The notes under the pieces: generated by a model
What the model saw: the letters and a program-made list of their open reading frames with translations, nothing else
Databases searched by the model: none
What the model was told of the DNA's origin: nothing
Shown: piece by piece, positions 1-46,856 of the stretch
How positions within the stretch are numbered: the first letter of the stretch is position 1
How the letters are laid out: each line of letters starts with the position of its first letter
Source: a virus
DNA length: 46,856 bases
Strand: one strand, 5' to 3'
IMG/VR virus record: IMGVR_UViG_3300044825_002732
Location: 1-46,856 of that record
Translations under genes and position numbers: made by a program

Positions 1-64
1 CTCTTTTGAATTTTTGTAGTCGTGCAGAAACCAATCCAATATATTTGGAATCAATCAAATCCAT
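1..64 (-). CDS. gp61: Probable DNA primase (gp61-like), N-terminal 21 codons only
   Basis: Only the first 21 codons are inside the window; the gene runs off the left edge. The N-terminus reads MDLIDSKYIGLVSARLQKFK. From memory this resembles the start of T4-like marine primases, where it precedes a zinc-binding CPxCGDS segment that would lie outside the window. Primase would make RNA primers with the gp41 helicase encoded at 6289-7668. The ATG is 12 bases after the stop of the coiled-coil gene, so the two are probably cotranscribed. The call rests on a short stretch and is tentative; the next few hundred bases to the left would settle it. Confidence 0.5.
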   Translation of the reverse strand, partial: MDLIDSKYIGLVSARLQKFKR

Positions 65-76
65 TATTAAAGAGTT

Positions 77-490
77 TTACTTTGCTCGTTCTATTGTAAC
101 AGGTTGGGTGTCGGGTGTCAATAAGTCCACTACAAGATGTGACTGGGAAATTCCGACTGATATGACAGCAAAGACTCCAACTATAATCCAGCGATATCTT
201 GCAAACTCTTCTATTTTATTTTCTACTTTTTGTATTCTCTCAGATACAGACTGATGTTGATCTTTATTTTCTAATCTTAGTTCTTCAATTACTCTAGCAA
301 TATAATCATCCGATTTATTGCACTGCTCTATTCTTTCTTCATGAACAGCAAGCATCTTACTAATATTTTGACTAGTCTTACCCATTATCTGTATTGCTTC
401 ATCAATCTTTCTCATCATAGTTTCAAATGAAGAAAGACGCTCTTCTAATACTGCGATTTTAGTATCTGCAGAAGTATTTTGATTGAACAT
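77..490 (-). CDS. Coiled-coil protein with C-terminal membrane anchor (XhlA-like layout)
   Basis: A 137-residue protein. Roughly residues 10-95 are heptad-rich (for example KIAVLEERLSSFETMMRKI), predicting a long coiled coil. One hydrophobic segment follows at about residues 100-118 (WIIVGVFAVISVGIS), then a short polar tail. This coiled coil plus single membrane helix resembles small phage lysis accessories such as XhlA, which sit in the inner membrane. That resemblance is architectural only; I recognise no specific family. It is the last complete gene of the left-end late cluster, with a late-type promoter at 550-557 about 60 bases upstream. A lysis role is inference. Confidence 0.6.
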   Translation of the reverse strand: MFNQNTSADTKIAVLEERLSSFETMMRKIDEAIQIMGKTSQNISKMLAVHEERIEQCNKSDDYIARVIEELRLENKDQHQSVSERIQKVENKIEEFARYRWIIVGVFAVISVGISQSHLVVDLLTPDTQPVTIERAK

Positions 491-549
491 TTCTACTTGA
501 AATTAAACTTTTTACTACTGAACAATCATTCCAAGTAGTAGTATAATAT

Positions 550-557
550 TATTTATG
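550..557 (-). promoter_or_regulatory. T4-type late promoter (CATAAATA)
   Basis: The minus strand reads CATAAATA, one base from the T4 late consensus TATAAATA recognised by the gp55 sigma factor. It overlaps the stop codon of the 553-771 gene and lies about 60 bases before the ATG of the coiled-coil gene at 490. Confidence 0.5.
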
Positions 558-771
558 GTTTTGGTTTCATCCACCTTTTACGCGAACCCAGCCCCAAATA
601 GATGTTACGTTTCTTTTTTGGAGAAACTGGTGGAGAATCTGGGGGAAGTCCACTAATTGTTACAGGTTGTCCAGGTTTATTAGTAGAATTAGTTGGTCCT
701 GCACCAGAAGTACTCATTCCCTCTTCACGAAGATTATGAATTATTTGTATTATTCTATCTATTTTTTCCAT
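553..771 (-). CDS. Small conserved phage protein, Pro/Lys-rich C-terminus
   Basis: A 72-residue protein. An N-terminal amphipathic helix (MEKIDRIIQIIHNLREEGMS) is followed by a low-complexity linker, a GLPPDSPP segment near the middle and a basic tail ending KRWMKPKP. I recall similar short proteins (helix, then LPPDSPP, then Lys/Arg-rich end) next to structural genes in T4-like and other myophages, but know no function. It follows the 775-1146 gene after 3 bases, so the two are likely translated from one late transcript. A virion or assembly role is inferred from position only. Confidence 0.65.
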   Translation of the reverse strand: MEKIDRIIQIIHNLREEGMSTSGAGPTNSTNKPGQPVTISGLPPDSPPVSPKKKRNIYLGLGSRKRWMKPKP

Positions 772-774
772 GAA

Positions 775-1146
775 TTAAATTGAATGAAGTTGAGATAAAC
801 AATTGTCATCTGGACAAATATCATTTATTTGAGTTTTTGGATATTCTGGTATTCTATCCAAAAATACTAAAAAACTTTTAATAGAAGGCCATAAATCTCT
901 TTCAAGATTATAAAATAATAAAGGTACGGCAGCATCGTCAAACACATTAAAAAGCACTGTTAAATGATTTAATATCAGGTGTGTTTTTAACACACCTGTA
1001 TTTTTGTATTTTTTCAACAGTCTTTTAATATACTTAATTCTTTTCAAATCATCTTCAAAATCTTCTTTAGTTATAGCCTGAGGATTATTATAAAATTTTA
1101 TAGCAAATAACAAATAATTGTCTTCATTCAATTCATCAAATCTCAT
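775..1146 (-). CDS. Conserved myophage protein of unknown function (MRFDEL family)
   Basis: A 123-residue, mostly helical protein starting MRFDELNEDNYLLFAIKFYN. I recall it as a widely conserved myophage family with the pattern LLFAIKFY, a basic patch near residue 40 and a hydrophobic middle (HLILNHLTVLFNVFDD). It has a CPDDNC cysteine pair near the C-terminus. No enzymatic motif is visible. It lies 9 bases after the 1156-1917 virion gene, and the cluster is probably read from the late promoter at 1949-1956. A structural or assembly role is likely from context, not demonstrated. Confidence 0.65.
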   Translation of the reverse strand: MRFDELNEDNYLLFAIKFYNNPQAITKEDFEDDLKRIKYIKRLLKKYKNTGVLKTHLILNHLTVLFNVFDDAAVPLLFYNLERDLWPSIKSFLVFLDRIPEYPKTQINDICPDDNCLSQLHSI

Positions 1147-1155
1147 AAGTTACTA

Positions 1156-1917
1156 TCATGCATCTAGAAAAAAGGTATCATCTGGAGCATCAGTAGTGGT
1201 ATCAATTCCACCAGCAACTAATACTTCACTCTTAACTCTTAAATTACCATGACAATCAATATAAGTCATGATTCCAACCCATCCACTATGAGCAACAGCA
1301 TACTTTGTAGTGTCAGCAACGCCAACTTCATTAGCATCTACACCAAATACATCTCTAAAATATCCACCTGTCTTTCTTCTAAATTGGATAGTGTCGCCAG
1401 TAGAAATTCCTACAGAAATTGTTGATGCAAGACTTACTGTAGTTGCACCAATTGTTGAAATGACAAGTTCATTTCCACCATTTACAATTGCATCACCTAC
1501 GATTACATCCTTAGTTGCAACAACAACTGGAACAACATTAGTGCCAACACCAGCAGTAGTAGTTGCAGTTGCAGTTACTCCAAAATTCTTAAAGGTTGCA
1601 ACAGCGTCATTTTTATTATTAAAAGTGCTGTCAAATAGAGTATAAATTGGTTGCTGATTGATATAATATGGTACTGAAGGAATTGTTGCAATTCCAGAAA
1701 TAAAACTTCCAGTGTCGGCAATAGAAATGGTTGAAGATGTATATGCAGTTATAACTGCTTGGCCGTAAGTTCCACCAGTTCCAACAGTTATAATATCACC
1801 AGTATTAATGCCAGCGGTGGTAAATGTGGTGCCAGTACCATTTACTGTTTTAGTTCCAAAGTTTACTGAAACAGTACCATCAGAATAAACTAAATCTTTA
1901 GTGCCCCAAAGAGACAT
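1156..1917 (-). CDS. Beta-rich virion structural protein
   Basis: A 253-residue protein starting MSLWGTKDLVYSDGTVSVNF. It is very rich in Thr, Val, Gly and Ile, with short alternating strands and many turns, as in phage fibre, decoration or tail beta proteins. There is no signal peptide or catalytic motif. The C-terminal part (GYFRDVFGVDANEVGVADTT onward) looks like a separate globular domain. I recall homologues starting MSLWG in T4-like cyanophage virions, but cannot give a T4 counterpart. It is preceded by a terminator fused to a perfect TATAAATA late promoter (1949-1985), fitting strong late expression. Confidence 0.7.
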   Translation of the reverse strand: MSLWGTKDLVYSDGTVSVNFGTKTVNGTGTTFTTAGINTGDIITVGTGGTYGQAVITAYTSSTISIADTGSFISGIATIPSVPYYINQQPIYTLFDSTFNNKNDAVATFKNFGVTATATTTAGVGTNVVPVVVATKDVIVGDAIVNGGNELVISTIGATTVSLASTISVGISTGDTIQFRRKTGGYFRDVFGVDANEVGVADTTKYAVAHSGWVGIMTYIDCHGNLRVKSEVLVAGGIDTTTDAPDDTFFLDA

Positions 1918-1948
1918 GTTTCTTTACCCTTAATTTCTAGTATATTGA

Positions 1949-1956
1949 TATTTATA
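1949..1956 (-). promoter_or_regulatory. T4-type late promoter (TATAAATA)
   Basis: Perfect TATAAATA on the minus strand, 32 bases before the ATG at 1917. Its first T is also the last base of the U-tract of the terminator at 1956-1985, so termination of the upstream gene and initiation of this one share DNA. Confidence 0.75.
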
Positions 1957-1985
1957 AAAAAAGGAGACCTTAAGTTTGGTCTCCT
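1956..1985 (-). terminator. Rho-independent terminator
   Basis: On the minus strand AGGAGACC, an 8-base loop and GGTCTCCT form a perfect 8-bp stem followed by seven T residues. It ends the transcript of the 2008-2193 gene and merges into the late promoter at 1949-1956. Confidence 0.85.
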
Positions 1986-2007
1986 AATGTTTTATTTACT
2001 TTAGATT

Positions 2008-2193
2008 TCAAGGAGTTAGATCTTTTGCACCCTTATCCTTCAGTTTACCCTGAAGTTGAAGAAGAACAAATGAAACGATTCCGTTTGATTTAAATTTTGG
2101 ATTTGCACCAAGAGTCTCTGAAATCGCAAATAAAACTGTTGCAATTAAAGCTTCATTTGCCTTAGCCCAAGCGAGCAATGCTGCGACAGACAT
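2008..2193 (-). CDS. Small hydrophobic protein, possible holin-type membrane protein
   Basis: A 61-residue protein starting MSVAALLAWAKANEALIATV. Residues 13-30 form a hydrophobic stretch (ALIATVLFAISETLGANP) that could cross the membrane once. A second, weaker apolar segment lies around FVLLQLQGKL, and the tail is basic. I recall similar ~60-residue proteins in cyanophage structural regions. A holin-like role is possible from size and hydrophobicity but has no direct support. The gene has its own control unit: AATAAATA about 31 bases upstream, a near-perfect GGAGGT ribosome binding site, and the terminator at 1956-1985. That suggests abundant late expression. Confidence 0.65.
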   Translation of the reverse strand: MSVAALLAWAKANEALIATVLFAISETLGANPKFKSNGIVSFVLLQLQGKLKDKGAKDLTP

Positions 2194-2223
2194 AATGACC
2201 TCCGTATGAAGAGTATCTTATGT

Positions 2224-2231
2224 TATTTATT
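2224..2231 (-). promoter_or_regulatory. T4-type late promoter (AATAAATA)
   Basis: AATAAATA on the minus strand, about 31 bases before the ATG at 2193. It is followed by a strong ribosome binding site (GGAGGT, 5 bases before the ATG). Confidence 0.6.
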
Positions 2232-2236
2232 ATTTT

Positions 2237-3769
2237 TTATCTTAGATTTGAATTTCTTTCTCTTGCAGATAATGAAGGATGATCTTCATCTCTTTCTCTT
2301 TCTTGTCTCTGTTTTGACTGCTGCTTTCTAACTGGTTTCATTTTCTGTTTTTCTAAATCAGAATCACTACTCATGAACTGTTTATTTGCAAATCTCTGGG
2401 CGCGATCTGCTCCTTCTTTATCACCCTTTGCTCTTCTTCTCATAGCAAGTTTTTGAGCAGAGTATCCAAGTTTTGTTTCATCAATAAGTTCACCTTCTGG
2501 TTCATAATCCATTTTTAATCCCATAGAACGAAACTTATTTTTTACCATATTCACTTTAGTAGGAATAGATCTTGGATCATCACTATTCATTTTAGAAGAA
2601 TTTGTTTTTTCTTTTTCACCACATTCACAGTCAGTTCCTTCTTTCATTGCTTGCTTACGAATAGTGGCAAAATAAACTTGCTCTCCTTTTTTATCACCGT
2701 ATTCTTTTTTCATTGATGCCTTCATTTCAGAAGGATCATATTTTGCCTTTAATTTTTTTTCTTTCTTTTTTTCAGATTTGGTCATCTTTTTTTCTTGAAG
2801 CATTCCAAGAAATTTTGAGTAACCAGTTTCAGAAATTAGTTCACCATCAAGTTCATTATGAGATAAAATACTATTTGATGGATTTACAACAATTTTATTT
2901 TTTACTTTTGGTGGAAGAATATCAATTTGATTTTGATTTGCATCTGGATTAAGTGATTGGGAACTATCAACTTGAGGTAAATTTGCTGTCGCTGAAATTT
3001 CCCCTAGAAAAAAATTTTCTTTTACACTTGAAGTATCTTTACCATCAGGAATTCCTCCCCTTTTACGCTGAATAGCATTATGTACAGATCCACGATATTC
3101 TTTTGCGCCAGACTCTATCTTACCATCACCATCATAATCTTTTTTTGCTCTTTTACCTAATACTTCAGCAGTCTTTTCACCTTTTGTTCTTTCACCTTCA
3201 TATGGAGTACCATATTCGGTCATTTCAACTTCAAGTCCCTTTGCTCTAAGTTGACTAATTTTTTCACGAGTTGCATATCTTACATAAGTAACTTTACTTT
3301 GCTTATCAGTTACTCTAACTTTATATTTCTTATATTCTGGTGTAGATACAGATGATTCCCCTAATTCTAATTTAAGTTGATCAATATCTACAGTTTCGTT
3401 CTTTTTTTCAACAAATACTTTAAATAAAGCATTTGCCATTGCATCAGAAGCAGATCTCTTCATGTCCATTTTAAAATCTTCTGCCTGCATTCCACCACCT
3501 TTACCAAATAATTTATTTCTAACTTCAGTTTTTTCTGCTTCACTCATTGAACTATTCTGCACATATTGTGAATATGCAGTGCGAAGGGGAAGATTCTCCC
3601 TTCTTGCACGATAACGAATATCATATACAGCTTGTCTTACTCTTTCTTCGGGAGATTTTTCACCTTTTTCTTTATCTTTACCAGCATCAGCACCAGGTTT
3701 TGACTGAGCAGATAATTTTGCCTGTGGATGTTTTCTTGCAGGAAGATCTTCAGCAATATGCTTTTTCAT
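2237..3769 (-). CDS. Multi-module internal/virion protein with EF-hand-like loop
   Basis: A 510-residue, very hydrophilic, Lys/Glu-rich protein built from separate modules. The N-terminus MKKHIAEDLP carries an I-A-E site like those cut by the T4 prohead protease. A helical module follows at about 41-90 (VYDIRYRARRENLPLRTAYS). Residues 211-224 hold DYDGDGKIESGAKE, a DxDxDG calcium-loop-like motif without an acidic residue at loop position 12. Residues ~345-390 contain MKASMKKEYGDKKGEQVYFA. Around 430 is YEPEGELIDE, shared with the composite protein at 43532-45508. The ATG is 9 bases after the nucleotidyltransferase gene. A packaged or capsid-associated role is inferred; no T4 homologue is recognised. 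Confidence 0.65.
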   Translation of the reverse strand: MKKHIAEDLPARKHPQAKLSAQSKPGADAGKDKEKGEKSPEERVRQAVYDIRYRARRENLPLRTAYSQYVQNSSMSEAEKTEVRNKLFGKGGGMQAEDFKMDMKRSASDAMANALFKVFVEKKNETVDIDQLKLELGESSVSTPEYKKYKVRVTDKQSKVTYVRYATREKISQLRAKGLEVEMTEYGTPYEGERTKGEKTAEVLGKRAKKDYDGDGKIESGAKEYRGSVHNAIQRKRGGIPDGKDTSSVKENFFLGEISATANLPQVDSSQSLNPDANQNQIDILPPKVKNKIVVNPSNSILSHNELDGELISETGYSKFLGMLQEKKMTKSEKKKEKKLKAKYDPSEMKASMKKEYGDKKGEQVYFATIRKQAMKEGTDCECGEKEKTNSSKMNSDDPRSIPTKVNMVKNKFRSMGLKMDYEPEGELIDETKLGYSAQKLAMRRRAKGDKEGADRAQRFANKQFMSSDSDLEKQKMKPVRKQQSKQRQERERDEDHPSLSARERNSNLR

Positions 3770-3778
3770 GAGAAGAAT

Positions 3779-5116
3779 TTAACGTTTTACTTTTTTCCTA
3801 TTTGTATTTATCAAATTTATACCATAAGGTTTTCCACCTGGTTGAATATTTTTAGCACCAGTTCCAACTGCACCTGGAGTCATCATTGCAGCATATTTAA
3901 AAAACCCAGTAGTTCCAATTAAAGTATTTGGTTTTCCAGGCATTCTCATTATTCGTGACACTTCTTTTTCAGAATAAGATTCTTTAACATCTTTAATCCA
4001 TGATTTAAACATCATGCCATTTTCTGTAACGCAGATTAAATAATTTGTACCCCTACGAATAATACGACCTATTAATCCAGTATTAAGATTTTCAACAAAC
4101 TGACCTACTTTAAAAATATTCTCATCTATATAATTTTCTCTTAAAGATTTTTGATCAAATTTTGGAGCAACTTCCCAAGTATTGTAACCTTCTTGTTGAA
4201 TTTCTTGTATTCCCATTCCCTGCCTAACTAAATCAAACAATTCAAGTGCTTGTTTAGTTCTGATTTCTTTAGGAAGACCTGCACGAAATGTCATAAAATC
4301 CCCTTCAGCAGCAGCAAGTCTAAGTCTTGATGCTGAGACTCCTTCTACACCCTTATTACTGTCAGGATCCCTATCACCAGATGAAATTACATCAATTATA
4401 TCAAACTGATATAATTGACCATTATAATCATTAGATAGTCTTTCAAATTCTTTAACTCTATCTGCACCACCAACAATTCTCACATTAGCATATCCATCAT
4501 TATGCGCTTTTTTAAGAACATCAAAAATTGTTTTATAGTTTGGATCGTTAACAATTCGTTCACTATGATCAGGGAACAATTTTCTCATGTATGAAATTTT
4601 TGTATCAGGATCTAAAGGATTTTTCTTTTTATCTTGACTACGTGAGGGTACAATTATATAATCTCCACCATCTTCCATTGAAGACATTGCAGCAGTATCC
4701 ATTAATTGTTGATGTCCTATTGTTGGAGGATTAAATCTTCCAAATGCAATGGTAAGAGTTCCTTTAGTTTTTGGAATAGGAAGATATTGTAATGAAGATG
4801 GTTCTTGTTCAAATTGCTGTTCCGGTGCTGGTTGCTGATCAACGGGAATTTGATCTTGAGAAATTTGTTGTTCAGGTGCGTTACTTGCTACAGAACCTAA
4901 AGGAATATTTTTCTCAAATTCAGATTGCTTTGAGTCCCTACCACCAATGACTTGTCGTTTGTTGTAGAACTTAAGTTCAGATCCCACTGTTTTTGCTTCA
5001 AATTCACCAGTAGCCCTATTATACCACCCACCATGCCCATCGCCAACCAGTCCAAGACGCTTTGCCTGAACTGATGCTGAGGTTGCTTCTGAAATAAATT
5101 GAATAAAACTTTTCAT
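3779..5116 (-). CDS. Nucleotidyltransferase (NMN adenylyltransferase-like) with capsid-targeting N-terminus
   Basis: A 445-residue, three-part protein. Residues 1-10, MKSFIQFISE, closely match the T4 capsid-targeting sequence MKTYQEFIAE and end in an I-x-E protease site. After a conserved-looking module (RLGLVGDGHGGWYNRATGEF, 21-40) and a Gln/Pro linker, residues 119-270 are a cytidylyltransferase-like fold. This has GRFNPPTIGH at 126-135 (a TxGH variant of HxGH) and SASRLR at 261-266 in place of the ISSTxxR motif. Residues ~330-385 are a small beta domain (KVGQFVENLNTGLIGRIIRR). The family transfers nucleotidyl groups, for example NMN to NAD. I infer a virion-packaged enzyme; its substrate is unknown. 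Confidence 0.7.
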   Translation of the reverse strand: MKSFIQFISEATSASVQAKRLGLVGDGHGGWYNRATGEFEAKTVGSELKFYNKRQVIGGRDSKQSEFEKNIPLGSVASNAPEQQISQDQIPVDQQPAPEQQFEQEPSSLQYLPIPKTKGTLTIAFGRFNPPTIGHQQLMDTAAMSSMEDGGDYIIVPSRSQDKKKNPLDPDTKISYMRKLFPDHSERIVNDPNYKTIFDVLKKAHNDGYANVRIVGGADRVKEFERLSNDYNGQLYQFDIIDVISSGDRDPDSNKGVEGVSASRLRLAAAEGDFMTFRAGLPKEIRTKQALELFDLVRQGMGIQEIQQEGYNTWEVAPKFDQKSLRENYIDENIFKVGQFVENLNTGLIGRIIRRGTNYLICVTENGMMFKSWIKDVKESYSEKEVSRIMRMPGKPNTLIGTTGFFKYAAMMTPGAVGTGAKNIQPGGKPYGINLINTNRKKVKR

Positions 5117-5168
5117 CCTATACTTTTATATTATTACAGACTTGTGTATTATTAACCTGTTTAATATA

Positions 5169-5176
5169 TATTTATT
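5169..5176 (-). promoter_or_regulatory. T4-type late promoter (AATAAATA)
   Basis: AATAAATA on the minus strand, about 53 bases before the ATG of the nucleotidyltransferase gene and just after the 3' end of the tRNA. It would separate late transcription of the virion genes from the tRNA and replication operon. Confidence 0.55.
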
Positions 5177-5186
5177 CCTTTTATAA

Positions 5187-5257
5187 TGGAGAATACCAGA
5201 GTCGAACTGGTGACTGATGCTTGCAAAGCACCCATTTTACCACTAAACTAATCCCCC
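5187..5257 (-). tRNA. tRNA-Ala (anticodon UGC)
   Basis: All four arms fold over 71 bases: acceptor GGGGGAT/ATTCTCC, D stem GTTT/AAAT, anticodon stem GGTGC/GCATC with loop TTTGCAA (anticodon TGC), and T stem ACCAG/CTGGT with loop TTCGACT. The acceptor has the G3-U70 wobble pair, the main alanine identity element, and the discriminator base is A. CCA is not encoded. The host enzyme would have to add it. It decodes GCA and GCG; GCA appears common in the virion genes here. It lies between the HExxH gene and the nucleotidyltransferase gene. Confidence 0.95.
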
Positions 5258-5273
5258 AATAAAAAGAATTATA

Positions 5274-5681
5274 TCACCTAATGGGCATTAGGTCAAATAA
5301 TTCTGGATGTAGATAACCATACTTTCTCATGATTTCACCTGCTTTTGCATTTGCCTGGTTTTCAGTTACACTTCCAGCACTACGGGATTTGTGAGAAAGA
5401 CCCTTTTCCATGTGTTGCTTATAATGAATATATTCATGAGCAAGGGTTCTTAAAATATCCATCGGGTGGCGATTAATAATACTTAAATGTATTACATTTT
5501 CTTTTGAAATTTCACCAAACGAGGCAATTGTTTTAGCAAAATTAGCATCGTCAATAAGAATGACTGGAATATCATAAGTAAGGCGAAGTTCTCTTTTTAA
5601 AAAAATTTGAAACCTTTTAAGTAAGGAATCAAATTGAATTCTTGTAGTTGGTCTTCCTTTTCCTTTTCCAATCAAAGACAT
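5274..5681 (-). CDS. HExxH zinc metallopeptidase-like protein
   Basis: A 135-residue protein with HEYIH at 82-86 inside a predicted helix (LRTLAHEYIHYKQH), the zinc-binding motif of zincin metallopeptidases. Possible third ligands are E107 and E116 in TENQANAKAGEIMRKYG. The short length resembles minimal phage metallopeptidase domains rather than a secreted protease; no signal peptide is seen. It is the last protein gene before tRNA-Ala and follows the 5694-5876 gene by 12 bases, so it is probably the tail of the replication operon. Substrate unknown; proteolytic activity is inferred from the motif. Confidence 0.7.
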   Translation of the reverse strand: MSLIGKGKGRPTTRIQFDSLLKRFQIFLKRELRLTYDIPVILIDDANFAKTIASFGEISKENVIHLSIINRHPMDILRTLAHEYIHYKQHMEKGLSHKSRSAGSVTENQANAKAGEIMRKYGYLHPELFDLMPIR

Positions 5682-5693
5682 TTTTGAAATTAT

Positions 5694-5876
5694 TTATTCT
5701 GGATCAATAGCACATGCAATTTTATCATCAATGTCATAGATTACTTCACGAATATCATTAATTCTTTGAGAAGGAAATTGATAACTATGATTCTTTTGAT
5801 GTTCAAAAAGAACTTGTCGAATTGCAGCAGCAGAACGAACGTCCATTTTAATTGTTACTTGTTTTTCTTTAGTCAT
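5694..5876 (-). CDS. Small conserved phage protein of unknown function
   Basis: A 60-residue protein starting MTKEKQVTIKMDVRSAAAIR. The middle (AIRQVLFEHQKNH) is predicted helical and the C-terminus is acidic. I recall similar short proteins next to mazG in cyanophage genomes, with no assigned function. Its start overlaps the mazG stop by four bases (ATGA), so translation is probably coupled. No catalytic or binding motif can be seen. Confidence 0.65.
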   Translation of the reverse strand: MTKEKQVTIKMDVRSAAAIRQVLFEHQKNHSYQFPSQRINDIREVIYDIDDKIACAIDPE

Positions 5877-6289
5877 CGGTCGTCAGCAGCGCGGTTTTCG
5901 GAGAAATAAACATCAAAAGCACCCTCAGGATAACGCTTTAAAAGTTTTTGAACATTACGAGCAACTACATCATCAATAGATACTTCAAGTGCCATACAAG
6001 CTTGAGCAACATACCACATAATGTCACCCAGTTCGATAATCATATGCTCCCGATTATCTTCATTGAAGGGTTTGCCTTGAAAAATCATTTTCTTCACGAT
6101 TTCCATAAACTCACCACCTTCAGCATTAATACCAACAGCAGCAGTCAGGAGACGCTCAATATTGGCACCTTTCTCATCAAGAGCAACAAGACGATCAGAT
6201 AGAGAAAGAAAGTCTTTGGATGCATCAGAAGTTACAGCATCCACAAACTCAGCATACTTATCAAAATCAATGTGTTTTACATTTTCCAT
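5873..6289 (-). CDS. mazG: MazG-like nucleotide pyrophosphohydrolase
   Basis: A 138-residue all-helical protein with the MazG metal-binding signature: E57xxE60 in INAEGGEFMEIV and E86xxD89 in IIELGDIMWYV. MazG enzymes hydrolyse nucleoside triphosphates to monophosphate and pyrophosphate using magnesium. Cyanophage versions were first proposed to lower host ppGpp and later reported to prefer deoxynucleotides. A nucleotide-recycling role fits its place between the replicative helicase and small operon genes. Length agrees with single-domain phage MazG. The stop of gp41 overlaps its ATG by one base. Confidence 0.9.
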   Translation of the reverse strand: MENVKHIDFDKYAEFVDAVTSDASKDFLSLSDRLVALDEKGANIERLLTAAVGINAEGGEFMEIVKKMIFQGKPFNEDNREHMIIELGDIMWYVAQACMALEVSIDDVVARNVQKLLKRYPEGAFDVYFSENRAADDR

Positions 6290-7668
6290 TAGAATTTAAA
6301 TCCCTCAAATGATTTTTTAGGTTTTTTGTCTTCGTAATCATTATACTCGTCTTCCTGTCCAGAGTCAAGTATGTCTTTTTGAGCAGTCTGCTCGCAGTCA
6401 TAAAGTCTCATCTTGGCACGGTCAATACCTACAATAAAACGTTTATATACTGTTGGATCATTATAACGATTTTTCAATTGTTTCACCATAATCTGCCCCA
6501 ACTGTTCAAGTTCTTCTGTACTAATAAGGGCAAACATAAAATCAGCAGTAGCAGGGAGACCAAAGGACTCAGAAGTATCAGTAAGTTCAACATCGCTACT
6601 ACCGTAACCACTGCGAGTGGTTTGAGTAGCAGATACGATTGGTACGTTGAACTCAACCGCAAGTCCCCTAAGTTCTTCTGCAATTGCTTTAATATAACTA
6701 TAAGAATTGACAGAAAAGTTCGACTTATACCTAGAGGAAGAGCAAATATTAAGGTAATCAATGAAAATAATATCAGGTCTAAATGACTTCTTAAGTGAAA
6801 GTTCATTAAGAAGTGCTTTAAAATGTCCACTATGTGCAGATGCGGTTGGATATTCCTTAATTATAAGAGTTCCCTGAGTTTTCTTTGCAAGACTTGTTAC
6901 TTTGTTTTCAAACATTTGGCGCGGTAGTTCAACAAGTTGCTGAATTGGTACATTAAGAAGATTAGCATCAATTCTTTCAGCAATTCGTTCCTCTGCCATC
7001 TCTAGAGTGATGTATAAAACATTTCTACCCTGCAAAAGAACAGAACTAGCAACATGACACATAAACAATGATTTTCCAACGCCTGTTCCTGCAAGAGCGA
7101 TGTTTAAAGTTTTATTAGGTAAACCACCCTTAGTTATTTTATTAAAGTATTCTAAATCAAATTGAATTTTATCTTCTTTTCGATGATAAAATTCATATCT
7201 TTCCTCATAATTCTGAAGATAATCATGTCCCACATTATTATCAAAAGATACTGATAGAGCATCAGATAAAATACTTGGAATAGCATCACGATTTTTTTTA
7301 TCGTTTTTACCATCAGCAATATGAATGGATTCCATGAGAGCAAGATAAATTGCCCTATCACGGCACCATTTTTCAGTAGTATCAAGTAACCATTGTTGTT
7401 CTGCAACAGAATTATTGAACTGAGAAACTATACTATTAATTTCTTTGATTTCACTTTCAGTAATATCTGTTCTATTTTCTACTTCGATGTTGAGTGCTTC
7501 AATTGTAACCGATGAACCATACTTAACAATGAACTTAACAATCTCTTCAAATACGACTTTCTCCGTGCGTTGTTCAAAATAATCTGGTTGTATAAAAGGT
7601 ATGACCTTTCGTGAATAATTTTCATTGAAAACTAAATTGCGTAAAATTGTAAGTTCAAGTCGTTCCAT
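6289..7668 (-). CDS. gp41: Replicative DNA helicase (gp41, DnaB-like)
   Basis: A 459-residue DnaB-family helicase that unwinds DNA ahead of the fork and partners with primase. The N-terminal helical domain covers about residues 1-150. The RecA-like motor starts with Walker A GTGVGKS at 194-200. The sequence IIFIDYLNIC provides the Walker B strand, and ATQTTRSGYGS, a DnaB-type hexamer/DNA loop region, follows. Length is close to T4 gp41. It sits downstream of the oxygenase gene with a one-base overlap and upstream of mazG, within an operon that also holds gp43 and UvsX. Confidence 0.95.
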   Translation of the reverse strand: MERLELTILRNLVFNENYSRKVIPFIQPDYFEQRTEKVVFEEIVKFIVKYGSSVTIEALNIEVENRTDITESEIKEINSIVSQFNNSVAEQQWLLDTTEKWCRDRAIYLALMESIHIADGKNDKKNRDAIPSILSDALSVSFDNNVGHDYLQNYEERYEFYHRKEDKIQFDLEYFNKITKGGLPNKTLNIALAGTGVGKSLFMCHVASSVLLQGRNVLYITLEMAEERIAERIDANLLNVPIQQLVELPRQMFENKVTSLAKKTQGTLIIKEYPTASAHSGHFKALLNELSLKKSFRPDIIFIDYLNICSSSRYKSNFSVNSYSYIKAIAEELRGLAVEFNVPIVSATQTTRSGYGSSDVELTDTSESFGLPATADFMFALISTEELEQLGQIMVKQLKNRYNDPTVYKRFIVGIDRAKMRLYDCEQTAQKDILDSGQEDEYNDYEDKKPKKSFEGFKF

Positions 7669-8225
7669 TACTTATAATGCAAATAGGCACTCATAATATA
7701 CTTTGGTCCACTGATAGGAGGTTCACCATAATGTGGATACATCCAAAATGGTGGAAACATTACTAATGTCCCTTTTTTTGGAGAAATATTTAAATTTTTA
7801 AAGACTGTATTTCCGCCAATTTCGACATCATTCAAATACCACATAAAAGATAAAAATCTTCTAGAAGTATCATGATCCATCACATCAACATGAGTATCAA
7901 ATCTATCTTCCCCTCCAGGATTATATTTTTTTATACGAAATTGTTCAAAGGCATGTTCTTTAGGAAAAACTCTATCATCAATAAATTCATAATACTTATT
8001 TCGATAGTCAAACACTTTTTTAATAATATGACTATGAACATTATTAATCTCTGGAGTTATTTCCCTATTTTCAGTTAAATTAAACTGAGTAAAGTTTGGT
8101 TTTCCATCATTATCATATCTCTCATGCTTATCTACAACTTGATCAAAAAGCGATACTAAAAAATCACATATATCACTTTCTAAAGAATTATCATAAACAT
8201 GAATTAAATCATTTAACTCATCCAT
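7668..8225 (-). CDS. 2-oxoglutarate/Fe(II)-dependent dioxygenase (prolyl 4-hydroxylase-like)
   Basis: A 185-residue protein with the double-stranded beta-helix iron triad: H112xD114 in RFDTHVDVMD and H165 in WMYPHYGEPP, followed by K175 where 2-oxoglutarate would bind. The central SFMWYLNDVEIGGNTVF matches the P4H-like fold. Such enzymes hydroxylate protein or small-molecule substrates, and T4-like cyanophages often carry several. I chose the ATG at 8225 because it overlaps the UvsX stop as ATGGATGA and starts the conserved sequence; an in-frame TTG 30 bases upstream is less likely. The substrate cannot be told from sequence. Confidence 0.88.
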   Translation of the reverse strand: MDELNDLIHVYDNSLESDICDFLVSLFDQVVDKHERYDNDGKPNFTQFNLTENREITPEINNVHSHIIKKVFDYRNKYYEFIDDRVFPKEHAFEQFRIKKYNPGGEDRFDTHVDVMDHDTSRRFLSFMWYLNDVEIGGNTVFKNLNISPKKGTLVMFPPFWMYPHYGEPPISGPKYIMSAYLHYK

Positions 8226-9219
8226 AACTAAACTCTTCTTTTGCAATAGCGTCAAGTTGATGCATTACTTCTTCAGTAAAGTATTGATCTGGATTTTTAA
8301 GGATTTCTTTGCCATAAATCTTTTTACCATTTATCTCATAACGTCCAGCGACATTTTTCCAAAGTCCACCGAGTTCGCCAAGTTCAAGTAAACCATAATA
8401 TCGATCAAGACCACGCTCATCGTAATAAAGACGAACTTCCACATCTTTATTCTCTTTACTTAAACGCGACTTAGCAGTCTTTGCCTTGATAATATTTCCA
8501 ACGATTTCTGTTCCATCCTTTTCTTTCTTTTTTGAGAGATAAATGATGGTAGAAGCAGCATACTTAAGACCACTACCACCACCCATCTCCTTAGTAGGAA
8601 CGTAAGCACCGATAACATCGTAGGTATGGTTGGTAACAATCATTGGAATATTTGCTTGGCCCAACTTGAGAGTAAGCATACGGAAAGCACCCTTTACAAG
8701 TTGCGATTTCGTCATATCACGCACTTGCTTATCATTTAGAGCGTCAGTAATTTCCTTTTCAGTTGAAAGCATACCCAAAGAATCTAACACAAACATGCAG
8801 GGTTTACGCTCTTCTAAAGGTTTTTTTAAGTAAATATCTACCGCCTTAAGTGCCTTGCCACGAAAATCCTCTACGGTGACAACATTAACCACGACAAGTC
8901 TTGATGTGTCGATTCCGCGACTTTCCAAGAGAGATTTAGTAATGGCAGCTTCAGTATCAAAGTAGAGGCAATAACCATCGGGATTAATATCAAGAAAATT
9001 CTTAACCACAGCGAGAGAGAAGAAAGTCTTTCCAGTAGAAGACTCTCCAGCAATAGCAGTAATCTTATTCCCAGATACACCACCAAAGATGCTACCCGAA
9101 ACCAATGCATTAAAGATGTAAGAACCTGTGTCAACATAAGTTTCAGTTTCATCAATATCTGATGCAAGTTTGGTGTAATCATCACCAATTTCTTTTACAA
9201 TATCTTTTAAAAAGTCCAT
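8218..9219 (-). CDS. uvsX: UvsX RecA-like recombinase
   Basis: A 333-residue RecA/RadA-type strand-exchange ATPase. Walker A is GESSTGKT at 58-65; a Walker B-type strand is CMFVLDSLGML. The region around TNHTYDVIGAYVPTKEMGGG matches the L1/L2 DNA-binding part of T4 UvsX. It forms filaments on single-stranded DNA, loaded by UvsY (30354-30785), and drives recombination-dependent replication and repair. The ATG overlaps the stop of the 54-residue gene as TAATG, and its own stop overlaps the oxygenase start. Confidence 0.95.
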   Translation of the reverse strand: MDFLKDIVKEIGDDYTKLASDIDETETYVDTGSYIFNALVSGSIFGGVSGNKITAIAGESSTGKTFFSLAVVKNFLDINPDGYCLYFDTEAAITKSLLESRGIDTSRLVVVNVVTVEDFRGKALKAVDIYLKKPLEERKPCMFVLDSLGMLSTEKEITDALNDKQVRDMTKSQLVKGAFRMLTLKLGQANIPMIVTNHTYDVIGAYVPTKEMGGGSGLKYAASTIIYLSKKKEKDGTEIVGNIIKAKTAKSRLSKENKDVEVRLYYDERGLDRYYGLLELGELGGLWKNVAGRYEINGKKIYGKEILKNPDQYFTEEVMHQLDAIAKEEFSYG

Positions 9220-9383
9220 TAGAAAATCATCCCGTATTCTTCAAGAAGTATTTTTTTATAAGGTAAACCTTGCTCTCTCAGTTCTTTTACCAATTTTAAT
9301 TTATGATAGAGAGCAGTATCTCCACCAAATCCTAGTGCTTTTAGAATAGTATTCAGTTCTTTGTCGTTAATCGGCAATTCCAT
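9219..9383 (-). CDS. 54-residue conserved protein between gp43 and UvsX
   Basis: A short ORF starting MELPINDKELNTILKALGFG and ending YKKILLEEYGMIF. It is predicted fully helical, with no metal or nucleotide motif. Both ends overlap neighbours as TAATG: its ATG with the gp43 stop, its stop with the UvsX ATG. That arrangement is strong evidence that it is translated. I recall a similarly sized hypothetical gene at this place in T4-like cyanophages. It might link the polymerase to the recombinase, but that is only a guess from position. Confidence 0.8.
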   Translation of the reverse strand: MELPINDKELNTILKALGFGGDTALYHKLKLVKELREQGLPYKKILLEEYGMIF

Positions 9384-11890
9384 TAAAAGAAAAATGATTC
9401 AAGGTTTACAGTTTTTTCCACACTCCATCCAATCGAATCAAGGATAGACTTAAGTGGTTCCACAAAACTCTTTTCAAATTGTAATTCATAATCGATGTAT
9501 TTGTCAAGACCAAGTTCTTTAGGAAAATCTTGGATAAACGAAATTACATTTTCTTGAATTGTATTTGGTTTTTTGAGAAAGATAAATTTTACCTTTTCCC
9601 CATTATTAATGAGAGAATATTTATTAGTAAGATTATTTTGTTTTATGTAATGATTGAACAGAAGTGCTCCACGAACGTGAATAGGAGTTTTGGATGCATA
9701 AATGCTTGAAGAAGAATAATATTTTCTTACATCTGAAGCAGTTCTTGGAAAAGCAACTTGTTCTGGAGGAAGTTTTTTAAATTCTTCACGACACTTATCA
9801 ATAAAATTAATTACTTCATCTTCAGTACCATTCATCATCAATTTAAGAGCATCCTTGATCATCACGCGACAGGGAGCAGGAGTTGAAGATTTAACTGCTT
9901 CAATTCCCATCATTTTGAGTTTGGGTTCTTCATATCGAACACCTTCACTATCCCATACATTGAGAATGTAACGCTTCTTAGCAGTCCAGATTCCACGCTC
10001 AGCAATGTTCTCACGCTTCATCTGCATCTTCTGATCATATGCATTCACATAGTTCGCCAGTTCTTGGTAGCAACTCTCAATATACTTTTCAAGTTCCACC
10101 TTACAGATCTTATCAAGGAAGTTGACAACGCCTTCAGTAGTTTTCTCTCTTCCCTTGTATACAGTTTCAACCAAAGGACCCATATTAAGGTAAATAGAAT
10201 CGGTATCAGAAGCAATAACATAATCTACTCCGTCTGTTTTGAGAATTTTGTTCAGATAGGCATTCATCTTGTTCTCAATCCAGCGGATAGAAACTTGACC
10301 AGACAAGGTAATTGCCTCAGCGTTTGCTAGTTTGTAATAACGGAAATACTGATTGCCAATAGCACCATAAGCAGAGTTAAGTTGAATCTTCCTTGCCATT
10401 TGGATGTTGTTGCACCTTGCAATCTCTTTTTCCAACTCTTTTGTCTTCTTCTTTTCATATTCTTGTTTAGCAGCAAGCATTTTCTTTTTATATACGGTGC
10501 GATCCTTATAGATCTTTTCCATCAGTTCTGGCAGGAATCCACGCACATCTTTACGGAACATTGCTCCGTTTGCACAAACTGCATAATCCTTATACATCTC
10601 AAAATTAGTCTGCTGATTTAAAATTTTATCAACCGTCACATTTGGATGCCTCTCATCCAGAAGAGTTTCTGGTGAGATATTATACTGCATAATAAGGTGT
10701 GGATATAGACTATTAAGGTCAAAACTCACAACCCAATCATACTTACCAGGAATGGGTTCTTTAACATAAGCACCTGCGTACTTAGAGTCTTTATCGGAAC
10801 GTTCTTTAGGTGGAATTACAATATTCCTTTTCTTAAGGTAGTTGTAAATGATTGTATCCCACATACGAACTTGAGAAAATACATCAGCATAATTTGCCTT
10901 AGCATCATATGCCATTGTAATCGCAAGTTCAATCAATTTCATCTTGTCTTCCATTCGGTCAACAAGTTCTACGTCAATAATGTTATACTCTACAAATTTC
11001 TGCCAACCTTTAGTATAGAAATCTTTGAATGTATCAAACTCAGAGTGATCAAGTTTTTTCTGACCAAGTTCTACGCTAGCAATATAATCTAGGCGATAAG
11101 ATTCTTGCGCCTTATAAGTAAATTTCTTATAAAGATTTAAATAATCAAGTTGAGTAATTCCACCAACATCATAAGAAATGTGCTTACGTCCAGAAATATA
11201 AATCTCATCCTCGGTTACAAGACCCCAAGGAGACATACGCTTCATTAACTTCTCACCAAGAACCCTATCTAAACGGCGAACGAGATATGGAATATCATAC
11301 AATTCAATATTCCATCCAGTCACAACTTCTGGGGTATTATCCTCAACCATCCACCAGTTGATAAAATCCATCAACAAATCTCTTTCGGTTGTAAAAGATT
11401 TGTAAATCACATTCTGTTGCTTGTTCTTGAATGGACCAAGACCCCAGGTGCGAATTTGCTTTGAAGCGTAATCTTGAATTGTAATCAAGAGAACTTCTTC
11501 TGCAGCAGACTCTACATCTGGAAATCCATTCTCAGATGCAACCTCAATATCCAGTGTAGTTATCTTAACTTTATTCGTATCAAATTTAATTTCTCCTTCA
11601 GGATAAGTTTCAGAAATGTACTGGTAAATGTATGCAGTGTTACCGTATATCTTAAAATTCTCTACATTTTCATACTTTTTAATAAATTCCCTACATTCAC
11701 GAATCACTCCAGGTTGCACTGATTCGACATATTCACCATTAAGAGTTTGATATTTAGTTTTTTTATTTGAAGGGACAAAAAGAGTCGGGTAAAACTTCTC
11801 ACGAGTCATGAAATGTTTACCATTTTCATAACCACGGACCAAGAAGTGATCCCCGACCATTTGAACGTTAGTGTAAAAACGAAGTGACAT
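9383..11890 (-). CDS. gp43: DNA polymerase (gp43, family B)
   Basis: An 835-residue family B replicative polymerase with 3'-5' proofreading exonuclease. Exonuclease motifs are LDIEVASENGFPD (Exo I), VTGWNIELYDIPYL (Exo II) and YNIIDVELVD (Exo III). Polymerase motifs are DLNSLYPHLIMQ (A), KIQLNSAYGAIGN (B) and ASDTDSIYLN (C), in the usual order and with the catalytic aspartates intact. It is slightly shorter than T4 gp43 (about 898 residues). The C-terminal ENVISFIQDFP...LESFFF would end in the clamp-binding tail. No intron or inserted homing endonuclease interrupts it. Confidence 0.98.
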   Translation of the reverse strand: MSLRFYTNVQMVGDHFLVRGYENGKHFMTREKFYPTLFVPSNKKTKYQTLNGEYVESVQPGVIRECREFIKKYENVENFKIYGNTAYIYQYISETYPEGEIKFDTNKVKITTLDIEVASENGFPDVESAAEEVLLITIQDYASKQIRTWGLGPFKNKQQNVIYKSFTTERDLLMDFINWWMVEDNTPEVVTGWNIELYDIPYLVRRLDRVLGEKLMKRMSPWGLVTEDEIYISGRKHISYDVGGITQLDYLNLYKKFTYKAQESYRLDYIASVELGQKKLDHSEFDTFKDFYTKGWQKFVEYNIIDVELVDRMEDKMKLIELAITMAYDAKANYADVFSQVRMWDTIIYNYLKKRNIVIPPKERSDKDSKYAGAYVKEPIPGKYDWVVSFDLNSLYPHLIMQYNISPETLLDERHPNVTVDKILNQQTNFEMYKDYAVCANGAMFRKDVRGFLPELMEKIYKDRTVYKKKMLAAKQEYEKKKTKELEKEIARCNNIQMARKIQLNSAYGAIGNQYFRYYKLANAEAITLSGQVSIRWIENKMNAYLNKILKTDGVDYVIASDTDSIYLNMGPLVETVYKGREKTTEGVVNFLDKICKVELEKYIESCYQELANYVNAYDQKMQMKRENIAERGIWTAKKRYILNVWDSEGVRYEEPKLKMMGIEAVKSSTPAPCRVMIKDALKLMMNGTEDEVINFIDKCREEFKKLPPEQVAFPRTASDVRKYYSSSSIYASKTPIHVRGALLFNHYIKQNNLTNKYSLINNGEKVKFIFLKKPNTIQENVISFIQDFPKELGLDKYIDYELQFEKSFVEPLKSILDSIGWSVEKTVNLESFFF

Positions 11891-12144
11891 TAGGCAGTTA
11901 ATTCAAGATACTTTTTAACAATCTCAGGTTTAGGGTCAACAATAGTAAGAATACTATCAGAATGAATCATCATTTCTGTTTGATCTGTAACTTCAGGCCA
12001 AGGAGTTAAATTTCCTTCAGAATCAATTTGATATGGATTAATGAGTTTACAATCTGGTTCACCCAATTCAGAACCAACTTCAATAATTTCAGTGATAATG
12101 ACGTTATCAACTTTTAACAAAAGACACTTAACTGTTTTCTGCAT
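11890..12144 (-). CDS. Sm-like small protein, paralogue C
   Basis: An 84-residue beta-rich protein. It aligns by eye with the proteins at 12128-12439 and 28435-28845: an N-terminal CLLLKVDNVIITEI strand pair, a central INP, LTPW, and a C-terminal DSILTIVDPKPEIVKKYLEL. The layout (short strands, then a final Asp-x-hydrophobic-Thr strand) suggests an Sm/LSm or SH3-like barrel, a fold often used to bind RNA; that is inference. It overlaps the preceding paralogue by 17 bases and the gp43 ATG by one, so it should be translated with the polymerase. It is the shortest of the three and lacks part of the central loop. Confidence 0.7.
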   Translation of the reverse strand: MQKTVKCLLLKVDNVIITEIIEVGSELGEPDCKLINPYQIDSEGNLTPWPEVTDQTEMMIHSDSILTIVDPKPEIVKKYLELTA

Positions 12145-12439
12145 TTAATTTTTCCTCATACATTTCTTTAAGGGTTTCGATTGGTTCTACTATAGTTACA
12201 ATCCAATCTGGTTGCACCACAATTTGAGTATCACTAGTAAGAATAATCCAAGGAGATAGTGAAACTTCTAAATCTCCTTTCTTTTCTTCAACATCCTCAA
12301 CTAAAAGAACAGTTTTTCTAACTTCGATTTTCTGTGGACTGTTAAATAAATAACCACAAATTTTTTCATCGGAAACAAGTTCTTTTGTATCAGAAATTAC
12401 AGTTTCACCAGACTTGAGTAGTGCTAGTTTAATTGACAT
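12128..12439 (-). CDS. Sm-like small protein, paralogue B
   Basis: A 103-residue protein starting MSIKLALLKSGETVISDTKE. I chose the ATG at 12439 because GGAGGGAG lies just upstream; the longer frame would run through the promoter and terminator. Features shared with its two paralogues are an N-terminal LKSGE turn, FNSP in the middle, SLSPWIILTSDTQIVV, and IVTIVEPIETLKEMYEE at the end. This resembles an Sm/LSm-type barrel with a C-terminal helix. RNA binding is possible but unproven. It is the first gene behind the strong sigma70-type promoter at 12462-12490, heading the polymerase operon. Confidence 0.75.
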   Translation of the reverse strand: MSIKLALLKSGETVISDTKELVSDEKICGYLFNSPQKIEVRKTVLLVEDVEEKKGDLEVSLSPWIILTSDTQIVVQPDWIVTIVEPIETLKEMYEEKLNAENS

Positions 12440-12461
12440 TTTTTTAAGTCTCCCTCCAAGC

Positions 12462-12490
12462 ATTATAAAACAAAAAAATGGGGAAGTCAA
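12462..12490 (-). promoter_or_regulatory. Sigma70-type promoter heading the replication operon
   Basis: Minus-strand -35 TTGACT (12485-12490), exactly 17 bases of spacer, and a perfect -10 TATAAT (12462-12467). It lies 23 bases before the ATG of the Sm-like gene at 12439, with GGAGGGAG between. The -35 box lies inside the 3' arm of the terminator hairpin at 12472-12514. It is the best match to a host housekeeping promoter in the window. Confidence 0.8.
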
Positions 12491-12514
12491 CCTGGATTTT
12501 GCCAGGGACCCCCC
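12472..12514 (-). terminator. Rho-independent terminator overlapping a promoter
   Basis: On the minus strand GGGGGGTC pairs with GACTTCCC (8 bp with two G-U pairs) around an inner CCTGG/CCAGG stem, followed by CA and seven T residues. It ends the hsp20/52-residue gene transcript. Its 3' arm and U-tract contain the -35 box and part of the spacer of the next promoter. Confidence 0.65.
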
Positions 12515-12540
12515 GCGCCGACGATATTCAATAATATTTA

Positions 12541-12699
12541 TCATTCACGCTTTCTTTTAAAAGCACAGACTTTTTTACCAGGTGCCATTGCATATTTAAC
12601 TGTTTTACCATAACAATTTTCTGGAGTTGGAAGTGGAGGATTTCCAAAATCCCCAATCTTTTCCTGAATAATTTGCATGAACTCCTGAAAAGTTTTCAT
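12541..12699 (-). CDS. 52-residue protein with T4-type capsid-targeting N-terminus
   Basis: A short ORF starting MKTFQEFMQIIQEKIGDF and ending CAFKRKRE. The first seven residues differ from the T4 internal-protein tag (MKTYQEFIAE) only by Phe for Tyr. An I-Q-E site follows at 11-13, fitting the (L/I)-x-E preference of the T4 prohead protease. The remainder holds PPLPTPENCYGKTVKYAM and a basic tail, suiting a DNA-associated internal protein. It follows hsp20 by 16 bases and precedes the terminator at 12472-12514. Packaging into the head is inference; translation is likely but unproven. Confidence 0.65.
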   Translation of the reverse strand: MKTFQEFMQIIQEKIGDFGNPPLPTPENCYGKTVKYAMAPGKKVCAFKRKRE

Positions 12700-12715
12700 C
12701 TCTTTTTTACTTTAT

Positions 12716-13150
12716 TTAGAGATAGTCTTTTCTAGTATGATATTCCGGAACAATTTTACCCAAATTAATTGTCAATAGTCCGTTATCAAAGGTAACTTTT
12801 CGTACTTCTGTGTCGTCAGAGAGAGTCCACGCTCTCTTGAAAGATCGTTGAGCCAATCCCTTATGGACGTAGTGGGTATCAGTTTCTCTATCCTCCTTCT
12901 GTCCTTCGACAAAAAGTTTTCCATATTCTGTATATACATGTACTTCCCCCTTCTTAAATCCAGCAAGTGCAATTTCCAAACGCGATTCTACGTTACTTAC
13001 CTGAACAAGATTATATGGTGGGTAATTAGAAGTAGTTTCATGAAGATTGAATAGACGATCAAAATATTCATCCATTCCAATACTGTTGCGGGTGATCTTT
13101 TCCAAAAGAGTTGGTAGATCAGTAGTAGTATATCTTGTAAGATTAGTCAT
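12716..13150 (-). CDS. hsp20: Small heat shock protein Hsp20
   Basis: A 144-residue alpha-crystallin-type chaperone. The core runs from about NLVQVSNVESRLEIALAGF to the C-terminal strand DNGLLTINLGKIVP, including the GLLTINL signature. Hsp20 oligomers hold unfolding proteins; T4-like cyanophages characteristically encode one, perhaps for head assembly. I chose the ATG at 13150 because GGAGAT lies 8 bases upstream. A longer in-frame ATG at 13207 would run through the leader hairpins. The leader contains a candidate RNA thermometer (13159-13205). RegA and its terminator lie upstream. Confidence 0.93.
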   Translation of the reverse strand: MTNLTRYTTTDLPTLLEKITRNSIGMDEYFDRLFNLHETTSNYPPYNLVQVSNVESRLEIALAGFKKGEVHVYTEYGKLFVEGQKEDRETDTHYVHKGLAQRSFKRAWTLSDDTEVRKVTFDNGLLTINLGKIVPEYHTRKDYL

Positions 13151-13158
13151 TATGGTAT

Positions 13159-13205
13159 CTCCTTTAAAAGCGAGTTTTTTAAGTGTCAAACCCGAAGCAT
13201 TTGAC
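13159..13205 (-). promoter_or_regulatory. hsp20 leader hairpins, candidate RNA thermometer
   Basis: Two hairpins occupy the likely 5' leader of hsp20. The first (13185-13205) is GTCAAA/TTTGAC capped by C-UUCG-G. The second (13159-13174) pairs CTC-G-CTT with AAG-GAG across a 3-base loop, with one bulged G. This buries the ribosome binding site AAGGAG in a weak 6-bp stem. Short imperfect pairing over the ribosome binding site is the classic design of small-heat-shock RNA thermometers, including one known in cyanobacteria. Confidence 0.55.
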
Positions 13206-13212
13206 ATTACTA

Positions 13213-13218
13213 ATTATA
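13213..13218 (-). promoter_or_regulatory. -10 element (TATAAT) for hsp20
   Basis: The sequence TTCTTGTATAATTAG follows directly after the RegA terminator. No good -35 is visible. The same TTCTTGTATAATTA occurs before the CobS-like gene. A start about 7 bases downstream would give a leader of roughly 55 bases beginning at the UUCG hairpin. Confidence 0.6.
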
Positions 13219-13227
13219 CAAGAACAT

Positions 13228-13254
13228 AAAAAATGCGGAGTGTTGAACTCCGCA
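13228..13254 (-). terminator. Rho-independent terminator after regA
   Basis: TGCGGAGT, a 5-base loop and ACTCCGCA form a perfect 8-bp stem, followed by six T residues on the minus strand, immediately after the regA stop. It ends the clamp/clamp-loader operon. Confidence 0.9.
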
Positions 13255-13259
13255 CCTTA

Positions 13260-13700
13260 TCATTCGGCATCCTCTACCCTTTTCTTCTTAGAACCAATAT
13301 TATATTTAGTTTCAAGAATCCAATCACCTTTGTCCTTATATGCAAGAACTTTGATTTGATTAAGTGGAGCAATATCTTGAATTTTCTTTACATCTACGAT
13401 CGTAATGAGACCCCAATCTGCAAGAAGTTGGGCAATACGATTACGACGCTGAACATCATTCACAGTTAGGTTTGCGTGTTTACCATCAAGGGCAAACAGT
13501 TCCTTAAAGTGAACGAGATAATATCTACCTTGCTTGTGAAGAATATGACAAGACTGATAGATTTTCTTTTCCTTTCTTGAAGCAACTCCGATACGGGTCA
13601 AAGTCTCACGAACCTTTAGAAAATCATCAGGTTCATTGAGAATCACTTCCACCATTTGGTCGGGCGTCCACTTCACTTCAGGTTCTTGAACGACACTCAT
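13260..13700 (-). CDS. regA: RegA translational repressor
   Basis: A 146-residue homologue of T4 RegA, which binds the ribosome binding sites of early mRNAs and represses their translation. The conserved core starts at about residue 17 (VEVILNEPDDFLKVRETLTR) and includes IYQSCHILHKQGRYYLVHFK, as in T4. It has about 15 extra N-terminal residues and a basic C-terminus (SKKKRVEDAE) compared with the 122-residue T4 protein. As in T4 it follows the clamp-loader gene gp62, here with a 4-base ATGA overlap. Likely targets are mRNAs of its own operon. Confidence 0.95.
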   Translation of the reverse strand: MSVVQEPEVKWTPDQMVEVILNEPDDFLKVRETLTRIGVASRKEKKIYQSCHILHKQGRYYLVHFKELFALDGKHANLTVNDVQRRNRIAQLLADWGLITIVDVKKIQDIAPLNQIKVLAYKDKGDWILETKYNIGSKKKRVEDAE

Positions 13701-14083
13701 TTTGTTCCTCCAGTTTCAAATTTCGATTTAATAAATGTTAGTTGTTCTTTAGTAAGAATCCTCAAAGCTTGCTTTGCCTTTTCATTACTGTAACCATAAT
13801 AACGTTTGACATAATCAAGGTCTTTGATTTTATCTTGACGGAGCCAGGGAGAAAATCTCTTCTTTTTCCTCAGACTATTTATATAAAAGTCATATTGCAT
13901 TTTCTTTGAAAGGAAGTGATAACTATTCATTTCATTTGCAAAAAGAATACAATCAATATGAGCAGACAAGCAACGATTAATAATGTAAGGAGAATACTCC
14001 TTCTCTAACGAAGTATCACCATCAATTAGATTCTCTTTTGTATAATTGATAGAGTTTAACCAATCTTTTAGTTCTAGTGTCAT
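13697..14083 (-). CDS. gp62: Clamp loader small subunit (gp62)
   Basis: A 128-residue homologue of the short marine version of gp62, which joins four gp44 subunits to load the gp45 clamp. Recognisable segments are ELKDWLNSINYTKENL, YIINRCLSAHIDCI, SLRKKKRFSPWLR and YYGYSNEKAKQAL. It is shorter than T4 gp62 (187 residues), as in other marine T4-like phages. It has no ATPase motif, as expected. In T4 gp44 and gp62 are adjacent; here three genes, including the DruA-like pair, lie between them. ATGA overlaps on both sides imply coupled translation. Confidence 0.88.
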   Translation of the reverse strand: MTLELKDWLNSINYTKENLIDGDTSLEKEYSPYIINRCLSAHIDCILFANEMNSYHFLSKKMQYDFYINSLRKKKRFSPWLRQDKIKDLDYVKRYYGYSNEKAKQALRILTKEQLTFIKSKFETGGTK

Positions 14084-15144
14084 CGAATAATTTCCAAATT
14101 AGACCCAGGTTTCCATAGTTCAAGATCTTTTTTCAAACGACCTTCATATTTAAGTTTTTCATATCTATTAGTTGCCTTTTTCTTCCACCATTGAATAACT
14201 TCTTCTGGTTCATAACCAAATTTTGAAATATAATATCTTTTCTTTTCTGTTAAAGATTTTGCATGTTCAATACAATGATTAAATTCATCTAATTTTGGAT
14301 GGTTTTTTAGTGAGTTTCTAATGATAGAAATCATTTTAGTTTGAATCTTAAGTTTTTTTGATGACTTGTCTGCAGAAATCAATCTTTCACCATTATTAGC
14401 AGTGTTGTTAAACCACCAGAACATTTCTTTAAAATAATCATCATGAAAAAGAGGAAGAAAATTACTTTCAGTATCTCCTATATGTCGAATATAAGGTTTA
14501 AGACCATCATACATGGATACTCCTTTTGTTGTTCCATATAATGAAGTTGTTTCAAAGTATTGAAGATTAACTTTATATTTTTTGTCAAATTGCCTCTTCA
14601 GTTCATTAGAAGAGGCTAAAAGTGCAAGAAGTTTTCCTCCAAGATAATTATATCCAAATGGTTGTACAGGAACAATATTAAATCCCATCACAAACTCATT
14701 ATTAATTTTAGACAGTGATAGTACTTCCCCAAAATATTGATTTCTAGGTTTCGAATTAATAGTTGGAGACCCAAAGCGAACTACCCCAACTATTTTATTA
14801 GTCGTATCTTCAGTCACAATCCATTTCAACGTCCTACCAGGAATTGCTTCTTCTATAGGATTTGAAGCAGTATCGTGCAATATTTCAGAATAAAGATCTT
14901 GGTTATATCTTGATGTGGTTTTTGGATTAGTATCCACTTCATGAATTGAAAAAGACATATCACTTGGATGAATATTAAAATCTGAAAAAATTTCATCCTC
15001 AGGACCAAATAATTTTCCAGAAGAATTATCCATTCTACTTTGTTTAACGTATCGAAGATAATCATCAATACGTTTAAACTTAGAATAATATTCTATGAAT
15101 TGTTCTGCTGCCCAAATAGCATCTTTTTCTGAAAGTAAATTCAT
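14080..15144 (-). CDS. DUF4338/DruA-like protein
   Basis: A 354-residue protein. The middle resembles DUF4338, the family of DruA from the Druantia defence system: a beta region (GVVRFGSPTINSKPRNQYFG), NIVPVQPFGYNYLGGKLLAL, then LQYFETTSLYGTTKGVSMYD and IRHIGDTES. The C-terminal ~90 residues are basic and helical (KKKATNRYEKLKYEGRLKKD). DUF4338 proteins occur in defence loci, transposons and phages; the biochemical role is not known to me. It forms a pair with the 15141-15728 gene (4-base overlap), inserted between the clamp-loader genes. The assignment rests on pattern memory and needs a profile search. Confidence 0.55.
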   Translation of the reverse strand: MNLLSEKDAIWAAEQFIEYYSKFKRIDDYLRYVKQSRMDNSSGKLFGPEDEIFSDFNIHPSDMSFSIHEVDTNPKTTSRYNQDLYSEILHDTASNPIEEAIPGRTLKWIVTEDTTNKIVGVVRFGSPTINSKPRNQYFGEVLSLSKINNEFVMGFNIVPVQPFGYNYLGGKLLALLASSNELKRQFDKKYKVNLQYFETTSLYGTTKGVSMYDGLKPYIRHIGDTESNFLPLFHDDYFKEMFWWFNNTANNGERLISADKSSKKLKIQTKMISIIRNSLKNHPKLDEFNHCIEHAKSLTEKKRYYISKFGYEPEEVIQWWKKKATNRYEKLKYEGRLKKDLELWKPGSNLEIIR

Positions 15145-15728
15145 TCTAAAAATGCCTCTTCATACTCAAGATATTCTTTTGGTGTCACCAAATAATTACT
15201 GGCAGGTTTTAAATTATTTTGCCACCATTTAGAACCACCAGTAAATTCAAACAATTCGATATTTGCTTCTTGATAAATTTTATCAGTTGGAACTTTAATT
15301 GTTATTTTACCATTTTTATTTTTAGTAAAATTTTTCAATTTTTCATTTTCATCTGAAGTAATTAGAATAGTAGTTGAAGCAACAATAACATATTGTAAAA
15401 ATACATCAAAGTCCTTTAAAAATACCTCTGGTTTATCCATAAACATTTGAATCATAAACTGAGGTCTATAACAATGATCTTTTGTTGGGATAAATTTATT
15501 ATCTTTCTTTTTTGCTTCCCAAGCACCTAAACTAATCAGTCCAGATGGGACAGATAATGTATGTATTCTGTCATAATTTCCATGAGTAATTGCCCTAACA
15601 GAATGTCTATTATCTCTATATGATTTCCAATTTTCACTTTGTGCTTTTAAATCGGTAAAAATAATTCTTGCGTAATCAATTAATCTTTCTTGTTGTTTTT
15701 TAGTCAGTTTTTGAAAATTAGGATTCAT
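15141..15728 (-). CDS. Unknown protein, partner of the DruA-like gene
   Basis: A 195-residue protein that I do not recognise. It starts MNPNFQKLTKKQQERLIDYA. Visible features are a helical N-terminus, the segment HTLSVPSGLISLGAWEAKKK, an aromatic-rich middle (YRPQFMIQMFMDKPEVFLKD) and a Lys-rich stretch around FTKNKNGKITIKVPTDKIYQ. No HNH, GIY-YIG or Walker motif is apparent. It overlaps the 68-residue gene by 11 bases upstream and the DruA-like gene by 4 downstream, so it is expressed with the clamp loader. The two genes look more AT-rich than gp44, consistent with later acquisition. Confidence 0.6.
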   Translation of the reverse strand: MNPNFQKLTKKQQERLIDYARIIFTDLKAQSENWKSYRDNRHSVRAITHGNYDRIHTLSVPSGLISLGAWEAKKKDNKFIPTKDHCYRPQFMIQMFMDKPEVFLKDFDVFLQYVIVASTTILITSDENEKLKNFTKNKNGKITIKVPTDKIYQEANIELFEFTGGSKWWQNNLKPASNYLVTPKEYLEYEEAFLE

Positions 15729-15924
15729 AATCAGGTTTGTTGTACTTCAAGTATTCCCAAAAGGTTAGTTTCATTTCTTTCTGCGTCATACCACAATGTT
15801 TTGCAGCAGCAGGAAGAGTCATTTTAGCACGAAAGAGACCTTCATTTGCCTCTTTCACATTTTCAGGAGTTGTTTTAATAGGTTCTTCTTTTAAGTCTTT
15901 ATAATTAATTTTATATGGGTTCAT
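15718..15924 (-). CDS. Small conserved protein following gp44, HTH-like
   Basis: A 68-residue protein starting MNPYKINYKDLKEEPIKTTP. The C-terminal half (KMTLPAAAKHCGMTQKEMKL) resembles a helix-turn-helix, with AAAKHCGM as the turn region, followed by a WEYLKY segment. I recall a protein like this directly after gp44 in T4-like cyanophages. DNA binding is plausible from the motif but unproven. It has a 4-base overlap with the gp44 stop. Confidence 0.7.
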   Translation of the reverse strand: MNPYKINYKDLKEEPIKTTPENVKEANEGLFRAKMTLPAAAKHCGMTQKEMKLTFWEYLKYNKPDYES

Positions 15925-16865
15925 TTAAACTCAACCTCACACATAAGTTCAGTTAGTGCTGCTAGAAGATTAATTTCTTGGTCAGCAACAAAAGACCCCT
16001 GATACATATACTTTGCAATAATTAGAATCGCAGAAGGAATTGTAGAAGGAACTAACGATTCATAACAAGAATCATATAGACGACGCAAAATAAGATTTGC
16101 ATCATTATCAAGATTTGAAACTACCCACTTTCTAACTTCTGCAAAGTTTTTATCTTTCATATTCTTAATAAGATCACTTACTGCAATGTCTGAGAAAGAT
16201 GCAAGAATGCCAGAGTCAATTTTCCCCCCCACAGAATATCGCTGACATTCGTTGAGGACACGCCTAAAATCAGGAAAGTGCTTAGAAATAATTTCAACAA
16301 GAACTTTTTGATCATATTCAATCTTTTCTTCATTAAGAATATTTTGAAGTCTCTTGAAGAATGCTCCTGCAAGTTGCGCTTTTTGCTTTCCTTTGATTGT
16401 GAAGTCAACTACTGCACAACGGGAATGAAGGGGTTCGATAATTTTATTTTTATAATTGCAAGTAAAAATAAATCGACAGTTATTATAAAATGCCTCAATA
16501 TTTGCTCGTAGTAAGAGTTGAACATCATTACCCGTATTATCTGCTTCATCTATGATAATGACTTTATGTTTAGAAGACCCTGTAAGAGAAACAGTAGAGG
16601 CAAAATTCTTCGCTTGATTTCTAACAGTATCTAGAAAACGACCTTCATCAGATCCGTTAATAACATAATAATCAGCACCCAATTCATTACAAAGTGCCTT
16701 AGCAATTGTAGTTTTACCAATACCAGGAGGTCCTGCGAGAAGGAGATTTGGAATCTCACCTTTCTCTACAAACTCCTTAAATGTTTTTTTAGTTTCATCA
16801 GGAAGAATACAATCGTCAATTACTTGAGGACGGTATTTTTCGCAGAATAAGAATTCACTTGTCAT
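15921..16865 (-). CDS. gp44: Clamp loader large subunit (gp44, AAA+ ATPase)
   Basis: A 314-residue AAA+ ATPase of the clamp-loader family. Walker A is GPPGIGKTT (45-53), Walker B is VIIIDEAD (around 105) and the sensor-1 region is FIFTCNYKNKI. SRC follows in LHSRCAVVDF, the motif that senses neighbouring-subunit ATP in clamp loaders. The C-terminal part is the helical collar. It works with gp62 to open and load the gp45 clamp, using ATP. Length is close to T4 gp44 (319). Its ATG overlaps the end of the endonuclease VII-like gene by 11 bases. Confidence 0.96.
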   Translation of the reverse strand: MTSEFLFCEKYRPQVIDDCILPDETKKTFKEFVEKGEIPNLLLAGPPGIGKTTIAKALCNELGADYYVINGSDEGRFLDTVRNQAKNFASTVSLTGSSKHKVIIIDEADNTGNDVQLLLRANIEAFYNNCRFIFTCNYKNKIIEPLHSRCAVVDFTIKGKQKAQLAGAFFKRLQNILNEEKIEYDQKVLVEIISKHFPDFRRVLNECQRYSVGGKIDSGILASFSDIAVSDLIKNMKDKNFAEVRKWVVSNLDNDANLILRRLYDSCYESLVPSTIPSAILIIAKYMYQGSFVADQEINLLAALTELMCEVEFK

Positions 16866-17217
16866 AATTTAAATACTCAATTGCTCTTTTGATTCGTTCA
16901 ATATCATCTTGAAAGACACCTATACCACGATTACAATTATGGCAAAGGTGACCCCTGAACTTTTTGGTTAGATGATCGTGGTCTATGACCCATATACTAG
17001 CATTACCTCCTGTTCCTTGCAACTGATCTTCAGTTTTTAAACAAATTGGGCAAGAATAATCATCAGGAGGATTGCCATACTGTTTTCTAAGTTGTTTCCT
17101 TTCTTTAGAAAGTTCTCTCGCACATTTCCTACATTCTGGACGTAAATATTTTCCACCACTAGAAGGAGAAAAAAAGGATTCATCCAAAATGTTATGGCAT
17201 TTGCTACATTTTTTCAT
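16855..17217 (-). CDS. Endonuclease VII-like nuclease (His-Me/HNH fold)
   Basis: A 120-residue protein matching the recombination endonuclease VII family. Two zinc-type cysteine pairs flank the catalytic part: CPIC before it and HLCHNCNRGIG after, with IDHDHLTKKFRG between. An extra N-terminal CSKC...CRKC zinc-binding segment precedes. T4 endonuclease VII (gp49) resolves branched DNA before packaging; related small proteins also act as homing nucleases. I chose the ATG at 17217, which forms ATGA with the preceding stop, over the in-frame ATG at 17223. Its place inside the clamp operon, far from packaging genes, leaves both roles possible. Confidence 0.8.
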   Translation of the reverse strand: MKKCSKCHNILDESFFSPSSGGKYLRPECRKCARELSKERKQLRKQYGNPPDDYSCPICLKTEDQLQGTGGNASIWVIDHDHLTKKFRGHLCHNCNRGIGVFQDDIERIKRAIEYLNYDK

Positions 17218-17723
17218 ACCCATTCAGGTTTTCGTTGCGGCATACGAAGATAATTAGATGCAACCCAAGGTTTGGATGCGATATAACGTTTGTAAGCAGT
17301 AAAAGTGTCAATGCTTTCGTCAAATTTAAACTCATCTGGCATTGCCCTCGCAAATGGCGTTACTTTATTGAGTTTACCCTTGGGAAACAAATAATATGCC
17401 TCCAATAGAGTATTATAGCACGAATGAGTTTTGCCGTATCGAACAGCATACTCATCACATAGATTCATTCCCCACTTAATCAACCAGTAAGCATTATCAA
17501 TTGTTTTTGCTGCCCATTGAGTGCAGGGGTGATTACGAAAAGCACCCTTCTCAGTCGCATATGGAGTTCCATCAGACTTGGGAAGAGTGCCGTAGTTATG
17601 ATACCACTTAGATGCTACAATGCTAAGCATTTGACAACATTCAAGTGGCATCTTGACGATATGTTTGTCTGGAAGACAAACTGCAGATTCTGCTGGAAAG
17701 GGATGAGTAACAAAGATATTCAT
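17214..17723 (-). CDS. Conserved phage protein with NHPC-W motif, unknown function
   Basis: A 169-residue protein starting MNIFVTHPFPAESAVCLPDK. Recognisable blocks are KHIVKMPLECCQMLSI, FRNHPCTQWA and LCDEYAVRYGKTHSC. I recall this pattern (HxVKMxLE, NHPC.xW, RYGKxH) as a widespread family in phages of marine and other bacteria. It bears some resemblance to pyrimidine-dimer glycosylase-type proteins (Pyr_excise), but I am not sure of that. The conserved His, Glu and Cys residues hint at an enzyme. I chose the ATG at 17723, which makes TAATG with the preceding stop. Confidence 0.65.
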   Translation of the reverse strand: MNIFVTHPFPAESAVCLPDKHIVKMPLECCQMLSIVASKWYHNYGTLPKSDGTPYATEKGAFRNHPCTQWAAKTIDNAYWLIKWGMNLCDEYAVRYGKTHSCYNTLLEAYYLFPKGKLNKVTPFARAMPDEFKFDESIDTFTAYKRYIASKPWVASNYLRMPQRKPEWV

Positions 17724-18151
17724 TAGAAGCAATACTTTTGAATCACATATTTTACTTTTTCTGGTTTATCTTCCATCCAAAATGCTTCCCTATCAATAAA
17801 TTTTAGTTTATAGTCATATTTTATAACTTTGTTTAGTCCTTCCTCTTTAGAAGAGGATAGTTTCATTATTGATGGATTAATTCCAAAAGAAGTCAAATAT
17901 TTAAAATTAGTTTTGCAAGATTGTGCAACATGAACTGACTCGTGCAATAAAGTTTCTGAAACGTTTTTTGAAATTGAATTATACGTTTTTATCGTTGACG
18001 TACAAATTGACAGTTTCTTTTGGAGAGTATCATAAAATCCAAAAAAGTCATATTTTTGACAAATTGGAGAATTTTCAACCACCTGAATTTTTTTAGAAAT
18101 TAGTTTGTAAATATCCAAAACTTCAGGGGAAAGATAAAGAAGAAATTCCAT
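17723..18151 (-). CDS. HExxH metallopeptidase-like protein
   Basis: A 142-residue protein with HESVH at 70-74 in ETLLHESVHVAQSC, a zincin-type helix. DREAFWMEDKPE further on could supply a third glutamate ligand. The style (HExVHxxQ, later E-A-F/Y) matches minimal phage metallopeptidase domains. No signal peptide. The ATG at 18151 forms TGATG with the gp45 stop, so it is translated with the clamp; a TTG just upstream is ignored. It is the second of three HExxH proteins in the window, with no other similarity visible among them. The substrate is unknown. Confidence 0.65.
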   Translation of the reverse strand: MEFLLYLSPEVLDIYKLISKKIQVVENSPICQKYDFFGFYDTLQKKLSICTSTIKTYNSISKNVSETLLHESVHVAQSCKTNFKYLTSFGINPSIMKLSSSKEEGLNKVIKYDYKLKFIDREAFWMEDKPEKVKYVIQKYCF

Positions 18152-18816
18152 CAATTAAAAGTCGAGTCTGGTTCCAGAGCAATATAATACTTGAGATTAT
18201 ATTTGGAATTAATAAACTCCGAAAGAAGTTTAGAAGACACTACAACGTCATAAGCACCAGGAATAATCTTGATGTTTTCTACCTTAAAGTTGAAAGTGAA
18301 CTCTGCATCAGTCTCACCAACAACGATTGAGTATTCGTTGGAAGTATCGTTCTTCTTATCACGAACAACAAGTTTGACCACACCTGCTTCACCAACAGCA
18401 GAAAGATCAGGAAGTTGATAAACTGCCGCTGCTTTGACTAGTTTCTCAAGAGTTACGCTGTCCAATTGGAAACAAACGTCCTGAGAAGGGAGTTGAATCT
18501 CTTTCTCTGGGGGAGAAATAATCACATTAGGGTCGGCAAAGAAATACTTTACACGACGCTTGCCTTCGCGGATAGTAATATGCGATTCCTCAGTAAAATC
18601 AAGATCAGGGTCCTGATGAAGACTCAGACCATTCAAAAATTGATTTAGATCGTATACTGCAAAATCACGGGGGAACTCCTCAGTAATTTCCGCCTCAGCA
18701 AGAATGTTCTTGGCAACAGAAATGGTGCGAAGACGATTGCCCTGCTTTACAAGAATTGAGTTATTGATACCAGCAAAGTTCTTGAGAATAGTCAGAGTGT
18801 TGTCAGATAGTTTCAT
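18151..18816 (-). CDS. gp45: Sliding clamp (gp45)
   Basis: A 221-residue homologue of the T4 trimeric sliding clamp, which tethers gp43 to DNA and also activates late transcription through gp55. Matching segments are MKLSDNTLTILKNFAGINNS at the start, FAVYDLNQFLNGLSL, NVIISPPEKEIQLP and YYIALEPDSTFN at the end. Length is close to T4 gp45 (228). I chose the ATG at 18816 by alignment with T4; there are in-frame alternatives up to 27 bases upstream. The ribosome binding site is poor (AAAGAA), which is odd for a protein needed in quantity. Confidence 0.95.
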   Translation of the reverse strand: MKLSDNTLTILKNFAGINNSILVKQGNRLRTISVAKNILAEAEITEEFPRDFAVYDLNQFLNGLSLHQDPDLDFTEESHITIREGKRRVKYFFADPNVIISPPEKEIQLPSQDVCFQLDSVTLEKLVKAAAVYQLPDLSAVGEAGVVKLVVRDKKNDTSNEYSIVVGETDAEFTFNFKVENIKIIPGAYDVVVSSKLLSEFINSKYNLKYYIALEPDSTFN

Positions 18817-18839
18817 AGTTTTTTCTTTGAGTTTCATAA

Positions 18840-19307
18840 TCAACGGAATTCAGTGAGACCATTATCTTTACGGGAATAATGACCATCAAAGTGAAGAAGC
18901 AGCATAGCGTAATGGATAACTTTTAGAAGATCACGCTTGTTTCGCCCATCTTTATCACCATAGCGACTCCCATATTTTAGAATATTCGCTTGACAAAAGT
19001 GTGCTGCAAGATCTTTTGCCGCCATTAGGTCAATTGTTTGAGTGTTCTTATATGATTCATTATGTCCACAATAGTGACTACCATAAGTACTAGTCACATA
19101 ATCTTGAATGTCTTTCAGGATTTTATCTTCGTTGTATTTCCAGAGATGATTTTTGGTTTCGTTCATAACAGATTGTTTATCAAGTTTAAGTGTTCCGTCT
19201 CCACCATCGTATAGGGTGAAATTGTTAAAACTAATATGGTCTTGTCCCTGGACACCAGGGAAATTTAATTCGCTGTCAGCATTATTGGAGTAAAAATAAT
19301 CGTCCAT
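18840..19307 (-). CDS. DUF3310-containing protein
   Basis: A 155-residue protein. The C-terminal half matches DUF3310: TIDLMAAKDLAAHFCQANIL, YGSRYGDKDGRNKRDLLK, then a hydrophobic helix and HFDGHY. DUF3310 proteins are common in phages, sometimes labelled nucleotide-kinase-like, without firm function. The N-terminal ~75 residues are acidic and unrecognised. The first in-frame ATG is at 19307; only TTG codons lie upstream, inside the CobS-like gene. No ribosome binding site is visible before this ATG. A strong hairpin and a short ORF occupy the leader, behind a good promoter (19339-19367). Confidence 0.75.
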   Translation of the reverse strand: MDDYFYSNNADSELNFPGVQGQDHISFNNFTLYDGGDGTLKLDKQSVMNETKNHLWKYNEDKILKDIQDYVTSTYGSHYCGHNESYKNTQTIDLMAAKDLAAHFCQANILKYGSRYGDKDGRNKRDLLKVIHYAMLLLHFDGHYSRKDNGLTEFR

Positions 19308-19311
19308 AATA

Positions 19312-19336
19312 AGGGGGAAGTCATAGTAACCTCCCC
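19312..19336 (-). promoter_or_regulatory. Strong 5' leader hairpin before the DUF3310 gene
   Basis: GGGGGAGGT and ACTTCCCCC form a 9-bp stem (one G-U) with loop TACTATG, 4 bases before the ATG at 19307 and almost at the predicted transcript 5' end. The only ribosome-binding-like sequence (GGGGGAGG) is in the stem and points to an ATG in the loop. That ATG opens a 19-codon ORF overlapping the DUF3310 start. Confidence 0.55.
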
Positions 19337-19338
19337 CA

Positions 19339-19367
19339 ATTATATCAGGATTGGGGTTGTTGGTCAA
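19339..19367 (-). promoter_or_regulatory. Sigma70-type promoter inside the end of the CobS-like gene
   Basis: Minus-strand TTGACC (19362-19367), a 17-base spacer and a perfect TATAAT (19339-19344). It lies across the 3' end of the CobS-like coding sequence and would drive the DUF3310 gene and the gp45-gp44-gp62-regA operon. Confidence 0.7.
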
Positions 19368-20475
19368 GGTCAAAAGTTACATATTCATCATCAGAAGGCA
19401 TCTTGAAATCAGCATCAATTTTGTCATAAAGTTCAAGGAAAGCGGTTTTGGTTTCATCATCAAAACGGTTGATACATACTTGAATTGCCTTCGCTTTATC
19501 ACCAAAGATAGCATAAGCACGAATGATGTGAACTAGGCGGCGAGTGGAAATAATTTCTTCAATACCACCATCATAAAATGTCGTTCGGATCACATCAGAC
19601 CAATCACAAAGTCGCTTACAGAAATCACGGTCTTCCACGTCAAGGTCCAGAGCGACGCCTTCTAGGATTTTTTGTTCTGTTGCAGGAGTAGGGTAAGATT
19701 GTTCAAAGGTCACAGGAAAACGCTCAAGGAATGCTTCGTTGAGGACGTTGGTGCCGATAAAACGACCATCATCAGAACCCTTACCTTTAGTGTTGGCAGT
19801 AGCGAACACGTTAAATCCAGCAGCAGGTTTCACAAAGCGACCGATTTTTTTCAGGAAGATACCCTTACCTTCAAGAACAGATTGCAGGCACAAAATCTTG
19901 TTAGAAGCAAGGTCAATCTCATCCAGAAGAAGGATTGCACCACGCTCAAGTGCCTCAATCACAGGTCCGTTGTGCCAAACGGTTTCACCATTCACCAGAC
20001 GGAAACCACCGATCAGATCATCCTCATCAGTTTCGATGGTGATGTTGACACGAATCAGTTCACGCTTAAGTTGAGCACACGCTTGCTCAATACCAAACGT
20101 TTTACCATTACCCGAAAGACCCGTAACGAACGTAGGATAAAAAATACGGGACTGAATAATTTTCTTAATGTCGTTAAAATTACCAAACTTGACGAAGGTA
20201 TCATCTTTATCAGGAATCAGATTTTGTTCTGCAGAAGGAAGCACAGCAGGAGCACTAAAAGAACGCTCAATCTCTTCAACACGTTCCTGGGTCACTTCCA
20301 GATTCCAGCGACCACGATCAGTCTTGAAGTTTTCCAAACGGCGGGTCACAGTCTGATAGTTGAGACTGCGAGAGGCACAAAAACCACGAATATCAGCAGC
20401 GGTCATTTCGCTACCAAAGGCAGAGCGGAGATCAGAGATCAGTTGTTCGTCGGTCACAGAAAATTTGCGAGGCAT
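19345..20475 (-). CDS. cobS: CobS-like/MoxR-type AAA+ ATPase
   Basis: A 376-residue AAA+ ATPase. The N-terminal ~70 residues include a helical, possibly DNA-binding segment (DIRGFCASRSLNYQTVTRRL). The AAA+ core has Walker A GLSGNGKTF, IETDEDDLIGGFRLV, and Walker B ILLLDEIDLA, then FATANTKGKG (sensor 1) and FLERFPV (arginine finger region). This is the CobS/MoxR clade, labelled cobS (cobaltochelatase subunit) in cyanophages. Its neighbour at 20744-22882 has a CobT-like VWA domain, as expected for a MoxR-VWA machine. The ATG at 20475 is preferred over an upstream TTG. No ribosome binding site is seen. Confidence 0.88.
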   Translation of the reverse strand: MPRKFSVTDEQLISDLRSAFGSEMTAADIRGFCASRSLNYQTVTRRLENFKTDRGRWNLEVTQERVEEIERSFSAPAVLPSAEQNLIPDKDDTFVKFGNFNDIKKIIQSRIFYPTFVTGLSGNGKTFGIEQACAQLKRELIRVNITIETDEDDLIGGFRLVNGETVWHNGPVIEALERGAILLLDEIDLASNKILCLQSVLEGKGIFLKKIGRFVKPAAGFNVFATANTKGKGSDDGRFIGTNVLNEAFLERFPVTFEQSYPTPATEQKILEGVALDLDVEDRDFCKRLCDWSDVIRTTFYDGGIEEIISTRRLVHIIRAYAIFGDKAKAIQVCINRFDDETKTAFLELYDKIDADFKMPSDDEYVTFDLDQQPQS

Positions 20476-20509
20476 GATGTAGTTGGGTTTGTTTCGTTTC
20501 AACAAAGTA

Positions 20510-20515
20510 ATTATA
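20510..20515 (-). promoter_or_regulatory. -10 element (TATAAT) for the CobS-like gene
   Basis: TTCTTGTATAATTAC immediately after the terminator T-run, 35 bases before the ATG. No clear -35. The flanks match the hsp20 element at 13213-13218. Confidence 0.6.
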
Positions 20516-20519
20516 CAAG

Positions 20520-20542
20520 AAAAAAGGGGGTTGGAAACCCCC
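20520..20542 (-). terminator. Rho-independent terminator after the 49-residue gene
   Basis: GGGGGTT and AACCCCC form a 7-bp stem with a 3-base loop, then six T residues on the minus strand. It follows the 49-residue gene and leads directly into the promoter of the CobS-like gene. Confidence 0.85.
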
Positions 20543-20565
20543 CAGTGGACAGTTTGAAAAGTGGT

Positions 20566-20715
20566 TTAGTTTGATAATTTTTTAGTAACAATTGTCGATG
20601 AAGTAGAAACTGTCTTTGATTCCTCAGTTTTCTTATCAACAACTTGCTGAGGTTTTACAGGTTCTTGAACTAGAGTGACTTCTTTTTCTTGAAATAAATC
20701 AGTAAATCTGCTCAT
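20566..20715 (-). CDS. 49-residue protein starting MSRFTDLFQE
   Basis: A short hydrophilic protein: an amphipathic N-terminus (MSRFTDLFQEKEVTLVQEP) followed by a Lys/Ser/Thr-rich, probably unstructured tail. The ATG at 20715 is preferred; the longer frame starts at TTG inside the upstream gene. A late-type promoter (AATAAATA, 20738-20745) overlaps the stop of the CobT-like gene upstream, and a terminator follows. So it appears to be a separately controlled late gene between the CobT-like and CobS-like genes. Function unknown; virion or assembly peptide is a guess from the promoter type. Confidence 0.6.
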   Translation of the reverse strand: MSRFTDLFQEKEVTLVQEPVKPQQVVDKKTEESKTVSTSSTIVTKKLSN

Positions 20716-20737
20716 TTTTTTAAAATATTCTATAAAG

Positions 20738-20745
20738 TATTTATT
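20738..20745 (-). promoter_or_regulatory. T4-type late promoter (AATAAATA)
   Basis: AATAAATA about 23 bases before the ATG at 20715, overlapping the TAA stop of the CobT-like gene. Confidence 0.5.
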
Positions 20746-22882
20746 AAGCAACCAATTCCACAAATTCACCAAGAATTTTTTTGTTCATCTTTTTAGTGCG
20801 AAGACTCTTCACAAAGGCATTCTTAATTTGTGCTTTAGAAGCATCCTCCGCTACCGAAAACTCAGACTCCTGAGCAAGAGCATTTGAAGAAAGACCAAAG
20901 TAAGTATGATACCCAGAGTTCTTGATAGAAAATGCTTTTTGCTTTTTCCAAGTAGAAGTAAGTTTATCAAACTCACCACCCAACCATCCAGTATAGCGAC
21001 GAATGAACGTATTGGCATCCCGACTTTCAAGAACACGAATACCTATAAAGTTGATATCCTCAAACTTATCACGAAGATTGCGAAGAAGAATATCAGTCTG
21101 CTCCCACCAATCACAATTCAGAGAATAAGTGGTCCCAGTCTTACGGTCCCGCAGGAAGCAACCAGAACCAATATTAGCAGAACCAATATAAGGTTCATCT
21201 TCCCAACGACGATAAACTTCGTTGTGATATTTCAGAGGAGTACCTTCACCATCAGTCAGAATCACACACTGAACCTTTTGAAGTTTGTTCTCTTGCTTGA
21301 ACTTAGGGAGAATCTGATGCAGAGCAACCATAGTTTCGTTCAGGGGAGTTCCCGAAAGATTCATACCCAGAGGGATACAATAAGGAACATAGTAGTTACT
21401 AAATGCAGCAGCAAGACGGAAAATATTCTTCATCTGGTCATCCAGACTCTTGGAATTGACTTTACTAGTGAACAGATTCATCAGAGAGAACCATTCACCA
21501 ACAATTGCAAGACCACCCTTCTTTTTGTATGAAAGAGTGCGAAGATTTGCCTTACCATTTTCATCATATTTCACCAGAGGATAATCGGATGTGAAAGCAT
21601 AAACCTCAAAAGGAATACCAACTTTCTTACAGAACCAAATGAGGTTATAAAGTTGCTTTACAGTATCCATAATCACATTACCCATAGAACCAGACCAGTC
21701 CAGAATAAATACCAGACCGTGATTCTTACCATCAGCAAGAGTTGTTACTTTCTTGAAAAGGTCTTCATTATACTTGTAGGTATGAAGTTTGGAGCAGTCT
21801 AGAACACCAGTGCGAGCAATAGTTGCACGGGCATAAGAATCTGCTGCCTTACGGCATTCAAATTCCTTCACCAGATAGTTGACTTCCTTTTGAGCAGAAC
21901 GCTTGAACTCATTATACTTTTTATCAATTTCACCGAAAGTGTCTTCATAACCATAATCTTGAAGACGCTGACTCCAACTATCCCGACAATTTTTATGAAT
22001 CTCACTGTTGGTAACAATCACCTTATCCAAATCAAGTTTGGGAAGTTCAATATAAACATTCTCCCGAGTATCGTGTCCCACAAGATCACGAATTGCATCG
22101 GCAAGTGAATCAACAGTCTTCACTTCAGGTTCTTCCTTAGTTTCTCCCCCAGTTTCTTCCTTAGTTTGTTTAGCAGGTTTCTGTTCAGAACCTTCAGAGG
22201 CACCAGAGTTCTCACCCTGAGTCTCAGGTTGGTCGTTCTCACCAGAAGGTTGCTCAGACAGTTCAGATGCTTGACTACCATCACCGCTGGTTTGATTTTC
22301 CAAATTATCCAGATTGAGTTTTATCTCTTCATTCTGCTCACCCTTACAATACTTGTAGAGAATCTCAGCAGCATCAAGAACATCTGCGAAAGATTCGGTG
22401 TTGGAAATTTTCTCAATAATCTCTTTCTCCTTAGCAGTGAATTCAATATTCAAATAACTACCAATCTTGAAGTAAAGATTCGCACGGTCGGCAAGATTGT
22501 AAGTAGAAATATCATCATCACCAATAGCAAAGAAATCTTGGTCACTCAGTTCTTTATAACCACCATAGAAAGTCTTAGCAAGACCAGCATAACGACGCTT
22601 CATCAGACGCTCAATACGAGCATCCTCAACCACGTTCACAAACTGAGGAGGAATTTTACGTTCCTTCAACCAATCCTCATCAGGGGTGAAAAGAGCGTGA
22701 CCGACTTCGTGACCCACCAGAAGATCGTAAACAGTGTTGCTTGCTTTCTCCCATAGAGGCAGCGTCAGCACACGGGTATGGACGTTGAAGCAGGCAGTCT
22801 CTACATTCTTGTGCTCAACCACAAGGTCTTCCGTCGCCAGCAGACGGGCAAGATGGGACTTGATTTCGTGATTGACGGGCAT
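20744..22882 (-). CDS. CobT-like protein: HExxH zincin-like domain plus VWA domain
   Basis: A 712-residue protein. Near the N-terminus is HEVGH (58-62) in DLLVGHEVGHALFTPDED, with NVVEDARIERLMKRR following as a possible third-ligand region, so a metallopeptidase-like domain. Residues ~195-260 are a long Gln/Glu/Ser linker. The C-terminal half is a von Willebrand A domain with an intact metal-binding site: DWSGSMG, SGTPLNET and ILTDGEGTP. Cobaltochelatase CobT and MoxR-partner proteins share this VWA type. With the CobS-like ATPase it probably forms a two-part remodelling machine. Its target, metal chelation or protein, is not evident. Confidence 0.82.
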   Translation of the reverse strand: MPVNHEIKSHLARLLATEDLVVEHKNVETACFNVHTRVLTLPLWEKASNTVYDLLVGHEVGHALFTPDEDWLKERKIPPQFVNVVEDARIERLMKRRYAGLAKTFYGGYKELSDQDFFAIGDDDISTYNLADRANLYFKIGSYLNIEFTAKEKEIIEKISNTESFADVLDAAEILYKYCKGEQNEEIKLNLDNLENQTSGDGSQASELSEQPSGENDQPETQGENSGASEGSEQKPAKQTKEETGGETKEEPEVKTVDSLADAIRDLVGHDTRENVYIELPKLDLDKVIVTNSEIHKNCRDSWSQRLQDYGYEDTFGEIDKKYNEFKRSAQKEVNYLVKEFECRKAADSYARATIARTGVLDCSKLHTYKYNEDLFKKVTTLADGKNHGLVFILDWSGSMGNVIMDTVKQLYNLIWFCKKVGIPFEVYAFTSDYPLVKYDENGKANLRTLSYKKKGGLAIVGEWFSLMNLFTSKVNSKSLDDQMKNIFRLAAAFSNYYVPYCIPLGMNLSGTPLNETMVALHQILPKFKQENKLQKVQCVILTDGEGTPLKYHNEVYRRWEDEPYIGSANIGSGCFLRDRKTGTTYSLNCDWWEQTDILLRNLRDKFEDINFIGIRVLESRDANTFIRRYTGWLGGEFDKLTSTWKKQKAFSIKNSGYHTYFGLSSNALAQESEFSVAEDASKAQIKNAFVKSLRTKKMNKKILGEFVELVA

Positions 22883-22903
22883 AGGTTTGTTTCAGATGCC
22901 ATT

Positions 22904-22909
22904 ATTATA
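22904..22909 (-). promoter_or_regulatory. -10 element (TATAAT) for the CobT-like gene
   Basis: TTTGTATAATAATGG right after the terminator T-run, 22 bases before the ATG at 22882. No convincing -35 at 16-18 bases. Confidence 0.6.
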
Positions 22910-22910
22910 C

Positions 22911-22936
22911 AAAAAAAGAGGGTGCTGAAACCCTCT
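22911..22936 (-). terminator. Rho-independent terminator after the repeat-rich virion gene
   Basis: AGAGGGT and ACCCTCT form a 7-bp stem with a 6-base loop, followed by seven T residues on the minus strand. It ends the transcript of the 22962-24665 gene. Confidence 0.88.
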
Positions 22937-22961
22937 GCTGGTCAGTTTAAAAAGTGGCACA

Positions 22962-24665
22962 TCAATCTTCAAAAATAAGATTTATCCAAGATTCACTCAT
23001 AGAATTCATAATTGCTACAGCAGTTTTTTCGTCAGAAGCATATCCCCCATGAATTAAATGTCCAATTACAATTTCTTCTTTCATTTGAGTTGTATATTTT
23101 TTACCACGGAATTCAAATTGTTTTTGTCCGGAAGTTCTTGCCTTTTTAAAAGCAACATCAAAATCTCCAGCAACACTACCAGTTCCTACTATTTTGGGCC
23201 CGACTTTTTTACGACTACGAATGGTAGTATCAGGATCCATAGTATTGTAAACATCAGTTTTTATAGACTGACGAATCTTCTGATCTTGCTTTCTCTTATT
23301 TTCTTTACCTACCTGATCAACTGCGGCCGCTCCTGCCGCAGCAGTTCCAACAATTCCTGCAGTTTTTAGATTTCTTGATAAAGAAGAAGTTGAAGATTTT
23401 GACGGACCACCAGAAGAAGATGATCCTGTTGCATATTTTTCTAAACCTGGATACTTCATATTTCCAGTTTTTTCTGCAGGAGATAAAGTAGCACGAACAG
23501 TTTGTGTCAAACCACCACCTTTAGATGGTTTTTCACCTCCAGAAGTAGATCGATTTGTTTTTGGTTTAGTTGTTGGTTTTGGTGCTCTTGTACGAACCAA
23601 TGCACCTGCAAGTTCCGGAGTTTCTTTAGTTTTAGGAAGTGCTTCAGGTTTAAAAGTTGGTTTTGGTGCTCTTGTACGAACCAATGCACCTGCAGGTTCA
23701 GCAGTAGATGATTTAACCTTAGGAAGTGCTTCAGGTTTAAAAGTTGGTTTTGGTGCTTTGGTTGTCACTAAGGAACCTGCAGGTTCAGCAGTAGATGATT
23801 TAACCTTAGGAAGTGCTTCAGGTTTAAAAGTTGGTTTTGGTGCTTTGGTTGTCACTAAGGAACCTGCAGGTTCTGATGTTGCTTTAGTTTTAGGAAGTGC
23901 TTCAGGTTTAAAAGTTGGTTTTGGTGCTTTGGTTGTCACTAAGGAACCTGCAGGTTCAGCAGTAGATGATTTAACCTTAGGAAGTGCTTCAGGTTTAAAA
24001 GTTGGTTTTGGTGCTCTTGTACGAACCAATGCACCTGCAGGTTCAGCAGTAGATGATTTAACCTTAGGAAGTGCTTCAGGTTTAAAAGTTGGTTTTGGTG
24101 CCTTTACACTTGCAGATGTTTCTCCTGCTGAAGGAAGTGCTGGTCTAGAAGGTGTACCAGATAATGCCTTAGTAGATGTTACTTTAGTTCCAGAAGGTTT
24201 AGATGGATTTATACGACTTCTGGGTGCTGTTGGTTCATTCCAAACATTGGTTGTAATTTTATTTGAACCTTTTGGAGCAGTTCTAGCAGGTGACGCTTTT
24301 ACTGTTCGGACTATTGGAGTTGGTGAAGCAGATTTTGCAACATTTTGTGCCAATTTAGCAGTTGAAACTGGATTGAGTGCAGTACTAGTAATAAGAGAAT
24401 CAGTAGCTGCAGTTCTTAAGGGTGTTTTTGCTCTTTTTGCAATAAAACCTGCTACTGCTTTTGCACCTTTAACTAAAGAACCCAATCCAGCCTCATTAAT
24501 GAGTTCAACCATTATTTGATTAGACTCTTCTTTACTATATCCTTCACTTAAAAGGTATTCTAAAATTTGATCATAATTATCAACTTCTTCAACTGATTTA
24601 TTTTGAACTTGCCCATAAATTTTATTATAGGATTCCATTAATCCTAACATTTCTTGGTATCTCAT
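22962..24665 (-). CDS. Repeat-rich virion protein with duplicated helical end modules
   Basis: A 567-residue protein. An N-terminal helical module (DQILEYLLSEGYSKEESNQI) is matched by a similar one near the C-terminus (VIGHLIHGGYASDEKTAVAI, then MSESWINLIFED). Between them is a Pro/Lys/Thr-rich region with six 28-29-residue repeats of the type APKPTFKPEALPKVKSSTAE plus PAGxLVxTx. A module FKKARTSGQKQFEFRGKKYT near residue 520 recalls one in phage internal virion proteins. I chose the ATG at 24665; an upstream TTG is less likely. The TATAAATA at 24687-24694 suits a late virion gene. Its function is unknown. Confidence 0.72.
   Translation of the reverse strand: MRYQEMLGLMESYNKIYGQVQNKSVEEVDNYDQILEYLLSEGYSKEESNQIMVELINEAGLGSLVKGAKAVAGFIAKRAKTPLRTAATDSLITSTALNPVSTAKLAQNVAKSASPTPIVRTVKASPARTAPKGSNKITTNVWNEPTAPRSRINPSKPSGTKVTSTKALSGTPSRPALPSAGETSASVKAPKPTFKPEALPKVKSSTAEPAGALVRTRAPKPTFKPEALPKVKSSTAEPAGSLVTTKAPKPTFKPEALPKTKATSEPAGSLVTTKAPKPTFKPEALPKVKSSTAEPAGSLVTTKAPKPTFKPEALPKVKSSTAEPAGALVRTRAPKPTFKPEALPKTKETPELAGALVRTRAPKPTTKPKTNRSTSGGEKPSKGGGLTQTVRATLSPAEKTGNMKYPGLEKYATGSSSSGGPSKSSTSSLSRNLKTAGIVGTAAAGAAAVDQVGKENKRKQDQKIRQSIKTDVYNTMDPDTTIRSRKKVGPKIVGTGSVAGDFDVAFKKARTSGQKQFEFRGKKYTTQMKEEIVIGHLIHGGYASDEKTAVAIMNSMSESWINLIFED
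23576..24103 (-). repeat. Six tandem in-frame repeats of 84-87 bp
   Basis: Six adjacent units encode APKPTFKPEALPK, then KSSTAEPAG or a variant, then ALVRTR or SLVTTK. Units are nearly identical at the DNA level and mix two linker types and two ends. The order of variants suggests expansion by recombination between copies. Length polymorphism among relatives would be expected. Confidence 0.9.
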
Positions 24666-24681
24666 TTTATACAAAGACTTT

Positions 24682-24828
24682 TTAAATATTTATAAAATAA
24701 GAAGCGCCCCCGCTTTGGAGGCGCTTTTTGAGTGCTTGGCGTCGTGCCTTTGCTTGTCGAAGTGCTTGCGGTTTGAGTTTACGCTTCTGCTCCTTTTTAG
24801 AGTGATGGTAGCGATTAGGGATTTGCAT
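24682..24828 (-). CDS. 48-residue, highly basic protein
   Basis: A short ORF starting MQIPNRYHHSKKEQKRKLKP and ending GGASYFINI. About a third of its residues are Lys, Arg or His, predicted as one long basic helix, which suggests nucleic acid binding. It lies 5 bases after the gp46 stop and before the repeat-protein gene. Its last codons form a strong hairpin that may act as a terminator (24696-24725). I recall similar tiny basic proteins after gp46 in cyanophages but no function. Confidence 0.6.
   Translation of the reverse strand: MQIPNRYHHSKKEQKRKLKPQALRQAKARRQALKKRLQSGGASYFINI
24687..24694 (-). promoter_or_regulatory. T4-type late promoter (TATAAATA)
   Basis: Perfect TATAAATA 22 bases before the ATG at 24665. 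It lies inside the last codons of the 48-residue gene and just after a G/C-rich hairpin. Confidence 0.7.
24696..24725 (-). terminator. Possible terminator hairpin within the 48-residue gene
   Basis: AGCGCCTCC and GGGGGCGCT pair over 9 bp (one G-U) with loop AAAGC, followed by the T-rich TTCTTATTTT on the minus strand. The stem is strong but the T-tract is interrupted, and the hairpin lies in coding sequence. Confidence 0.5.
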
Positions 24829-24833
24829 TAGTC

Positions 24834-26555
24834 TTATGTTTGTGAGGACATCATACGGGAAAAACCCTTGACTTTCTCAAAACGGAGGACACTTTCAAAT
24901 TTGTCATGTAAATCTGCCTTATGAGAAATCACAAAGATATTAGCATCCTTAATAACATAACGAATAATCTTTAGAAACTCATCGGTGCCGAAACCATCAA
25001 GTGAAGAATCAAATACCTCATCCATAATCAGCAGGTTAGTATTAACAGAGTTTTTGACTCGGGCGACTTCTCTCCAAGTAAAGAGTAGGGCAAGGTCAAT
25101 TCTCATTTTTTCACCCTCACTAAAAGAACTATAAGAAAAGTCTTCGTGAATGGGTGATTTAATATTCTCATTAAATTCAGAATCCAATTCAAAATTAATA
25201 TAAAAATCCATCATCTGAAGATAACGATTTACCTGCTGATTTATAAATGGAAGATACTTTTTAATAATCTTCGTTTTTACACCATCATCCTTTAATAGGG
25301 AATAGGCAAAATCGTAGTAGACGATTTCTTCTTTTTTCTTTGAGAGGTCTTCAAATGTTTTTTGGAGATTTTCTCTAAATTCTTCTAACTTCTCATGCTC
25401 AGAATTTCGGTTTTTAAGTTGTTTGGTAATAGTTTGAACTTCATTTTCAAGATCTCGGATTTGTCTCTGGTTAAGAGAAATTCGAGTATTGTTTTGAGAA
25501 ATCTCATGATTGAGTTTCGTAATCTCCTTAGATAGAACTGTAAATTGACGCTCTCTTTCCTGCTCTAACTTTATAGTCTCCTCAAGTTCCTGAAAACCTT
25601 TCTGGAGTTCCTTTGCTTTATTTTGAGCGTCTGCAATTCTATTTAACCGAAACTCTTCCTCAATTGTTTGTGTGCAAGTAGGACATACCGTATTTTCAGT
25701 AAAAAATTTGTGCTCTTTAGTAATAGCAGATACTTTTTGAGATAGTTTACCCTTAAGGTTATTAAGTTTTACTAACTTATCACCAGCACCAACAACCTCT
25801 TCTTGCTCCTTAATGAACTTAAAAATTTCCTCCTCCGTCTTGGTATTTTCAAACATATATTGCTCAATTTCTTTATCCAAATCGGAAATTTTCCGACTAT
25901 TAGAATCTATATTAGCATTACCACGATTTTCAAGTTCTTCAATAAAATTCTGCTGCATCTTCATCTTATCCTTGAGATTTTCTTTTTTAATCTCAAGAGA
26001 TTTGATTTGATCTTTTTGGGTACGAATCTTATCTTTGATTAAACCATTCATCGCAGAGAAGATACGAATATCCAGAAGGTCTTCAATTACTTCACGACGA
26101 TGTGCAGTAGTCAATTGCATAAAAGGAACAAAGGTACTCGAACCCAAGATTACAATTTGAGTAAAAGATTTATAATTGACCTTTAGAATATTCTCTTCAA
26201 GAATTTTTTGATTTGCTCTGTCATCTGCTTCTTTATGAAGAAGAGAACCATTTACTTCAATATCAAAAATATTTGGTTTAATACCTCGACGAACAAGATA
26301 GTCTCGATTATTTACAGAAAACTCAATCTCAACTAAACATTCTTTTTCGTTTGTAGTATTTACAAGTTGAGGTTTGTTAATTTTTCTAAATGGTTTATTA
26401 AACAAAACAAATGTAAGTGCGTCAAGAACGGTAGATTTCCCTGCGCCATTTGTACCAATAATTAAATTTGTATGATTTTTTTCAAAATCAATTTCAGTAA
26501 ATTGATTTCCAGATGAAAGAAAATTTTTATATCTAATCTTATGAAATACTAACAT
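24834..26555 (-). CDS. gp46: Recombination nuclease ATPase subunit (gp46, SbcC/Rad50-like)
   Basis: A 573-residue SMC-type ATPase. Walker A is GTNGAGKST (34-42). Long coiled coils on either side of a zinc-hook CPTC (in NTVCPTCTQ) occupy the middle. The C-terminal half-site has FSEGEKMRIDLAL (signature) and LLIMDEVFDSSLDG (Walker B). With gp47 it resects DNA ends to make single strands for UvsX. Length is close to T4 gp46 (560). Its ATG overlaps the DUF3110 gene by 17 bases. Confidence 0.96.
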   Translation of the reverse strand: MLVFHKIRYKNFLSSGNQFTEIDFEKNHTNLIIGTNGAGKSTVLDALTFVLFNKPFRKINKPQLVNTTNEKECLVEIEFSVNNRDYLVRRGIKPNIFDIEVNGSLLHKEADDRANQKILEENILKVNYKSFTQIVILGSSTFVPFMQLTTAHRREVIEDLLDIRIFSAMNGLIKDKIRTQKDQIKSLEIKKENLKDKMKMQQNFIEELENRGNANIDSNSRKISDLDKEIEQYMFENTKTEEEIFKFIKEQEEVVGAGDKLVKLNNLKGKLSQKVSAITKEHKFFTENTVCPTCTQTIEEEFRLNRIADAQNKAKELQKGFQELEETIKLEQERERQFTVLSKEITKLNHEISQNNTRISLNQRQIRDLENEVQTITKQLKNRNSEHEKLEEFRENLQKTFEDLSKKKEEIVYYDFAYSLLKDDGVKTKIIKKYLPFINQQVNRYLQMMDFYINFELDSEFNENIKSPIHEDFSYSSFSEGEKMRIDLALLFTWREVARVKNSVNTNLLIMDEVFDSSLDGFGTDEFLKIIRYVIKDANIFVISHKADLHDKFESVLRFEKVKGFSRMMSSQT

Positions 26556-26811
26556 TTTTTGGGGGAATAATAATATCGTCAGGGGTAATTACAGCATACT
26601 TGTAATTATAAAGTTTACAAGTTTTTATAGCAAGTTCATCATCTACTTCAATAACATCCATTTGAGTATCTTCTTGATCTTCTAACATCAATGCATATCT
26701 TGTCGCATCATCTTCTTCTTCAAATAAAAATAAAACCTTGTGACCGTACTGATCTTGAACAGCATATGCACCATCATCTTTTCTATTTTTAAGTGTGAGA
26801 AGAAACATCAT
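26539..26811 (-). CDS. DUF3110 protein
   Basis: A 90-residue protein matching DUF3110: FLLTLKNRKDDGAYAVQD, a VLFLFEEEDDATRYALMLED block, and a final strand ending in VITPDD. DUF3110 is typical of cyanobacteria and plastids, where its role is unknown to me, so it supports a cyanobacterial host. It sits between gp47 and gp46, overlapping both, so it will be made with the recombination nuclease. I chose the ATG at 26811 because it overlaps the gp47 stop as ATGA; adjacent ATGs at 26808 and 26823 are possible. Confidence 0.75.
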   Translation of the reverse strand: MMFLLTLKNRKDDGAYAVQDQYGHKVLFLFEEEDDATRYALMLEDQEDTQMDVIEVDDELAIKTCKLYNYKYAVITPDDIIIPPKNVSIS

Positions 26812-27848
26812 TCTACTTCGCAAGATTGTCTGTATAAATCTTGAAAAATTCCTTTAATAATATTTTTATCAAGATTGAACTCAGACTCATCGATATAACG
26901 ATTTAGAATTGAAATTGTATTCTCTTCTTCATCAATTTTAAAATCTTCACTTTCCTGAATTTCAAAATTTTCAATAATTTTGAGTTCTTGAATTCCCGAT
27001 GAATAAAGTTTATCAATAAACTTTTCAAAATCTTTTGGTTTAGATTTTTTTCTTACAATCACCTTAACAATTTTGTTTTCATATTCAGTAGTATCAAACA
27101 ATTGATAAGGTGTATCCTCATAATAAATGTTATAGAATAATTTATAAGGATTGTTAATTGGAAAATGCTCCAATGTTTCAGTATCAAAAATATGAAATCC
27201 TCTGGTATCGTTTACATCGGTCCAAAACATTTCATATGGATTACCCAGATAGAAAACCTTACCATTATCTGAGCGAGTATGGTAATGACCAGAAAATACT
27301 TTAATAAACTTATCAAAGATTTTAGGGTCAGTACCGTGGTCTTCCATTACTAGATTTCGGTTTACACGAAAACCTTGAAGTTCTAGATGTCCAAAGGCAA
27401 CTGGTGCTTTCGACTTATTAATTACTTTTAAAGTTTCATCATAATTCTCACTACAAATCCATGGAATAAAAGTCATATCAAGTCCTTTGACTTTTGTATT
27501 TGTTGGAGAACTATAAGTTTTGATATTCGAATAATCTTTGAGAAGTAGTGCTGGAGAATTTACATCGTTGGTATTCTTATAATAACAATCATGATTACCA
27601 ACAATCATATGAGTTTCATAATTACGAAGAGGTTCAAACACAACTCTCTTTGCCCATTCTAGACTTTGGTAATCAATTGATTTACGACTATCAAAAGCAT
27701 CACCCATATGAATGACTGCTTCTACTCCATATTCTTTTAAAGCAGGAAAGAAAATATTCTTATAAAAAAGTTCAAAGTAATCATGAAGATACTTGGATCC
27801 TTTCCTGGCGCCATAGTGAGAGTCAGTATAAACAGCAATAAGGCTCAT
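26808..27848 (-). CDS. gp47: Recombination nuclease subunit (gp47, Mre11/SbcD-like)
   Basis: A 346-residue metallophosphoesterase with the usual motifs in order: DSH (9-11), GDAFDSR, GNHDC, and GHYHTR. These residues bind two metal ions that drive DNA cleavage. It is the nuclease partner of gp46, making 3' single strands for recombination. Length is nearly that of T4 gp47 (339). Its ATG overlaps the gp55 stop by 4 bases, so late sigma factor and nuclease are translated together. Confidence 0.96.
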   Translation of the reverse strand: MSLIAVYTDSHYGARKGSKYLHDYFELFYKNIFFPALKEYGVEAVIHMGDAFDSRKSIDYQSLEWAKRVVFEPLRNYETHMIVGNHDCYYKNTNDVNSPALLLKDYSNIKTYSSPTNTKVKGLDMTFIPWICSENYDETLKVINKSKAPVAFGHLELQGFRVNRNLVMEDHGTDPKIFDKFIKVFSGHYHTRSDNGKVFYLGNPYEMFWTDVNDTRGFHIFDTETLEHFPINNPYKLFYNIYYEDTPYQLFDTTEYENKIVKVIVRKKSKPKDFEKFIDKLYSSGIQELKIIENFEIQESEDFKIDEEENTISILNRYIDESEFNLDKNIIKGIFQDLYRQSCEVE

Positions 27849-28321
27849 CGATTGTTTCTGTGTGAAATAGCATCTTTGATAGAATTATACTCGCTACTAT
27901 GCCCAGAAAGCAAGCTGTCGTCAACCATCATTACCTCATCAAACCCAGTACGTTCAATAATCTTTGTTTTAATATCCAATTGCTTCTTTTCTTTTTGAAT
28001 TCTTCTCAAAAATGCGTAATGAATAATTTGAGTGAAGTATGCAAAAGGATTCTTAGATTTCTCTGGATCAAAATTGTGAATATATTGTACACAATTTTCA
28101 ATTCCATCAGAAATCATATCCTCACGGAACATATAATTTACAAAGTTTGGTTTATATGATAAATGAGTCGCAATCTTCAGAAAACACTCACCAAGATAAT
28201 TTGTAATTCTTGGTTTAGGCAATCCCTTTTCTTTAGCAGCAACAACTTTAGCACGATATACAATCAGTGCTTCTAGTAACTCTTTATTATTTACATAATG
28301 TTCTGTTTTCTTCTTTGACAT
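27845..28321 (-). CDS. gp55: Late transcription sigma factor (gp55)
   Basis: A 158-residue divergent sigma-70 family factor. In T4 it directs host RNA polymerase to TATAAATA late promoters, with gp45 as activator. The region-2-like core is visible as REDMISDGIENCVQYIHNFD followed by NPFAYFTQIIHYAFLRRIQK. There is no region 4, as in T4 gp55 (185 residues). It has its own promoter (28356-28385) resembling host sigma70 sites, so it can be made before late genes are switched on. The late promoters listed in this window are its predicted targets. Confidence 0.94.
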   Translation of the reverse strand: MSKKKTEHYVNNKELLEALIVYRAKVVAAKEKGLPKPRITNYLGECFLKIATHLSYKPNFVNYMFREDMISDGIENCVQYIHNFDPEKSKNPFAYFTQIIHYAFLRRIQKEKKQLDIKTKIIERTGFDEVMMVDDSLLSGHSSEYNSIKDAISHRNNR

Positions 28322-28355
28322 AGAGTCATATTCATCCTTTAATTTAGTTTTGTTT

Positions 28356-28385
28356 ATTATAACACAATTCCAAAGGACTTGACAA
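28356..28385 (-). promoter_or_regulatory. Extended -10 promoter for gp55-gp47-gp46
   Basis: Minus-strand TTGTCA (28380-28385), an 18-base spacer and TGTTATAAT, giving a perfect -10 (28356-28361) with a TG extension. It is 35 bases before the gp55 ATG, in the 113-base gap after the Sm-like gene. The rest of the gap holds nothing I can name. Confidence 0.7.
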
Positions 28386-28434
28386 GATATGAAAATATGA
28401 GTAGACTAGGTTTGTCTCCGTTGAAGATGAGAAT

Positions 28435-28845
28435 CTAGCTTTCTTTAATATCTTTAAAGATCTCTTCAAGTTTTTTACGTGCATCTTCCACAGAACTGAT
28501 ATATCCCATCTTTGAAGAAGGTTTTACCATGCCACCTGGACTATAAACCTCAATACTATCTGAAGTATTTTGAATATAATCATTATATACATCTATTATT
28601 TTTTTATCTTTAGTTTCTGTCATTGTAATAACTTTATCAGGTCTTACAATAAAGAAATCATCAGAAGATAATTCTATCCATGGTTTAACTTTAACAAAAG
28701 TTCCATTTTGATTAGTGATTGTTTTAACTGTAACTGGATTTTGTAAGACGATCACAGTATCTCCATCATTTTCATCTATCATGATTAGTGATAGAATTTC
28801 TTCACCAGAAACTAATTTTAAGATACAATAAAATTCTTCTCCCAT
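28435..28845 (-). CDS. Sm-like protein, paralogue A
   Basis: A 136-residue protein starting MGEEFYCILKLVSGEEILSL. The first ~95 residues align by eye with the proteins at 12128-12439 and 11890-12144: LVSGEEI, LQNP, VKPWIELSSDDFFIV and DKVITMTETKDKKIIDVYND. Its extra C-terminus is a hydrophilic linker (SPGGMVKPSSKMGY) plus a helix. The fold guess is an Sm/LSm-type barrel, possibly RNA-binding. Its ATG overlaps the UvsW stop by one base, so it is produced with UvsW. I know no T4 counterpart. Confidence 0.7.
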   Translation of the reverse strand: MGEEFYCILKLVSGEEILSLIMIDENDGDTVIVLQNPVTVKTITNQNGTFVKVKPWIELSSDDFFIVRPDKVITMTETKDKKIIDVYNDYIQNTSDSIEVYSPGGMVKPSSKMGYISSVEDARKKLEEIFKDIKES

Positions 28846-30308
28846 TAGTTTTTAAGCGGAATATTTACGATTTCATAATTGAAATTTTCTTCATTATAAA
28901 TTTTAATTCTTTCTATTAGATGATTTAAAGTGTAATTTTTCTTTGATTTATAACTGATATCATCAGCAATATCATATAAAGTTGCTTTTGTTTTTTGATC
29001 TCCTTTTCTCAAAACTCTTCCAATTGATTGGAGATTACGGATTCTTGATTTACTAGGTGAAGCAAAAATAACATTATGTAAATTTTTAATATTAATTCCT
29101 GTACTGAAAGTTCCATACGATGCCACGATAATTGCATTGTTTTCTCTTTCAGTAATTTCTCTAACTTTTTCTCTGTCTTCAGTGTCTACTCCTCCATGTA
29201 CAAAAAAGACATGTTGGTTATCAGACTTGCTATTATTTATCAGTTCATACAAAGGTTGACCGTGACCTTCTACTCTAGAAAAAAGAATTAGAGTATTTCC
29301 CTTAAGATCTAAAGCAAGATTTCTAATAAATTTATTTCTTCTTTCATGATTAATAATATACTGAACTTCATCCTCAAAAGTTTCAAATTTACTTGGTGGG
29401 TGTTTCAATAGAAGAATATTAATATCTAATGTAGCTACATGACCTTTCTTCATCAATTCATCAGTTCTGATAATTTTGTAAGAAGGTCCAAATAAACCTT
29501 CTAAAACCCATTTATGTGTTTGTGTTCCATCAAGTGTTCCAGTAAACCCAAAACGATATTTTGCATCGGAAAGTTTTGTCATTATAGATACTAATGACTT
29601 TGATTTAAACTGGTGTGCTTCATCTCCAACGACCACATTAAATCTTGAGAAATATTGTCGGGGAAGTTTGTAGATGGACTGCCAGGTTGTAATAATTACT
29701 TGAGAGTCAGTTTCTCGTTCTTTTCCAGCGTAAATCTTGTGGCAAAATGAACCCACATCCCATCCATAATCTTCAAAATCTTTATACATCTGCTCTACAA
29801 GGGATGTCGTTGGAACGACTATCAGAGTATTTTGTCCTTTCTCAACGTAGTATCTCACAATTGAATATATCATCAACGACTTTCCAGAAGCAGTTGGAGA
29901 TATCAGCAACTTTCTATTATGTCTTAAAGCGTCGTATACTCCCTCAACTTGATACTCACGGGGAGAGTACTTGCAGATAGAATTCATATAATCTTTCACA
30001 CCTTCTTTTGAGATATTTTCGTTTACCTCAAAAGGAAGACCATAAAATTTATTATTGACAAACTCGTAGGTATATTCATGATTCTCGCAGAAGCGAATGA
30101 GTTTATCTAGAAGACCTACGTATATCTCACCATTCTGTGTATTAAATAGGCGAATTTTTCCGTCCCAATATTTGTTGCGAAACTGGGGCATGAACTTTGC
30201 GCCTGGCACATCAAAGGTAAATTGATCCGCCAACTCATAATATATGTGTGGTTCTGCTTTTACCTGAAGATATACCTCATTCTTTTTAGATATAACCAAA
30301 TGTGACAT
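28845..30308 (-). CDS. uvsW: UvsW helicase
   Basis: A 487-residue superfamily 2 helicase. The N-terminal ~100 residues form the small substrate-binding domain. Motifs follow: SPTASGKS (Walker A), VPTTSLVEQM, GDEAHQFK (DEAH-type), GFTGT, then VASYGTFSTG and IGRVLRKGD (motif VI with arginine finger). T4 UvsW unwinds R-loops and Holliday junctions and shifts replication from origins to recombination. Length is close to T4 (503). A late-type AATAAATA precedes it, matching T4, where UvsW is a late protein. Confidence 0.95.
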   Translation of the reverse strand: MSHLVISKKNEVYLQVKAEPHIYYELADQFTFDVPGAKFMPQFRNKYWDGKIRLFNTQNGEIYVGLLDKLIRFCENHEYTYEFVNNKFYGLPFEVNENISKEGVKDYMNSICKYSPREYQVEGVYDALRHNRKLLISPTASGKSLMIYSIVRYYVEKGQNTLIVVPTTSLVEQMYKDFEDYGWDVGSFCHKIYAGKERETDSQVIITTWQSIYKLPRQYFSRFNVVVGDEAHQFKSKSLVSIMTKLSDAKYRFGFTGTLDGTQTHKWVLEGLFGPSYKIIRTDELMKKGHVATLDINILLLKHPPSKFETFEDEVQYIINHERRNKFIRNLALDLKGNTLILFSRVEGHGQPLYELINNSKSDNQHVFFVHGGVDTEDREKVREITERENNAIIVASYGTFSTGINIKNLHNVIFASPSKSRIRNLQSIGRVLRKGDQKTKATLYDIADDISYKSKKNYTLNHLIERIKIYNEENFNYEIVNIPLKN

Positions 30309-30329
30309 ACGTTCATATCAATACAAAAA

Positions 30330-30337
30330 TATTTATT
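30330..30337 (-). promoter_or_regulatory. T4-type late promoter (AATAAATA) for uvsW
   Basis: AATAAATA 22 bases before the UvsW ATG, directly after the terminator at 30343-30366. T4 uvsW is also expressed late. Confidence 0.55.
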
Positions 30338-30342
30338 GACAT

Positions 30343-30366
30343 AAAAAAGGGGGTCAATTGAACCCC
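30343..30366 (-). terminator. Rho-independent terminator at the end of uvsY
   Basis: GGGGT, a 7-base AT-rich loop and ACCCC pair on the minus strand, followed by six T residues. The hairpin includes the uvsY stop codon. Confidence 0.75.
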
Positions 30367-30785
30367 GCTTGGAATCGATGCCACTCAATAGCATTTTTAA
30401 TTTGGTATGTTCTATTAGAAATTGTTTTGATAATTTCTTCTAAAAACTTAAGCATAATATCATAATATCTTATCTTAAGTTCTACTTTACTTAATTTTTC
30501 ATCACCATCCATATATCGTTGCAGTGCTTCTTTGTCTCTAACTTTATATGGAAATGGTTCTTTCTCATAAACTTCTATAGGAGACTTTCCAGTATAGTAA
30601 TTGTAGCGTTCAAGTTTAACTCTATTAAAAGTTTCTCTTGCCTTTTCACGCAGAAGAGTAATTGTGTTATATAGTGTATAATACTTAGAGTGAAGTTGAG
30701 GAATTTTTAAAGACTCATCGTGCAAATTATCGGGATCTATGACAGAATCTCTTTGCCACATTTCCTGAATTTCGTCCAAATTCAT
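30354..30785 (-). CDS. uvsY: UvsY recombination mediator
   Basis: A 143-residue homologue of T4 UvsY (137 residues), which loads UvsX onto gp32-coated single-stranded DNA as a hexamer. Aligned blocks are MNLDEIQEMWQRDSVIDPDN at the start, LERYNYYTGK in the middle (T4 has LDYYSGRG), and IKNAIEWHRFQAG at the C-terminus. It lacks ATPase motifs, as expected. It overlaps the gp3-like gene by 4 bases and ends in a terminator. Confidence 0.93.
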   Translation of the reverse strand: MNLDEIQEMWQRDSVIDPDNLHDESLKIPQLHSKYYTLYNTITLLREKARETFNRVKLERYNYYTGKSPIEVYEKEPFPYKVRDKEALQRYMDGDEKLSKVELKIRYYDIMLKFLEEIIKTISNRTYQIKNAIEWHRFQAGFN

Positions 30786-31327
30786 AAGCGATTGTTGTTT
30801 TTATCTAGGACATTATAGACAGTATACTTGAAAACAGCTTCTGATGTAAAGTATTGAACGTCGGTTTGTGTTGAATCAAATTCTAGTGAAGATAAAGAGA
30901 TTGGAAATAAGTCTTTGAATTTAACAATAATATTTGTATTAAAATTACTATCTAAAATGTATAAAGATCCATCACTAAATGCTCTTTTTGGATCTTGGAT
31001 ACCATCTTCATCAGAAATTAAATTTTTATATTCAGATGTAGTTTCTGGAAATCCAATTCCTGTAATCCAATTATGAATTGCCATGTAGTTCGTCATATCT
31101 TCATCAACCAAAAATCTTAATGAAAAATCTCCATATTCTATTTTGTTTCCAGGAATATCTAGATCTTTGAGATATGATGGTTGAGTTTCTGTTCCTAATA
31201 CGATATCAGGTATTTTTGCACGATTACAAAAAAAGGACACTTTTGGTTCTTTTGATAAAGTAAATTTAAACCCAACTGGTGAGAGAAAATTTCTATTTGA
31301 AATTTGTTTCGCAAGTGCATTTGCCAT
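30782..31327 (-). CDS. gp3: Tail tube-family protein, probable tail completion protein (gp3-like)
   Basis: A 181-residue protein of the T4 tail-tube-like fold: FKFTLSKEPKVSFFCNRAKI, then LDIPGNKIEYGDFSLRFLVD and EDMTNYMAIHNWITGIGFPE. The same strand order appears in the real tube protein at 37385-37975. In marine T4-like phages the gene between gp23 and uvsY is annotated gp3, which caps the tail tube and stabilises the sheath. I follow that by position and fold. A baseplate tube-initiator relative (gp54) is the alternative. Confidence 0.65.
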   Translation of the reverse strand: MANALAKQISNRNFLSPVGFKFTLSKEPKVSFFCNRAKIPDIVLGTETQPSYLKDLDIPGNKIEYGDFSLRFLVDEDMTNYMAIHNWITGIGFPETTSEYKNLISDEDGIQDPKRAFSDGSLYILDSNFNTNIIVKFKDLFPISLSSLEFDSTQTDVQYFTSEAVFKYTVYNVLDKNNNRL

Positions 31328-31329
31328 TA

Positions 31330-31500
31330 TTATTTTAATTTAATATTAACTGGTTCTAGAGTAAATTTTGTATTTGGTACTGGTCTAGATCCTGGACCAA
31401 ATTGCCCTTTTTTTGATTTATTTAAATTTTCTTGTGATTTTTTATCTAAAGGAATTACGTTCCTAGATAAGTCTTCTTGAAACTGAATGAAAGATTTCAT
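31330..31500 (-). CDS. 56-residue protein with capsid-targeting-like N-terminus
   Basis: A short ORF starting MKSFIQFQEDLSRNVIPLDK and ending FTLEPVNIKLK. The first eight residues resemble the T4 internal-protein tag MKTYQEFI and those at 5116 and 43530 here. The cut site is F-Q-E, less typical than L/I-x-E. The rest is basic, with KSKKGQFGPGSRP, probably unstructured. It lies between the gp23 terminator and the gp3-like gene (ATG 3 bases after its stop). The clear start, position and tag make translation likely. Packaging in the head is inference. Confidence 0.65.
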   Translation of the reverse strand: MKSFIQFQEDLSRNVIPLDKKSQENLNKSKKGQFGPGSRPVPNTKFTLEPVNIKLK

Positions 31501-31518
31501 TTTTTTATTTTATTTAGA

Positions 31519-31547
31519 TAAAAAAAGACCCCTCCTGAGAGGGGTCT
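31519..31547 (-). terminator. Strong rho-independent terminator after gp23
   Basis: AGACCCCTC and GAGGGGTCT form a perfect 9-bp stem with a 4-base loop, followed by seven T residues on the minus strand. It lies 18 bases after the gp23 stop, as expected behind the most abundant virion transcript. Confidence 0.93.
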
Positions 31548-31565
31548 GGAAAAATGTGAATTAAA

Positions 31566-32978
31566 TCACATAAGATTGGCAACTTTAACTCTTCTGTAGT
31601 ATACGTTGGAGTTGGTTGCGATATTGTCTGGTGCTGTTGCAGCAGCGCCGCCCTTAGCAAATGGATTTGCAACGATTCCATAACGAGTCTTAAATCCAAT
31701 TTTTGGCTGGAAGGTCTGCTCGCCAACAGCACGTACCATCTGGAGGGGTACATATGGGCAGTAGAAGAGACCAGCATCATAAGGACTTGCACCCTTATAT
31801 CCAACAACGTAGAACTGGTTAGCAGCAACGTTTGCGGAATATGGATCGATGTATACTCTGTACTTACCTTGGAGAACACCTGCAAAGGTGTTACCAGTGT
31901 CATCAACCTGGAGGTTTGCGTTGAGTGCTGGGGTGTAATCGAGAACACCTGCCATGGTGAGTGCGGAAGCAACGTCAGCAGAGCAGAGGATCATATTACC
32001 CTTTCCTCTACGAGTCTGCTGTGCAATTGCGTTTGCATCGCGCTCGATTTGGAAAATTAGACCCTTAAACTTCTCAACTGACCAACGACCGTTGGAGTCA
32101 ACATCGAGGTCGAAAGTACCAGCAGTAGCGGTATTTACCTGAGCACCAGGAACAGCAACCTTATAAATGGTACGGATGATTTCGCGGTTGATCTCAGCAA
32201 GAATCTCAGTTGAGAGAATGTTTGCGAGTTCCGCTTCAGCATTCAGACCATGGATTGCCTTGAGGTCCTGAGCGAGTTCTAGTGAATACTCAGCCTTGAG
32301 TGCGCGTGACTTGGCAGTAACGGTAAGCTTCTCAATTGAGAATGCCATCTCGTTAAAGTAAGTTCCACTGCCACCATCGCCAAGTGCTTCAGACTCACCA
32401 GTTGACATACCCTCGCCTACGTTGTATGCGAGTTGGTTTGCAGTTGTTGAGTCAAGGATTGAAGGATTGCTACCAGACTGTGCTGAAGTAGTACCTAAAC
32501 CAACTGAACCATCAATAAATCCATTGCTTAGATTACGTGCCTTATTCTGACCTGAGAATGTAGAATCTACTTCGTTGTAGAAAGTCTCAGTACCTGTCTG
32601 ACTGTTATAACGTGAACGCATCGCAAAGATGAGTCCAGTAGGTCCGTTCATTGGTTGAACGCCACAAAGATCATAAGCAATCAGATTTGGCATTGAACGT
32701 CTGATCAGTGAGATCAGAACAGGATCAAAACCTGCAACAGGTGTTCCAGTAGTATTTCCAGCACTACCAGTGTATCCACCTTGAAGGCCTGCACCAGCAA
32801 AACTTTGAGTTGGTGCTTCTGAAAGGAATGAACGCTCCTCACGGAGTTCTCTTTCTTGGTTTTCTAGCAGGATAGCAGTTACCGCTCTACGATGTGAATC
32901 TTTGATTTGATCCATTCCTTGATAATCAAGGATCGGTGCCCACTTCTCCTGCAGATATTCTGCGTTGTACATCTGCAT
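31566..32978 (-). CDS. gp23: Major capsid protein (gp23)
   Basis: A 470-residue homologue of T4 gp23 (521), HK97 fold. Aligned blocks are ELREERSFLSEAPTQSF, PNLIAYDLCGVQPMNGPTGL, SRALKAEYSLELAQDLKAIH, FAGVLQGKYRVYIDPYSAN and GFKTRYGIVANPFAKGG. The N-terminal 54 residues end in FLSE before APTQ, matching the T4 FLTE/A site, so the gp21 protease should cut after Glu54. Shells of this protein form around the gp22 core on the gp20 portal. A ribosome binding site AGAGGT precedes the ATG. I see no perfect late promoter; TTATAAAG lies upstream. Confidence 0.98.
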   Translation of the reverse strand: MQMYNAEYLQEKWAPILDYQGMDQIKDSHRRAVTAILLENQERELREERSFLSEAPTQSFAGAGLQGGYTGSAGNTTGTPVAGFDPVLISLIRRSMPNLIAYDLCGVQPMNGPTGLIFAMRSRYNSQTGTETFYNEVDSTFSGQNKARNLSNGFIDGSVGLGTTSAQSGSNPSILDSTTANQLAYNVGEGMSTGESEALGDGGSGTYFNEMAFSIEKLTVTAKSRALKAEYSLELAQDLKAIHGLNAEAELANILSTEILAEINREIIRTIYKVAVPGAQVNTATAGTFDLDVDSNGRWSVEKFKGLIFQIERDANAIAQQTRRGKGNMILCSADVASALTMAGVLDYTPALNANLQVDDTGNTFAGVLQGKYRVYIDPYSANVAANQFYVVGYKGASPYDAGLFYCPYVPLQMVRAVGEQTFQPKIGFKTRYGIVANPFAKGGAAATAPDNIATNSNVYYRRVKVANLM

Positions 32979-33027
32979 TGAAATTTACCTCTTTAAAAAA
33001 GTTTTGTTTGACTTTATAATTTAAAAA

Positions 33028-34245
33028 TCACTTTTTAGCGACTCTACTGAGAGTTTGAAGATATGCCTCCATGATTGGGGAAACTGAAGTTGACTCAGAT
33101 CCTTCATATGAAACATCCTCTGATAAATTCTCAGTTACATCTCTTTGAGTACCAGTATTTGTTGGGAAATATGATTCCCTCAGAGTTACTAGTTTCTCAC
33201 GATAGTTCTCTTCACTATCAAACTCAACATTTTCTGCAAGAGAAGCGAGTTTGTCTTTCTGAGAAAGTGCGAGACCCTCAGCGACTTCAGCAAAGATTAC
33301 ATCAGCAACTGACTCCGCTAATCTTCTATTTAGAGCAACATTTCTTTCGATTTGCTCGTTGAGTTTTGCTTCCATTTCATCAAGTTTATCTACCATACTC
33401 TCTAGAACATCATATCTATCTTCAGGAATTGTTACATAATGATCTTCAAAAAGACTCTTCATTCCGGCAAGGAATGATTCGGTCATTTCAGTCTTAAGAC
33501 CGTGCTCGACTGCGAGTGCATTCTCTTGAATCCACTCATCAGCGACATACTCTAGATAAGTATCAACACGATCTACAAGACCTTCTTTAATAATTTCGAT
33601 TTCTTCTACGAGTGCTTGCTCGTATGAAGCTTGAAGTTCTTCTTTAATATCAGCAACCTTAGATTTGATTGCTGCTTCAAAAATAGTACGTGCTTTCTCT
33701 TGGAATTCCTCAGAAAGATCTTCACCTTCAAGAAGAGCATTAACATCTTCTTCGATGTCAAATTCTTCTTTCTTCATTTTTTTACCACCCTCTTCTTCCT
33801 CCTCTTCTTCTTCCTCTTCTTCTTCCTCCTCTTCTTCTTCCTCCTCCTCTTTCTTACCGTGCTTTGCTTCTGCTACGGTTTCTTCTTCATCTTCGACGAT
33901 TTCTTCATCAATTAGATCTTCATCTTCTTCAGTTTCTTCCTTTACACCTTGCCCAGGAAGACCTACAGGAGTAGCGGATGTGTGAGGAGCTTCAGCAGAA
34001 GATGCTTTAGCATTTACTACGTTTCTTACTTGAGCAAGAGTTGCTCCTGGTGTTTTTAGTGTTGCTGAGTCGTCGTCTGGACGATAGTTTTCTGGAGTAG
34101 GGCCACCTAAATCCTCCCAAGCACCAGTCTGCCCTGGAATCATTACTCCAGAAGCATTCTGTGCAATATTGTGCATTGGTTCGGCAGATGCAGCCCCTTT
34201 GGTTACTACGTTTTCCATTTCTTGTAAATTTCTACCAACGGACAT
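33028..34245 (-). CDS. gp22: Prohead scaffold core protein (gp22) with 20-Glu run
   Basis: A 405-residue acidic, coiled-coil-rich scaffold protein, longer than T4 gp22 (269). The core is removed by the gp21 protease as the head matures. The C-terminal ~250 residues align with the family (VTIPEDRYDVLESMVDKLDE, SPIMEAYLQTLSRVAKK). The N-terminal part is disordered, with GAASAEP segments and a run of 20 glutamates (33790-33849) between lysine clusters. A perfect TATAAATA promoter lies 32 bases upstream. It sits between gp21 and gp23, as in T4. Confidence 0.93.
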   Translation of the reverse strand: MSVGRNLQEMENVVTKGAASAEPMHNIAQNASGVMIPGQTGAWEDLGGPTPENYRPDDDSATLKTPGATLAQVRNVVNAKASSAEAPHTSATPVGLPGQGVKEETEEDEDLIDEEIVEDEEETVAEAKHGKKEEEEEEEEEEEEEEEEEEEEGGKKMKKEEFDIEEDVNALLEGEDLSEEFQEKARTIFEAAIKSKVADIKEELQASYEQALVEEIEIIKEGLVDRVDTYLEYVADEWIQENALAVEHGLKTEMTESFLAGMKSLFEDHYVTIPEDRYDVLESMVDKLDEMEAKLNEQIERNVALNRRLAESVADVIFAEVAEGLALSQKDKLASLAENVEFDSEENYREKLVTLRESYFPTNTGTQRDVTENLSEDVSYEGSESTSVSPIMEAYLQTLSRVAKK

Positions 34246-34276
34246 TTTTAGATTGTTTTGTGTTATAATCTATATT

Positions 34277-34284
34277 TATTTATA
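34277..34284 (-). promoter_or_regulatory. T4-type late promoter (TATAAATA) for gp22-gp23
   Basis: Perfect TATAAATA on the minus strand, followed by AATAT, 32 bases before the gp22 ATG. It would give strong late expression of scaffold and capsid. Confidence 0.75.
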
Positions 34285-34286
34285 AT

Positions 34287-34937
34287 TTATAGATTTGAAA
34301 GAAAATCTTGGAATAATTGTAACTTATGTTCTTGAAGTTTTCTTTCATCAATTAATGTATTAATTCTACGCTTTGTAGACTCTGCAAGTCTTTCACGAAG
34401 AATTCCACCTTCCCATACCCATTCTTTTCCTTCCATAATTCCTTGAACAAAAGCATCAGGAGCTGAAGGATCTGCAACAATATCTGCTGCAGTTGCTAAC
34501 ATAAAATCTTCACCGACAATCTTATGCCCCTCATTCGTCATTTTTAATGAACCAACACCACGAGAAGAAACTCCTAGACAAACACCTTCACCAATTAGTG
34601 ATTTTGCAATCTTACCCATTGGTGTTTCAAGAAGTTGTGCCTTACCTCTAAAATTTGTTCCATCTTGTTCAAGAGAAACAATTTTATGAGAAACTCTATC
34701 AAGATTAACAGTAGGACCATCTGGATGTCCTAGTTCACCAAGAGCACGACCTTTGGAAACAAATGATTCATTGTATCTCTTTACCTCACGGGCAAGAGTT
34801 TGCATTGGATACATTCTTCCATTACGATTGCAAATATCACCTTGAAGGAAAATTCCTTCAATAAACATTTTCTTTTCAGCACCTTTCCCTTCAGTGATGA
34901 ATTTTACTTGTGATACTTCTTCTGTGATGAGTTTCAT
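34287..34937 (-). CDS. gp21: Prohead core protease (gp21)
   Basis: A 216-residue serine protease that matures the head by cutting scaffold and capsid proteins after (L/I)-x-E. Catalytic candidates are His71 in LGELGHPDGP and Ser124/Ser125 in CLGVSSRGVG, the pattern of the T4 prohead protease family. VKFITEGKG near the N-terminus contains an I-T-E site that could be a self-cleavage point. Length equals T4 gp21 (212). It should recognise the FLSE site in gp23 and the tag ends noted at 5116, 43530 and 12699. Confidence 0.95.
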   Translation of the reverse strand: MKLITEEVSQVKFITEGKGAEKKMFIEGIFLQGDICNRNGRMYPMQTLAREVKRYNESFVSKGRALGELGHPDGPTVNLDRVSHKIVSLEQDGTNFRGKAQLLETPMGKIAKSLIGEGVCLGVSSRGVGSLKMTNEGHKIVGEDFMLATAADIVADPSAPDAFVQGIMEGKEWVWEGGILRERLAESTKRRINTLIDERKLQEHKLQLFQDFLSNL

Positions 34938-34938
34938 T

Positions 34939-35484
34939 TTATTCTGATACTAGAGTGACTACTTCTGAAATATTAAAAAACGTGTTAGGATCGTCAGTCA
35001 AACATGCAACCTTTACACTTCGATAAGCTGATGCTCCACTAATATTTGGAGAAGTTACAGATGAACTATTAAAATTAATTGTTACTGAAGAATCGTCCAT
35101 AGCAATAATTGCATTATGAGATGTATTAAGACCTACTGTAGATGATCCAGAAATTGTTATATAATCAGTAACTTCAAATGGATTACTTACATTTGCATCA
35201 AATAATAGTTTTGTAGTAGTACCAGTAATAATTCCTGATATTACTTGACGCCTCATAGTTTCTTTTAAAATATCAGTACCATAAGGAACAATATGAAAAC
35301 TATTTCTATTTACAACTGGATTTGTTCCAATGGCAACATATCCACCTGCAGTAACTGATGAAGTAGAACCAATCGTAATTCTCAAATATCCACTTTTTAA
35401 AGCAATTGGTACACTTGTCGTTGCAACTCCAGCACTTGGAGTTATTCTAGGAATAATAGTATCCTGAATGACTTTAGTTGCCAT
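34939..35484 (-). CDS. Beta-rich protein in the gp68 position
   Basis: A 181-residue Ser/Thr/Val-rich protein starting MATKVIQDTIIPRITPSAGV. It has regular short strands (YLRITIGSTSSVTAGGYVAI, NAIIAMDDSSVTINFN) and no acidic coiled coil. It therefore does not look like T4 gp68, the prohead core protein found here in T4. It resembles a small virion decoration or adaptor protein. Overlaps are TAATG with gp67 and one base short of gp21. Made with prohead genes from the promoter at 35671-35678. Function unknown. Confidence 0.65.
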   Translation of the reverse strand: MATKVIQDTIIPRITPSAGVATTSVPIALKSGYLRITIGSTSSVTAGGYVAIGTNPVVNRNSFHIVPYGTDILKETMRRQVISGIITGTTTKLLFDANVSNPFEVTDYITISGSSTVGLNTSHNAIIAMDDSSVTINFNSSSVTSPNISGASAYRSVKVACLTDDPNTFFNISEVVTLVSE

Positions 35485-35645
35485 TATTCTTGTTCTCCTT
35501 CATTAGCATCAAACATCATTGTTGCAACTTGTGGACGAATAGAATCTACCCTTTCAGAAGCTTTCATGTATAATATTTGTTTAATTTGATCAGAAATTTC
35601 TGAAGGAGTACTATCAGTTGCAATCAAATCTATAAGTTCTTCCAT
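35484..35645 (-). CDS. gp67: Prohead core protein gp67-like
   Basis: A 53-residue acidic protein: MEELIDLIATDSTPSEISDQ, a helix with YMKASERVDSIRPQVATMMF, and an acidic end (DANEGEQE). T4 gp67, the small core protein directly after gp20, starts MEGLIEAI and has a helical body and acidic tail, so size, position and N-terminus agree. It is somewhat shorter than T4 gp67 (80). Its own TATAAATA promoter lies 26 bases upstream and the stop overlaps the next ATG (TAATG). Confidence 0.75.
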   Translation of the reverse strand: MEELIDLIATDSTPSEISDQIKQILYMKASERVDSIRPQVATMMFDANEGEQE

Positions 35646-35670
35646 AAAAATTATTTTATAATTATAAGAT

Positions 35671-35678
35671 TATTTATA
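35671..35678 (-). promoter_or_regulatory. T4-type late promoter (TATAAATA) for gp67-gp21
   Basis: Perfect TATAAATA 26 bases before the gp67 ATG; it includes the TAA stop of gp20. Confidence 0.7.
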
Positions 35679-37353
35679 TCTTACCGCCTTTTGGTTGTGG
35701 AATTTCTATGTTTGTTGCCTGTACTGTTGGTTCCATGGGAACTTCTCCATTGACTCCATTTTCTACACTTTGAGTTTGATCTTGTGGAATTGGATTTCCC
35801 ATTTCATCTACTGGAGCGTTTGGATCTGGAAGAATTCCTTTTGCAATTTCATCTTCAATTTGAGCATCAATTTCAATAATTTCGGAATCAGTTTGCCTGA
35901 GAATTTTTTTACGAACATATTCTGTAGAATAATATTTTCCAATATAAGGTTCTACAGTTGTCGCTAAAGTTAACCTATTTGTCAATAATTCTGCTTCTTT
36001 TAGTTCAGCAAAATGATTATCATATAGAAAATCATATTGGATGTGATCGCTCAATTGTTCCCAGTCTTCTGGAGAAACAATATTTTTTAATAGTAATTGT
36101 GTGCGTAGAATATCATTAAACAGATTAGAAAATCTTTTTCTTAATCTGCCAACAAATTTTGAGAACATTAATTCATCACGAAGAATTTCGGAAGATCTAC
36201 CAAGATTAAATCCATCTCCACCACCAGCAATTCTAGTTTCTGGAACTCCAAGTGCTCTATAAAGTTTTTTCTGGAAATATTCAATGTCTGTAAGTTCTCC
36301 TAAATTTTGTCCTCCAGGTAAAGTTGTAATTTCAGTTCCTCTACCACCTTCTCTTCTTGGAAGCCAAAAATCTTCAAGCATACTCATAAATTTACGATCA
36401 TCACGAACTTCTCCAGTATTAGCATCGTAAACAAGTTTATTACGGTAACGACTCATTACCTCTTTGAGGTATTGCTCTGCTTTTACTTTTGGGAGATTGC
36501 CAACATCAATATAAAAAATTCTTCTTTCAGGTGCTCTTGATAATCTATAAATTACAAGAGAATCTTCAATCATTCTCAACTGATTAAGTGCTTTGATTGC
36601 TTTATGTAAATATGACAGAATAGTTCCTTTATTTCTATCAACTAATCCAGATGTGCAATAAGTTATAGCATCTTTTGCAATTTTAACACCTTTTTTTGAT
36701 CCTCCAGTAATTGTACCAGATGGAAAATTGGGAGTAGGAGTGTAAATAAAATATTCTTCAATATCTGGAAAATTATATTGTTCTGAATCTGTTTTTAATC
36801 TTAAATTAAGATTTCTATATCCATTTTCTCCATTTTCGGTATTTTTTTCTTGCCTCACATGCTTAATTTTCATAGGATCGATATATCTCAATTCCTGAAT
36901 TCCTGCTTCAGGATTTTTTTGATCGATTACTTTCAAATAAAATAAACGACCATCAATATACCAGTTCCTAAAAATTTCATGGCACTTTTTATCAAAGTCC
37001 ATGATTTCTTTAATATATCTAAATTCTGCTCTTATTACTTCTTTTAATCTGTCACTTGCATTTAAATTTGATAACTCAATTTCTACTGGAGAATCATATA
37101 AGTCACTTACAATTGCTTCATTTACGACACTTTCAATAGCATTATCACACTCTGGATGAAGTGCCATCTCACGATATCTACGAATTAGATCATATTCTGT
37201 ACGATATACACCTTCAATATCTACATATTGACCATAAAATCCGGATTGAATAAAATAATCAACCCCGTCCTCATTATTAGGAGGAACGGGGGCAACTATA
37301 GATTTAGATTTTTTAACGTTATCCTCAATTGAAAAACCAAAAAGTTTTGCCAT
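35674..37353 (-). CDS. gp20: Portal protein (gp20)
   Basis: A 559-residue dodecameric portal, the vertex through which DNA is packaged and to which the neck attaches. Family blocks are YRTEYDLIRRYREMALHPEC, EIEYFQKKLYRALGVPETRI and DHIQYDFLYDNHFAELKEAE. The last ~60 residues are Pro/Gln/Glu-rich and probably flexible. Length is near T4 gp20 (524). gp20 is a common marker gene for marine T4-like phages. A short gap separates it from gp19 upstream. Confidence 0.97.
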   Translation of the reverse strand: MAKLFGFSIEDNVKKSKSIVAPVPPNNEDGVDYFIQSGFYGQYVDIEGVYRTEYDLIRRYREMALHPECDNAIESVVNEAIVSDLYDSPVEIELSNLNASDRLKEVIRAEFRYIKEIMDFDKKCHEIFRNWYIDGRLFYLKVIDQKNPEAGIQELRYIDPMKIKHVRQEKNTENGENGYRNLNLRLKTDSEQYNFPDIEEYFIYTPTPNFPSGTITGGSKKGVKIAKDAITYCTSGLVDRNKGTILSYLHKAIKALNQLRMIEDSLVIYRLSRAPERRIFYIDVGNLPKVKAEQYLKEVMSRYRNKLVYDANTGEVRDDRKFMSMLEDFWLPRREGGRGTEITTLPGGQNLGELTDIEYFQKKLYRALGVPETRIAGGGDGFNLGRSSEILRDELMFSKFVGRLRKRFSNLFNDILRTQLLLKNIVSPEDWEQLSDHIQYDFLYDNHFAELKEAELLTNRLTLATTVEPYIGKYYSTEYVRKKILRQTDSEIIEIDAQIEDEIAKGILPDPNAPVDEMGNPIPQDQTQSVENGVNGEVPMEPTVQATNIEIPQPKGGKI

Positions 37354-37384
37354 TTTATAAGTTTAAGATGCTAGTATGTTTTAT

Positions 37385-37975
37385 TTAGTTAATGTCTTCA
37401 CCACCAGCAGAAGGTGAATTACCTTTAACTGCTTCCCACCAAAGAATTTGGAATTCGCAAGTAAACTCTTGAATTGTGCTAGTTCCATAGTCAAGTGGGA
37501 TCGCGCCTAAAGATGTTGGGAAAATATCATAGAAATGATATGCCCTTAAAGTTGAACCATCACGATCTAGTTGGTAAACAAAAGCATCTGCAGTATATGC
37601 TGATGGATCTGTCTCACCAGTGTTGTCAGAAACTCTATTAATTTTATTCATCCAATTTTCCATCGCTGAGCGAATGGCGAAATCGGTATCATTGATAACT
37701 GTTACAGTCCAACTTTCAAATGATCTGTCTCCTGCAACTTTGAGAGTTCTTCCTCTAAATGGAACATCAAGAGATGCAACATTAGATGCTGGAAGATTAG
37801 CTCCCTTGACTAAAAATCTTGCTTTATCAAGAACATTAGTGTCTGTTGCAGCAATATCTGGGAAGGATAGCACAACTTCAAAGAGATTACTTCTGGCACC
37901 ACCACCAGTTAGTTTGCTCTTGAAGTCAGTAATTTTTCTTAATGGTGGTGGATTTAGTTGATTTCTAGTTGCCAT
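37385..37975 (-). CDS. gp19: Tail tube protein (gp19)
   Basis: A 196-residue tube protein whose hexamers stack inside the sheath. Family blocks are SNLFEVVLSFPDIA, LVKGANLPASNVASLDVPFR, GRTLKVAGDRSFESWTVTVI and HFYDIFPTSLGAIPLDYGTS. Length is slightly above T4 gp19 (163). It follows gp18 by 19 bases, as in T4, so both come from the late promoter at 40191-40198. Confidence 0.95.
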   Translation of the reverse strand: MATRNQLNPPPLRKITDFKSKLTGGGARSNLFEVVLSFPDIAATDTNVLDKARFLVKGANLPASNVASLDVPFRGRTLKVAGDRSFESWTVTVINDTDFAIRSAMENWMNKINRVSDNTGETDPSAYTADAFVYQLDRDGSTLRAYHFYDIFPTSLGAIPLDYGTSTIQEFTCEFQILWWEAVKGNSPSAGGEDIN

Positions 37976-37994
37976 AGTTTTTTAAACCTCTAAA

Positions 37995-40154
37995 TTAAAA
38001 GTTTCCGATAACTTCTTCAAAATCAACACCAGTCTTGGTGGCAATAAAGTTCAGTCCAATGAAATTAATCGATCTTGATGGTTTAATATAAATGTCAGCA
38101 ATAAATTCATTGTTATCAATAACAGCAGCTGTGTTGTTAGTTTCATCACAAATAACAACATAATCAAAAATTCCCCTCTTTGCTTGAACATCACGTAAGA
38201 AAGGTTCAATTGTATTTACGAAATTAGTTCTTGTGATTTCATCATTAAATTCAAACAACGCATCTTTTGCTGCCTGAGAAATGGCATTTTCGATATAAAC
38301 AAAGAGGCGACGAACGTTAATTCTATCAAACGCAGATGCCTTAGCAAGTCCAGTTTTATCACCAAATAGAATAATGCCTGATCCAGGAGAGAAAATTATT
38401 GGATTAACTCTATTTGAATAAAGTCTATCTCTTTGAGATTTTGTTGGATTATATGCTAATTTAACTGAATTTAAAATTGCACCTCTTGTTGTTCCTGCAG
38501 GTGAATACCATGGGAAATTATTAATATCATTACGAGCACAAAGACCAGCAATATCACCATTTAGAGGAACATATCTAAATGTATCTGCAAATCTATCATA
38601 CATGTACTTGTATCCACTATCAAAAACTGCATAAGAAGAAGATGCAACTGAACTATAGAAAGAAATTATTCTTTCAGTAATAGTTTCTGCAGAATTTACA
38701 GTAACTGAAGTTTGCGTAGAAGTATCAGTTAAAGAAGAACCTCGATATGGTGAAATAAATGCAATTGCATCTTTTCTTAATTCTGCAACTGAAATTAACT
38801 TATTTGCAAGTGCTTGAGCAGTAAAAATATCATACGCAGCAGATCCCATTAGTAAAAAGTCAATAGTATAATTTTCAGTAGATTCAAATAAATCATATCC
38901 AGAAGAAAGATCTGCAAGAGATGATGATAAAGAACCGGAGGTTGTAATTCCAGTATTACCATTATAATCTTTTCCACCACTTAATCTATTTGTTGAAGAT
39001 CCTGTAGCCGCAAAAATGACACCATCAGTTTCTTGATCCCAACCTACATCAGATTCTAAATTAAATTCTGAAGAAAATCCAGTTGTTACTATTCCTATAG
39101 GAGCACCTAGTCCGAAAATATATTCAGAATTATTTGCGAGATATTTTCTCCAATATGATGGACTACCTACAGAGAAAACTGCATCAGATGCTTTTGATAG
39201 ACTTAAATGTTTTTCAAGAATAGTTCCAGCATTTCCACTAATTGATCCAGTTGTATCAATTACAACTACATGAATTTCATCAAATCTTGAGTTTCTTGAT
39301 GCTGCATATGCAGAAGTTCCTGGTCTAGGTGCAACATTATTCCATGGAATAGATGTTGAGGTTGTTAATCCAATAGTTTGTTGATCAAACCAGTCAAGTG
39401 TTGATGTATATAAAGATGTTGTGAAAGGTGATGATTGACCATTTGTATGAATTGCAACAAATGCAGTTGAAGAGAATGAATAAACACCACTTTGCTGATA
39501 ATCTACTTGTGTTTCAGTCCCTCCTGCAGAAACTGCACTTAAAACCTTAACTTCAATTTTATCAATATCTACACCTGTAATTATTCCTTTTAAATATCCA
39601 TCTAAAACTGATGTTGTTCCAGATCCTGGATTAATTTTTCCAGTTAATGATTGGGTAATACCATAACCAACTTGAATGGAAGTTGTATTAATTCCAGTTA
39701 AAATTTGATCTGCTTTGGAATCTATAAATGCTACTCCAAGTCCATTAGACCAAGATCCTGGATTTTTAGATGCAACTACAACATTAGAAAGAATATTTTC
39801 ATCATAACCTAAATCATTGTAATGCTCTAAACTATCAATTTTAACACTAGATGCTGTACCAACAAAACCATTGGTTAATTGATCATCATTTGATCTTACA
39901 ATCCTCATTGAACCACCATACGCCAAATATGATGATGCAACCATCCAATGCTCGTAATGTTTATCAGTGGAGTGTGGTTTTCCAAAAATAGTCAATAAAT
40001 CATTTTCATTTTCCACTAGAGTTGGAAGATTTACAGGTCCTTTAGAAAATGGAGCTACAAGTGCTCCAATTTTATTTGATGATGGTGTTACTCTTCCTAG
40101 TGTTAAATCAATTTCCTTTACTACAATTCCAGGAGATGCTAAATTTAGCGGCAT
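37995..40154 (-). CDS. gp18: Tail sheath protein (gp18)
   Basis: A 719-residue contractile sheath protein, slightly longer than T4 gp18 (659). The N-terminal SPGIVVKEIDLTLGRV and the following GALVAPFSKGPVNLPTLVEN are typical. The C-terminal third (VNPIIFSPGSGIILFGDKTG, INVRRLFVYIENAI, GLNFIATKTGVDFEEVIGNF) is the conserved inner domain that grips the tube. The extra length lies in the variable outer domains (about 200-450). A perfect TATAAATA is 37 bases upstream. Confidence 0.96.
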   Translation of the reverse strand: MPLNLASPGIVVKEIDLTLGRVTPSSNKIGALVAPFSKGPVNLPTLVENENDLLTIFGKPHSTDKHYEHWMVASSYLAYGGSMRIVRSNDDQLTNGFVGTASSVKIDSLEHYNDLGYDENILSNVVVASKNPGSWSNGLGVAFIDSKADQILTGINTTSIQVGYGITQSLTGKINPGSGTTSVLDGYLKGIITGVDIDKIEVKVLSAVSAGGTETQVDYQQSGVYSFSSTAFVAIHTNGQSSPFTTSLYTSTLDWFDQQTIGLTTSTSIPWNNVAPRPGTSAYAASRNSRFDEIHVVVIDTTGSISGNAGTILEKHLSLSKASDAVFSVGSPSYWRKYLANNSEYIFGLGAPIGIVTTGFSSEFNLESDVGWDQETDGVIFAATGSSTNRLSGGKDYNGNTGITTSGSLSSSLADLSSGYDLFESTENYTIDFLLMGSAAYDIFTAQALANKLISVAELRKDAIAFISPYRGSSLTDTSTQTSVTVNSAETITERIISFYSSVASSSYAVFDSGYKYMYDRFADTFRYVPLNGDIAGLCARNDINNFPWYSPAGTTRGAILNSVKLAYNPTKSQRDRLYSNRVNPIIFSPGSGIILFGDKTGLAKASAFDRINVRRLFVYIENAISQAAKDALFEFNDEITRTNFVNTIEPFLRDVQAKRGIFDYVVICDETNNTAAVIDNNEFIADIYIKPSRSINFIGLNFIATKTGVDFEEVIGNF

Positions 40155-40190
40155 CTTTATTCTCCTACAAGTCCAGAATTATTCTAAAAG

Positions 40191-40198
40191 TATTTATA
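40191..40198 (-). promoter_or_regulatory. T4-type late promoter (TATAAATA) for gp18-gp19
   Basis: TTTATAAATACT on the minus strand in the 62-base gap after gp17, 37 bases before the gp18 ATG. Confidence 0.75.
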
Positions 40199-40216
40199 AA
40201 TTCCAGACCCTTTATT

Positions 40217-41938
40217 CTATCTATATTCCCACATATAAGATTTATCACCATATTCATCTAAATTCCAAACTTCTAAAGTATCATTCTCATATTTTGAATT
40301 TGATAAAATCCATCTGTCTCCAGTTTCTTCATCAATTGTAACTCCCATGTCATCTAATCCATCAGAAATAAATCCAAAAGGTGCCATATCTTGCTCAATC
40401 TGATTTTTTTGTTCTTCATAAATTCTTTTACGAACATCATTGTCCGTCATTTCCTTGAAATAATCTTGTGCTACTAACCAAGAAAATATCACAAGACACA
40501 TTGCCAAATCATCATTACATCCTTCTTCTGCCTCAAAAGAATTATGTTTTTGAGCAAATGTTGTTAATTCACTAATAATTTCATAATCACTAACAAGTAA
40601 TTTATCATCCTCAAGTAAAGTTTTTAAGTTAGAACATCCTAACTTTTTAACTGCAGCGGTCATACGAACCCCAAGTTGAGATTTTTTACCACTGAAACCG
40701 GATCCAACAATTTGACCAGCACGACCACGCATAGCGCACATGAGAACATTATCATATTCTAAATCAAAGTGTAAAATATTTGCTACCTGATCACCGATAT
40801 CATTAACTTCAATAAGTAACCAAGCATCGTTATATCCTTTTGCAACTTCATTAATAATACTTGGAAATAACATTGGTTTAATTTCATTATTTCTATATTT
40901 TGCTACCGCTTTGTATGGAAAATTGGTAATATCAAAAACAATAAATGCTGAGTAATCATTCCCAAGTCCTCTTGCAACATCGACAGTTATAAGATAATTG
41001 TGCTCTTCTTTTGGATGTTCATAAACATCTAGCCCAGCATTTCTTTTAATTGGTTCATCATATACCAAATTTCTAAGTTTTGATGGATTGATAAGAGTAT
41101 TGACAGAACCTAAGAATTCACATTCAAACTCTACCTTAAACTGTTGTTCGGAGGTGTTTGCAATTGTCTGCTCTTTCCAGTGCTCGTCTCTGCCAGGAAC
41201 TTCAGACCAATGAACATCTGTTGGTACATATTCGTTCTTACCTTTTTCCGAATCATGCCACATGCGGTAGAAATGATTCATACCGCGAGGCGTTGATACT
41301 ATGATTACTTTGGTTGATTTACCAGAAGAAATAGTAGGATAAACAGAAGCGAAGAAGTCGTCAGCAATATGGTTAGGAATAAACGCAAATTCGTCCAGGA
41401 ATATAATATTATAAGAGCCACCGCGTACCGCAGAGGCGCTAGTAGAAGCAGCAATAATTTTTGAACCATTTTCTAACTCCAGTGAACCTTTGTTCCAGGA
41501 TAGAATACCCTGTTGCATCCACTTAGGAAGGTTTTCATATGCAAGTTGCAATCTCTGAAGAAGATCTCTGGCAGTGGATGCTTTGTTTGCCAGAATAGCT
41601 ATATTAACGTTGTCATTAAAAACTGCATAATGTAACAAATATGAAACACAAGTTGTTGATTTACCCGTCTGACGGGGCATCTTACAGATATTGAATCTAT
41701 GGTCGTGGAATCTTTGAATTAATTTCTCCTGGAATGGATACATCTTGAAGGGAACAAGACCATGATCGAGAGAAACAATCTTAATATAATTTCTTGCAAA
41801 GTAAACTGGATCCTCTTTACATTTAAGGAATTCAATAATCTGTTCCTCAGTCCATTGAATAGGTGTATTTGCTCTCTTTAAATTTGGATTAGAGAGATAT
41901 GCATCAGACTGTTTGAGTTGAATATCTTCAATTGGCAT
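40217..41938 (-). CDS. gp17: Terminase large subunit (gp17)
   Basis: A 573-residue packaging motor and nuclease. ATPase part: MPRQTGKST (88-95) as Walker A, YNIIFLDEFAFIP as Walker B with the catalytic Glu, and VSTPRG as the coupling motif. Nuclease part (RNase H-like): VDVARGLGNDYSAF, LIEVNDIGD and CNDDLAMCLV, carrying the metal-binding acidic residues. It moves DNA into the head through gp20, with gp16. Length is slightly below T4 (610). It follows the 41944-43218 virion gene by 5 bases. Confidence 0.97.
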   Translation of the reverse strand: MPIEDIQLKQSDAYLSNPNLKRANTPIQWTEEQIIEFLKCKEDPVYFARNYIKIVSLDHGLVPFKMYPFQEKLIQRFHDHRFNICKMPRQTGKSTTCVSYLLHYAVFNDNVNIAILANKASTARDLLQRLQLAYENLPKWMQQGILSWNKGSLELENGSKIIAASTSASAVRGGSYNIIFLDEFAFIPNHIADDFFASVYPTISSGKSTKVIIVSTPRGMNHFYRMWHDSEKGKNEYVPTDVHWSEVPGRDEHWKEQTIANTSEQQFKVEFECEFLGSVNTLINPSKLRNLVYDEPIKRNAGLDVYEHPKEEHNYLITVDVARGLGNDYSAFIVFDITNFPYKAVAKYRNNEIKPMLFPSIINEVAKGYNDAWLLIEVNDIGDQVANILHFDLEYDNVLMCAMRGRAGQIVGSGFSGKKSQLGVRMTAAVKKLGCSNLKTLLEDDKLLVSDYEIISELTTFAQKHNSFEAEEGCNDDLAMCLVIFSWLVAQDYFKEMTDNDVRKRIYEEQKNQIEQDMAPFGFISDGLDDMGVTIDEETGDRWILSNSKYENDTLEVWNLDEYGDKSYMWEYR

Positions 41939-41943
41939 AAAAA

Positions 41944-43218
41944 TTACCTTTGTTCAATCCAGTTCAATACTGCAAGTGCCTTTTTATTGGTATTGGGAGA
42001 TGCACAAGCAAGTGTAAAAGTATCACTGACTGTACCAATACCTGATCTTGCAAGTTGCAAATCTGCAAGTCTATCAATCTCAATCAAAGTAGAACCACCA
42101 GAAACTATGAATCCAGAAAGAATATCTCTACCGCCAGAAAGTGCAGTTGCAGAAGTGTCATATTGAACAAATGAATCTACATCTGCATGATTCGTCCAGT
42201 TTGGATTAGTTAATGTTGCATTCTGCAAAAGTTTCCAATACACATTTGTGTTATCATTTGTTACTGCTTGTAAAGATCGTAAAAGCATTACTGCATTTAA
42301 AGCAGTTGATTTAAGACGCAAACTTACAATGGGATAAAACACATTATCTACAGTCATTGTAGTTCCAGTAATACCATTAGATTGACTCAAAAGAGTTCCA
42401 AGTTTATCTACATTACCATCTTGGATAAGAGAATTGGAACCCTGATACATGTAATGAGTTCCTGCAACTCCAGTTACATTCTCAATCTCAAGACGAATGG
42501 GAAGGAATGGGGTAGAACACCAAACTTTATCAAGATTGTTTGAATTATAAAATGTGTGACTTTTAATAGTTTCACCTTCCATTAACCAACCAAACTCTAC
42601 TGTTCCTGCGCCATACCACTCATAACTAATGGAAATCATTTGCTGTTTTGTTGGATCTGCAGTTACTCCAGTCCAACCATTACCATCAAACTTTTCACCA
42701 TTCCATTCATCTCTGAATACTCTTCTTTCTGTGGTAATTCCAGATGTAGTGGTACGAATTACATAAGAATATGTTCCCCCATTATCCTCAAAGTAAGCAC
42801 CATTACTATCATCAAATAATCCAAATCTTCTACGAATACCTACCTGTGGAGCATCAAGACGAATTGCGAATGCAAGTGTTGCTGGTCTTCCAGGAATATA
42901 TCTCATCACGTTCTTGGTTTGTCTTATAACCTTACTACCAGCAGTAGAACCAACTTGCATAGTAACATTACTGGAATATTGGTTCCAGGTTGCAGTTCCA
43001 ACTCCAACTACTCTTTCATCCCAAACATCAGTTTCTTTGCCATACTGAAAGGTATTAAAGAAAACTGTTTGAAAAGGTGCAGTCTTTAATCTATTATTAT
43101 TAGAAAACTGAGGTCTCCAGTCTGTCTGGTTTCCCCAGTGATCTGCAATATTGTAAACTTCAAATAAAGTCCTTTCTTGATTTAGAAAGTCTTGTGTATT
43201 TCTATTCCACTGAGCCAT
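41944..43218 (-). CDS. Large beta-rich virion structural protein
   Basis: A 424-residue protein starting MAQWNRNTQDFLNQERTLFE with YNIADHWGNQTDW soon after. Much of it resembles a jelly-roll or lectin-type sandwich: RPATLAFAIRLDAPQVGIRR, GRFGLFDD-type turns, QMISISYEWYGAGTVEFGWL. This is like adhesin or fibre domains in cyanophage virions. There is no T4 homologue in this position between gp16 and gp17, so it is an inserted structural gene. I recall similar proteins next to terminase genes in marine myophages. Receptor binding or capsid decoration are both possible. Confidence 0.7.
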   Translation of the reverse strand: MAQWNRNTQDFLNQERTLFEVYNIADHWGNQTDWRPQFSNNNRLKTAPFQTVFFNTFQYGKETDVWDERVVGVGTATWNQYSSNVTMQVGSTAGSKVIRQTKNVMRYIPGRPATLAFAIRLDAPQVGIRRRFGLFDDSNGAYFEDNGGTYSYVIRTTTSGITTERRVFRDEWNGEKFDGNGWTGVTADPTKQQMISISYEWYGAGTVEFGWLMEGETIKSHTFYNSNNLDKVWCSTPFLPIRLEIENVTGVAGTHYMYQGSNSLIQDGNVDKLGTLLSQSNGITGTTMTVDNVFYPIVSLRLKSTALNAVMLLRSLQAVTNDNTNVYWKLLQNATLTNPNWTNHADVDSFVQYDTSATALSGGRDILSGFIVSGGSTLIEIDRLADLQLARSGIGTVSDTFTLACASPNTNKKALAVLNWIEQR

Positions 43219-43221
43219 AAA

Positions 43222-43530
43222 TCATTCACTCCACGATAATCTTTCTGGTCTGTATCTTTTTGCGTTTTTTACAGTTACTGAATTTGTAGTTATTGGATAA
43301 ATGTTATGAACAATTGCTCCAGGATATTCTCCCTGAAGTTGCTCTGCAAGTGCATTCTTATCCATAATATTGCCTTCAACTTCCATACGATAAAGTCTAC
43401 CCTGCCAAACTACATCAGCAAGAAAAGACTCTCTAGTAGTTTCTGGTTGTGGTGAGTTCATATAGAGATTTCCATTAAAATCTCCTGCAATATTAATACT
43501 TTCTGAAAGAAATTGTTGAAATGATTTCAT
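43222..43530 (-). CDS. 102-residue protein with capsid-targeting-like N-terminus
   Basis: Starts MKSFQQFLSESINIAGDFNG. The first ten residues match the T4 targeting tag MKTYQEFIAE at 4 positions identically, with conservative changes elsewhere, and end in L-S-E, the same site as gp23 (FLSE). Residues 12-102 form a compact alpha/beta domain (LADVVWQGRLYRMEVEG, LAEQLQGEYPGAIVHNIYPI). I recall related proteins near terminase in cyanophages. Predicted: tag removed by gp21, domain left inside the head. It lies 1 base after the composite protein gene and 3 before the structural gene. Confidence 0.7.
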   Translation of the reverse strand: MKSFQQFLSESINIAGDFNGNLYMNSPQPETTRESFLADVVWQGRLYRMEVEGNIMDKNALAEQLQGEYPGAIVHNIYPITTNSVTVKNAKRYRPERLSWSE

Positions 43531-43531
43531 T

Positions 43532-45508
43532 TTAGTTGCAGTTCCAACGACGAAGTGCTTTGTTAATTCTTGAATCTGGATCTCTTGCAGTTTTTGCTGA
43601 TGTAAGTTTAGACTTCATTCCGGACATACGACTGCAAAATGAAGCACGACGTTTTGCTCTTTTACCTTCTGGGTTCTTTTCGGTTACAGCAGTTTGTAGT
43701 TTTGAACCAGGATTTTCACGACGATAAGCGTTAACTGCTTTCTGACTCAATCCATCAGTTTTATCTTGGCGATTGACTTTTTGCCAATCTTCAGATAATC
43801 CAAAATCTACTCTCCAATTTGAATATTCAATCAAGTCACCTTCTGGTTCATAAGAATCTGCAGTTTTAATTAATGGTAAAGATGGACCACTGAGTTTGGA
43901 TGAAGCTGCTGAACGTTCTCCTGGAGTTGCTCCTCCAACTGCTAGTTTTTGAATCTTTGCTTCTCTTCTTCTTTTTGCAGCATCTGAAGCGGTATGAGTA
44001 ATATCAAATGATTGTTCTTTCATTTCACCACTATCAATATAATCAGCAGCAGAATCTAAATAATCTGCTGCTTTAGTAATTTTGGATTGAACCCATGCTT
44101 CAATATTTCCCTCACCTTTCATTTTTTTACGAATTCTTTTTGCTGCCGAAATAATTGTTGAAAGTTCGGAACGAGCCATTGAATGCTCATGATCATAAGA
44201 CTCTGGAAAATTTCCTGGATGTGGAGTGTTTGGAGTATATTTTTTCCCAAGAGTAATTGGCATTGAATACATATCCCAAAACTTTACTCCATATTTACAT
44301 TCTGAACGAGTTTCATTTTTTTGGCATTTTGGACAATATCTAATCATTCCTTCTTCTTTTATTGGTACACAATTTGGAACTAATTTTTTACCTTTCTTTT
44401 TCATACCTTCTTGCTTATAACCATCCCAACAGTCTTCTGATTTTGTTCCCCAGTTTTTTGCACCAACTTCACGACACTTAACCAAAGCTCCAGATGCATA
44501 TGCACTTGGCCAAACATCATATCTTGACTTTACTTTATGATAACAGGCATCTTTTTTACCACTGCCTTTACCTGGTTTATCTTTTTGTGCTTCGGTAATT
44601 TCCATTGCTTCTTTAATTCCTGGTTCTGCTTTTACGTAATTTTTATCTTTTTTACCTTTAGCAAAGGTTGGAACATTTGTTGGTTTTGCTGCTCCAGTTT
44701 TTTCTTGTTGTCCTTTATCTTTCTGACGTTTGCGACGAATTGCTGATCTAATCAGTGCTTCTCCTTCATCACCTTTTCTTTTCAATGCATTTAATCTACC
44801 ACTACTAAAACATTTTGGTGTTTTAGTTTCTCCCGGTTCATTAGCACATGGAGAACCGTCTGCTTGAACCCATCCTGGTTTTCCATCTTTAGATTTAGAA
44901 CCCTTAAACCAATGATGTAAAGTTCCTTCATCGATTTTTTGCTTAATCCAATCATCTGGAGTTTTATCATGTTTTTTCACAAAAGCATTATGCAGTTCTT
45001 TTGCAGTCATATCATGTCTTTTCATAATTTTACGCATTAAATTATCTATTGAATCATAAGAAATGTCATTTAGTTTTTTCAATTTTGATTCAAGTTCAAT
45101 TACTGCTTTATTATTGTAATCATAATTTTCTTTAACATCTTTAAATTTTTTATGGTGCTTTTTAGCATCTGCTTCCATTTTTTTCAAACGAGTATAATAA
45201 TCTGGAATTTCATCAAGATGTTGAAGAGCAATGTCAGTTGCTAAATCTTTGTCTCTTGTATGTTCATGCTCGATTGGGACTCCCATCTCTAGTTGATTTT
45301 TTACAAATGAAACTTCCAAACGATGTTTTTTTGCAATTTTTTCAACTGTTCTATGAGATTTTAATTCGTGCATTTCATTAAAAGGAGATTTTGATTTTGT
45401 TTTTTCACCTCTTTCTCTTTTTTTACGTGCATCGCAATGAGCACGTTGAGAAAATCCCTTAGGATTATCACAGTCTATTGACTTTTTATAATCCTTTGAC
45501 CAAGACAT
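43532..45508 (-). CDS. Composite virion protein made of several small phage modules
   Basis: A 658-residue, highly basic protein. N-terminus: CDNPKGFSQRAHCDARKKRE. Residues 52-112 resemble DUF5661 (IEHEHTRDKDLATDIALQHL). About 205-300: WVQADGSPCANEPGETKTPK with a Lys-rich tail. About 310-350: CYHKVKSRYDVWPSAYASGA, DUF5872-like. Then CWDGYKQEGMKKKGKKLVPN and a zinc-ribbon-like CPKC...C. Near 555 is YEPEGDLIEY, shared with the 2237-3769 protein. The final ~75 residues resemble DUF6321 (DKTDGLSQKAVNAYRRENPG). Each module occurs separately in other phages. Domain names are from memory. Probably a DNA- or capsid-associated protein. Confidence 0.72.
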   Translation of the reverse strand: MSWSKDYKKSIDCDNPKGFSQRAHCDARKKRERGEKTKSKSPFNEMHELKSHRTVEKIAKKHRLEVSFVKNQLEMGVPIEHEHTRDKDLATDIALQHLDEIPDYYTRLKKMEADAKKHHKKFKDVKENYDYNNKAVIELESKLKKLNDISYDSIDNLMRKIMKRHDMTAKELHNAFVKKHDKTPDDWIKQKIDEGTLHHWFKGSKSKDGKPGWVQADGSPCANEPGETKTPKCFSSGRLNALKRKGDEGEALIRSAIRRKRQKDKGQQEKTGAAKPTNVPTFAKGKKDKNYVKAEPGIKEAMEITEAQKDKPGKGSGKKDACYHKVKSRYDVWPSAYASGALVKCREVGAKNWGTKSEDCWDGYKQEGMKKKGKKLVPNCVPIKEEGMIRYCPKCQKNETRSECKYGVKFWDMYSMPITLGKKYTPNTPHPGNFPESYDHEHSMARSELSTIISAAKRIRKKMKGEGNIEAWVQSKITKAADYLDSAADYIDSGEMKEQSFDITHTASDAAKRRREAKIQKLAVGGATPGERSAASSKLSGPSLPLIKTADSYEPEGDLIEYSNWRVDFGLSEDWQKVNRQDKTDGLSQKAVNAYRRENPGSKLQTAVTEKNPEGKRAKRRASFCSRMSGMKSKLTSAKTARDPDSRINKALRRWNCN

Positions 45509-45520
45509 TAATGTAAGATT

Positions 45521-45958
45521 TTACTCCTTATTATTTAGAAAACCTTGCTTTAATATTTTTGATAATTCTGAAGTTGATCCAACAAAAATTGCGTTATTTG
45601 TTGTATTGTTAGTTGTTTTAGATGTAGTTTCCTCAACGTCTTTAAGTTTCTTTTGTAGATCTATTAATTTATCAGTAACATCGCTGACATTTTTTATAAG
45701 TTGTCCTGCAACTTCATATGCTCTTGGACTACCACCTTCAGAAGCAATTTCCATAATTCCATTGATTGCTTCTTGACCTTTTTCTATTAATGAATATAAA
45801 TGAGATCTTGTATATGCATAATCTTTTTCAATATCCTGACTTACATCATTTTTTAATGGAGTTATATCTAACTCATTAGAATCTAGATTTTCATCAGATT
45901 TAATAATACTACTTCCTATATTAAAAGATTCATCTAATTTATCATAATTGCTTTTCAT
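45521..45958 (-). CDS. gp16: Terminase small subunit (gp16)
   Basis: A 145-residue helical protein. The core (YAYTRSHLYSLIEKGQEAIN, GIMEIASEGGSPRAYEVAGQ) matches T4 gp16, which forms a ring that regulates gp17 and selects DNA. The N-terminus (residues 1-40) is acidic and the C-terminus Thr/Asn-rich, both probably flexible as in T4. It lies directly before the composite gene instead of adjacent to gp17 as in T4; three virion genes separate the terminase subunits. Confidence 0.92.
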   Translation of the reverse strand: MKSNYDKLDESFNIGSSIIKSDENLDSNELDITPLKNDVSQDIEKDYAYTRSHLYSLIEKGQEAINGIMEIASEGGSPRAYEVAGQLIKNVSDVTDKLIDLQKKLKDVEETTSKTTNNTTNNAIFVGSTSELSKILKQGFLNNKE

Positions 45959-45964
45959 AATAAT

Positions 45965-46765
45965 TTAAATATCTTTTTGTTGAGTTGGACTATATTCTCT
46001 ACCATCAAAGAATACTTCAATTGATTCATTAAATCCAAAATCATCATCAGGATTAGCATCAATTGGATCTGGTGTAACCGTATATCTCATTTCTCTTCTT
46101 GCTGTAGTAGTGTCAGTGCCACTATAGTAATCAACTTGAACTTTTTTAATAAGTCCATCTGTAGTATCTGCAATAGGTCCAAATAAGTAACTTTTTGCAG
46201 TAAAATTAAATGTATAAATTAAAATTCTTCTTGTAGAAAAATCTCCTTCATAGTCATCAGTGAATGATACACTATCTAAGACAATAGGAATATCTTTTTT
46301 TTCTCCTATAGAATCAATAAGATCTATTGTTAAATTAAAAGAAGGCTGGAAAAATGGTAGTATTTGTTCTACAACTTGTAAAGCATCATCTTGTATTTTG
46401 GACATTAAATTTAATTGAAATCCAATATTATACGGAACTGGCAAATATACTTTTTTAAAATTATTATTTGAATCTAAAACTTTAAATGATTGAGTTATAT
46501 TTGCTTTTCTTGTTGGGTCATATTGAATAGATGTCATTTCAAATGACAATCTAGGCAAAGTCATTGATATTGGTTTATTTAAATCAGACTGTTGCTCTAC
46601 TCGTGCAAGAAATTTTTGTATAGGTCCATATGCCAATGGAACTTTCATGTCACTTATTCCAGTTCCTGAAGAATTTTTATGCCTTATATAAATTTCATTA
46701 AATAAGGTTCCAAATGAAATTACAGTTCTTCTAATAATTTCGTGATAGTAGTAAGTTCCTAACAT
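45965..46765 (-). CDS. gp15: Tail sheath stabilizer (gp15)
   Basis: A 266-residue homologue of T4 gp15 (272), the terminal ring of the tail that joins it to the neck. Matching parts are MLGTYYYHEIIRRTVISFGT at the start (T4 MFGYFYNSSFRRY), MTLPRLSFEMTSIQYDPTRK, and LQVVEQILPFFQPSFNLTI, nearly the same as T4 IVEQILPYFQPHFN. Position after gp14 and before gp16 agrees with T4. Its ATG overlaps the gp14 stop (TAATG). Confidence 0.95.
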   Translation of the reverse strand: MLGTYYYHEIIRRTVISFGTLFNEIYIRHKNSSGTGISDMKVPLAYGPIQKFLARVEQQSDLNKPISMTLPRLSFEMTSIQYDPTRKANITQSFKVLDSNNNFKKVYLPVPYNIGFQLNLMSKIQDDALQVVEQILPFFQPSFNLTIDLIDSIGEKKDIPIVLDSVSFTDDYEGDFSTRRILIYTFNFTAKSYLFGPIADTTDGLIKKVQVDYYSGTDTTTARREMRYTVTPDPIDANPDDDFGFNESIEVFFDGREYSPTQQKDI

Positions 46766-46856
46766 TAGAAAGTCCCAAATGGATTTGACTCTGAGAAATC
46801 AACAATCTGATCAGATTCTTGCTCAATTGTTTTATTTTGACTATATTTATCGGATG
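46765..46856 (-). CDS. gp14: Neck protein gp14, C-terminal end (partial)
   Basis: Thirty codons of an ORF entering from the right edge and ending NPFGTF before TAA. The residues (TIEQESDQIVDFSESNPFGT) are acidic with a final NPFG. Assignment is by position: in T4 gp14, the neck protein, directly precedes gp15. The TAATG overlap with gp15 supports one operon. The sequence alone is too short to prove it. Confidence 0.6.
   Translation of the reverse strand, partial: SDKYSQNKTIEQESDQIVDFSESNPFGTF

What the first reader, a model, noticed from the sequence alone, without database searches (positions are those of the whole stretch)
3779..43530. A set of proteins with T4-type capsid-targeting tags: a predicted injected cargo system
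T4 internal proteins IPI-III start with MKTYQEFIAE, a targeting sequence cut off by the gp21 prohead protease at an (L/I)-x-E site. In this window four unrelated proteins have matching N-termini: MKSFIQFISE (5116), MKSFQQFLSE (43530), MKTFQEFMQIIQE (12699) and MKSFIQFQED (31500). The capsid protein here carries FLSE at the expected cut point, so the local protease should accept LSE/ISE. The bodies after the tags differ completely. This suggests a modular packaging code in cyanophages that loads diverse proteins, one an enzyme, into the head for possible delivery to the host.
Basis: partly seen in the sequence, partly recalled or inferred. Interest (0 to 1): 0.82.

Follow-up and report, generated by a model that had tools for sequence, protein, structure and literature searches.

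The report
Cyanophage head-loading tag on proteins
Viruses of aquatic cyanobacteria put the same ten-residue address label, like one known from phage T4, on dozens of otherwise unrelated proteins including enzymes; published analyses have already found several labelled proteins in purified virus particles, so they are probably packed in the head and injected into the host.

Summary
The four N-termini are real. A (3779-5116, NMNAT/cytidylyltransferase-like) and B (43222-43530, phrog_1742) carry the complete T4 capsid-targeting sequence (CTS): K2, F4, F7, [LI]8, E10, then A/S. C (12541-12699) and D (31330-31500) keep only the targeting half. The contig is a T4-like cyanophage fragment with S77 prohead protease, gp22 and gp23; gp23's cut site is F-L-x-E in 80 of 80 close homologues. 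The tag is not chance: 8 of 837 genes in gp23-anchored contigs against a mean of 0.045 for 419 permuted motifs. It heads 289 distinct proteins in 55 body clusters, mostly basic. NMNAT homologues retrieved by catalytic domain alone carry it in 76 of 80. Published virion proteomes, read against the tag: in S-CREM2 4 of 4 tagged ORFs are detected (SAM lyase, kinase-like, NMNAT, one unknown); tagged NMNATs are detected in S-SCSM1, S-SM1 and (one residue shorter) S-SZBM1; S-PM2's untagged NMNAT was not. Against: three tagged small proteins (B homologues in two phages, S-SZBM1_192) were not detected. Cleavage and injection are unproven. Best reading: a CTS-type code loading diverse cargo into cyanophage heads.

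The parts
3779..5116 (-). A: NMNAT/cytidylyltransferase-like enzyme with complete CTS (tag codons 5087-5116, MKSFIQFISE, then A)
   Evidence: phrog_395 E 3e-100; PF01467 E 9e-7; homologues in virions by published MS
5087..5116 (-). CTS of A: K2 F4 F7 I8 E10, A11
   Evidence: 80 of 80 close homologues tagged; 76 of 80 found by domain only
43222..43530 (-). B: phrog_1742 protein of unknown function with complete CTS (tag codons 43501-43530, MKSFQQFLSE, then S)
   Evidence: (E 2e-37); homologues not detected in S-SCSM1 or S-SZBM1 virions
12541..12699 (-). C: 52-aa basic protein with targeting half of CTS (MKTFQEFM); I-Q-E not conserved in S-SRM01
31330..31500 (-). D: 56-aa basic protein just downstream of gp23, targeting half of CTS (MKSFIQF), no canonical cut site
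   Evidence: by eye only, its body resembles L356:1057-1227, which has a full tag
34287..34937 (-). gp21-like prohead protease (Peptidase_S77), the expected tag-cutting enzyme
   Evidence: PF03420 E 5e-36; phrog_207
33028..34245 (-). gp22-like scaffold/core protein, the expected docking partner of the tag
   Evidence: PF25623 E 3e-80; phrog_237
31566..32978 (-). gp23 major capsid protein
   Evidence: PF07068 E 1.5e-152
32817..32828 (-). gp23 maturation site FLSE (residues 51-54), then A
   Evidence: F-L-x-E in 80 of 80 close homologues; that this is the cut point is by alignment with T4 (inference)

Best explanation
The N-terminal decapeptide M-K-x-F-x-x-F-[LI]-x-E is the cyanophage form of the T4 capsid-targeting sequence. 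During head assembly it docks unrelated proteins onto the gp22-type core (F4 and F7), so they are enclosed when gp23 builds the shell. The S77 protease then cuts after E10, as it is expected to cut gp23 after F-L-x-E, freeing the mostly basic cargo inside the head. The cargo (here an NMNAT-like enzyme and small proteins; elsewhere SAM lyase, kinase-like, GNAT-like, ADP-ribosyltransferase-like, nucleotidyltransferase and cell-wall enzyme families) is then injected with the DNA and acts in the first minutes of infection. Shown: the tag, its conservation at the T4 functional positions, its presence on many body types, and published MS detection of several tagged proteins in purified virions. Inferred: docking partner, position inside the head, cleavage, injection, cargo function.
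For: (1) Non-random: 8 of 837 genes against mean 0.045 for 419 permuted motifs; reversed DNA pattern 0 in 50 records and 0 in 11 named phages. (2) Constrained positions are the T4 ones: in 48 distinct NMNAT N-termini K2 48, F4 47 (Y 1), F7 48, [ILV]8 48, E10 48, A11 47, while 3, 5 and 9 vary. (3) 76 of 80 NMNAT homologues retrieved by catalytic domain alone start with the tag (68 strict, 8 with F8), reversed control 0 of 80; in the 68, tag-to-domain distance is 97-156 aa. (4) gp23 site F-L-x-E 80 of 80. (5) 289 distinct tagged proteins (T4 and window included) in 55 body clusters; five consecutive tagged genes in L304, 8 on 80 kb of G051. (6) Positive control: the pattern finds T4 IPIII and IPII. 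(7) Tagged bodies are basic: 97 of 109 net positive against 444 of 1093 other genes of the same loci (p 1e-26). (8) Virion MS: S-CREM2 4 of 4 tagged ORFs detected, background 52 of 219, p 0.003; tagged NMNAT in S-SCSM1, S-SM1, S-SZBM1 (one-residue-shorter tag); untagged S-PM2 NMNAT reported not detected. (9) Virus-specific: 4 exact DNA matches in 257 Gb of prokaryote contigs against at least 120 stretches in viral contigs. (10) Residues 1-26 of one tagged protein (L439:378-839), of ten scanned, hit phrog_2667 'internal head protein' (E 0.006, weak).
Against: Three tagged proteins were not detected by MS: phrog_1742 in S-SCSM1 and S-SZBM1, and S-SZBM1_192. The MS papers allow that non-structural proteins were contaminants (PMC10665884, passages). 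No mature N-terminus is reported in what I read. NMNAT is one family counted in several phages, so the MS hits are not all independent. C and D lack a conserved cut site; B's body is not basic. Only 5 of 16 large tagged records hold S77 and Gp23, though all are fragments and 6 of 6 examined carry other T4 core genes. Four of 80 NMNAT homologues do not meet even the relaxed tag, and the HTVC008M NMNAT has none.
Confidence: 0.82

Rival explanations
1. The tag docks proteins to the head core, but they stay with the capsid as core or DNA-condensing components rather than being delivered to act in the host.
For: Many bodies are short and basic; T4 IPIII affects head assembly (PMC9026906, passages).
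Against: Several cargoes are enzyme families with no obvious structural use: SAM lyase PF23780, Glucosaminidase PF01832, DPBB PF03330, NTP_transf_2 PF01909, CTP_transf_like PF01467; T4 Ips are injected (PMC12373910, passages).
Confidence: 0.2
2. Tagged proteins found by MS are abundant cytoplasmic contaminants that co-purified on CsCl; the tag does something else, such as docking to another phage protein.
For: The authors raise this; phrog_1742 in two phages and S-SZBM1_192 are tagged but undetected.
Against: In S-CREM2 detection follows the tag, 4 of 4 tagged against 52 of 219 of all genes and 28 of 195 non-structural genes, while its DNA polymerase, ribonucleotide reductase and UvsW helicase are not in Table 3; the protease-site half of the tag is conserved.
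Confidence: 0.1
3. The shared N-terminus is remnant homology of one paralogous family whose bodies diverged, not a portable tag.
For: Short and low-complexity bodies limit homology tests.
Against: 8 of 20 tagged representatives scanned match seven different Pfam families above cut-off; S-PM2 and HTVC008M NMNATs lack the tag while DUF6267 carries its own tag in G051.
Confidence: 0.03
4. Chance or compositional resemblance.
For: Single hits in bacterial contigs and S-TIM5 may be chance.
Against: Permuted and reversed controls.
Confidence: 0.01

Closest known systems
T4 internal proteins IPII and IPIII and their capsid-targeting sequence (CTS)
   Same: Same decapeptide pattern at the positions reported essential for targeting (4, 7) and processing (8, 10); unrelated, mostly basic bodies; S77 protease and gp22 core in the window; found by the same DNA pattern.
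   Different: Usually F rather than Y at position 4; cargo includes conserved enzymes, among them a protein called core for cyanophages (PMC3037559), not only small anti-restriction proteins; many more cargo families.
T4 Alt (head-packaged ADP-ribosyltransferase; PMC9026906, passages)
   Same: Tagged family C3 looks ADP-ribosyltransferase-like: the 50 rows listed by the second-look aligner are, by title or as I recall, enzymes of that superfamily, best Z 7.4.
   Different: Suggestive only: model pLDDT 65, Foldseek's own list has no match at E 0.001 or better and mixes in unrelated folds. No sequence link to Alt was tested; C3 has the IP-type CTS.
Virion-associated NMNAT, kinase and SAM hydrolase of cyanophages (PMC9602691, PMC10665884, PMC9146016, PMC3037559)
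   Same: These are proteins that carry the tag.
   Different: In the passages and sections I read these papers propose carriage or contamination, or list the protein, and name no targeting signal.
Giant-phage (SPN3US/phiKZ) inner head proteins with prohead-protease propeptides (PMC5694885, passages)
   Same: Head proteins with a propeptide cut after x-x-E.
   Different: Mostly long propeptides with A-x-E or S-x-E sites; no M-K-x-F-x-x-F motif in the passages read.

Membership tests
T4-type CTS-targeted internal proteins | N-terminal about 10-residue tag with aromatic 4 and 7 | tested here: met
   A, B, C, D all have F4 and F7
T4-type CTS-targeted internal proteins (A and B) | [LI]8-x-E10 processing site | tested here: met
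   A; B: E10 invariant in 18 of 18, position 8 I or L
T4-type CTS-targeted internal proteins (C and D) | [LI]8-x-E10 processing site | tested here: not met
   C and D are therefore not filed as members, only as bearing the targeting half
T4-type CTS-targeted internal proteins | S77 prohead protease and gp22 core in the same genome, with a like site on gp23 | tested here: met
T4-type CTS-targeted internal proteins | Present in purified virions | tested here: inconclusive
   Published MS on homologues: A in four phages; B not detected in two; none seen for C and D or for the window's own phage
T4-type CTS-targeted internal proteins | New N-terminus after E10 in the mature head | not testable with these tools
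   needs N-terminal MS
T4-type CTS-targeted internal proteins | Injected into the host | not testable with these tools
   needs infection experiments
T4-type CTS-targeted internal proteins | Basic cargo | tested here: met
   97 of 109 tagged bodies net positive; in the window A +6, C +5, D +7, but B -2
ADP-ribosyltransferase superfamily (cluster C3, not in the window) | ART fold | tested here: inconclusive
   pLDDT 64.8, Foldseek best E 0.2, VIA Z up to 7.4; no Pfam match for two members

The most novel reading that the evidence does not exclude
T4-like phages of cyanobacteria and other aquatic hosts share one address code that turns the head into a general effector-delivery device: any gene that acquires the decapeptide is loaded, trimmed and injected. 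Cargo sets resemble a secretion-system arsenal (SAM lyase against restriction, kinase, ADP-ribosyltransferase, GNAT, nucleotidyltransferase, cell-wall enzymes), and the widespread NMNAT is injected to rebuild NAD+ at once, against NAD-depleting defences (recalled, no call) or to feed other cargo. The motif would then predict the injected proteome of these phages from sequence alone.
Probability: 0.5. Interest if true: 0.88.

Novelty: new variant of a known kind. Interest (0 to 1): 0.74.

Why it matters
Virion proteomics of cyanophages keeps finding enzymes whose presence the authors could not explain or separate from contamination. A ten-residue signal explains several of them, makes cleavage and delivery directly testable, and lets one list candidate injected proteins for a major group of aquatic phages. 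It widens T4 head-cargo targeting from a few coliphage anti-restriction proteins to conserved enzymes.

Tried and rejected
C-terminal tags: S-CREM2 ORF12 and S-SCSM1 gp279 end in tag-like letters, but over 2465 long ORFs the motif lies in the last 20 residues 7 times against about 4.5 expected from ORF interiors (reversed motif: 1, against 1.6), so no general C-terminal tag is claimed.

Late-promoter check: TAAATA within 100 bp upstream in 27 of 55 tagged representatives against 694 of 2061 other genes, p 0.02; too weak to use.

Function of B: model pLDDT 65; best structural neighbours T7 Gp2 (Foldseek E 0.22; Z 4.7 over 49 residues) and phage phi29 p6 (Z 4.3); inconclusive.

Is the tag tied to T4-like genomes? 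47 of the 80 listed tag-scan loci hit a window core gene. Of 16 large tagged records, the same 5 hold S77 and Gp23; of the other 11 I fetched 6 (one whole, five in part) and 6 of 6 have T4 core genes; 5 were not examined.

At least three clusters (L434, L436, L414) may be chance. In S-SCSM1 I counted 49 CDS labelled virion although the paper reports 45 detected; I think some labels are by homology. S-SZBM1 was searched whole only with the stricter DNA pattern. Pfam was run on 20 of the tagged representatives: 8 match above cut-off, 9 match nothing at E 0.01, 3 only below cut-off.
Full report
What is there. The window is a whole 46,856-bp virus record, itself a linear fragment, of a T4-like cyanophage whose best match among named phages is Synechococcus phage S-SRM01 (80.7% identity over 54% of the first 20 kb). 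A is an NMNAT/cytidylyltransferase-like enzyme (phrog_395, PF01467); B is phrog_1742, function unknown; C and D have no PHROG or Pfam match at E 0.01 and in the phage collection match only the two S-SRM01 records at E 0.01. The head module lies in the same window: S77 protease, gp22 scaffold, gp23.

Does the tag match T4? The review of Black's work (PMC9026906, passages read) states that residues 4 and 7 of the IPIII CTS serve targeting, 8 and 10 processing, and that D at 10 blocks processing but not targeting. A and B meet all four positions. C and D meet only 4 and 7; D has D10, and its S-SRM01 homologue shows the same, while C's I-Q-E is missing in S-SRM01. The gp23 site is F-L-x-E in 80 of 80 close homologues, the same letters as F7-[LI]8-x-E10 of the tag.

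Is it chance? In contigs fetched only through gp23, with families A and B removed, 8 of 837 distinct genes, in five body families, carry the motif; 419 permuted versions average 0.045, the highest is 4 and none reaches 8. Reversed DNA patterns give 0 in 50 virus records and 0 in 11 named phages, against 59 and 21 forward matches. As a positive control the pattern finds T4 IPIII and IPII, and also T4 gp61.1.

Is it conserved as a unit? The 80 best NMNAT homologues, retrieved with peptides outside the tag, all have it, two with GTG starts. With a query of the catalytic domain only and Syn9 first, 76 of the 80 kept have it (68 strict, 8 with F8); two more have F4, F7, L8 but no E10, one has L4, one has no clear tag. 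Distances from tag to domain vary from 97 to 156 aa while the tag stays. S-PM2 and HTVC008M NMNATs lack it.

Is it modular? 289 distinct tagged proteins, T4 and the window included, fall into 55 body clusters. Of 20 representatives scanned, 8 match Pfam above cut-off (S-AdoMet lyase, Glucosaminidase, DPBB_1, NTP_transf_2, DUF6267 twice, DUF5661, DUF5662), and a GNAT-like and a kinase/APH-like one match below cut-off. Cluster C3 may have an ADP-ribosyltransferase fold (best Z 7.4, low-confidence model, no Foldseek match at 0.001). Tagged genes cluster: five consecutive in L304, eight on 80 kb of G051. Tagged bodies are basic, 97 of 109 net positive against 444 of 1093 other genes of the same loci, as T4 IPs are described (PMC9026906); B is an exception.

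Are tagged proteins in virions? S-CREM2 (PMC10665884, section 18 with Table 3 read): the motif occurs in 4 ORFs of the 167,876 bp searched (the missing 7 kb lie inside a tail-fibre gene), and 4 of 4 (ORFs 6 SAM hydrolase, 13, 14 APH-like kinase, 154 cytidylyltransferase) are among the 52 of 219 proteins detected; hypergeometric p 0.003, or 0.0004 against 28 of 195 non-structural genes. ORF136 (MQTFSMFFSE) and ORF12 (tag-like letters behind a short extension), also detected, were not counted. S-SCSM1 (PMC9602691, section 13 read): 1 of 2 tagged ORFs, the NMNAT, is a virion protein; the phrog_1742 homologue is not so labelled. S-SZBM1 (PMC9146016, Table 1 read): the cytidylyltransferase with a one-residue-shorter tag is detected; two strictly tagged small proteins are not. 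S-SM1 (PMC3037559, section 26 read): a cytidylyltransferase, T4-GC190, is reported in the virion; the genome's one NMNAT homologue is also its one tag match by pattern. The same section says S-PM2's GC190 was not detected by Clokie et al. 2008 (that paper not read); it is untagged. Depth differs between studies and NMNAT is one family, so this is strong but not conclusive.

Mechanism. Inferred from T4: docking on the core through F4/F7, enclosure, cutting after E10, release, injection with DNA. Only tag, conservation and virion presence are shown. For C and D the simplest reading is targeting without processing, or tags decaying; this is inference.

Novelty. In T-even phages, Ips were found by their signal sequence and Ip1-3 block GmrSD enzymes (PMC12373910, passages). 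My literature searches listed no paper whose listing or passages I saw link a CTS to cyanophage proteins; only open-licence PMC text was searched, and most listed papers were not opened. So, as far as I could see, this is a known mechanism with a new and much wider range: a new variant of a known kind.

Noticed in passing
T4 NC_000866 18966-19130 (-), L410: T4 gp61.1 (54 aa, hypothetical) starts MKTFKEFIKED, a complete CTS-like tag, so it may be a further T4 internal protein; whether this is in print was not searched.
   Followed up: partly
L306:1085-1591, L338:962-1504, L282:1211-1858 and relatives (cluster C3): Tagged family with a possibly ADP-ribosyltransferase-like fold and an invariant H26; a possible counterpart of T4 Alt.
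   Followed up: partly
S-CREM2 OR473000 3837-5081, L032:15759-16313, L348:7160-7690, L022:16817-17326: One tagged body cluster holds the S-CREM2 SAM lyase (detected in virions) and proteins of three other contigs: a candidate head-carried anti-restriction enzyme (only the S-CREM2 member was scanned against Pfam).
   Followed up: partly
L304:5912-9422: Five consecutive genes on one strand, each with the tag, with bodies in different clusters, like an internal-protein locus.
   Followed up: partly
window 43225-43530 (-), residues 33-83: Model of B weakly resembles T7 Gp2, an RNA polymerase inhibitor (Z 4.7, Foldseek E 0.22); inconclusive.
   Followed up: partly
window 22962-24665 and 43532-45508 (-): Two large, very basic proteins (+44, +45; the first repeat-rich by eye) with three internal [LI]-x-E sites each, possibly further core or head proteins cut in maturation.
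   Followed up: no
S-CREM2 OR473000 7704-10313 (-): The protein annotated as Cas9, reported in virions, has no Pfam match here at E 0.01 and carries tag-like letters near its start and at its C-terminus.
   Followed up: partly

Follow-up and report, generated by a model that had tools for sequence, protein, structure and literature searches.

The open reading frame at positions 3779 to 5116 on the minus strand of a 46,856-nt contig of a T4-like cyanophage (IMG/VR record IMGVR_UViG_3300044825_002732, hereafter the window) encodes a tagged nucleotidyltransferase of 445 amino acids belonging to the T4-GC190/phrog_395 family. We consider it probable (roughly 0.72) that this enzyme is a late-expressed internal head protein which carries a T4-type capsid-targeting sequence (CTS), is cut, is ejected and acts as a nucleotidyltransferase in the host. 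The tag, an N-terminal module, the late promoter, intact catalytic motifs and the genes for gp21, gp22 and gp55 are all present on the same contig. The original prediction had described a nucleotidyltransferase core, a tag and a C-terminal beta domain in this ORF; its coordinates were right, and the gene, with its ATG at 5116, lies on the minus strand. From the N- to the C-terminus, the protein consists of the tag, a small beta module, a linker, the HIGH-type core and the C-terminal beta domain. The linker (aa 56-114; 4775-4951, minus strand) is a low-complexity Q/E/P segment predicted to be disordered, with pLDDT below 50 at aa 72-110.

On sequence grounds, namely column conservation, background rate and synonymous variation, the first ten residues, MKSFIQFISE (aa 1-10; 5087-5116, minus strand), are a T4-type CTS, with a predicted prohead-protease cut after E10. 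To our knowledge, no N-terminal peptide demonstrating the cleavage of this tag has been reported. All of 39 tagged homologs have K2, F4, F7, E10 and A11; at residue 8 they have L or I (V in one case), and positions 3, 5, 6 and 9 are free to vary. The codons of the invariant residues differ synonymously at the DNA level and, therefore, selection acts on the peptide. The core pattern of the tag, [FL]xxF[ILMV]xE, is rare within proteins, being found in 4 of 2,865 internal 30-residue segments from two complete cyanophages and the window. This rarity and the conservation of the columns bear out the earlier proposal of a head-targeting tag. In the CTS of T4, residues 4 and 7 govern targeting and residues 8 and 10 govern cleavage (PMC9026906), and the conserved positions of the 39 homologs coincide with these measured determinants. 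The likeness to the CTS-tagged and ejected T4 internal proteins IPI-III and Alt, which lies in the tag, includes its shortness and N-terminal position, the aromatic residues at 4 and 7, the hydrophobic residue at 8 and E10, and a prohead protease is present in both systems. In contrast to the T4 proteins, the cargo here is a nucleotidyltransferase, and a folded module follows the tag.

A CTS system requires a gp21-type protease and a gp22-type scaffold in the same phage, and both are encoded in the window together with the T4-like head genes gp20 and gp23. The gp21 prohead protease (34287-34937, minus strand; PF03420, E=5e-36) would cut the tag, and the gp22 scaffold (33028-34245, minus strand; PF25623, E=3e-80) would bind it, by analogy with the T4 core. 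A second tagged ORF of 102 amino acids (MKSFQQFLSESI; phrog_1742) was recognised by its tag pattern and PHROG match in the gp15-gp17 region (43222-43530, minus strand); its S-SZBM1 homolog is also tagged and is absent from the S-SZBM1 virion list.

The original prediction of a packaged enzyme is supported by tagged orthologs in four published virion proteomes: S-SM1 (PMC3037559; tag MKKFSAFLNEAE), S-SCSM1 (PMC9602691; MKSFLQFLKEAA), S-SZBM1 (PMC9146016; MRFRQFIIEA) and S-CREM2 (PMC10665884; MKNFSSFLTEA). For the family as a whole, the evidence for packaging is strong and was partly published before; for the present protein in its own phage, packaging is likely by comparison with these orthologs. 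The natural controls provided by split and untagged forms of the enzyme are new here. The S-PM2 ortholog is untagged and undetected in the S-PM2 virion, although this older proteome was less sensitive and missed several structural proteins. The tagged ortholog of S-CREM1 is not named in the text on its 14-protein virion list.

In S-CREM2, the tag pattern occurs within the first 30 residues of 7 of the 219 CDS, with a background expectation below one (p=1.7e-6). Six of these seven are on the published list of 52 virion proteins (hypergeometric p=8e-4; PMC10665884), or five of six when a baseplate protein is left out (p=0.003). Furthermore, the virion proteins of this phage that are classed in the same source as regulatory or DNA-metabolism, outside structure and lysis, are all tagged (4/4), these being a SAM hydrolase, a Cas9-like nuclease, an APH-like kinase and the cytidylyltransferase. 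The SAM hydrolase (L254:3837-5081; Pfam S-AdoMet_lyase, 2.3e-19) starts with the tag MKDFDSFLEE. As a virion predictor by itself in S-SZBM1, the tag pattern proved weak, since SSZBM1_191 is tagged yet undetected in the S-SZBM1 virion proteome.

The protein might instead be structural or part of the scaffold, having kept its fold although no enzyme activity is required of it, or it might come from contamination of the phage preparations; we regard this as improbable. The authors of the proteomes caution that CsCl-purified phage may carry such proteins as contaminants, and the copy number reported for the S-SZBM1 virion is low (emPAI 0.26). Nevertheless, the tags specifically mark virion enzymes, and even very divergent members, untagged and jumbo-phage forms among them, have kept the catalytic motifs.

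The gene had been thought to sit among virion genes behind a late promoter. The promoter part of this claim stands, but the gene lies away from the main virion block and opens a small late island (0.5-5.2 kb) embedded in the replication cluster, with gp41 and mazG lying just upstream. A motif search placed the promoter AATAAATA at 5169-5176 (minus strand), 53 nt upstream of the ATG; it is of the NATAAATA type, which has been described as the late promoter of cyanophages (PMC2984593). Among IMG/VR relatives, such a site precedes 49 of 52 distinct genes of the window type, versus 7.6% of random positions. In the window, the coding strand has 18 copies of the motif and the opposite strand two. 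The gp55 late sigma factor, which would read this promoter, is encoded at 27845-28321 (minus strand; phrog_234, E=1.5e-70). Within 557-5176 (minus strand), most island genes have their own NATAAATA promoter and the upstream replication genes have almost none. We rejected the late promoter as a feature separating tagged from untagged forms, as 0 of 45 tagged genes of the Syn33 type and 0 of 61 untagged genes have it; both kinds lie inside operons, with promoter-like sites further upstream. A tRNA-Ala(TGC) gene (5186-5258, minus strand) directly precedes the late promoter of the enzyme gene, and a tRNA-Ala is likewise close to the ortholog in S-SCSM1. Elsewhere in the window, a 570-aa protein with about seven tandem repeats of the APKPTFKPEALPKVKSSTAEPAGALV type and no PHROG match is encoded behind an ATAAATA site (22962-24674, minus strand).

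A module of about 35 residues follows the tag in most tagged homologs. In the present protein, this "GHG" module (aa 17-50, the QAKRLGLVGDGHGGWYNRATGEFEAKTVGSELKF region; 4967-5068, minus strand) is predicted to fold as a small four-stranded sheet, and profile searches found it in unrelated packaged enzymes. A profile built from the N-termini of the family alone (54 sequences) matched, outside the family, kinases, a Cas9-like protein and gene 128 of S-CRM01: two copies in the S-CREM2 kinase (E=1.6e-10), the S-CREM2 Cas9-like/HNH protein (1.2e-8), S-CRM01 gene 128 (4e-10) and the S-CRM01 kinase (8.5e-4). An independent search with the module of the Cas9-like protein matched the cytidyltransferases of the phage collection at 6e-6. 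With a broader profile, built including those sequences, the module was recovered in 9 of 12 records; it was not recovered in S-SZBM1, S-PM2 and S-RSM4 and, therefore, is not required everywhere for packaging. The Cas9-like/HNH protein and the kinase, in which the module occurs twice, are encoded in S-CREM2 at L254:7704-10313 and L254:10579-12846. Scans of viral contigs with these two proteins found no relatives.

From these sequence comparisons, the GHG module is an added cassette. Like the present enzyme, the packaged SAM lyase, APH-like kinase and Cas9-like/HNH protein of S-CREM2 all carry the tag, and the module is found twice in the kinase and once in the Cas9-like protein, but their enzyme domains are unrelated to the nucleotidyltransferase. 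The idea that T4-like cyanophages load variable injected enzymes by means of a portable cassette, composed of the tag and the GHG module of about 35 residues, appears to us evenly balanced; its cargo would include the nucleotidyltransferase, a protein kinase and an HNH nuclease, with the SAM lyase carrying the tag alone. Our search, which covered mainly openly accessible literature, found no paper linking capsid-targeting tags with cyanophage cargo, and neither the tag nor the module was found described in the accessible parts of the papers on the T4-GC190 family. What appears to be new here is the recognition of a T4-type CTS in the tag, the agreement between tagged and packaged enzymes in S-CREM2, and the sharing of the module by unrelated cargo.

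The nucleotidyltransferase class of the original prediction is supported by Pfam and PHROG matches, motifs and fold. The core (aa 118-300; 4217-4765, minus strand) belongs to the HIGH superfamily according to its PF01467 match, predicted structure and fold search. PF01467 (CTP_transf_like) matches aa 123-228 with 29.6 bits, above the cut-off of 21, and phrog_395 ("cytidyltransferase") matches aa 115-417, covering the core and the C-terminal domain, with E=3.3e-100. The two motifs by which the core had been recognised were both confirmed. The (H/T)xGH catalytic motif GRFNPPTIGH (aa 126-135; 4712-4741, minus strand) is mostly invariant in 46 sequences and kept in jumbo-phage members, and the second nucleotide-binding motif SASRLR (aa 261-266; 4319-4336, minus strand) has S261 and R266 invariant in the same 46. 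Indeed, the TxGH and SxSxxR-type motifs are found in 46/46 aligned members, and the motif set is largely kept in jumbo-phage and pelagiphage members, some with HxGH for TxGH and with a variant proline in RaK2. The family also has conserved motifs of its own (SxSxDxKKNPL, GxDRV and SAGxRDPD). Confidence in the predicted structure of the core is mostly high (block pLDDT 74-91), except for a low-confidence loop at aa 250-256.

In the cyanophage core genome, the enzyme corresponds to cluster T4-GC190, a "cytitidyltransferase" (phrog_395) whose members include the S-SCSM1 NMNAT ORF91, S-SM1_190 and S-SRM01 QPX48223. These orthologs align over nearly the full length, with the same tag, module, core and C-terminal domain, the identity being 49% with S-SCSM1 and 82%, over the full length, with S-SRM01, the nearest annotated phage. 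The neighbourhood is also the same (gp41/mazG ... gp61/nrdA), the S-SRM01 ortholog being located between mazG and the gp61/nrdA block. There is no essential difference, and the present protein adds a new sequence to a family already known.

The original prediction had further assigned the core to the NMN adenylyltransferase/cytidylyltransferase type and proposed a structural comparison with other nucleotidyltransferases. In our fold search, bacterial NadD (8.5e-6) and human NMNAT1 (2.2e-5) ranked first, but PPAT (CoaD; 3.1e-5) was comparable, with higher target-normalised TM-scores. The fold and the (H/T)xGH and SxSxxR motifs are alike in these enzymes and in the present core; however, the identity is only about 13-17%, and the family-own motifs and the failure of all curated NMNAT cut-offs (TIGR01526, 21.3 versus 341 bits; TIGR00482, 15.7 versus 112) set it apart. 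A sequence search of solved structures gave nothing for the single protein and, for the profile, solely matches with E above 0.2. Because of the weak curated NMNAT matches, the comparable fold match to PPAT and the family-own motifs, we place the enzyme among the HIGH-type nucleotidyltransferases, where it is likely to be an adenylyltransferase, and do not class it as an NMNAT. Nucleotidyl transfer itself is likely, judging from the motifs and the predicted structure. The label "cytidyltransferase" seems to derive from what the Pfam family is called, and nothing that we found favours CTP over ATP.

Among the candidate substrates, NMN or NaMN ranks first, at somewhat less than even odds. Once injected, a true NMN/NaMN adenylyltransferase would raise or restore the NAD of the host, for instance in the face of an NAD-depleting defence, much as had been suggested from the DNA alone. 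The ranking of NadD and NMNAT in the fold search, the fact that NadR and TIGR00482 are the closest sequence models, and the annotation of several orthologs as NMNAT, with the same role already proposed in published work, speak for this possibility; the scores far below the curated cut-offs, the equally good PPAT match and the family-specific DxKKNPL, GxDR and SAGxRDPD motifs speak against it. We recognised in the protein no Trp of the kind that stacks on nicotinamide in NadD and NMNAT. Phages can replenish NAD by a NAMPT+NMNAT pathway, NARP2, in which the same phage encodes a nicotinamide phosphoribosyltransferase as partner. A gene of the NAPRTase/NAMPT family (PF04095) was not found in any of the 11 complete relatives (the control genomes were positive, and the window is a fragment) and, therefore, nicotinamide released by an NADase would not be re-usable by such a phage pathway, which weakens the idea of NAD being rebuilt after NADase action. 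Rebuilding without NAMPT would need a source of NMN, such as the NAD-dependent DNA ligase of the host. A role in NAD metabolism falls a little short of an even chance.

The C-terminal beta domain (aa 334-374; 3995-4117, minus strand), a small beta-barrel-like domain with predicted strands at aa 340-373, was likewise borne out. It occurs solely with this enzyme, in one place per record in 475 phage records, either fused or as a neighbouring ORF. In S-RSM4-type phages, it forms a separate ORF directly downstream of the untagged core (78 of 79 loci), which mostly starts with the tag-like MKDFKKLRE. This split arrangement with a tag-like start would fit a C-terminal domain that binds or guides the core. 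The label "ribonucleotide reductase alpha subunit" of phrog_4808 was rejected, as this is the same small beta domain and the true NrdA of S-RSM4 is a separate gene.

A further, rather unlikely reading is that the enzyme works with a ligase-like partner, DUF6267, to repair or modify nucleic-acid ends, or supplies a nucleotide cofactor for that reaction. DUF6267 is present in 11/11 complete genomes, lies directly upstream of the enzyme in Syn33, S-SM1, S-RSM4 and S-SZBM1, is joined to it in S-PM2 and phrog_455, and has an invariant KWDGAP and conserved EGYV-type motifs, which are ligase-like. However, the two genes are far apart in S-SRM01, P-SSM2 and S-CREM2, and a Foldseek search with the DUF6267 model gave no significant match, with DNA ligases at E of about 0.16-0.24 (probability 0.2-0.5). 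DUF6267 (PF19782) was also seen adjacent or fused to the nucleotidyltransferase at L085:3781-4983 and L084:3869-4765. In S-PM2 (NC_006820, 103025-104804), the two domains run together, with a 591-aa form in BFVD, and a sequence error may have broken a single gene into the two annotated ORFs.

In the favoured reading of an injected nucleotidyltransferase, the protein would be expressed late as an internal head protein, its first ten residues would bind the prohead core as a T4-type CTS, and gp21 would cut after E10, so that the GHG module stays in the head together with the enzyme core and the beta domain. A second cut may follow at LRE-327 (aa 325-327; 4136-4144, minus strand), a possible prohead-protease site between the core and the C-terminal domain, where [LI]xE is found in 97% of tagged homologs. 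The enzyme would then be ejected with the DNA and would act in the host before phage gene expression, presumably with an NTP as the donor of an NMP and a small phosphorylated compound as the acceptor.

These results point to a small shared module and to a core cyanophage gene for a likely nucleotidyltransferase. Enzymes have repeatedly been found in cyanophage virions with their entry route unexplained and have been suspected to be contaminants. A tag with the residues required in T4, marking packaged enzymes, provides both an entry route and a sequence-based prediction of injected effectors and, if the portable cassette is real, the tag would show from sequence which effectors marine phages inject.

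Follow-up and report, generated by a model that had tools for sequence, protein, structure and literature searches.

Organization of the hsp20 leader

The window analyzed here is the whole 46,856-nucleotide stretch of viral DNA in IMG/VR record IMGVR_UViG_3300044825_002732. On its minus strand the gene for the translation repressor RegA is followed by hsp20, and the short region between them holds the features collected in Table 1. Between the promoter-like motif and the hsp20 start codon (13150-13148), the minus strand reads TATAAT-TAGTAAT-GTCAAATGCTTCGGGTTTGAC-ACTTAAAAAA-CTCGCTT-TTA-AAGGAG-ATACCATA-ATG (13218-13148). The initial annotation had proposed that the SD sequence AAGGAG is paired with CTC-G-CTT in a 6-bp stem with one bulged G and a 3-nt loop. 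This hairpin (hairpin 2) is present exactly so, with CUC paired to GAG and CUU to AAG on either side of the bulge. A second, UUCG-capped hairpin proposed upstream was likewise found (hairpin 1, GUCAAAUGCUUCGGGUUUGAC), 7 nt below TATAAT; it consists of seven pairs (GUCAAAU/GUUUGAC), a bulged G, one C-G pair and the UUCG loop. Downstream of hsp20, the small-protein genes at 11890-12144 and 12128-12544 (-), with overlapping PHROGs 483 and 431, have the look of a tandem duplication.

Table 1. Features of the hsp20 locus (positions in the window).
Feature	Position	Strand	Remarks
hsp20 CDS	12716-13150	-	Encodes an IbpA-type small heat shock protein of 144 aa; PHROG 432 Hsp20, E = 1e-55; Pfam HSP20 PF00011
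SD AAGGAG	13159-13164	-	8 nt 5' of ATG; AAGGAG in 180/198 distinct CTCGCT-containing leaders of relatives
Anti-SD CUCGCUU (ROSE core UCGCU)	13168-13174	-	Bulged G at 13171; seven invariant columns in alignment A1
Hairpin 2, predicted temperature-sensing hairpin	13159-13174	-	6 bp, one bulge, 3-nt loop 13167-13165
A-rich single-stranded linker, hairpin 1 to hairpin 2	13175-13184	-	A-rich yet variable among relatives
Hairpin 1	13185-13205	-	Stable stem, conserved bulged G, UUCG cap; compensatory changes in relatives
-10-like TATAAT	13213-13218	-	By its position, the mRNA is predicted to begin at about hairpin 1
Intrinsic terminator-like hairpin, upstream regA transcript	13230-13258	-	Most freshwater relatives have a comparable hairpin with a T run
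regA (translation repressor)	13260-13700	-	PHROG 242, E = 1e-63; adjoins hsp20 in several annotated cyanophages

Of 213 distinct leaders, 177 carry a promoter-like motif, counted as TATAAT or the T4-late-like TTAAATA/TATAAATA, in the last 22 nt before hairpin 1 (random stretches: 3.5%), and the distance between motif and hairpin was mostly 3-6 nt. This spacing suggests that the hsp20 mRNA probably begins with hairpin 1.

Conservation and covariation among phage leaders

Leaders were taken from 272 hsp20 genes of IMG/VR and named phages. They covered freshwater relatives, the marine phages Syn9, S-PM2, P-SSM2, P-SSM7, P-HM2, S-SM2, S-CAM7 and others, and the pelagiphage HTVC008M. CTCGCT preceded the SD in 248/248 cyanophage leaders, with loop and spacer varying in both length and sequence. 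The pelagiphage equivalent is UUUGCU, and relatives of HTVC008M carry CUUUGCUU opposite AAGGAGG with the bulged G retained. The base 5' of CUC was associated with the base 3' of GGAG, T being matched by A in 15/17 leaders vs. 72/179 for other bases (p = 1.6e-4, with no correction for relatedness). Lack of conservation in relatives had been named beforehand as a finding that would overturn the thermometer reading; of the T4-like cyanophage hsp20 leaders examined, essentially all have the element.

A descriptor search detected hairpin 1 in 206 of 209 distinct leaders; by design the descriptor misses the one-pair upper stem of the window, and a handful of the 206 were mis-parsed. Pair 2 of the lower stem was AU in 119 leaders, UA in 75 and GC in 6, and pair 3 was GC in 139, UA in 38 and AU in 24. 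The loops switched between UUCG (89) and GNRA types (GAAA 43, GUAA 34), and the G between the lower and upper stems was bulged throughout. Alignment A3 contained 26 double-change cells vs. 10.1 in shuffles. For both hairpins together, alignment A6 contained 102 such cells vs. 28.8 in shuffles (0/500), with 97.1% of cells paired; A6 is a model-fitted alignment biased towards its own model, and the shuffles ignore relatedness. Hairpin 2 alone was almost invariant (98.1% of cells paired over 87 sequences), and its covariation in these 87 sequences was not above that of shuffles, partly because the SD is constrained. The compensatory changes that the initial annotation proposed to look for are abundant in hairpin 1, but none beyond shuffles were seen in the SD hairpin. 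Hairpin 2 is a predicted structure for which sequence conservation and the identity of its ROSE core argue. Across relatives, the putative leader element is far beyond chance.

Some leaders depart from this pattern. A deeper pelagiphage subgroup (L192-L199) carries the variant UGUCU, with AACUGUCU over AAGGAGGUU and a mismatch that replaces the bulged-G ROSE core; these leaders are possibly a variant thermometer. At L052:1443-1503 the CTCGCTT/SD hairpin is kept and hairpin 1 is lost by an upstream deletion, a natural hairpin-1 deletion. Cyanophage-like hsp20 genes with the leader or a variant of it also occurred in genomes labelled Actinomycetota, Thermoplasmata, Prochlorococcus and Gammaproteobacteria (L289, L290, L291 and L293), which are probably misbinned or co-sequenced phage DNA. 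With the Hsp20 of Pseudomonas phage 30-2 as query, no relatives were found in IMG/VR.

Specificity of the element

A covariance model, R1, was built from 45 other cyanophage leaders with the window left out. Searched against the window it returned the hsp20 leader at 31.9 bits (E = 1.4e-12), the next match scoring only 9.6 bits, and in whole phage records nothing but hsp20 leaders matched at better than E = 0.01. IMG/VR was also scanned for the pattern ACTCGCTT-N1-6-AAGGAG irrespective of the genes nearby, which yielded at least 80 loci; among the matches listed, 60 precede an Hsp20 gene, 57 of those with hairpin 1.

The Rfam model ROSE_3 (RF02523) aligned from end to end with positions 13206-13145, scoring 27.2 bits with E = 5.5e-4 for a search of 201 nt. 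When 20 complete phage records were searched with ROSE_3, nine of them had one match each at E≤1, always at the hsp20 leader. The 43-bit gathering cut-off of ROSE_3 was reached neither by the window nor by the best phage scores (30.6-31 bits). The window had no match to ROSE_2 (RF01832) or ROSE (RF00435) at gathering or E≤10, and in the whole window Rfam at gathering thresholds found only a tRNA.

R1 also matched two-hairpin elements before short open reading frames at L417:1653-1606 (-) with 18.8 bits and at L458:1468-1515 (+) with 19.8 bits. The encoded proteins have 71 and 63 aa, respectively, and their family is unassigned; ROSE-like leaders may control other genes too in viral contigs. 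At L430:4324-4307 (-) and L465:2107-2124 (+), the ACTCGCTT..AAGGAG core stands before a conserved 84-aa protein, with no clear hairpin 1. This protein is phasin-like by eye only, and neither Pfam nor PHROG gave support.

Comparison with known thermometers

The core of ROSE elements is U(U/C)GCU with a bulged G opposite the SD, and in tested elements the bulged G is required for thermosensing (PMC3669281; PMC11342760). In the window, CUCGCUU lies over AAGGAG with G 13171 bulged. ROSE leaders have 2-4 hairpins in the 5' UTR with the SD in the 3'-most one; here there are two, if the mRNA begins where the promoter spacing places it. A small heat shock gene (ibpA/hsp20) lies downstream, and the R1 model is essentially unique to hsp20 leaders. 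The leader thus appears to have every ROSE feature from the literature that can be read from a sequence, and by Rfam cut-offs it is not an annotated member. A fourU thermometer was ruled out, the SD partner being CUCGCUU and not four consecutive U.

Among leaders studied by experiment, that of Pseudomonas ibpA has the most similar architecture: a ROSE element of two hairpins, of which the second (II) melts between 25 and 42°C and the first (I) remains closed (Krajewski 2013, PMC3669281). It has in common with the phage leader the two hairpins with a stable one at the 5' side, a short 5' UTR, an IbpA-type gene, and a 3' hairpin in which the SD is paired with U(U/C)GCU around a bulged G. Unlike the Pseudomonas element, the phage leader is AT-rich, belongs to a lytic cyanophage and is known here from sequence alone; its hairpin 1 has a bulged G and a UUCG or GNRA tetraloop, and its promoter is of the -10 or late-like kind, not sigma32.

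In E. coli K-12, R1 matched the ibpB leader (E = 3.6e-5 and 8e-4), which reads UGCUC-G-CC-GUCA-GG-GAGCA, then ACUCGCUUcUUAgAAGGAG. Two features of the phage leader recur in it: ACUCGCUU...AAGGAG, and a hairpin with a bulged G and a tetraloop between GCC and GG. In the ibpA-ibpB intergenic region (L369:2473-2407, -) both phage-type hairpins were seen in the ibpB leader, which, unlike that of ibpA, was matched by none of the ROSE models of Rfam at the gathering cut-off. The ibpA leader is Rfam ROSE_2 (RF01832, 100 bits), contains UCUCGCUGAUUUCAGGAG and resembles the phage in UCUCGCU...CAGGAG; it is a validated ROSE element (Waldminghaus 2009, as cited in PMC3669281). Both E. coli leaders are longer with extra hairpins, whereas the phage sequence falls below every Rfam ROSE cut-off. 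ROSE_3 shares with the phages a hairpin 1 of the form AUGCC...GGGU with a bulged G and an ACUCGCU core, in a match that is full length, but phages score 27-31 bits against its gathering score of 43.

Marine ibpA leaders, among them leaders of SAR11 (Pelagibacteraceae), were matched by R1 as well, with E from 5.6e-13 to 1e-6. These have two hairpins, YGCC..GG with a bulged G, UUGCU over AAGGAGG and an IbpA-type gene, and differ from the phages in being cellular, with UUGCU for UCGCU and G-U in place of C-G. Two types of ROSE-like leader were seen at SAR11 ibpA (L299-L368), one with the YGCC..GG hairpin and ACUUGCUU..AAGGAGG, and a second that carries AAUCGCUUAAGGAGGAUU; among the loci scanned, Rfam detected neither at E≤0.5.

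The initial annotation had drawn a parallel with small-heat-shock mRNAs of cyanobacteria. The cyanobacterial hsp17 thermometer (PMC4477652) is also a small thermometer on such an mRNA, but it is a single hairpin with a 1x3 internal loop, with the start codon in stem I, and lacks the ROSE core. The phage leader has two hairpins and its AUG is unpaired in the leader fold; it was not assigned to the hsp17 type, and its resemblance is instead to the proteobacterial ibpA/ibpB ROSE elements.

That no such element was known in a phage, as had been stated, is too broad. Phage RNA thermometers are known from lambda cIII, SPbeta blyA (fourU) and a sigma70 gene of a gut phage (Caudoviricetes, fourU) (PMC10586365, PMC11182007). 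Like the cyanophage element these are temperature-dependent 5' UTR structures in phage genomes, but they are not ROSE-type, do not control chaperone genes and come each from single phages. The narrower statement held: in the literature searched, which left subscription journals mostly outside, we found neither a ROSE-type phage thermometer nor one from a cyanophage, and no account of the control of cyanophage hsp20, and the papers found on cyanophage small heat shock proteins do not mention a thermometer. Judged by sequence, the cyanophage leaders are a new, widespread viral branch of the ROSE-type element, with thermosensing as its presumed function.

Origin of gene and leader

Phage Hsp20 is IbpA-type, with the YPPYN motif in common with E. 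coli IbpA. A tree of 40 proteins placed the Hsp20s of cyanophages in one clade (97/87) and those of pelagiphages with SAR11 and other marine ibpA (93/93), which suggests that phages acquired hsp20 more than once. R1 was also used to screen bacterial genomes with strict filters, and the best 10 loci per class were examined. Matches at E≤1e-4 occurred in 17/242 cyanobacterial genomes. We take them as chance because none of the best 10 loci had a small heat shock gene downstream; a host-cyanobacterial origin of the leader was rejected on this account. In 240 alphaproteobacteria, the four best matches adjoin Hsp20 genes (best 10 loci examined). The simplest reading of these comparisons is that gene and leader would have moved jointly from proteobacteria. 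If true, a chaperone gene and its RNA sensor have moved together between bacteria and phages.

Folding predictions and chance expectation

The initial annotation had asked for the leader to be folded over a range of temperatures. With ViennaRNA, the probability of hairpin 2 at 20°C was about 0.92 for the leader plus ATG, 0.18-0.25 when 15-36 nt of coding sequence were included and 0.64 with 60 nt. With 15-36 nt a competing fold is predicted below about 30°C, in which the SD pairs with codons 3-5. Over 195 relatives, the mean probability with coding sequence at 20°C was about 0.5. The unpaired probability of the SD bases GGAG rose from 0.07 to 0.24 across 10-45°C, and the nearest-neighbour model put the cost of opening the SD at 5.8 kcal/mol for 15°C, 3.7 for 30°C and 2.5 for 42°C, a predicted fall at least as steep as that for E. 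coli ibpA. Opening of the SD on warming is thus predicted, but it is gradual, depends on sequence context and competes with another fold in the cold. Such melting is weak evidence because any weak helix would show it.

When only Watson-Crick pairs were counted, 0.33% of dinucleotide-shuffled leaders could form an anti-SD hairpin of 6 bp with no more than one bulge; when G-U pairs were allowed, 18% could. The SD-opening energy was ordinary, being as high in 196/500 shuffles and for 3/19 of the window's other genes; it fails to single out hsp20, and energy-only tests were therefore not counted as support. The single-sequence evidence for the anti-SD fold is only mildly beyond chance.

Interpretation of the leader

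We consider it likely that the hsp20 leader is a short two-hairpin ROSE-like thermometer that represses translation at low temperature. The thermometer reading of the initial annotation is supported by the conservation and the ROSE core, to which are added the sequence itself, the covariation of hairpin 1, the invariance of the anti-SD, the parallels at bacterial ibpA and ibpB and the linkage to an IbpA-type hsp20; from these we infer transcript start, in vivo folding, temperature response and biological use. Transcription would start just below the -10 motif and place hairpin 1, with its bulged G and UUCG or GNRA cap, at the mRNA 5' end, where it would act as a stable leader cap and folding aid. 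At low temperature CUCGCUU would pair with the SD around the bulged G and block 30S binding. On warming, the weak bulged hairpin 2 would melt while hairpin 1 remains closed, and Hsp20 would be translated, supplying chaperone in warmed or stressed infected cells. Oceanic phages meet small temperature swings, and this counts against a thermometer.

Cyanobacterial T4-like phages are among the most abundant viruses of the sea, and hsp20 is one of their core genes (PMC3037559). If the thermometer reading is true, this would be, as far as the literature searched shows, the first viral ROSE thermometer, and probably more widespread than any other thermometer of phages; through it, infection would be tied directly to temperature or to protein-folding stress.

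A different signal for the same leader would be aggregation. Hsp20 may bind its own leader, perhaps at hairpin 1 and its bulged G, and repress its translation until unfolded or assembling virion proteins titrate it away; temperature would then be secondary, and this mode can coexist with a thermometer. The IbpA proteins of E. coli, Cedecea and Vibrio bind the ROSE-containing 5' UTR and repress their own translation, which needs R93 and Y34, and titration by aggregates has been shown for E. coli (PMC10474464). These positions are kept in the Hsp20 of the window (R102, Y43) and in most phage Hsp20s, and the shape of hairpin 1, including the bulged G, is kept from cyanophages to SAR11 and E. coli, which fits recognition by a protein. 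Against this, R93 by itself is no RNA-binding signature, and the text of PMC10474464 consulted here does not define the site bound by IbpA within its own UTR. By analogy with these proteins, autorepression could tie Hsp20 output in infection to unfolded virion proteins, though we hold it to be somewhat unlikely. Slightly more doubtful is a dual sensor acquired with the ibpA-type gene, in which a ROSE thermometer would be combined with an Hsp20 autorepression site released by titration during infection. Were it true, a core gene of T4-like cyanophages and pelagiphages would be under such control generally.

A temperature-independent attenuator, in which the leader keeps hsp20 low or late and the 5' hairpin 1 stabilizes the mRNA, would agree with the gradual predicted melting, with structured leaders of similar opening energy on other genes of the window and with T4-late-like promoters in many relatives. 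It sits poorly with the keeping of the exact ROSE core and of a bulged G that is needed for thermosensing elsewhere (PMC3669281, PMC11342760). The restriction of the element to a heat-shock gene also speaks against it, and we regard an attenuator as improbable.

Binding of the leader by RegA is suggested by the position of regA, which adjoins hsp20 in the window and several relatives, and in T4 RegA acts at ribosome binding sites. The element is confined to hsp20, however, and is not common to other phage genes; it also precedes SAR11 ibpA and E. coli ibpB, and we know of no RegA in either bacterium. A RegA operator is thus highly improbable and largely refuted, because bacteria without RegA have the same element.

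That the leader encodes an Hsp20 N-terminus from an in-frame ATG in or beside hairpin 1, as the window and S-SRM01 would allow, has next to no chance of being right: counted from CTCGCT, the start codon lies at 0, 2 and 1 mod 3 in 96, 71 and 31 distinct leaders, so that conservation of the leader is not coding, variants with GGACGCC, GUACGCC and GGUUGCC lack the ATG, and the changes in the leader are compensatory in RNA. In GenBank, the hsp20 CDS of S-SRM01 (L082:550) and P-HM2 (L088:523) starts upstream of the conserved SD and ATG, in S-SRM01 at the ATG within hairpin 1; both start annotations are probably wrong.
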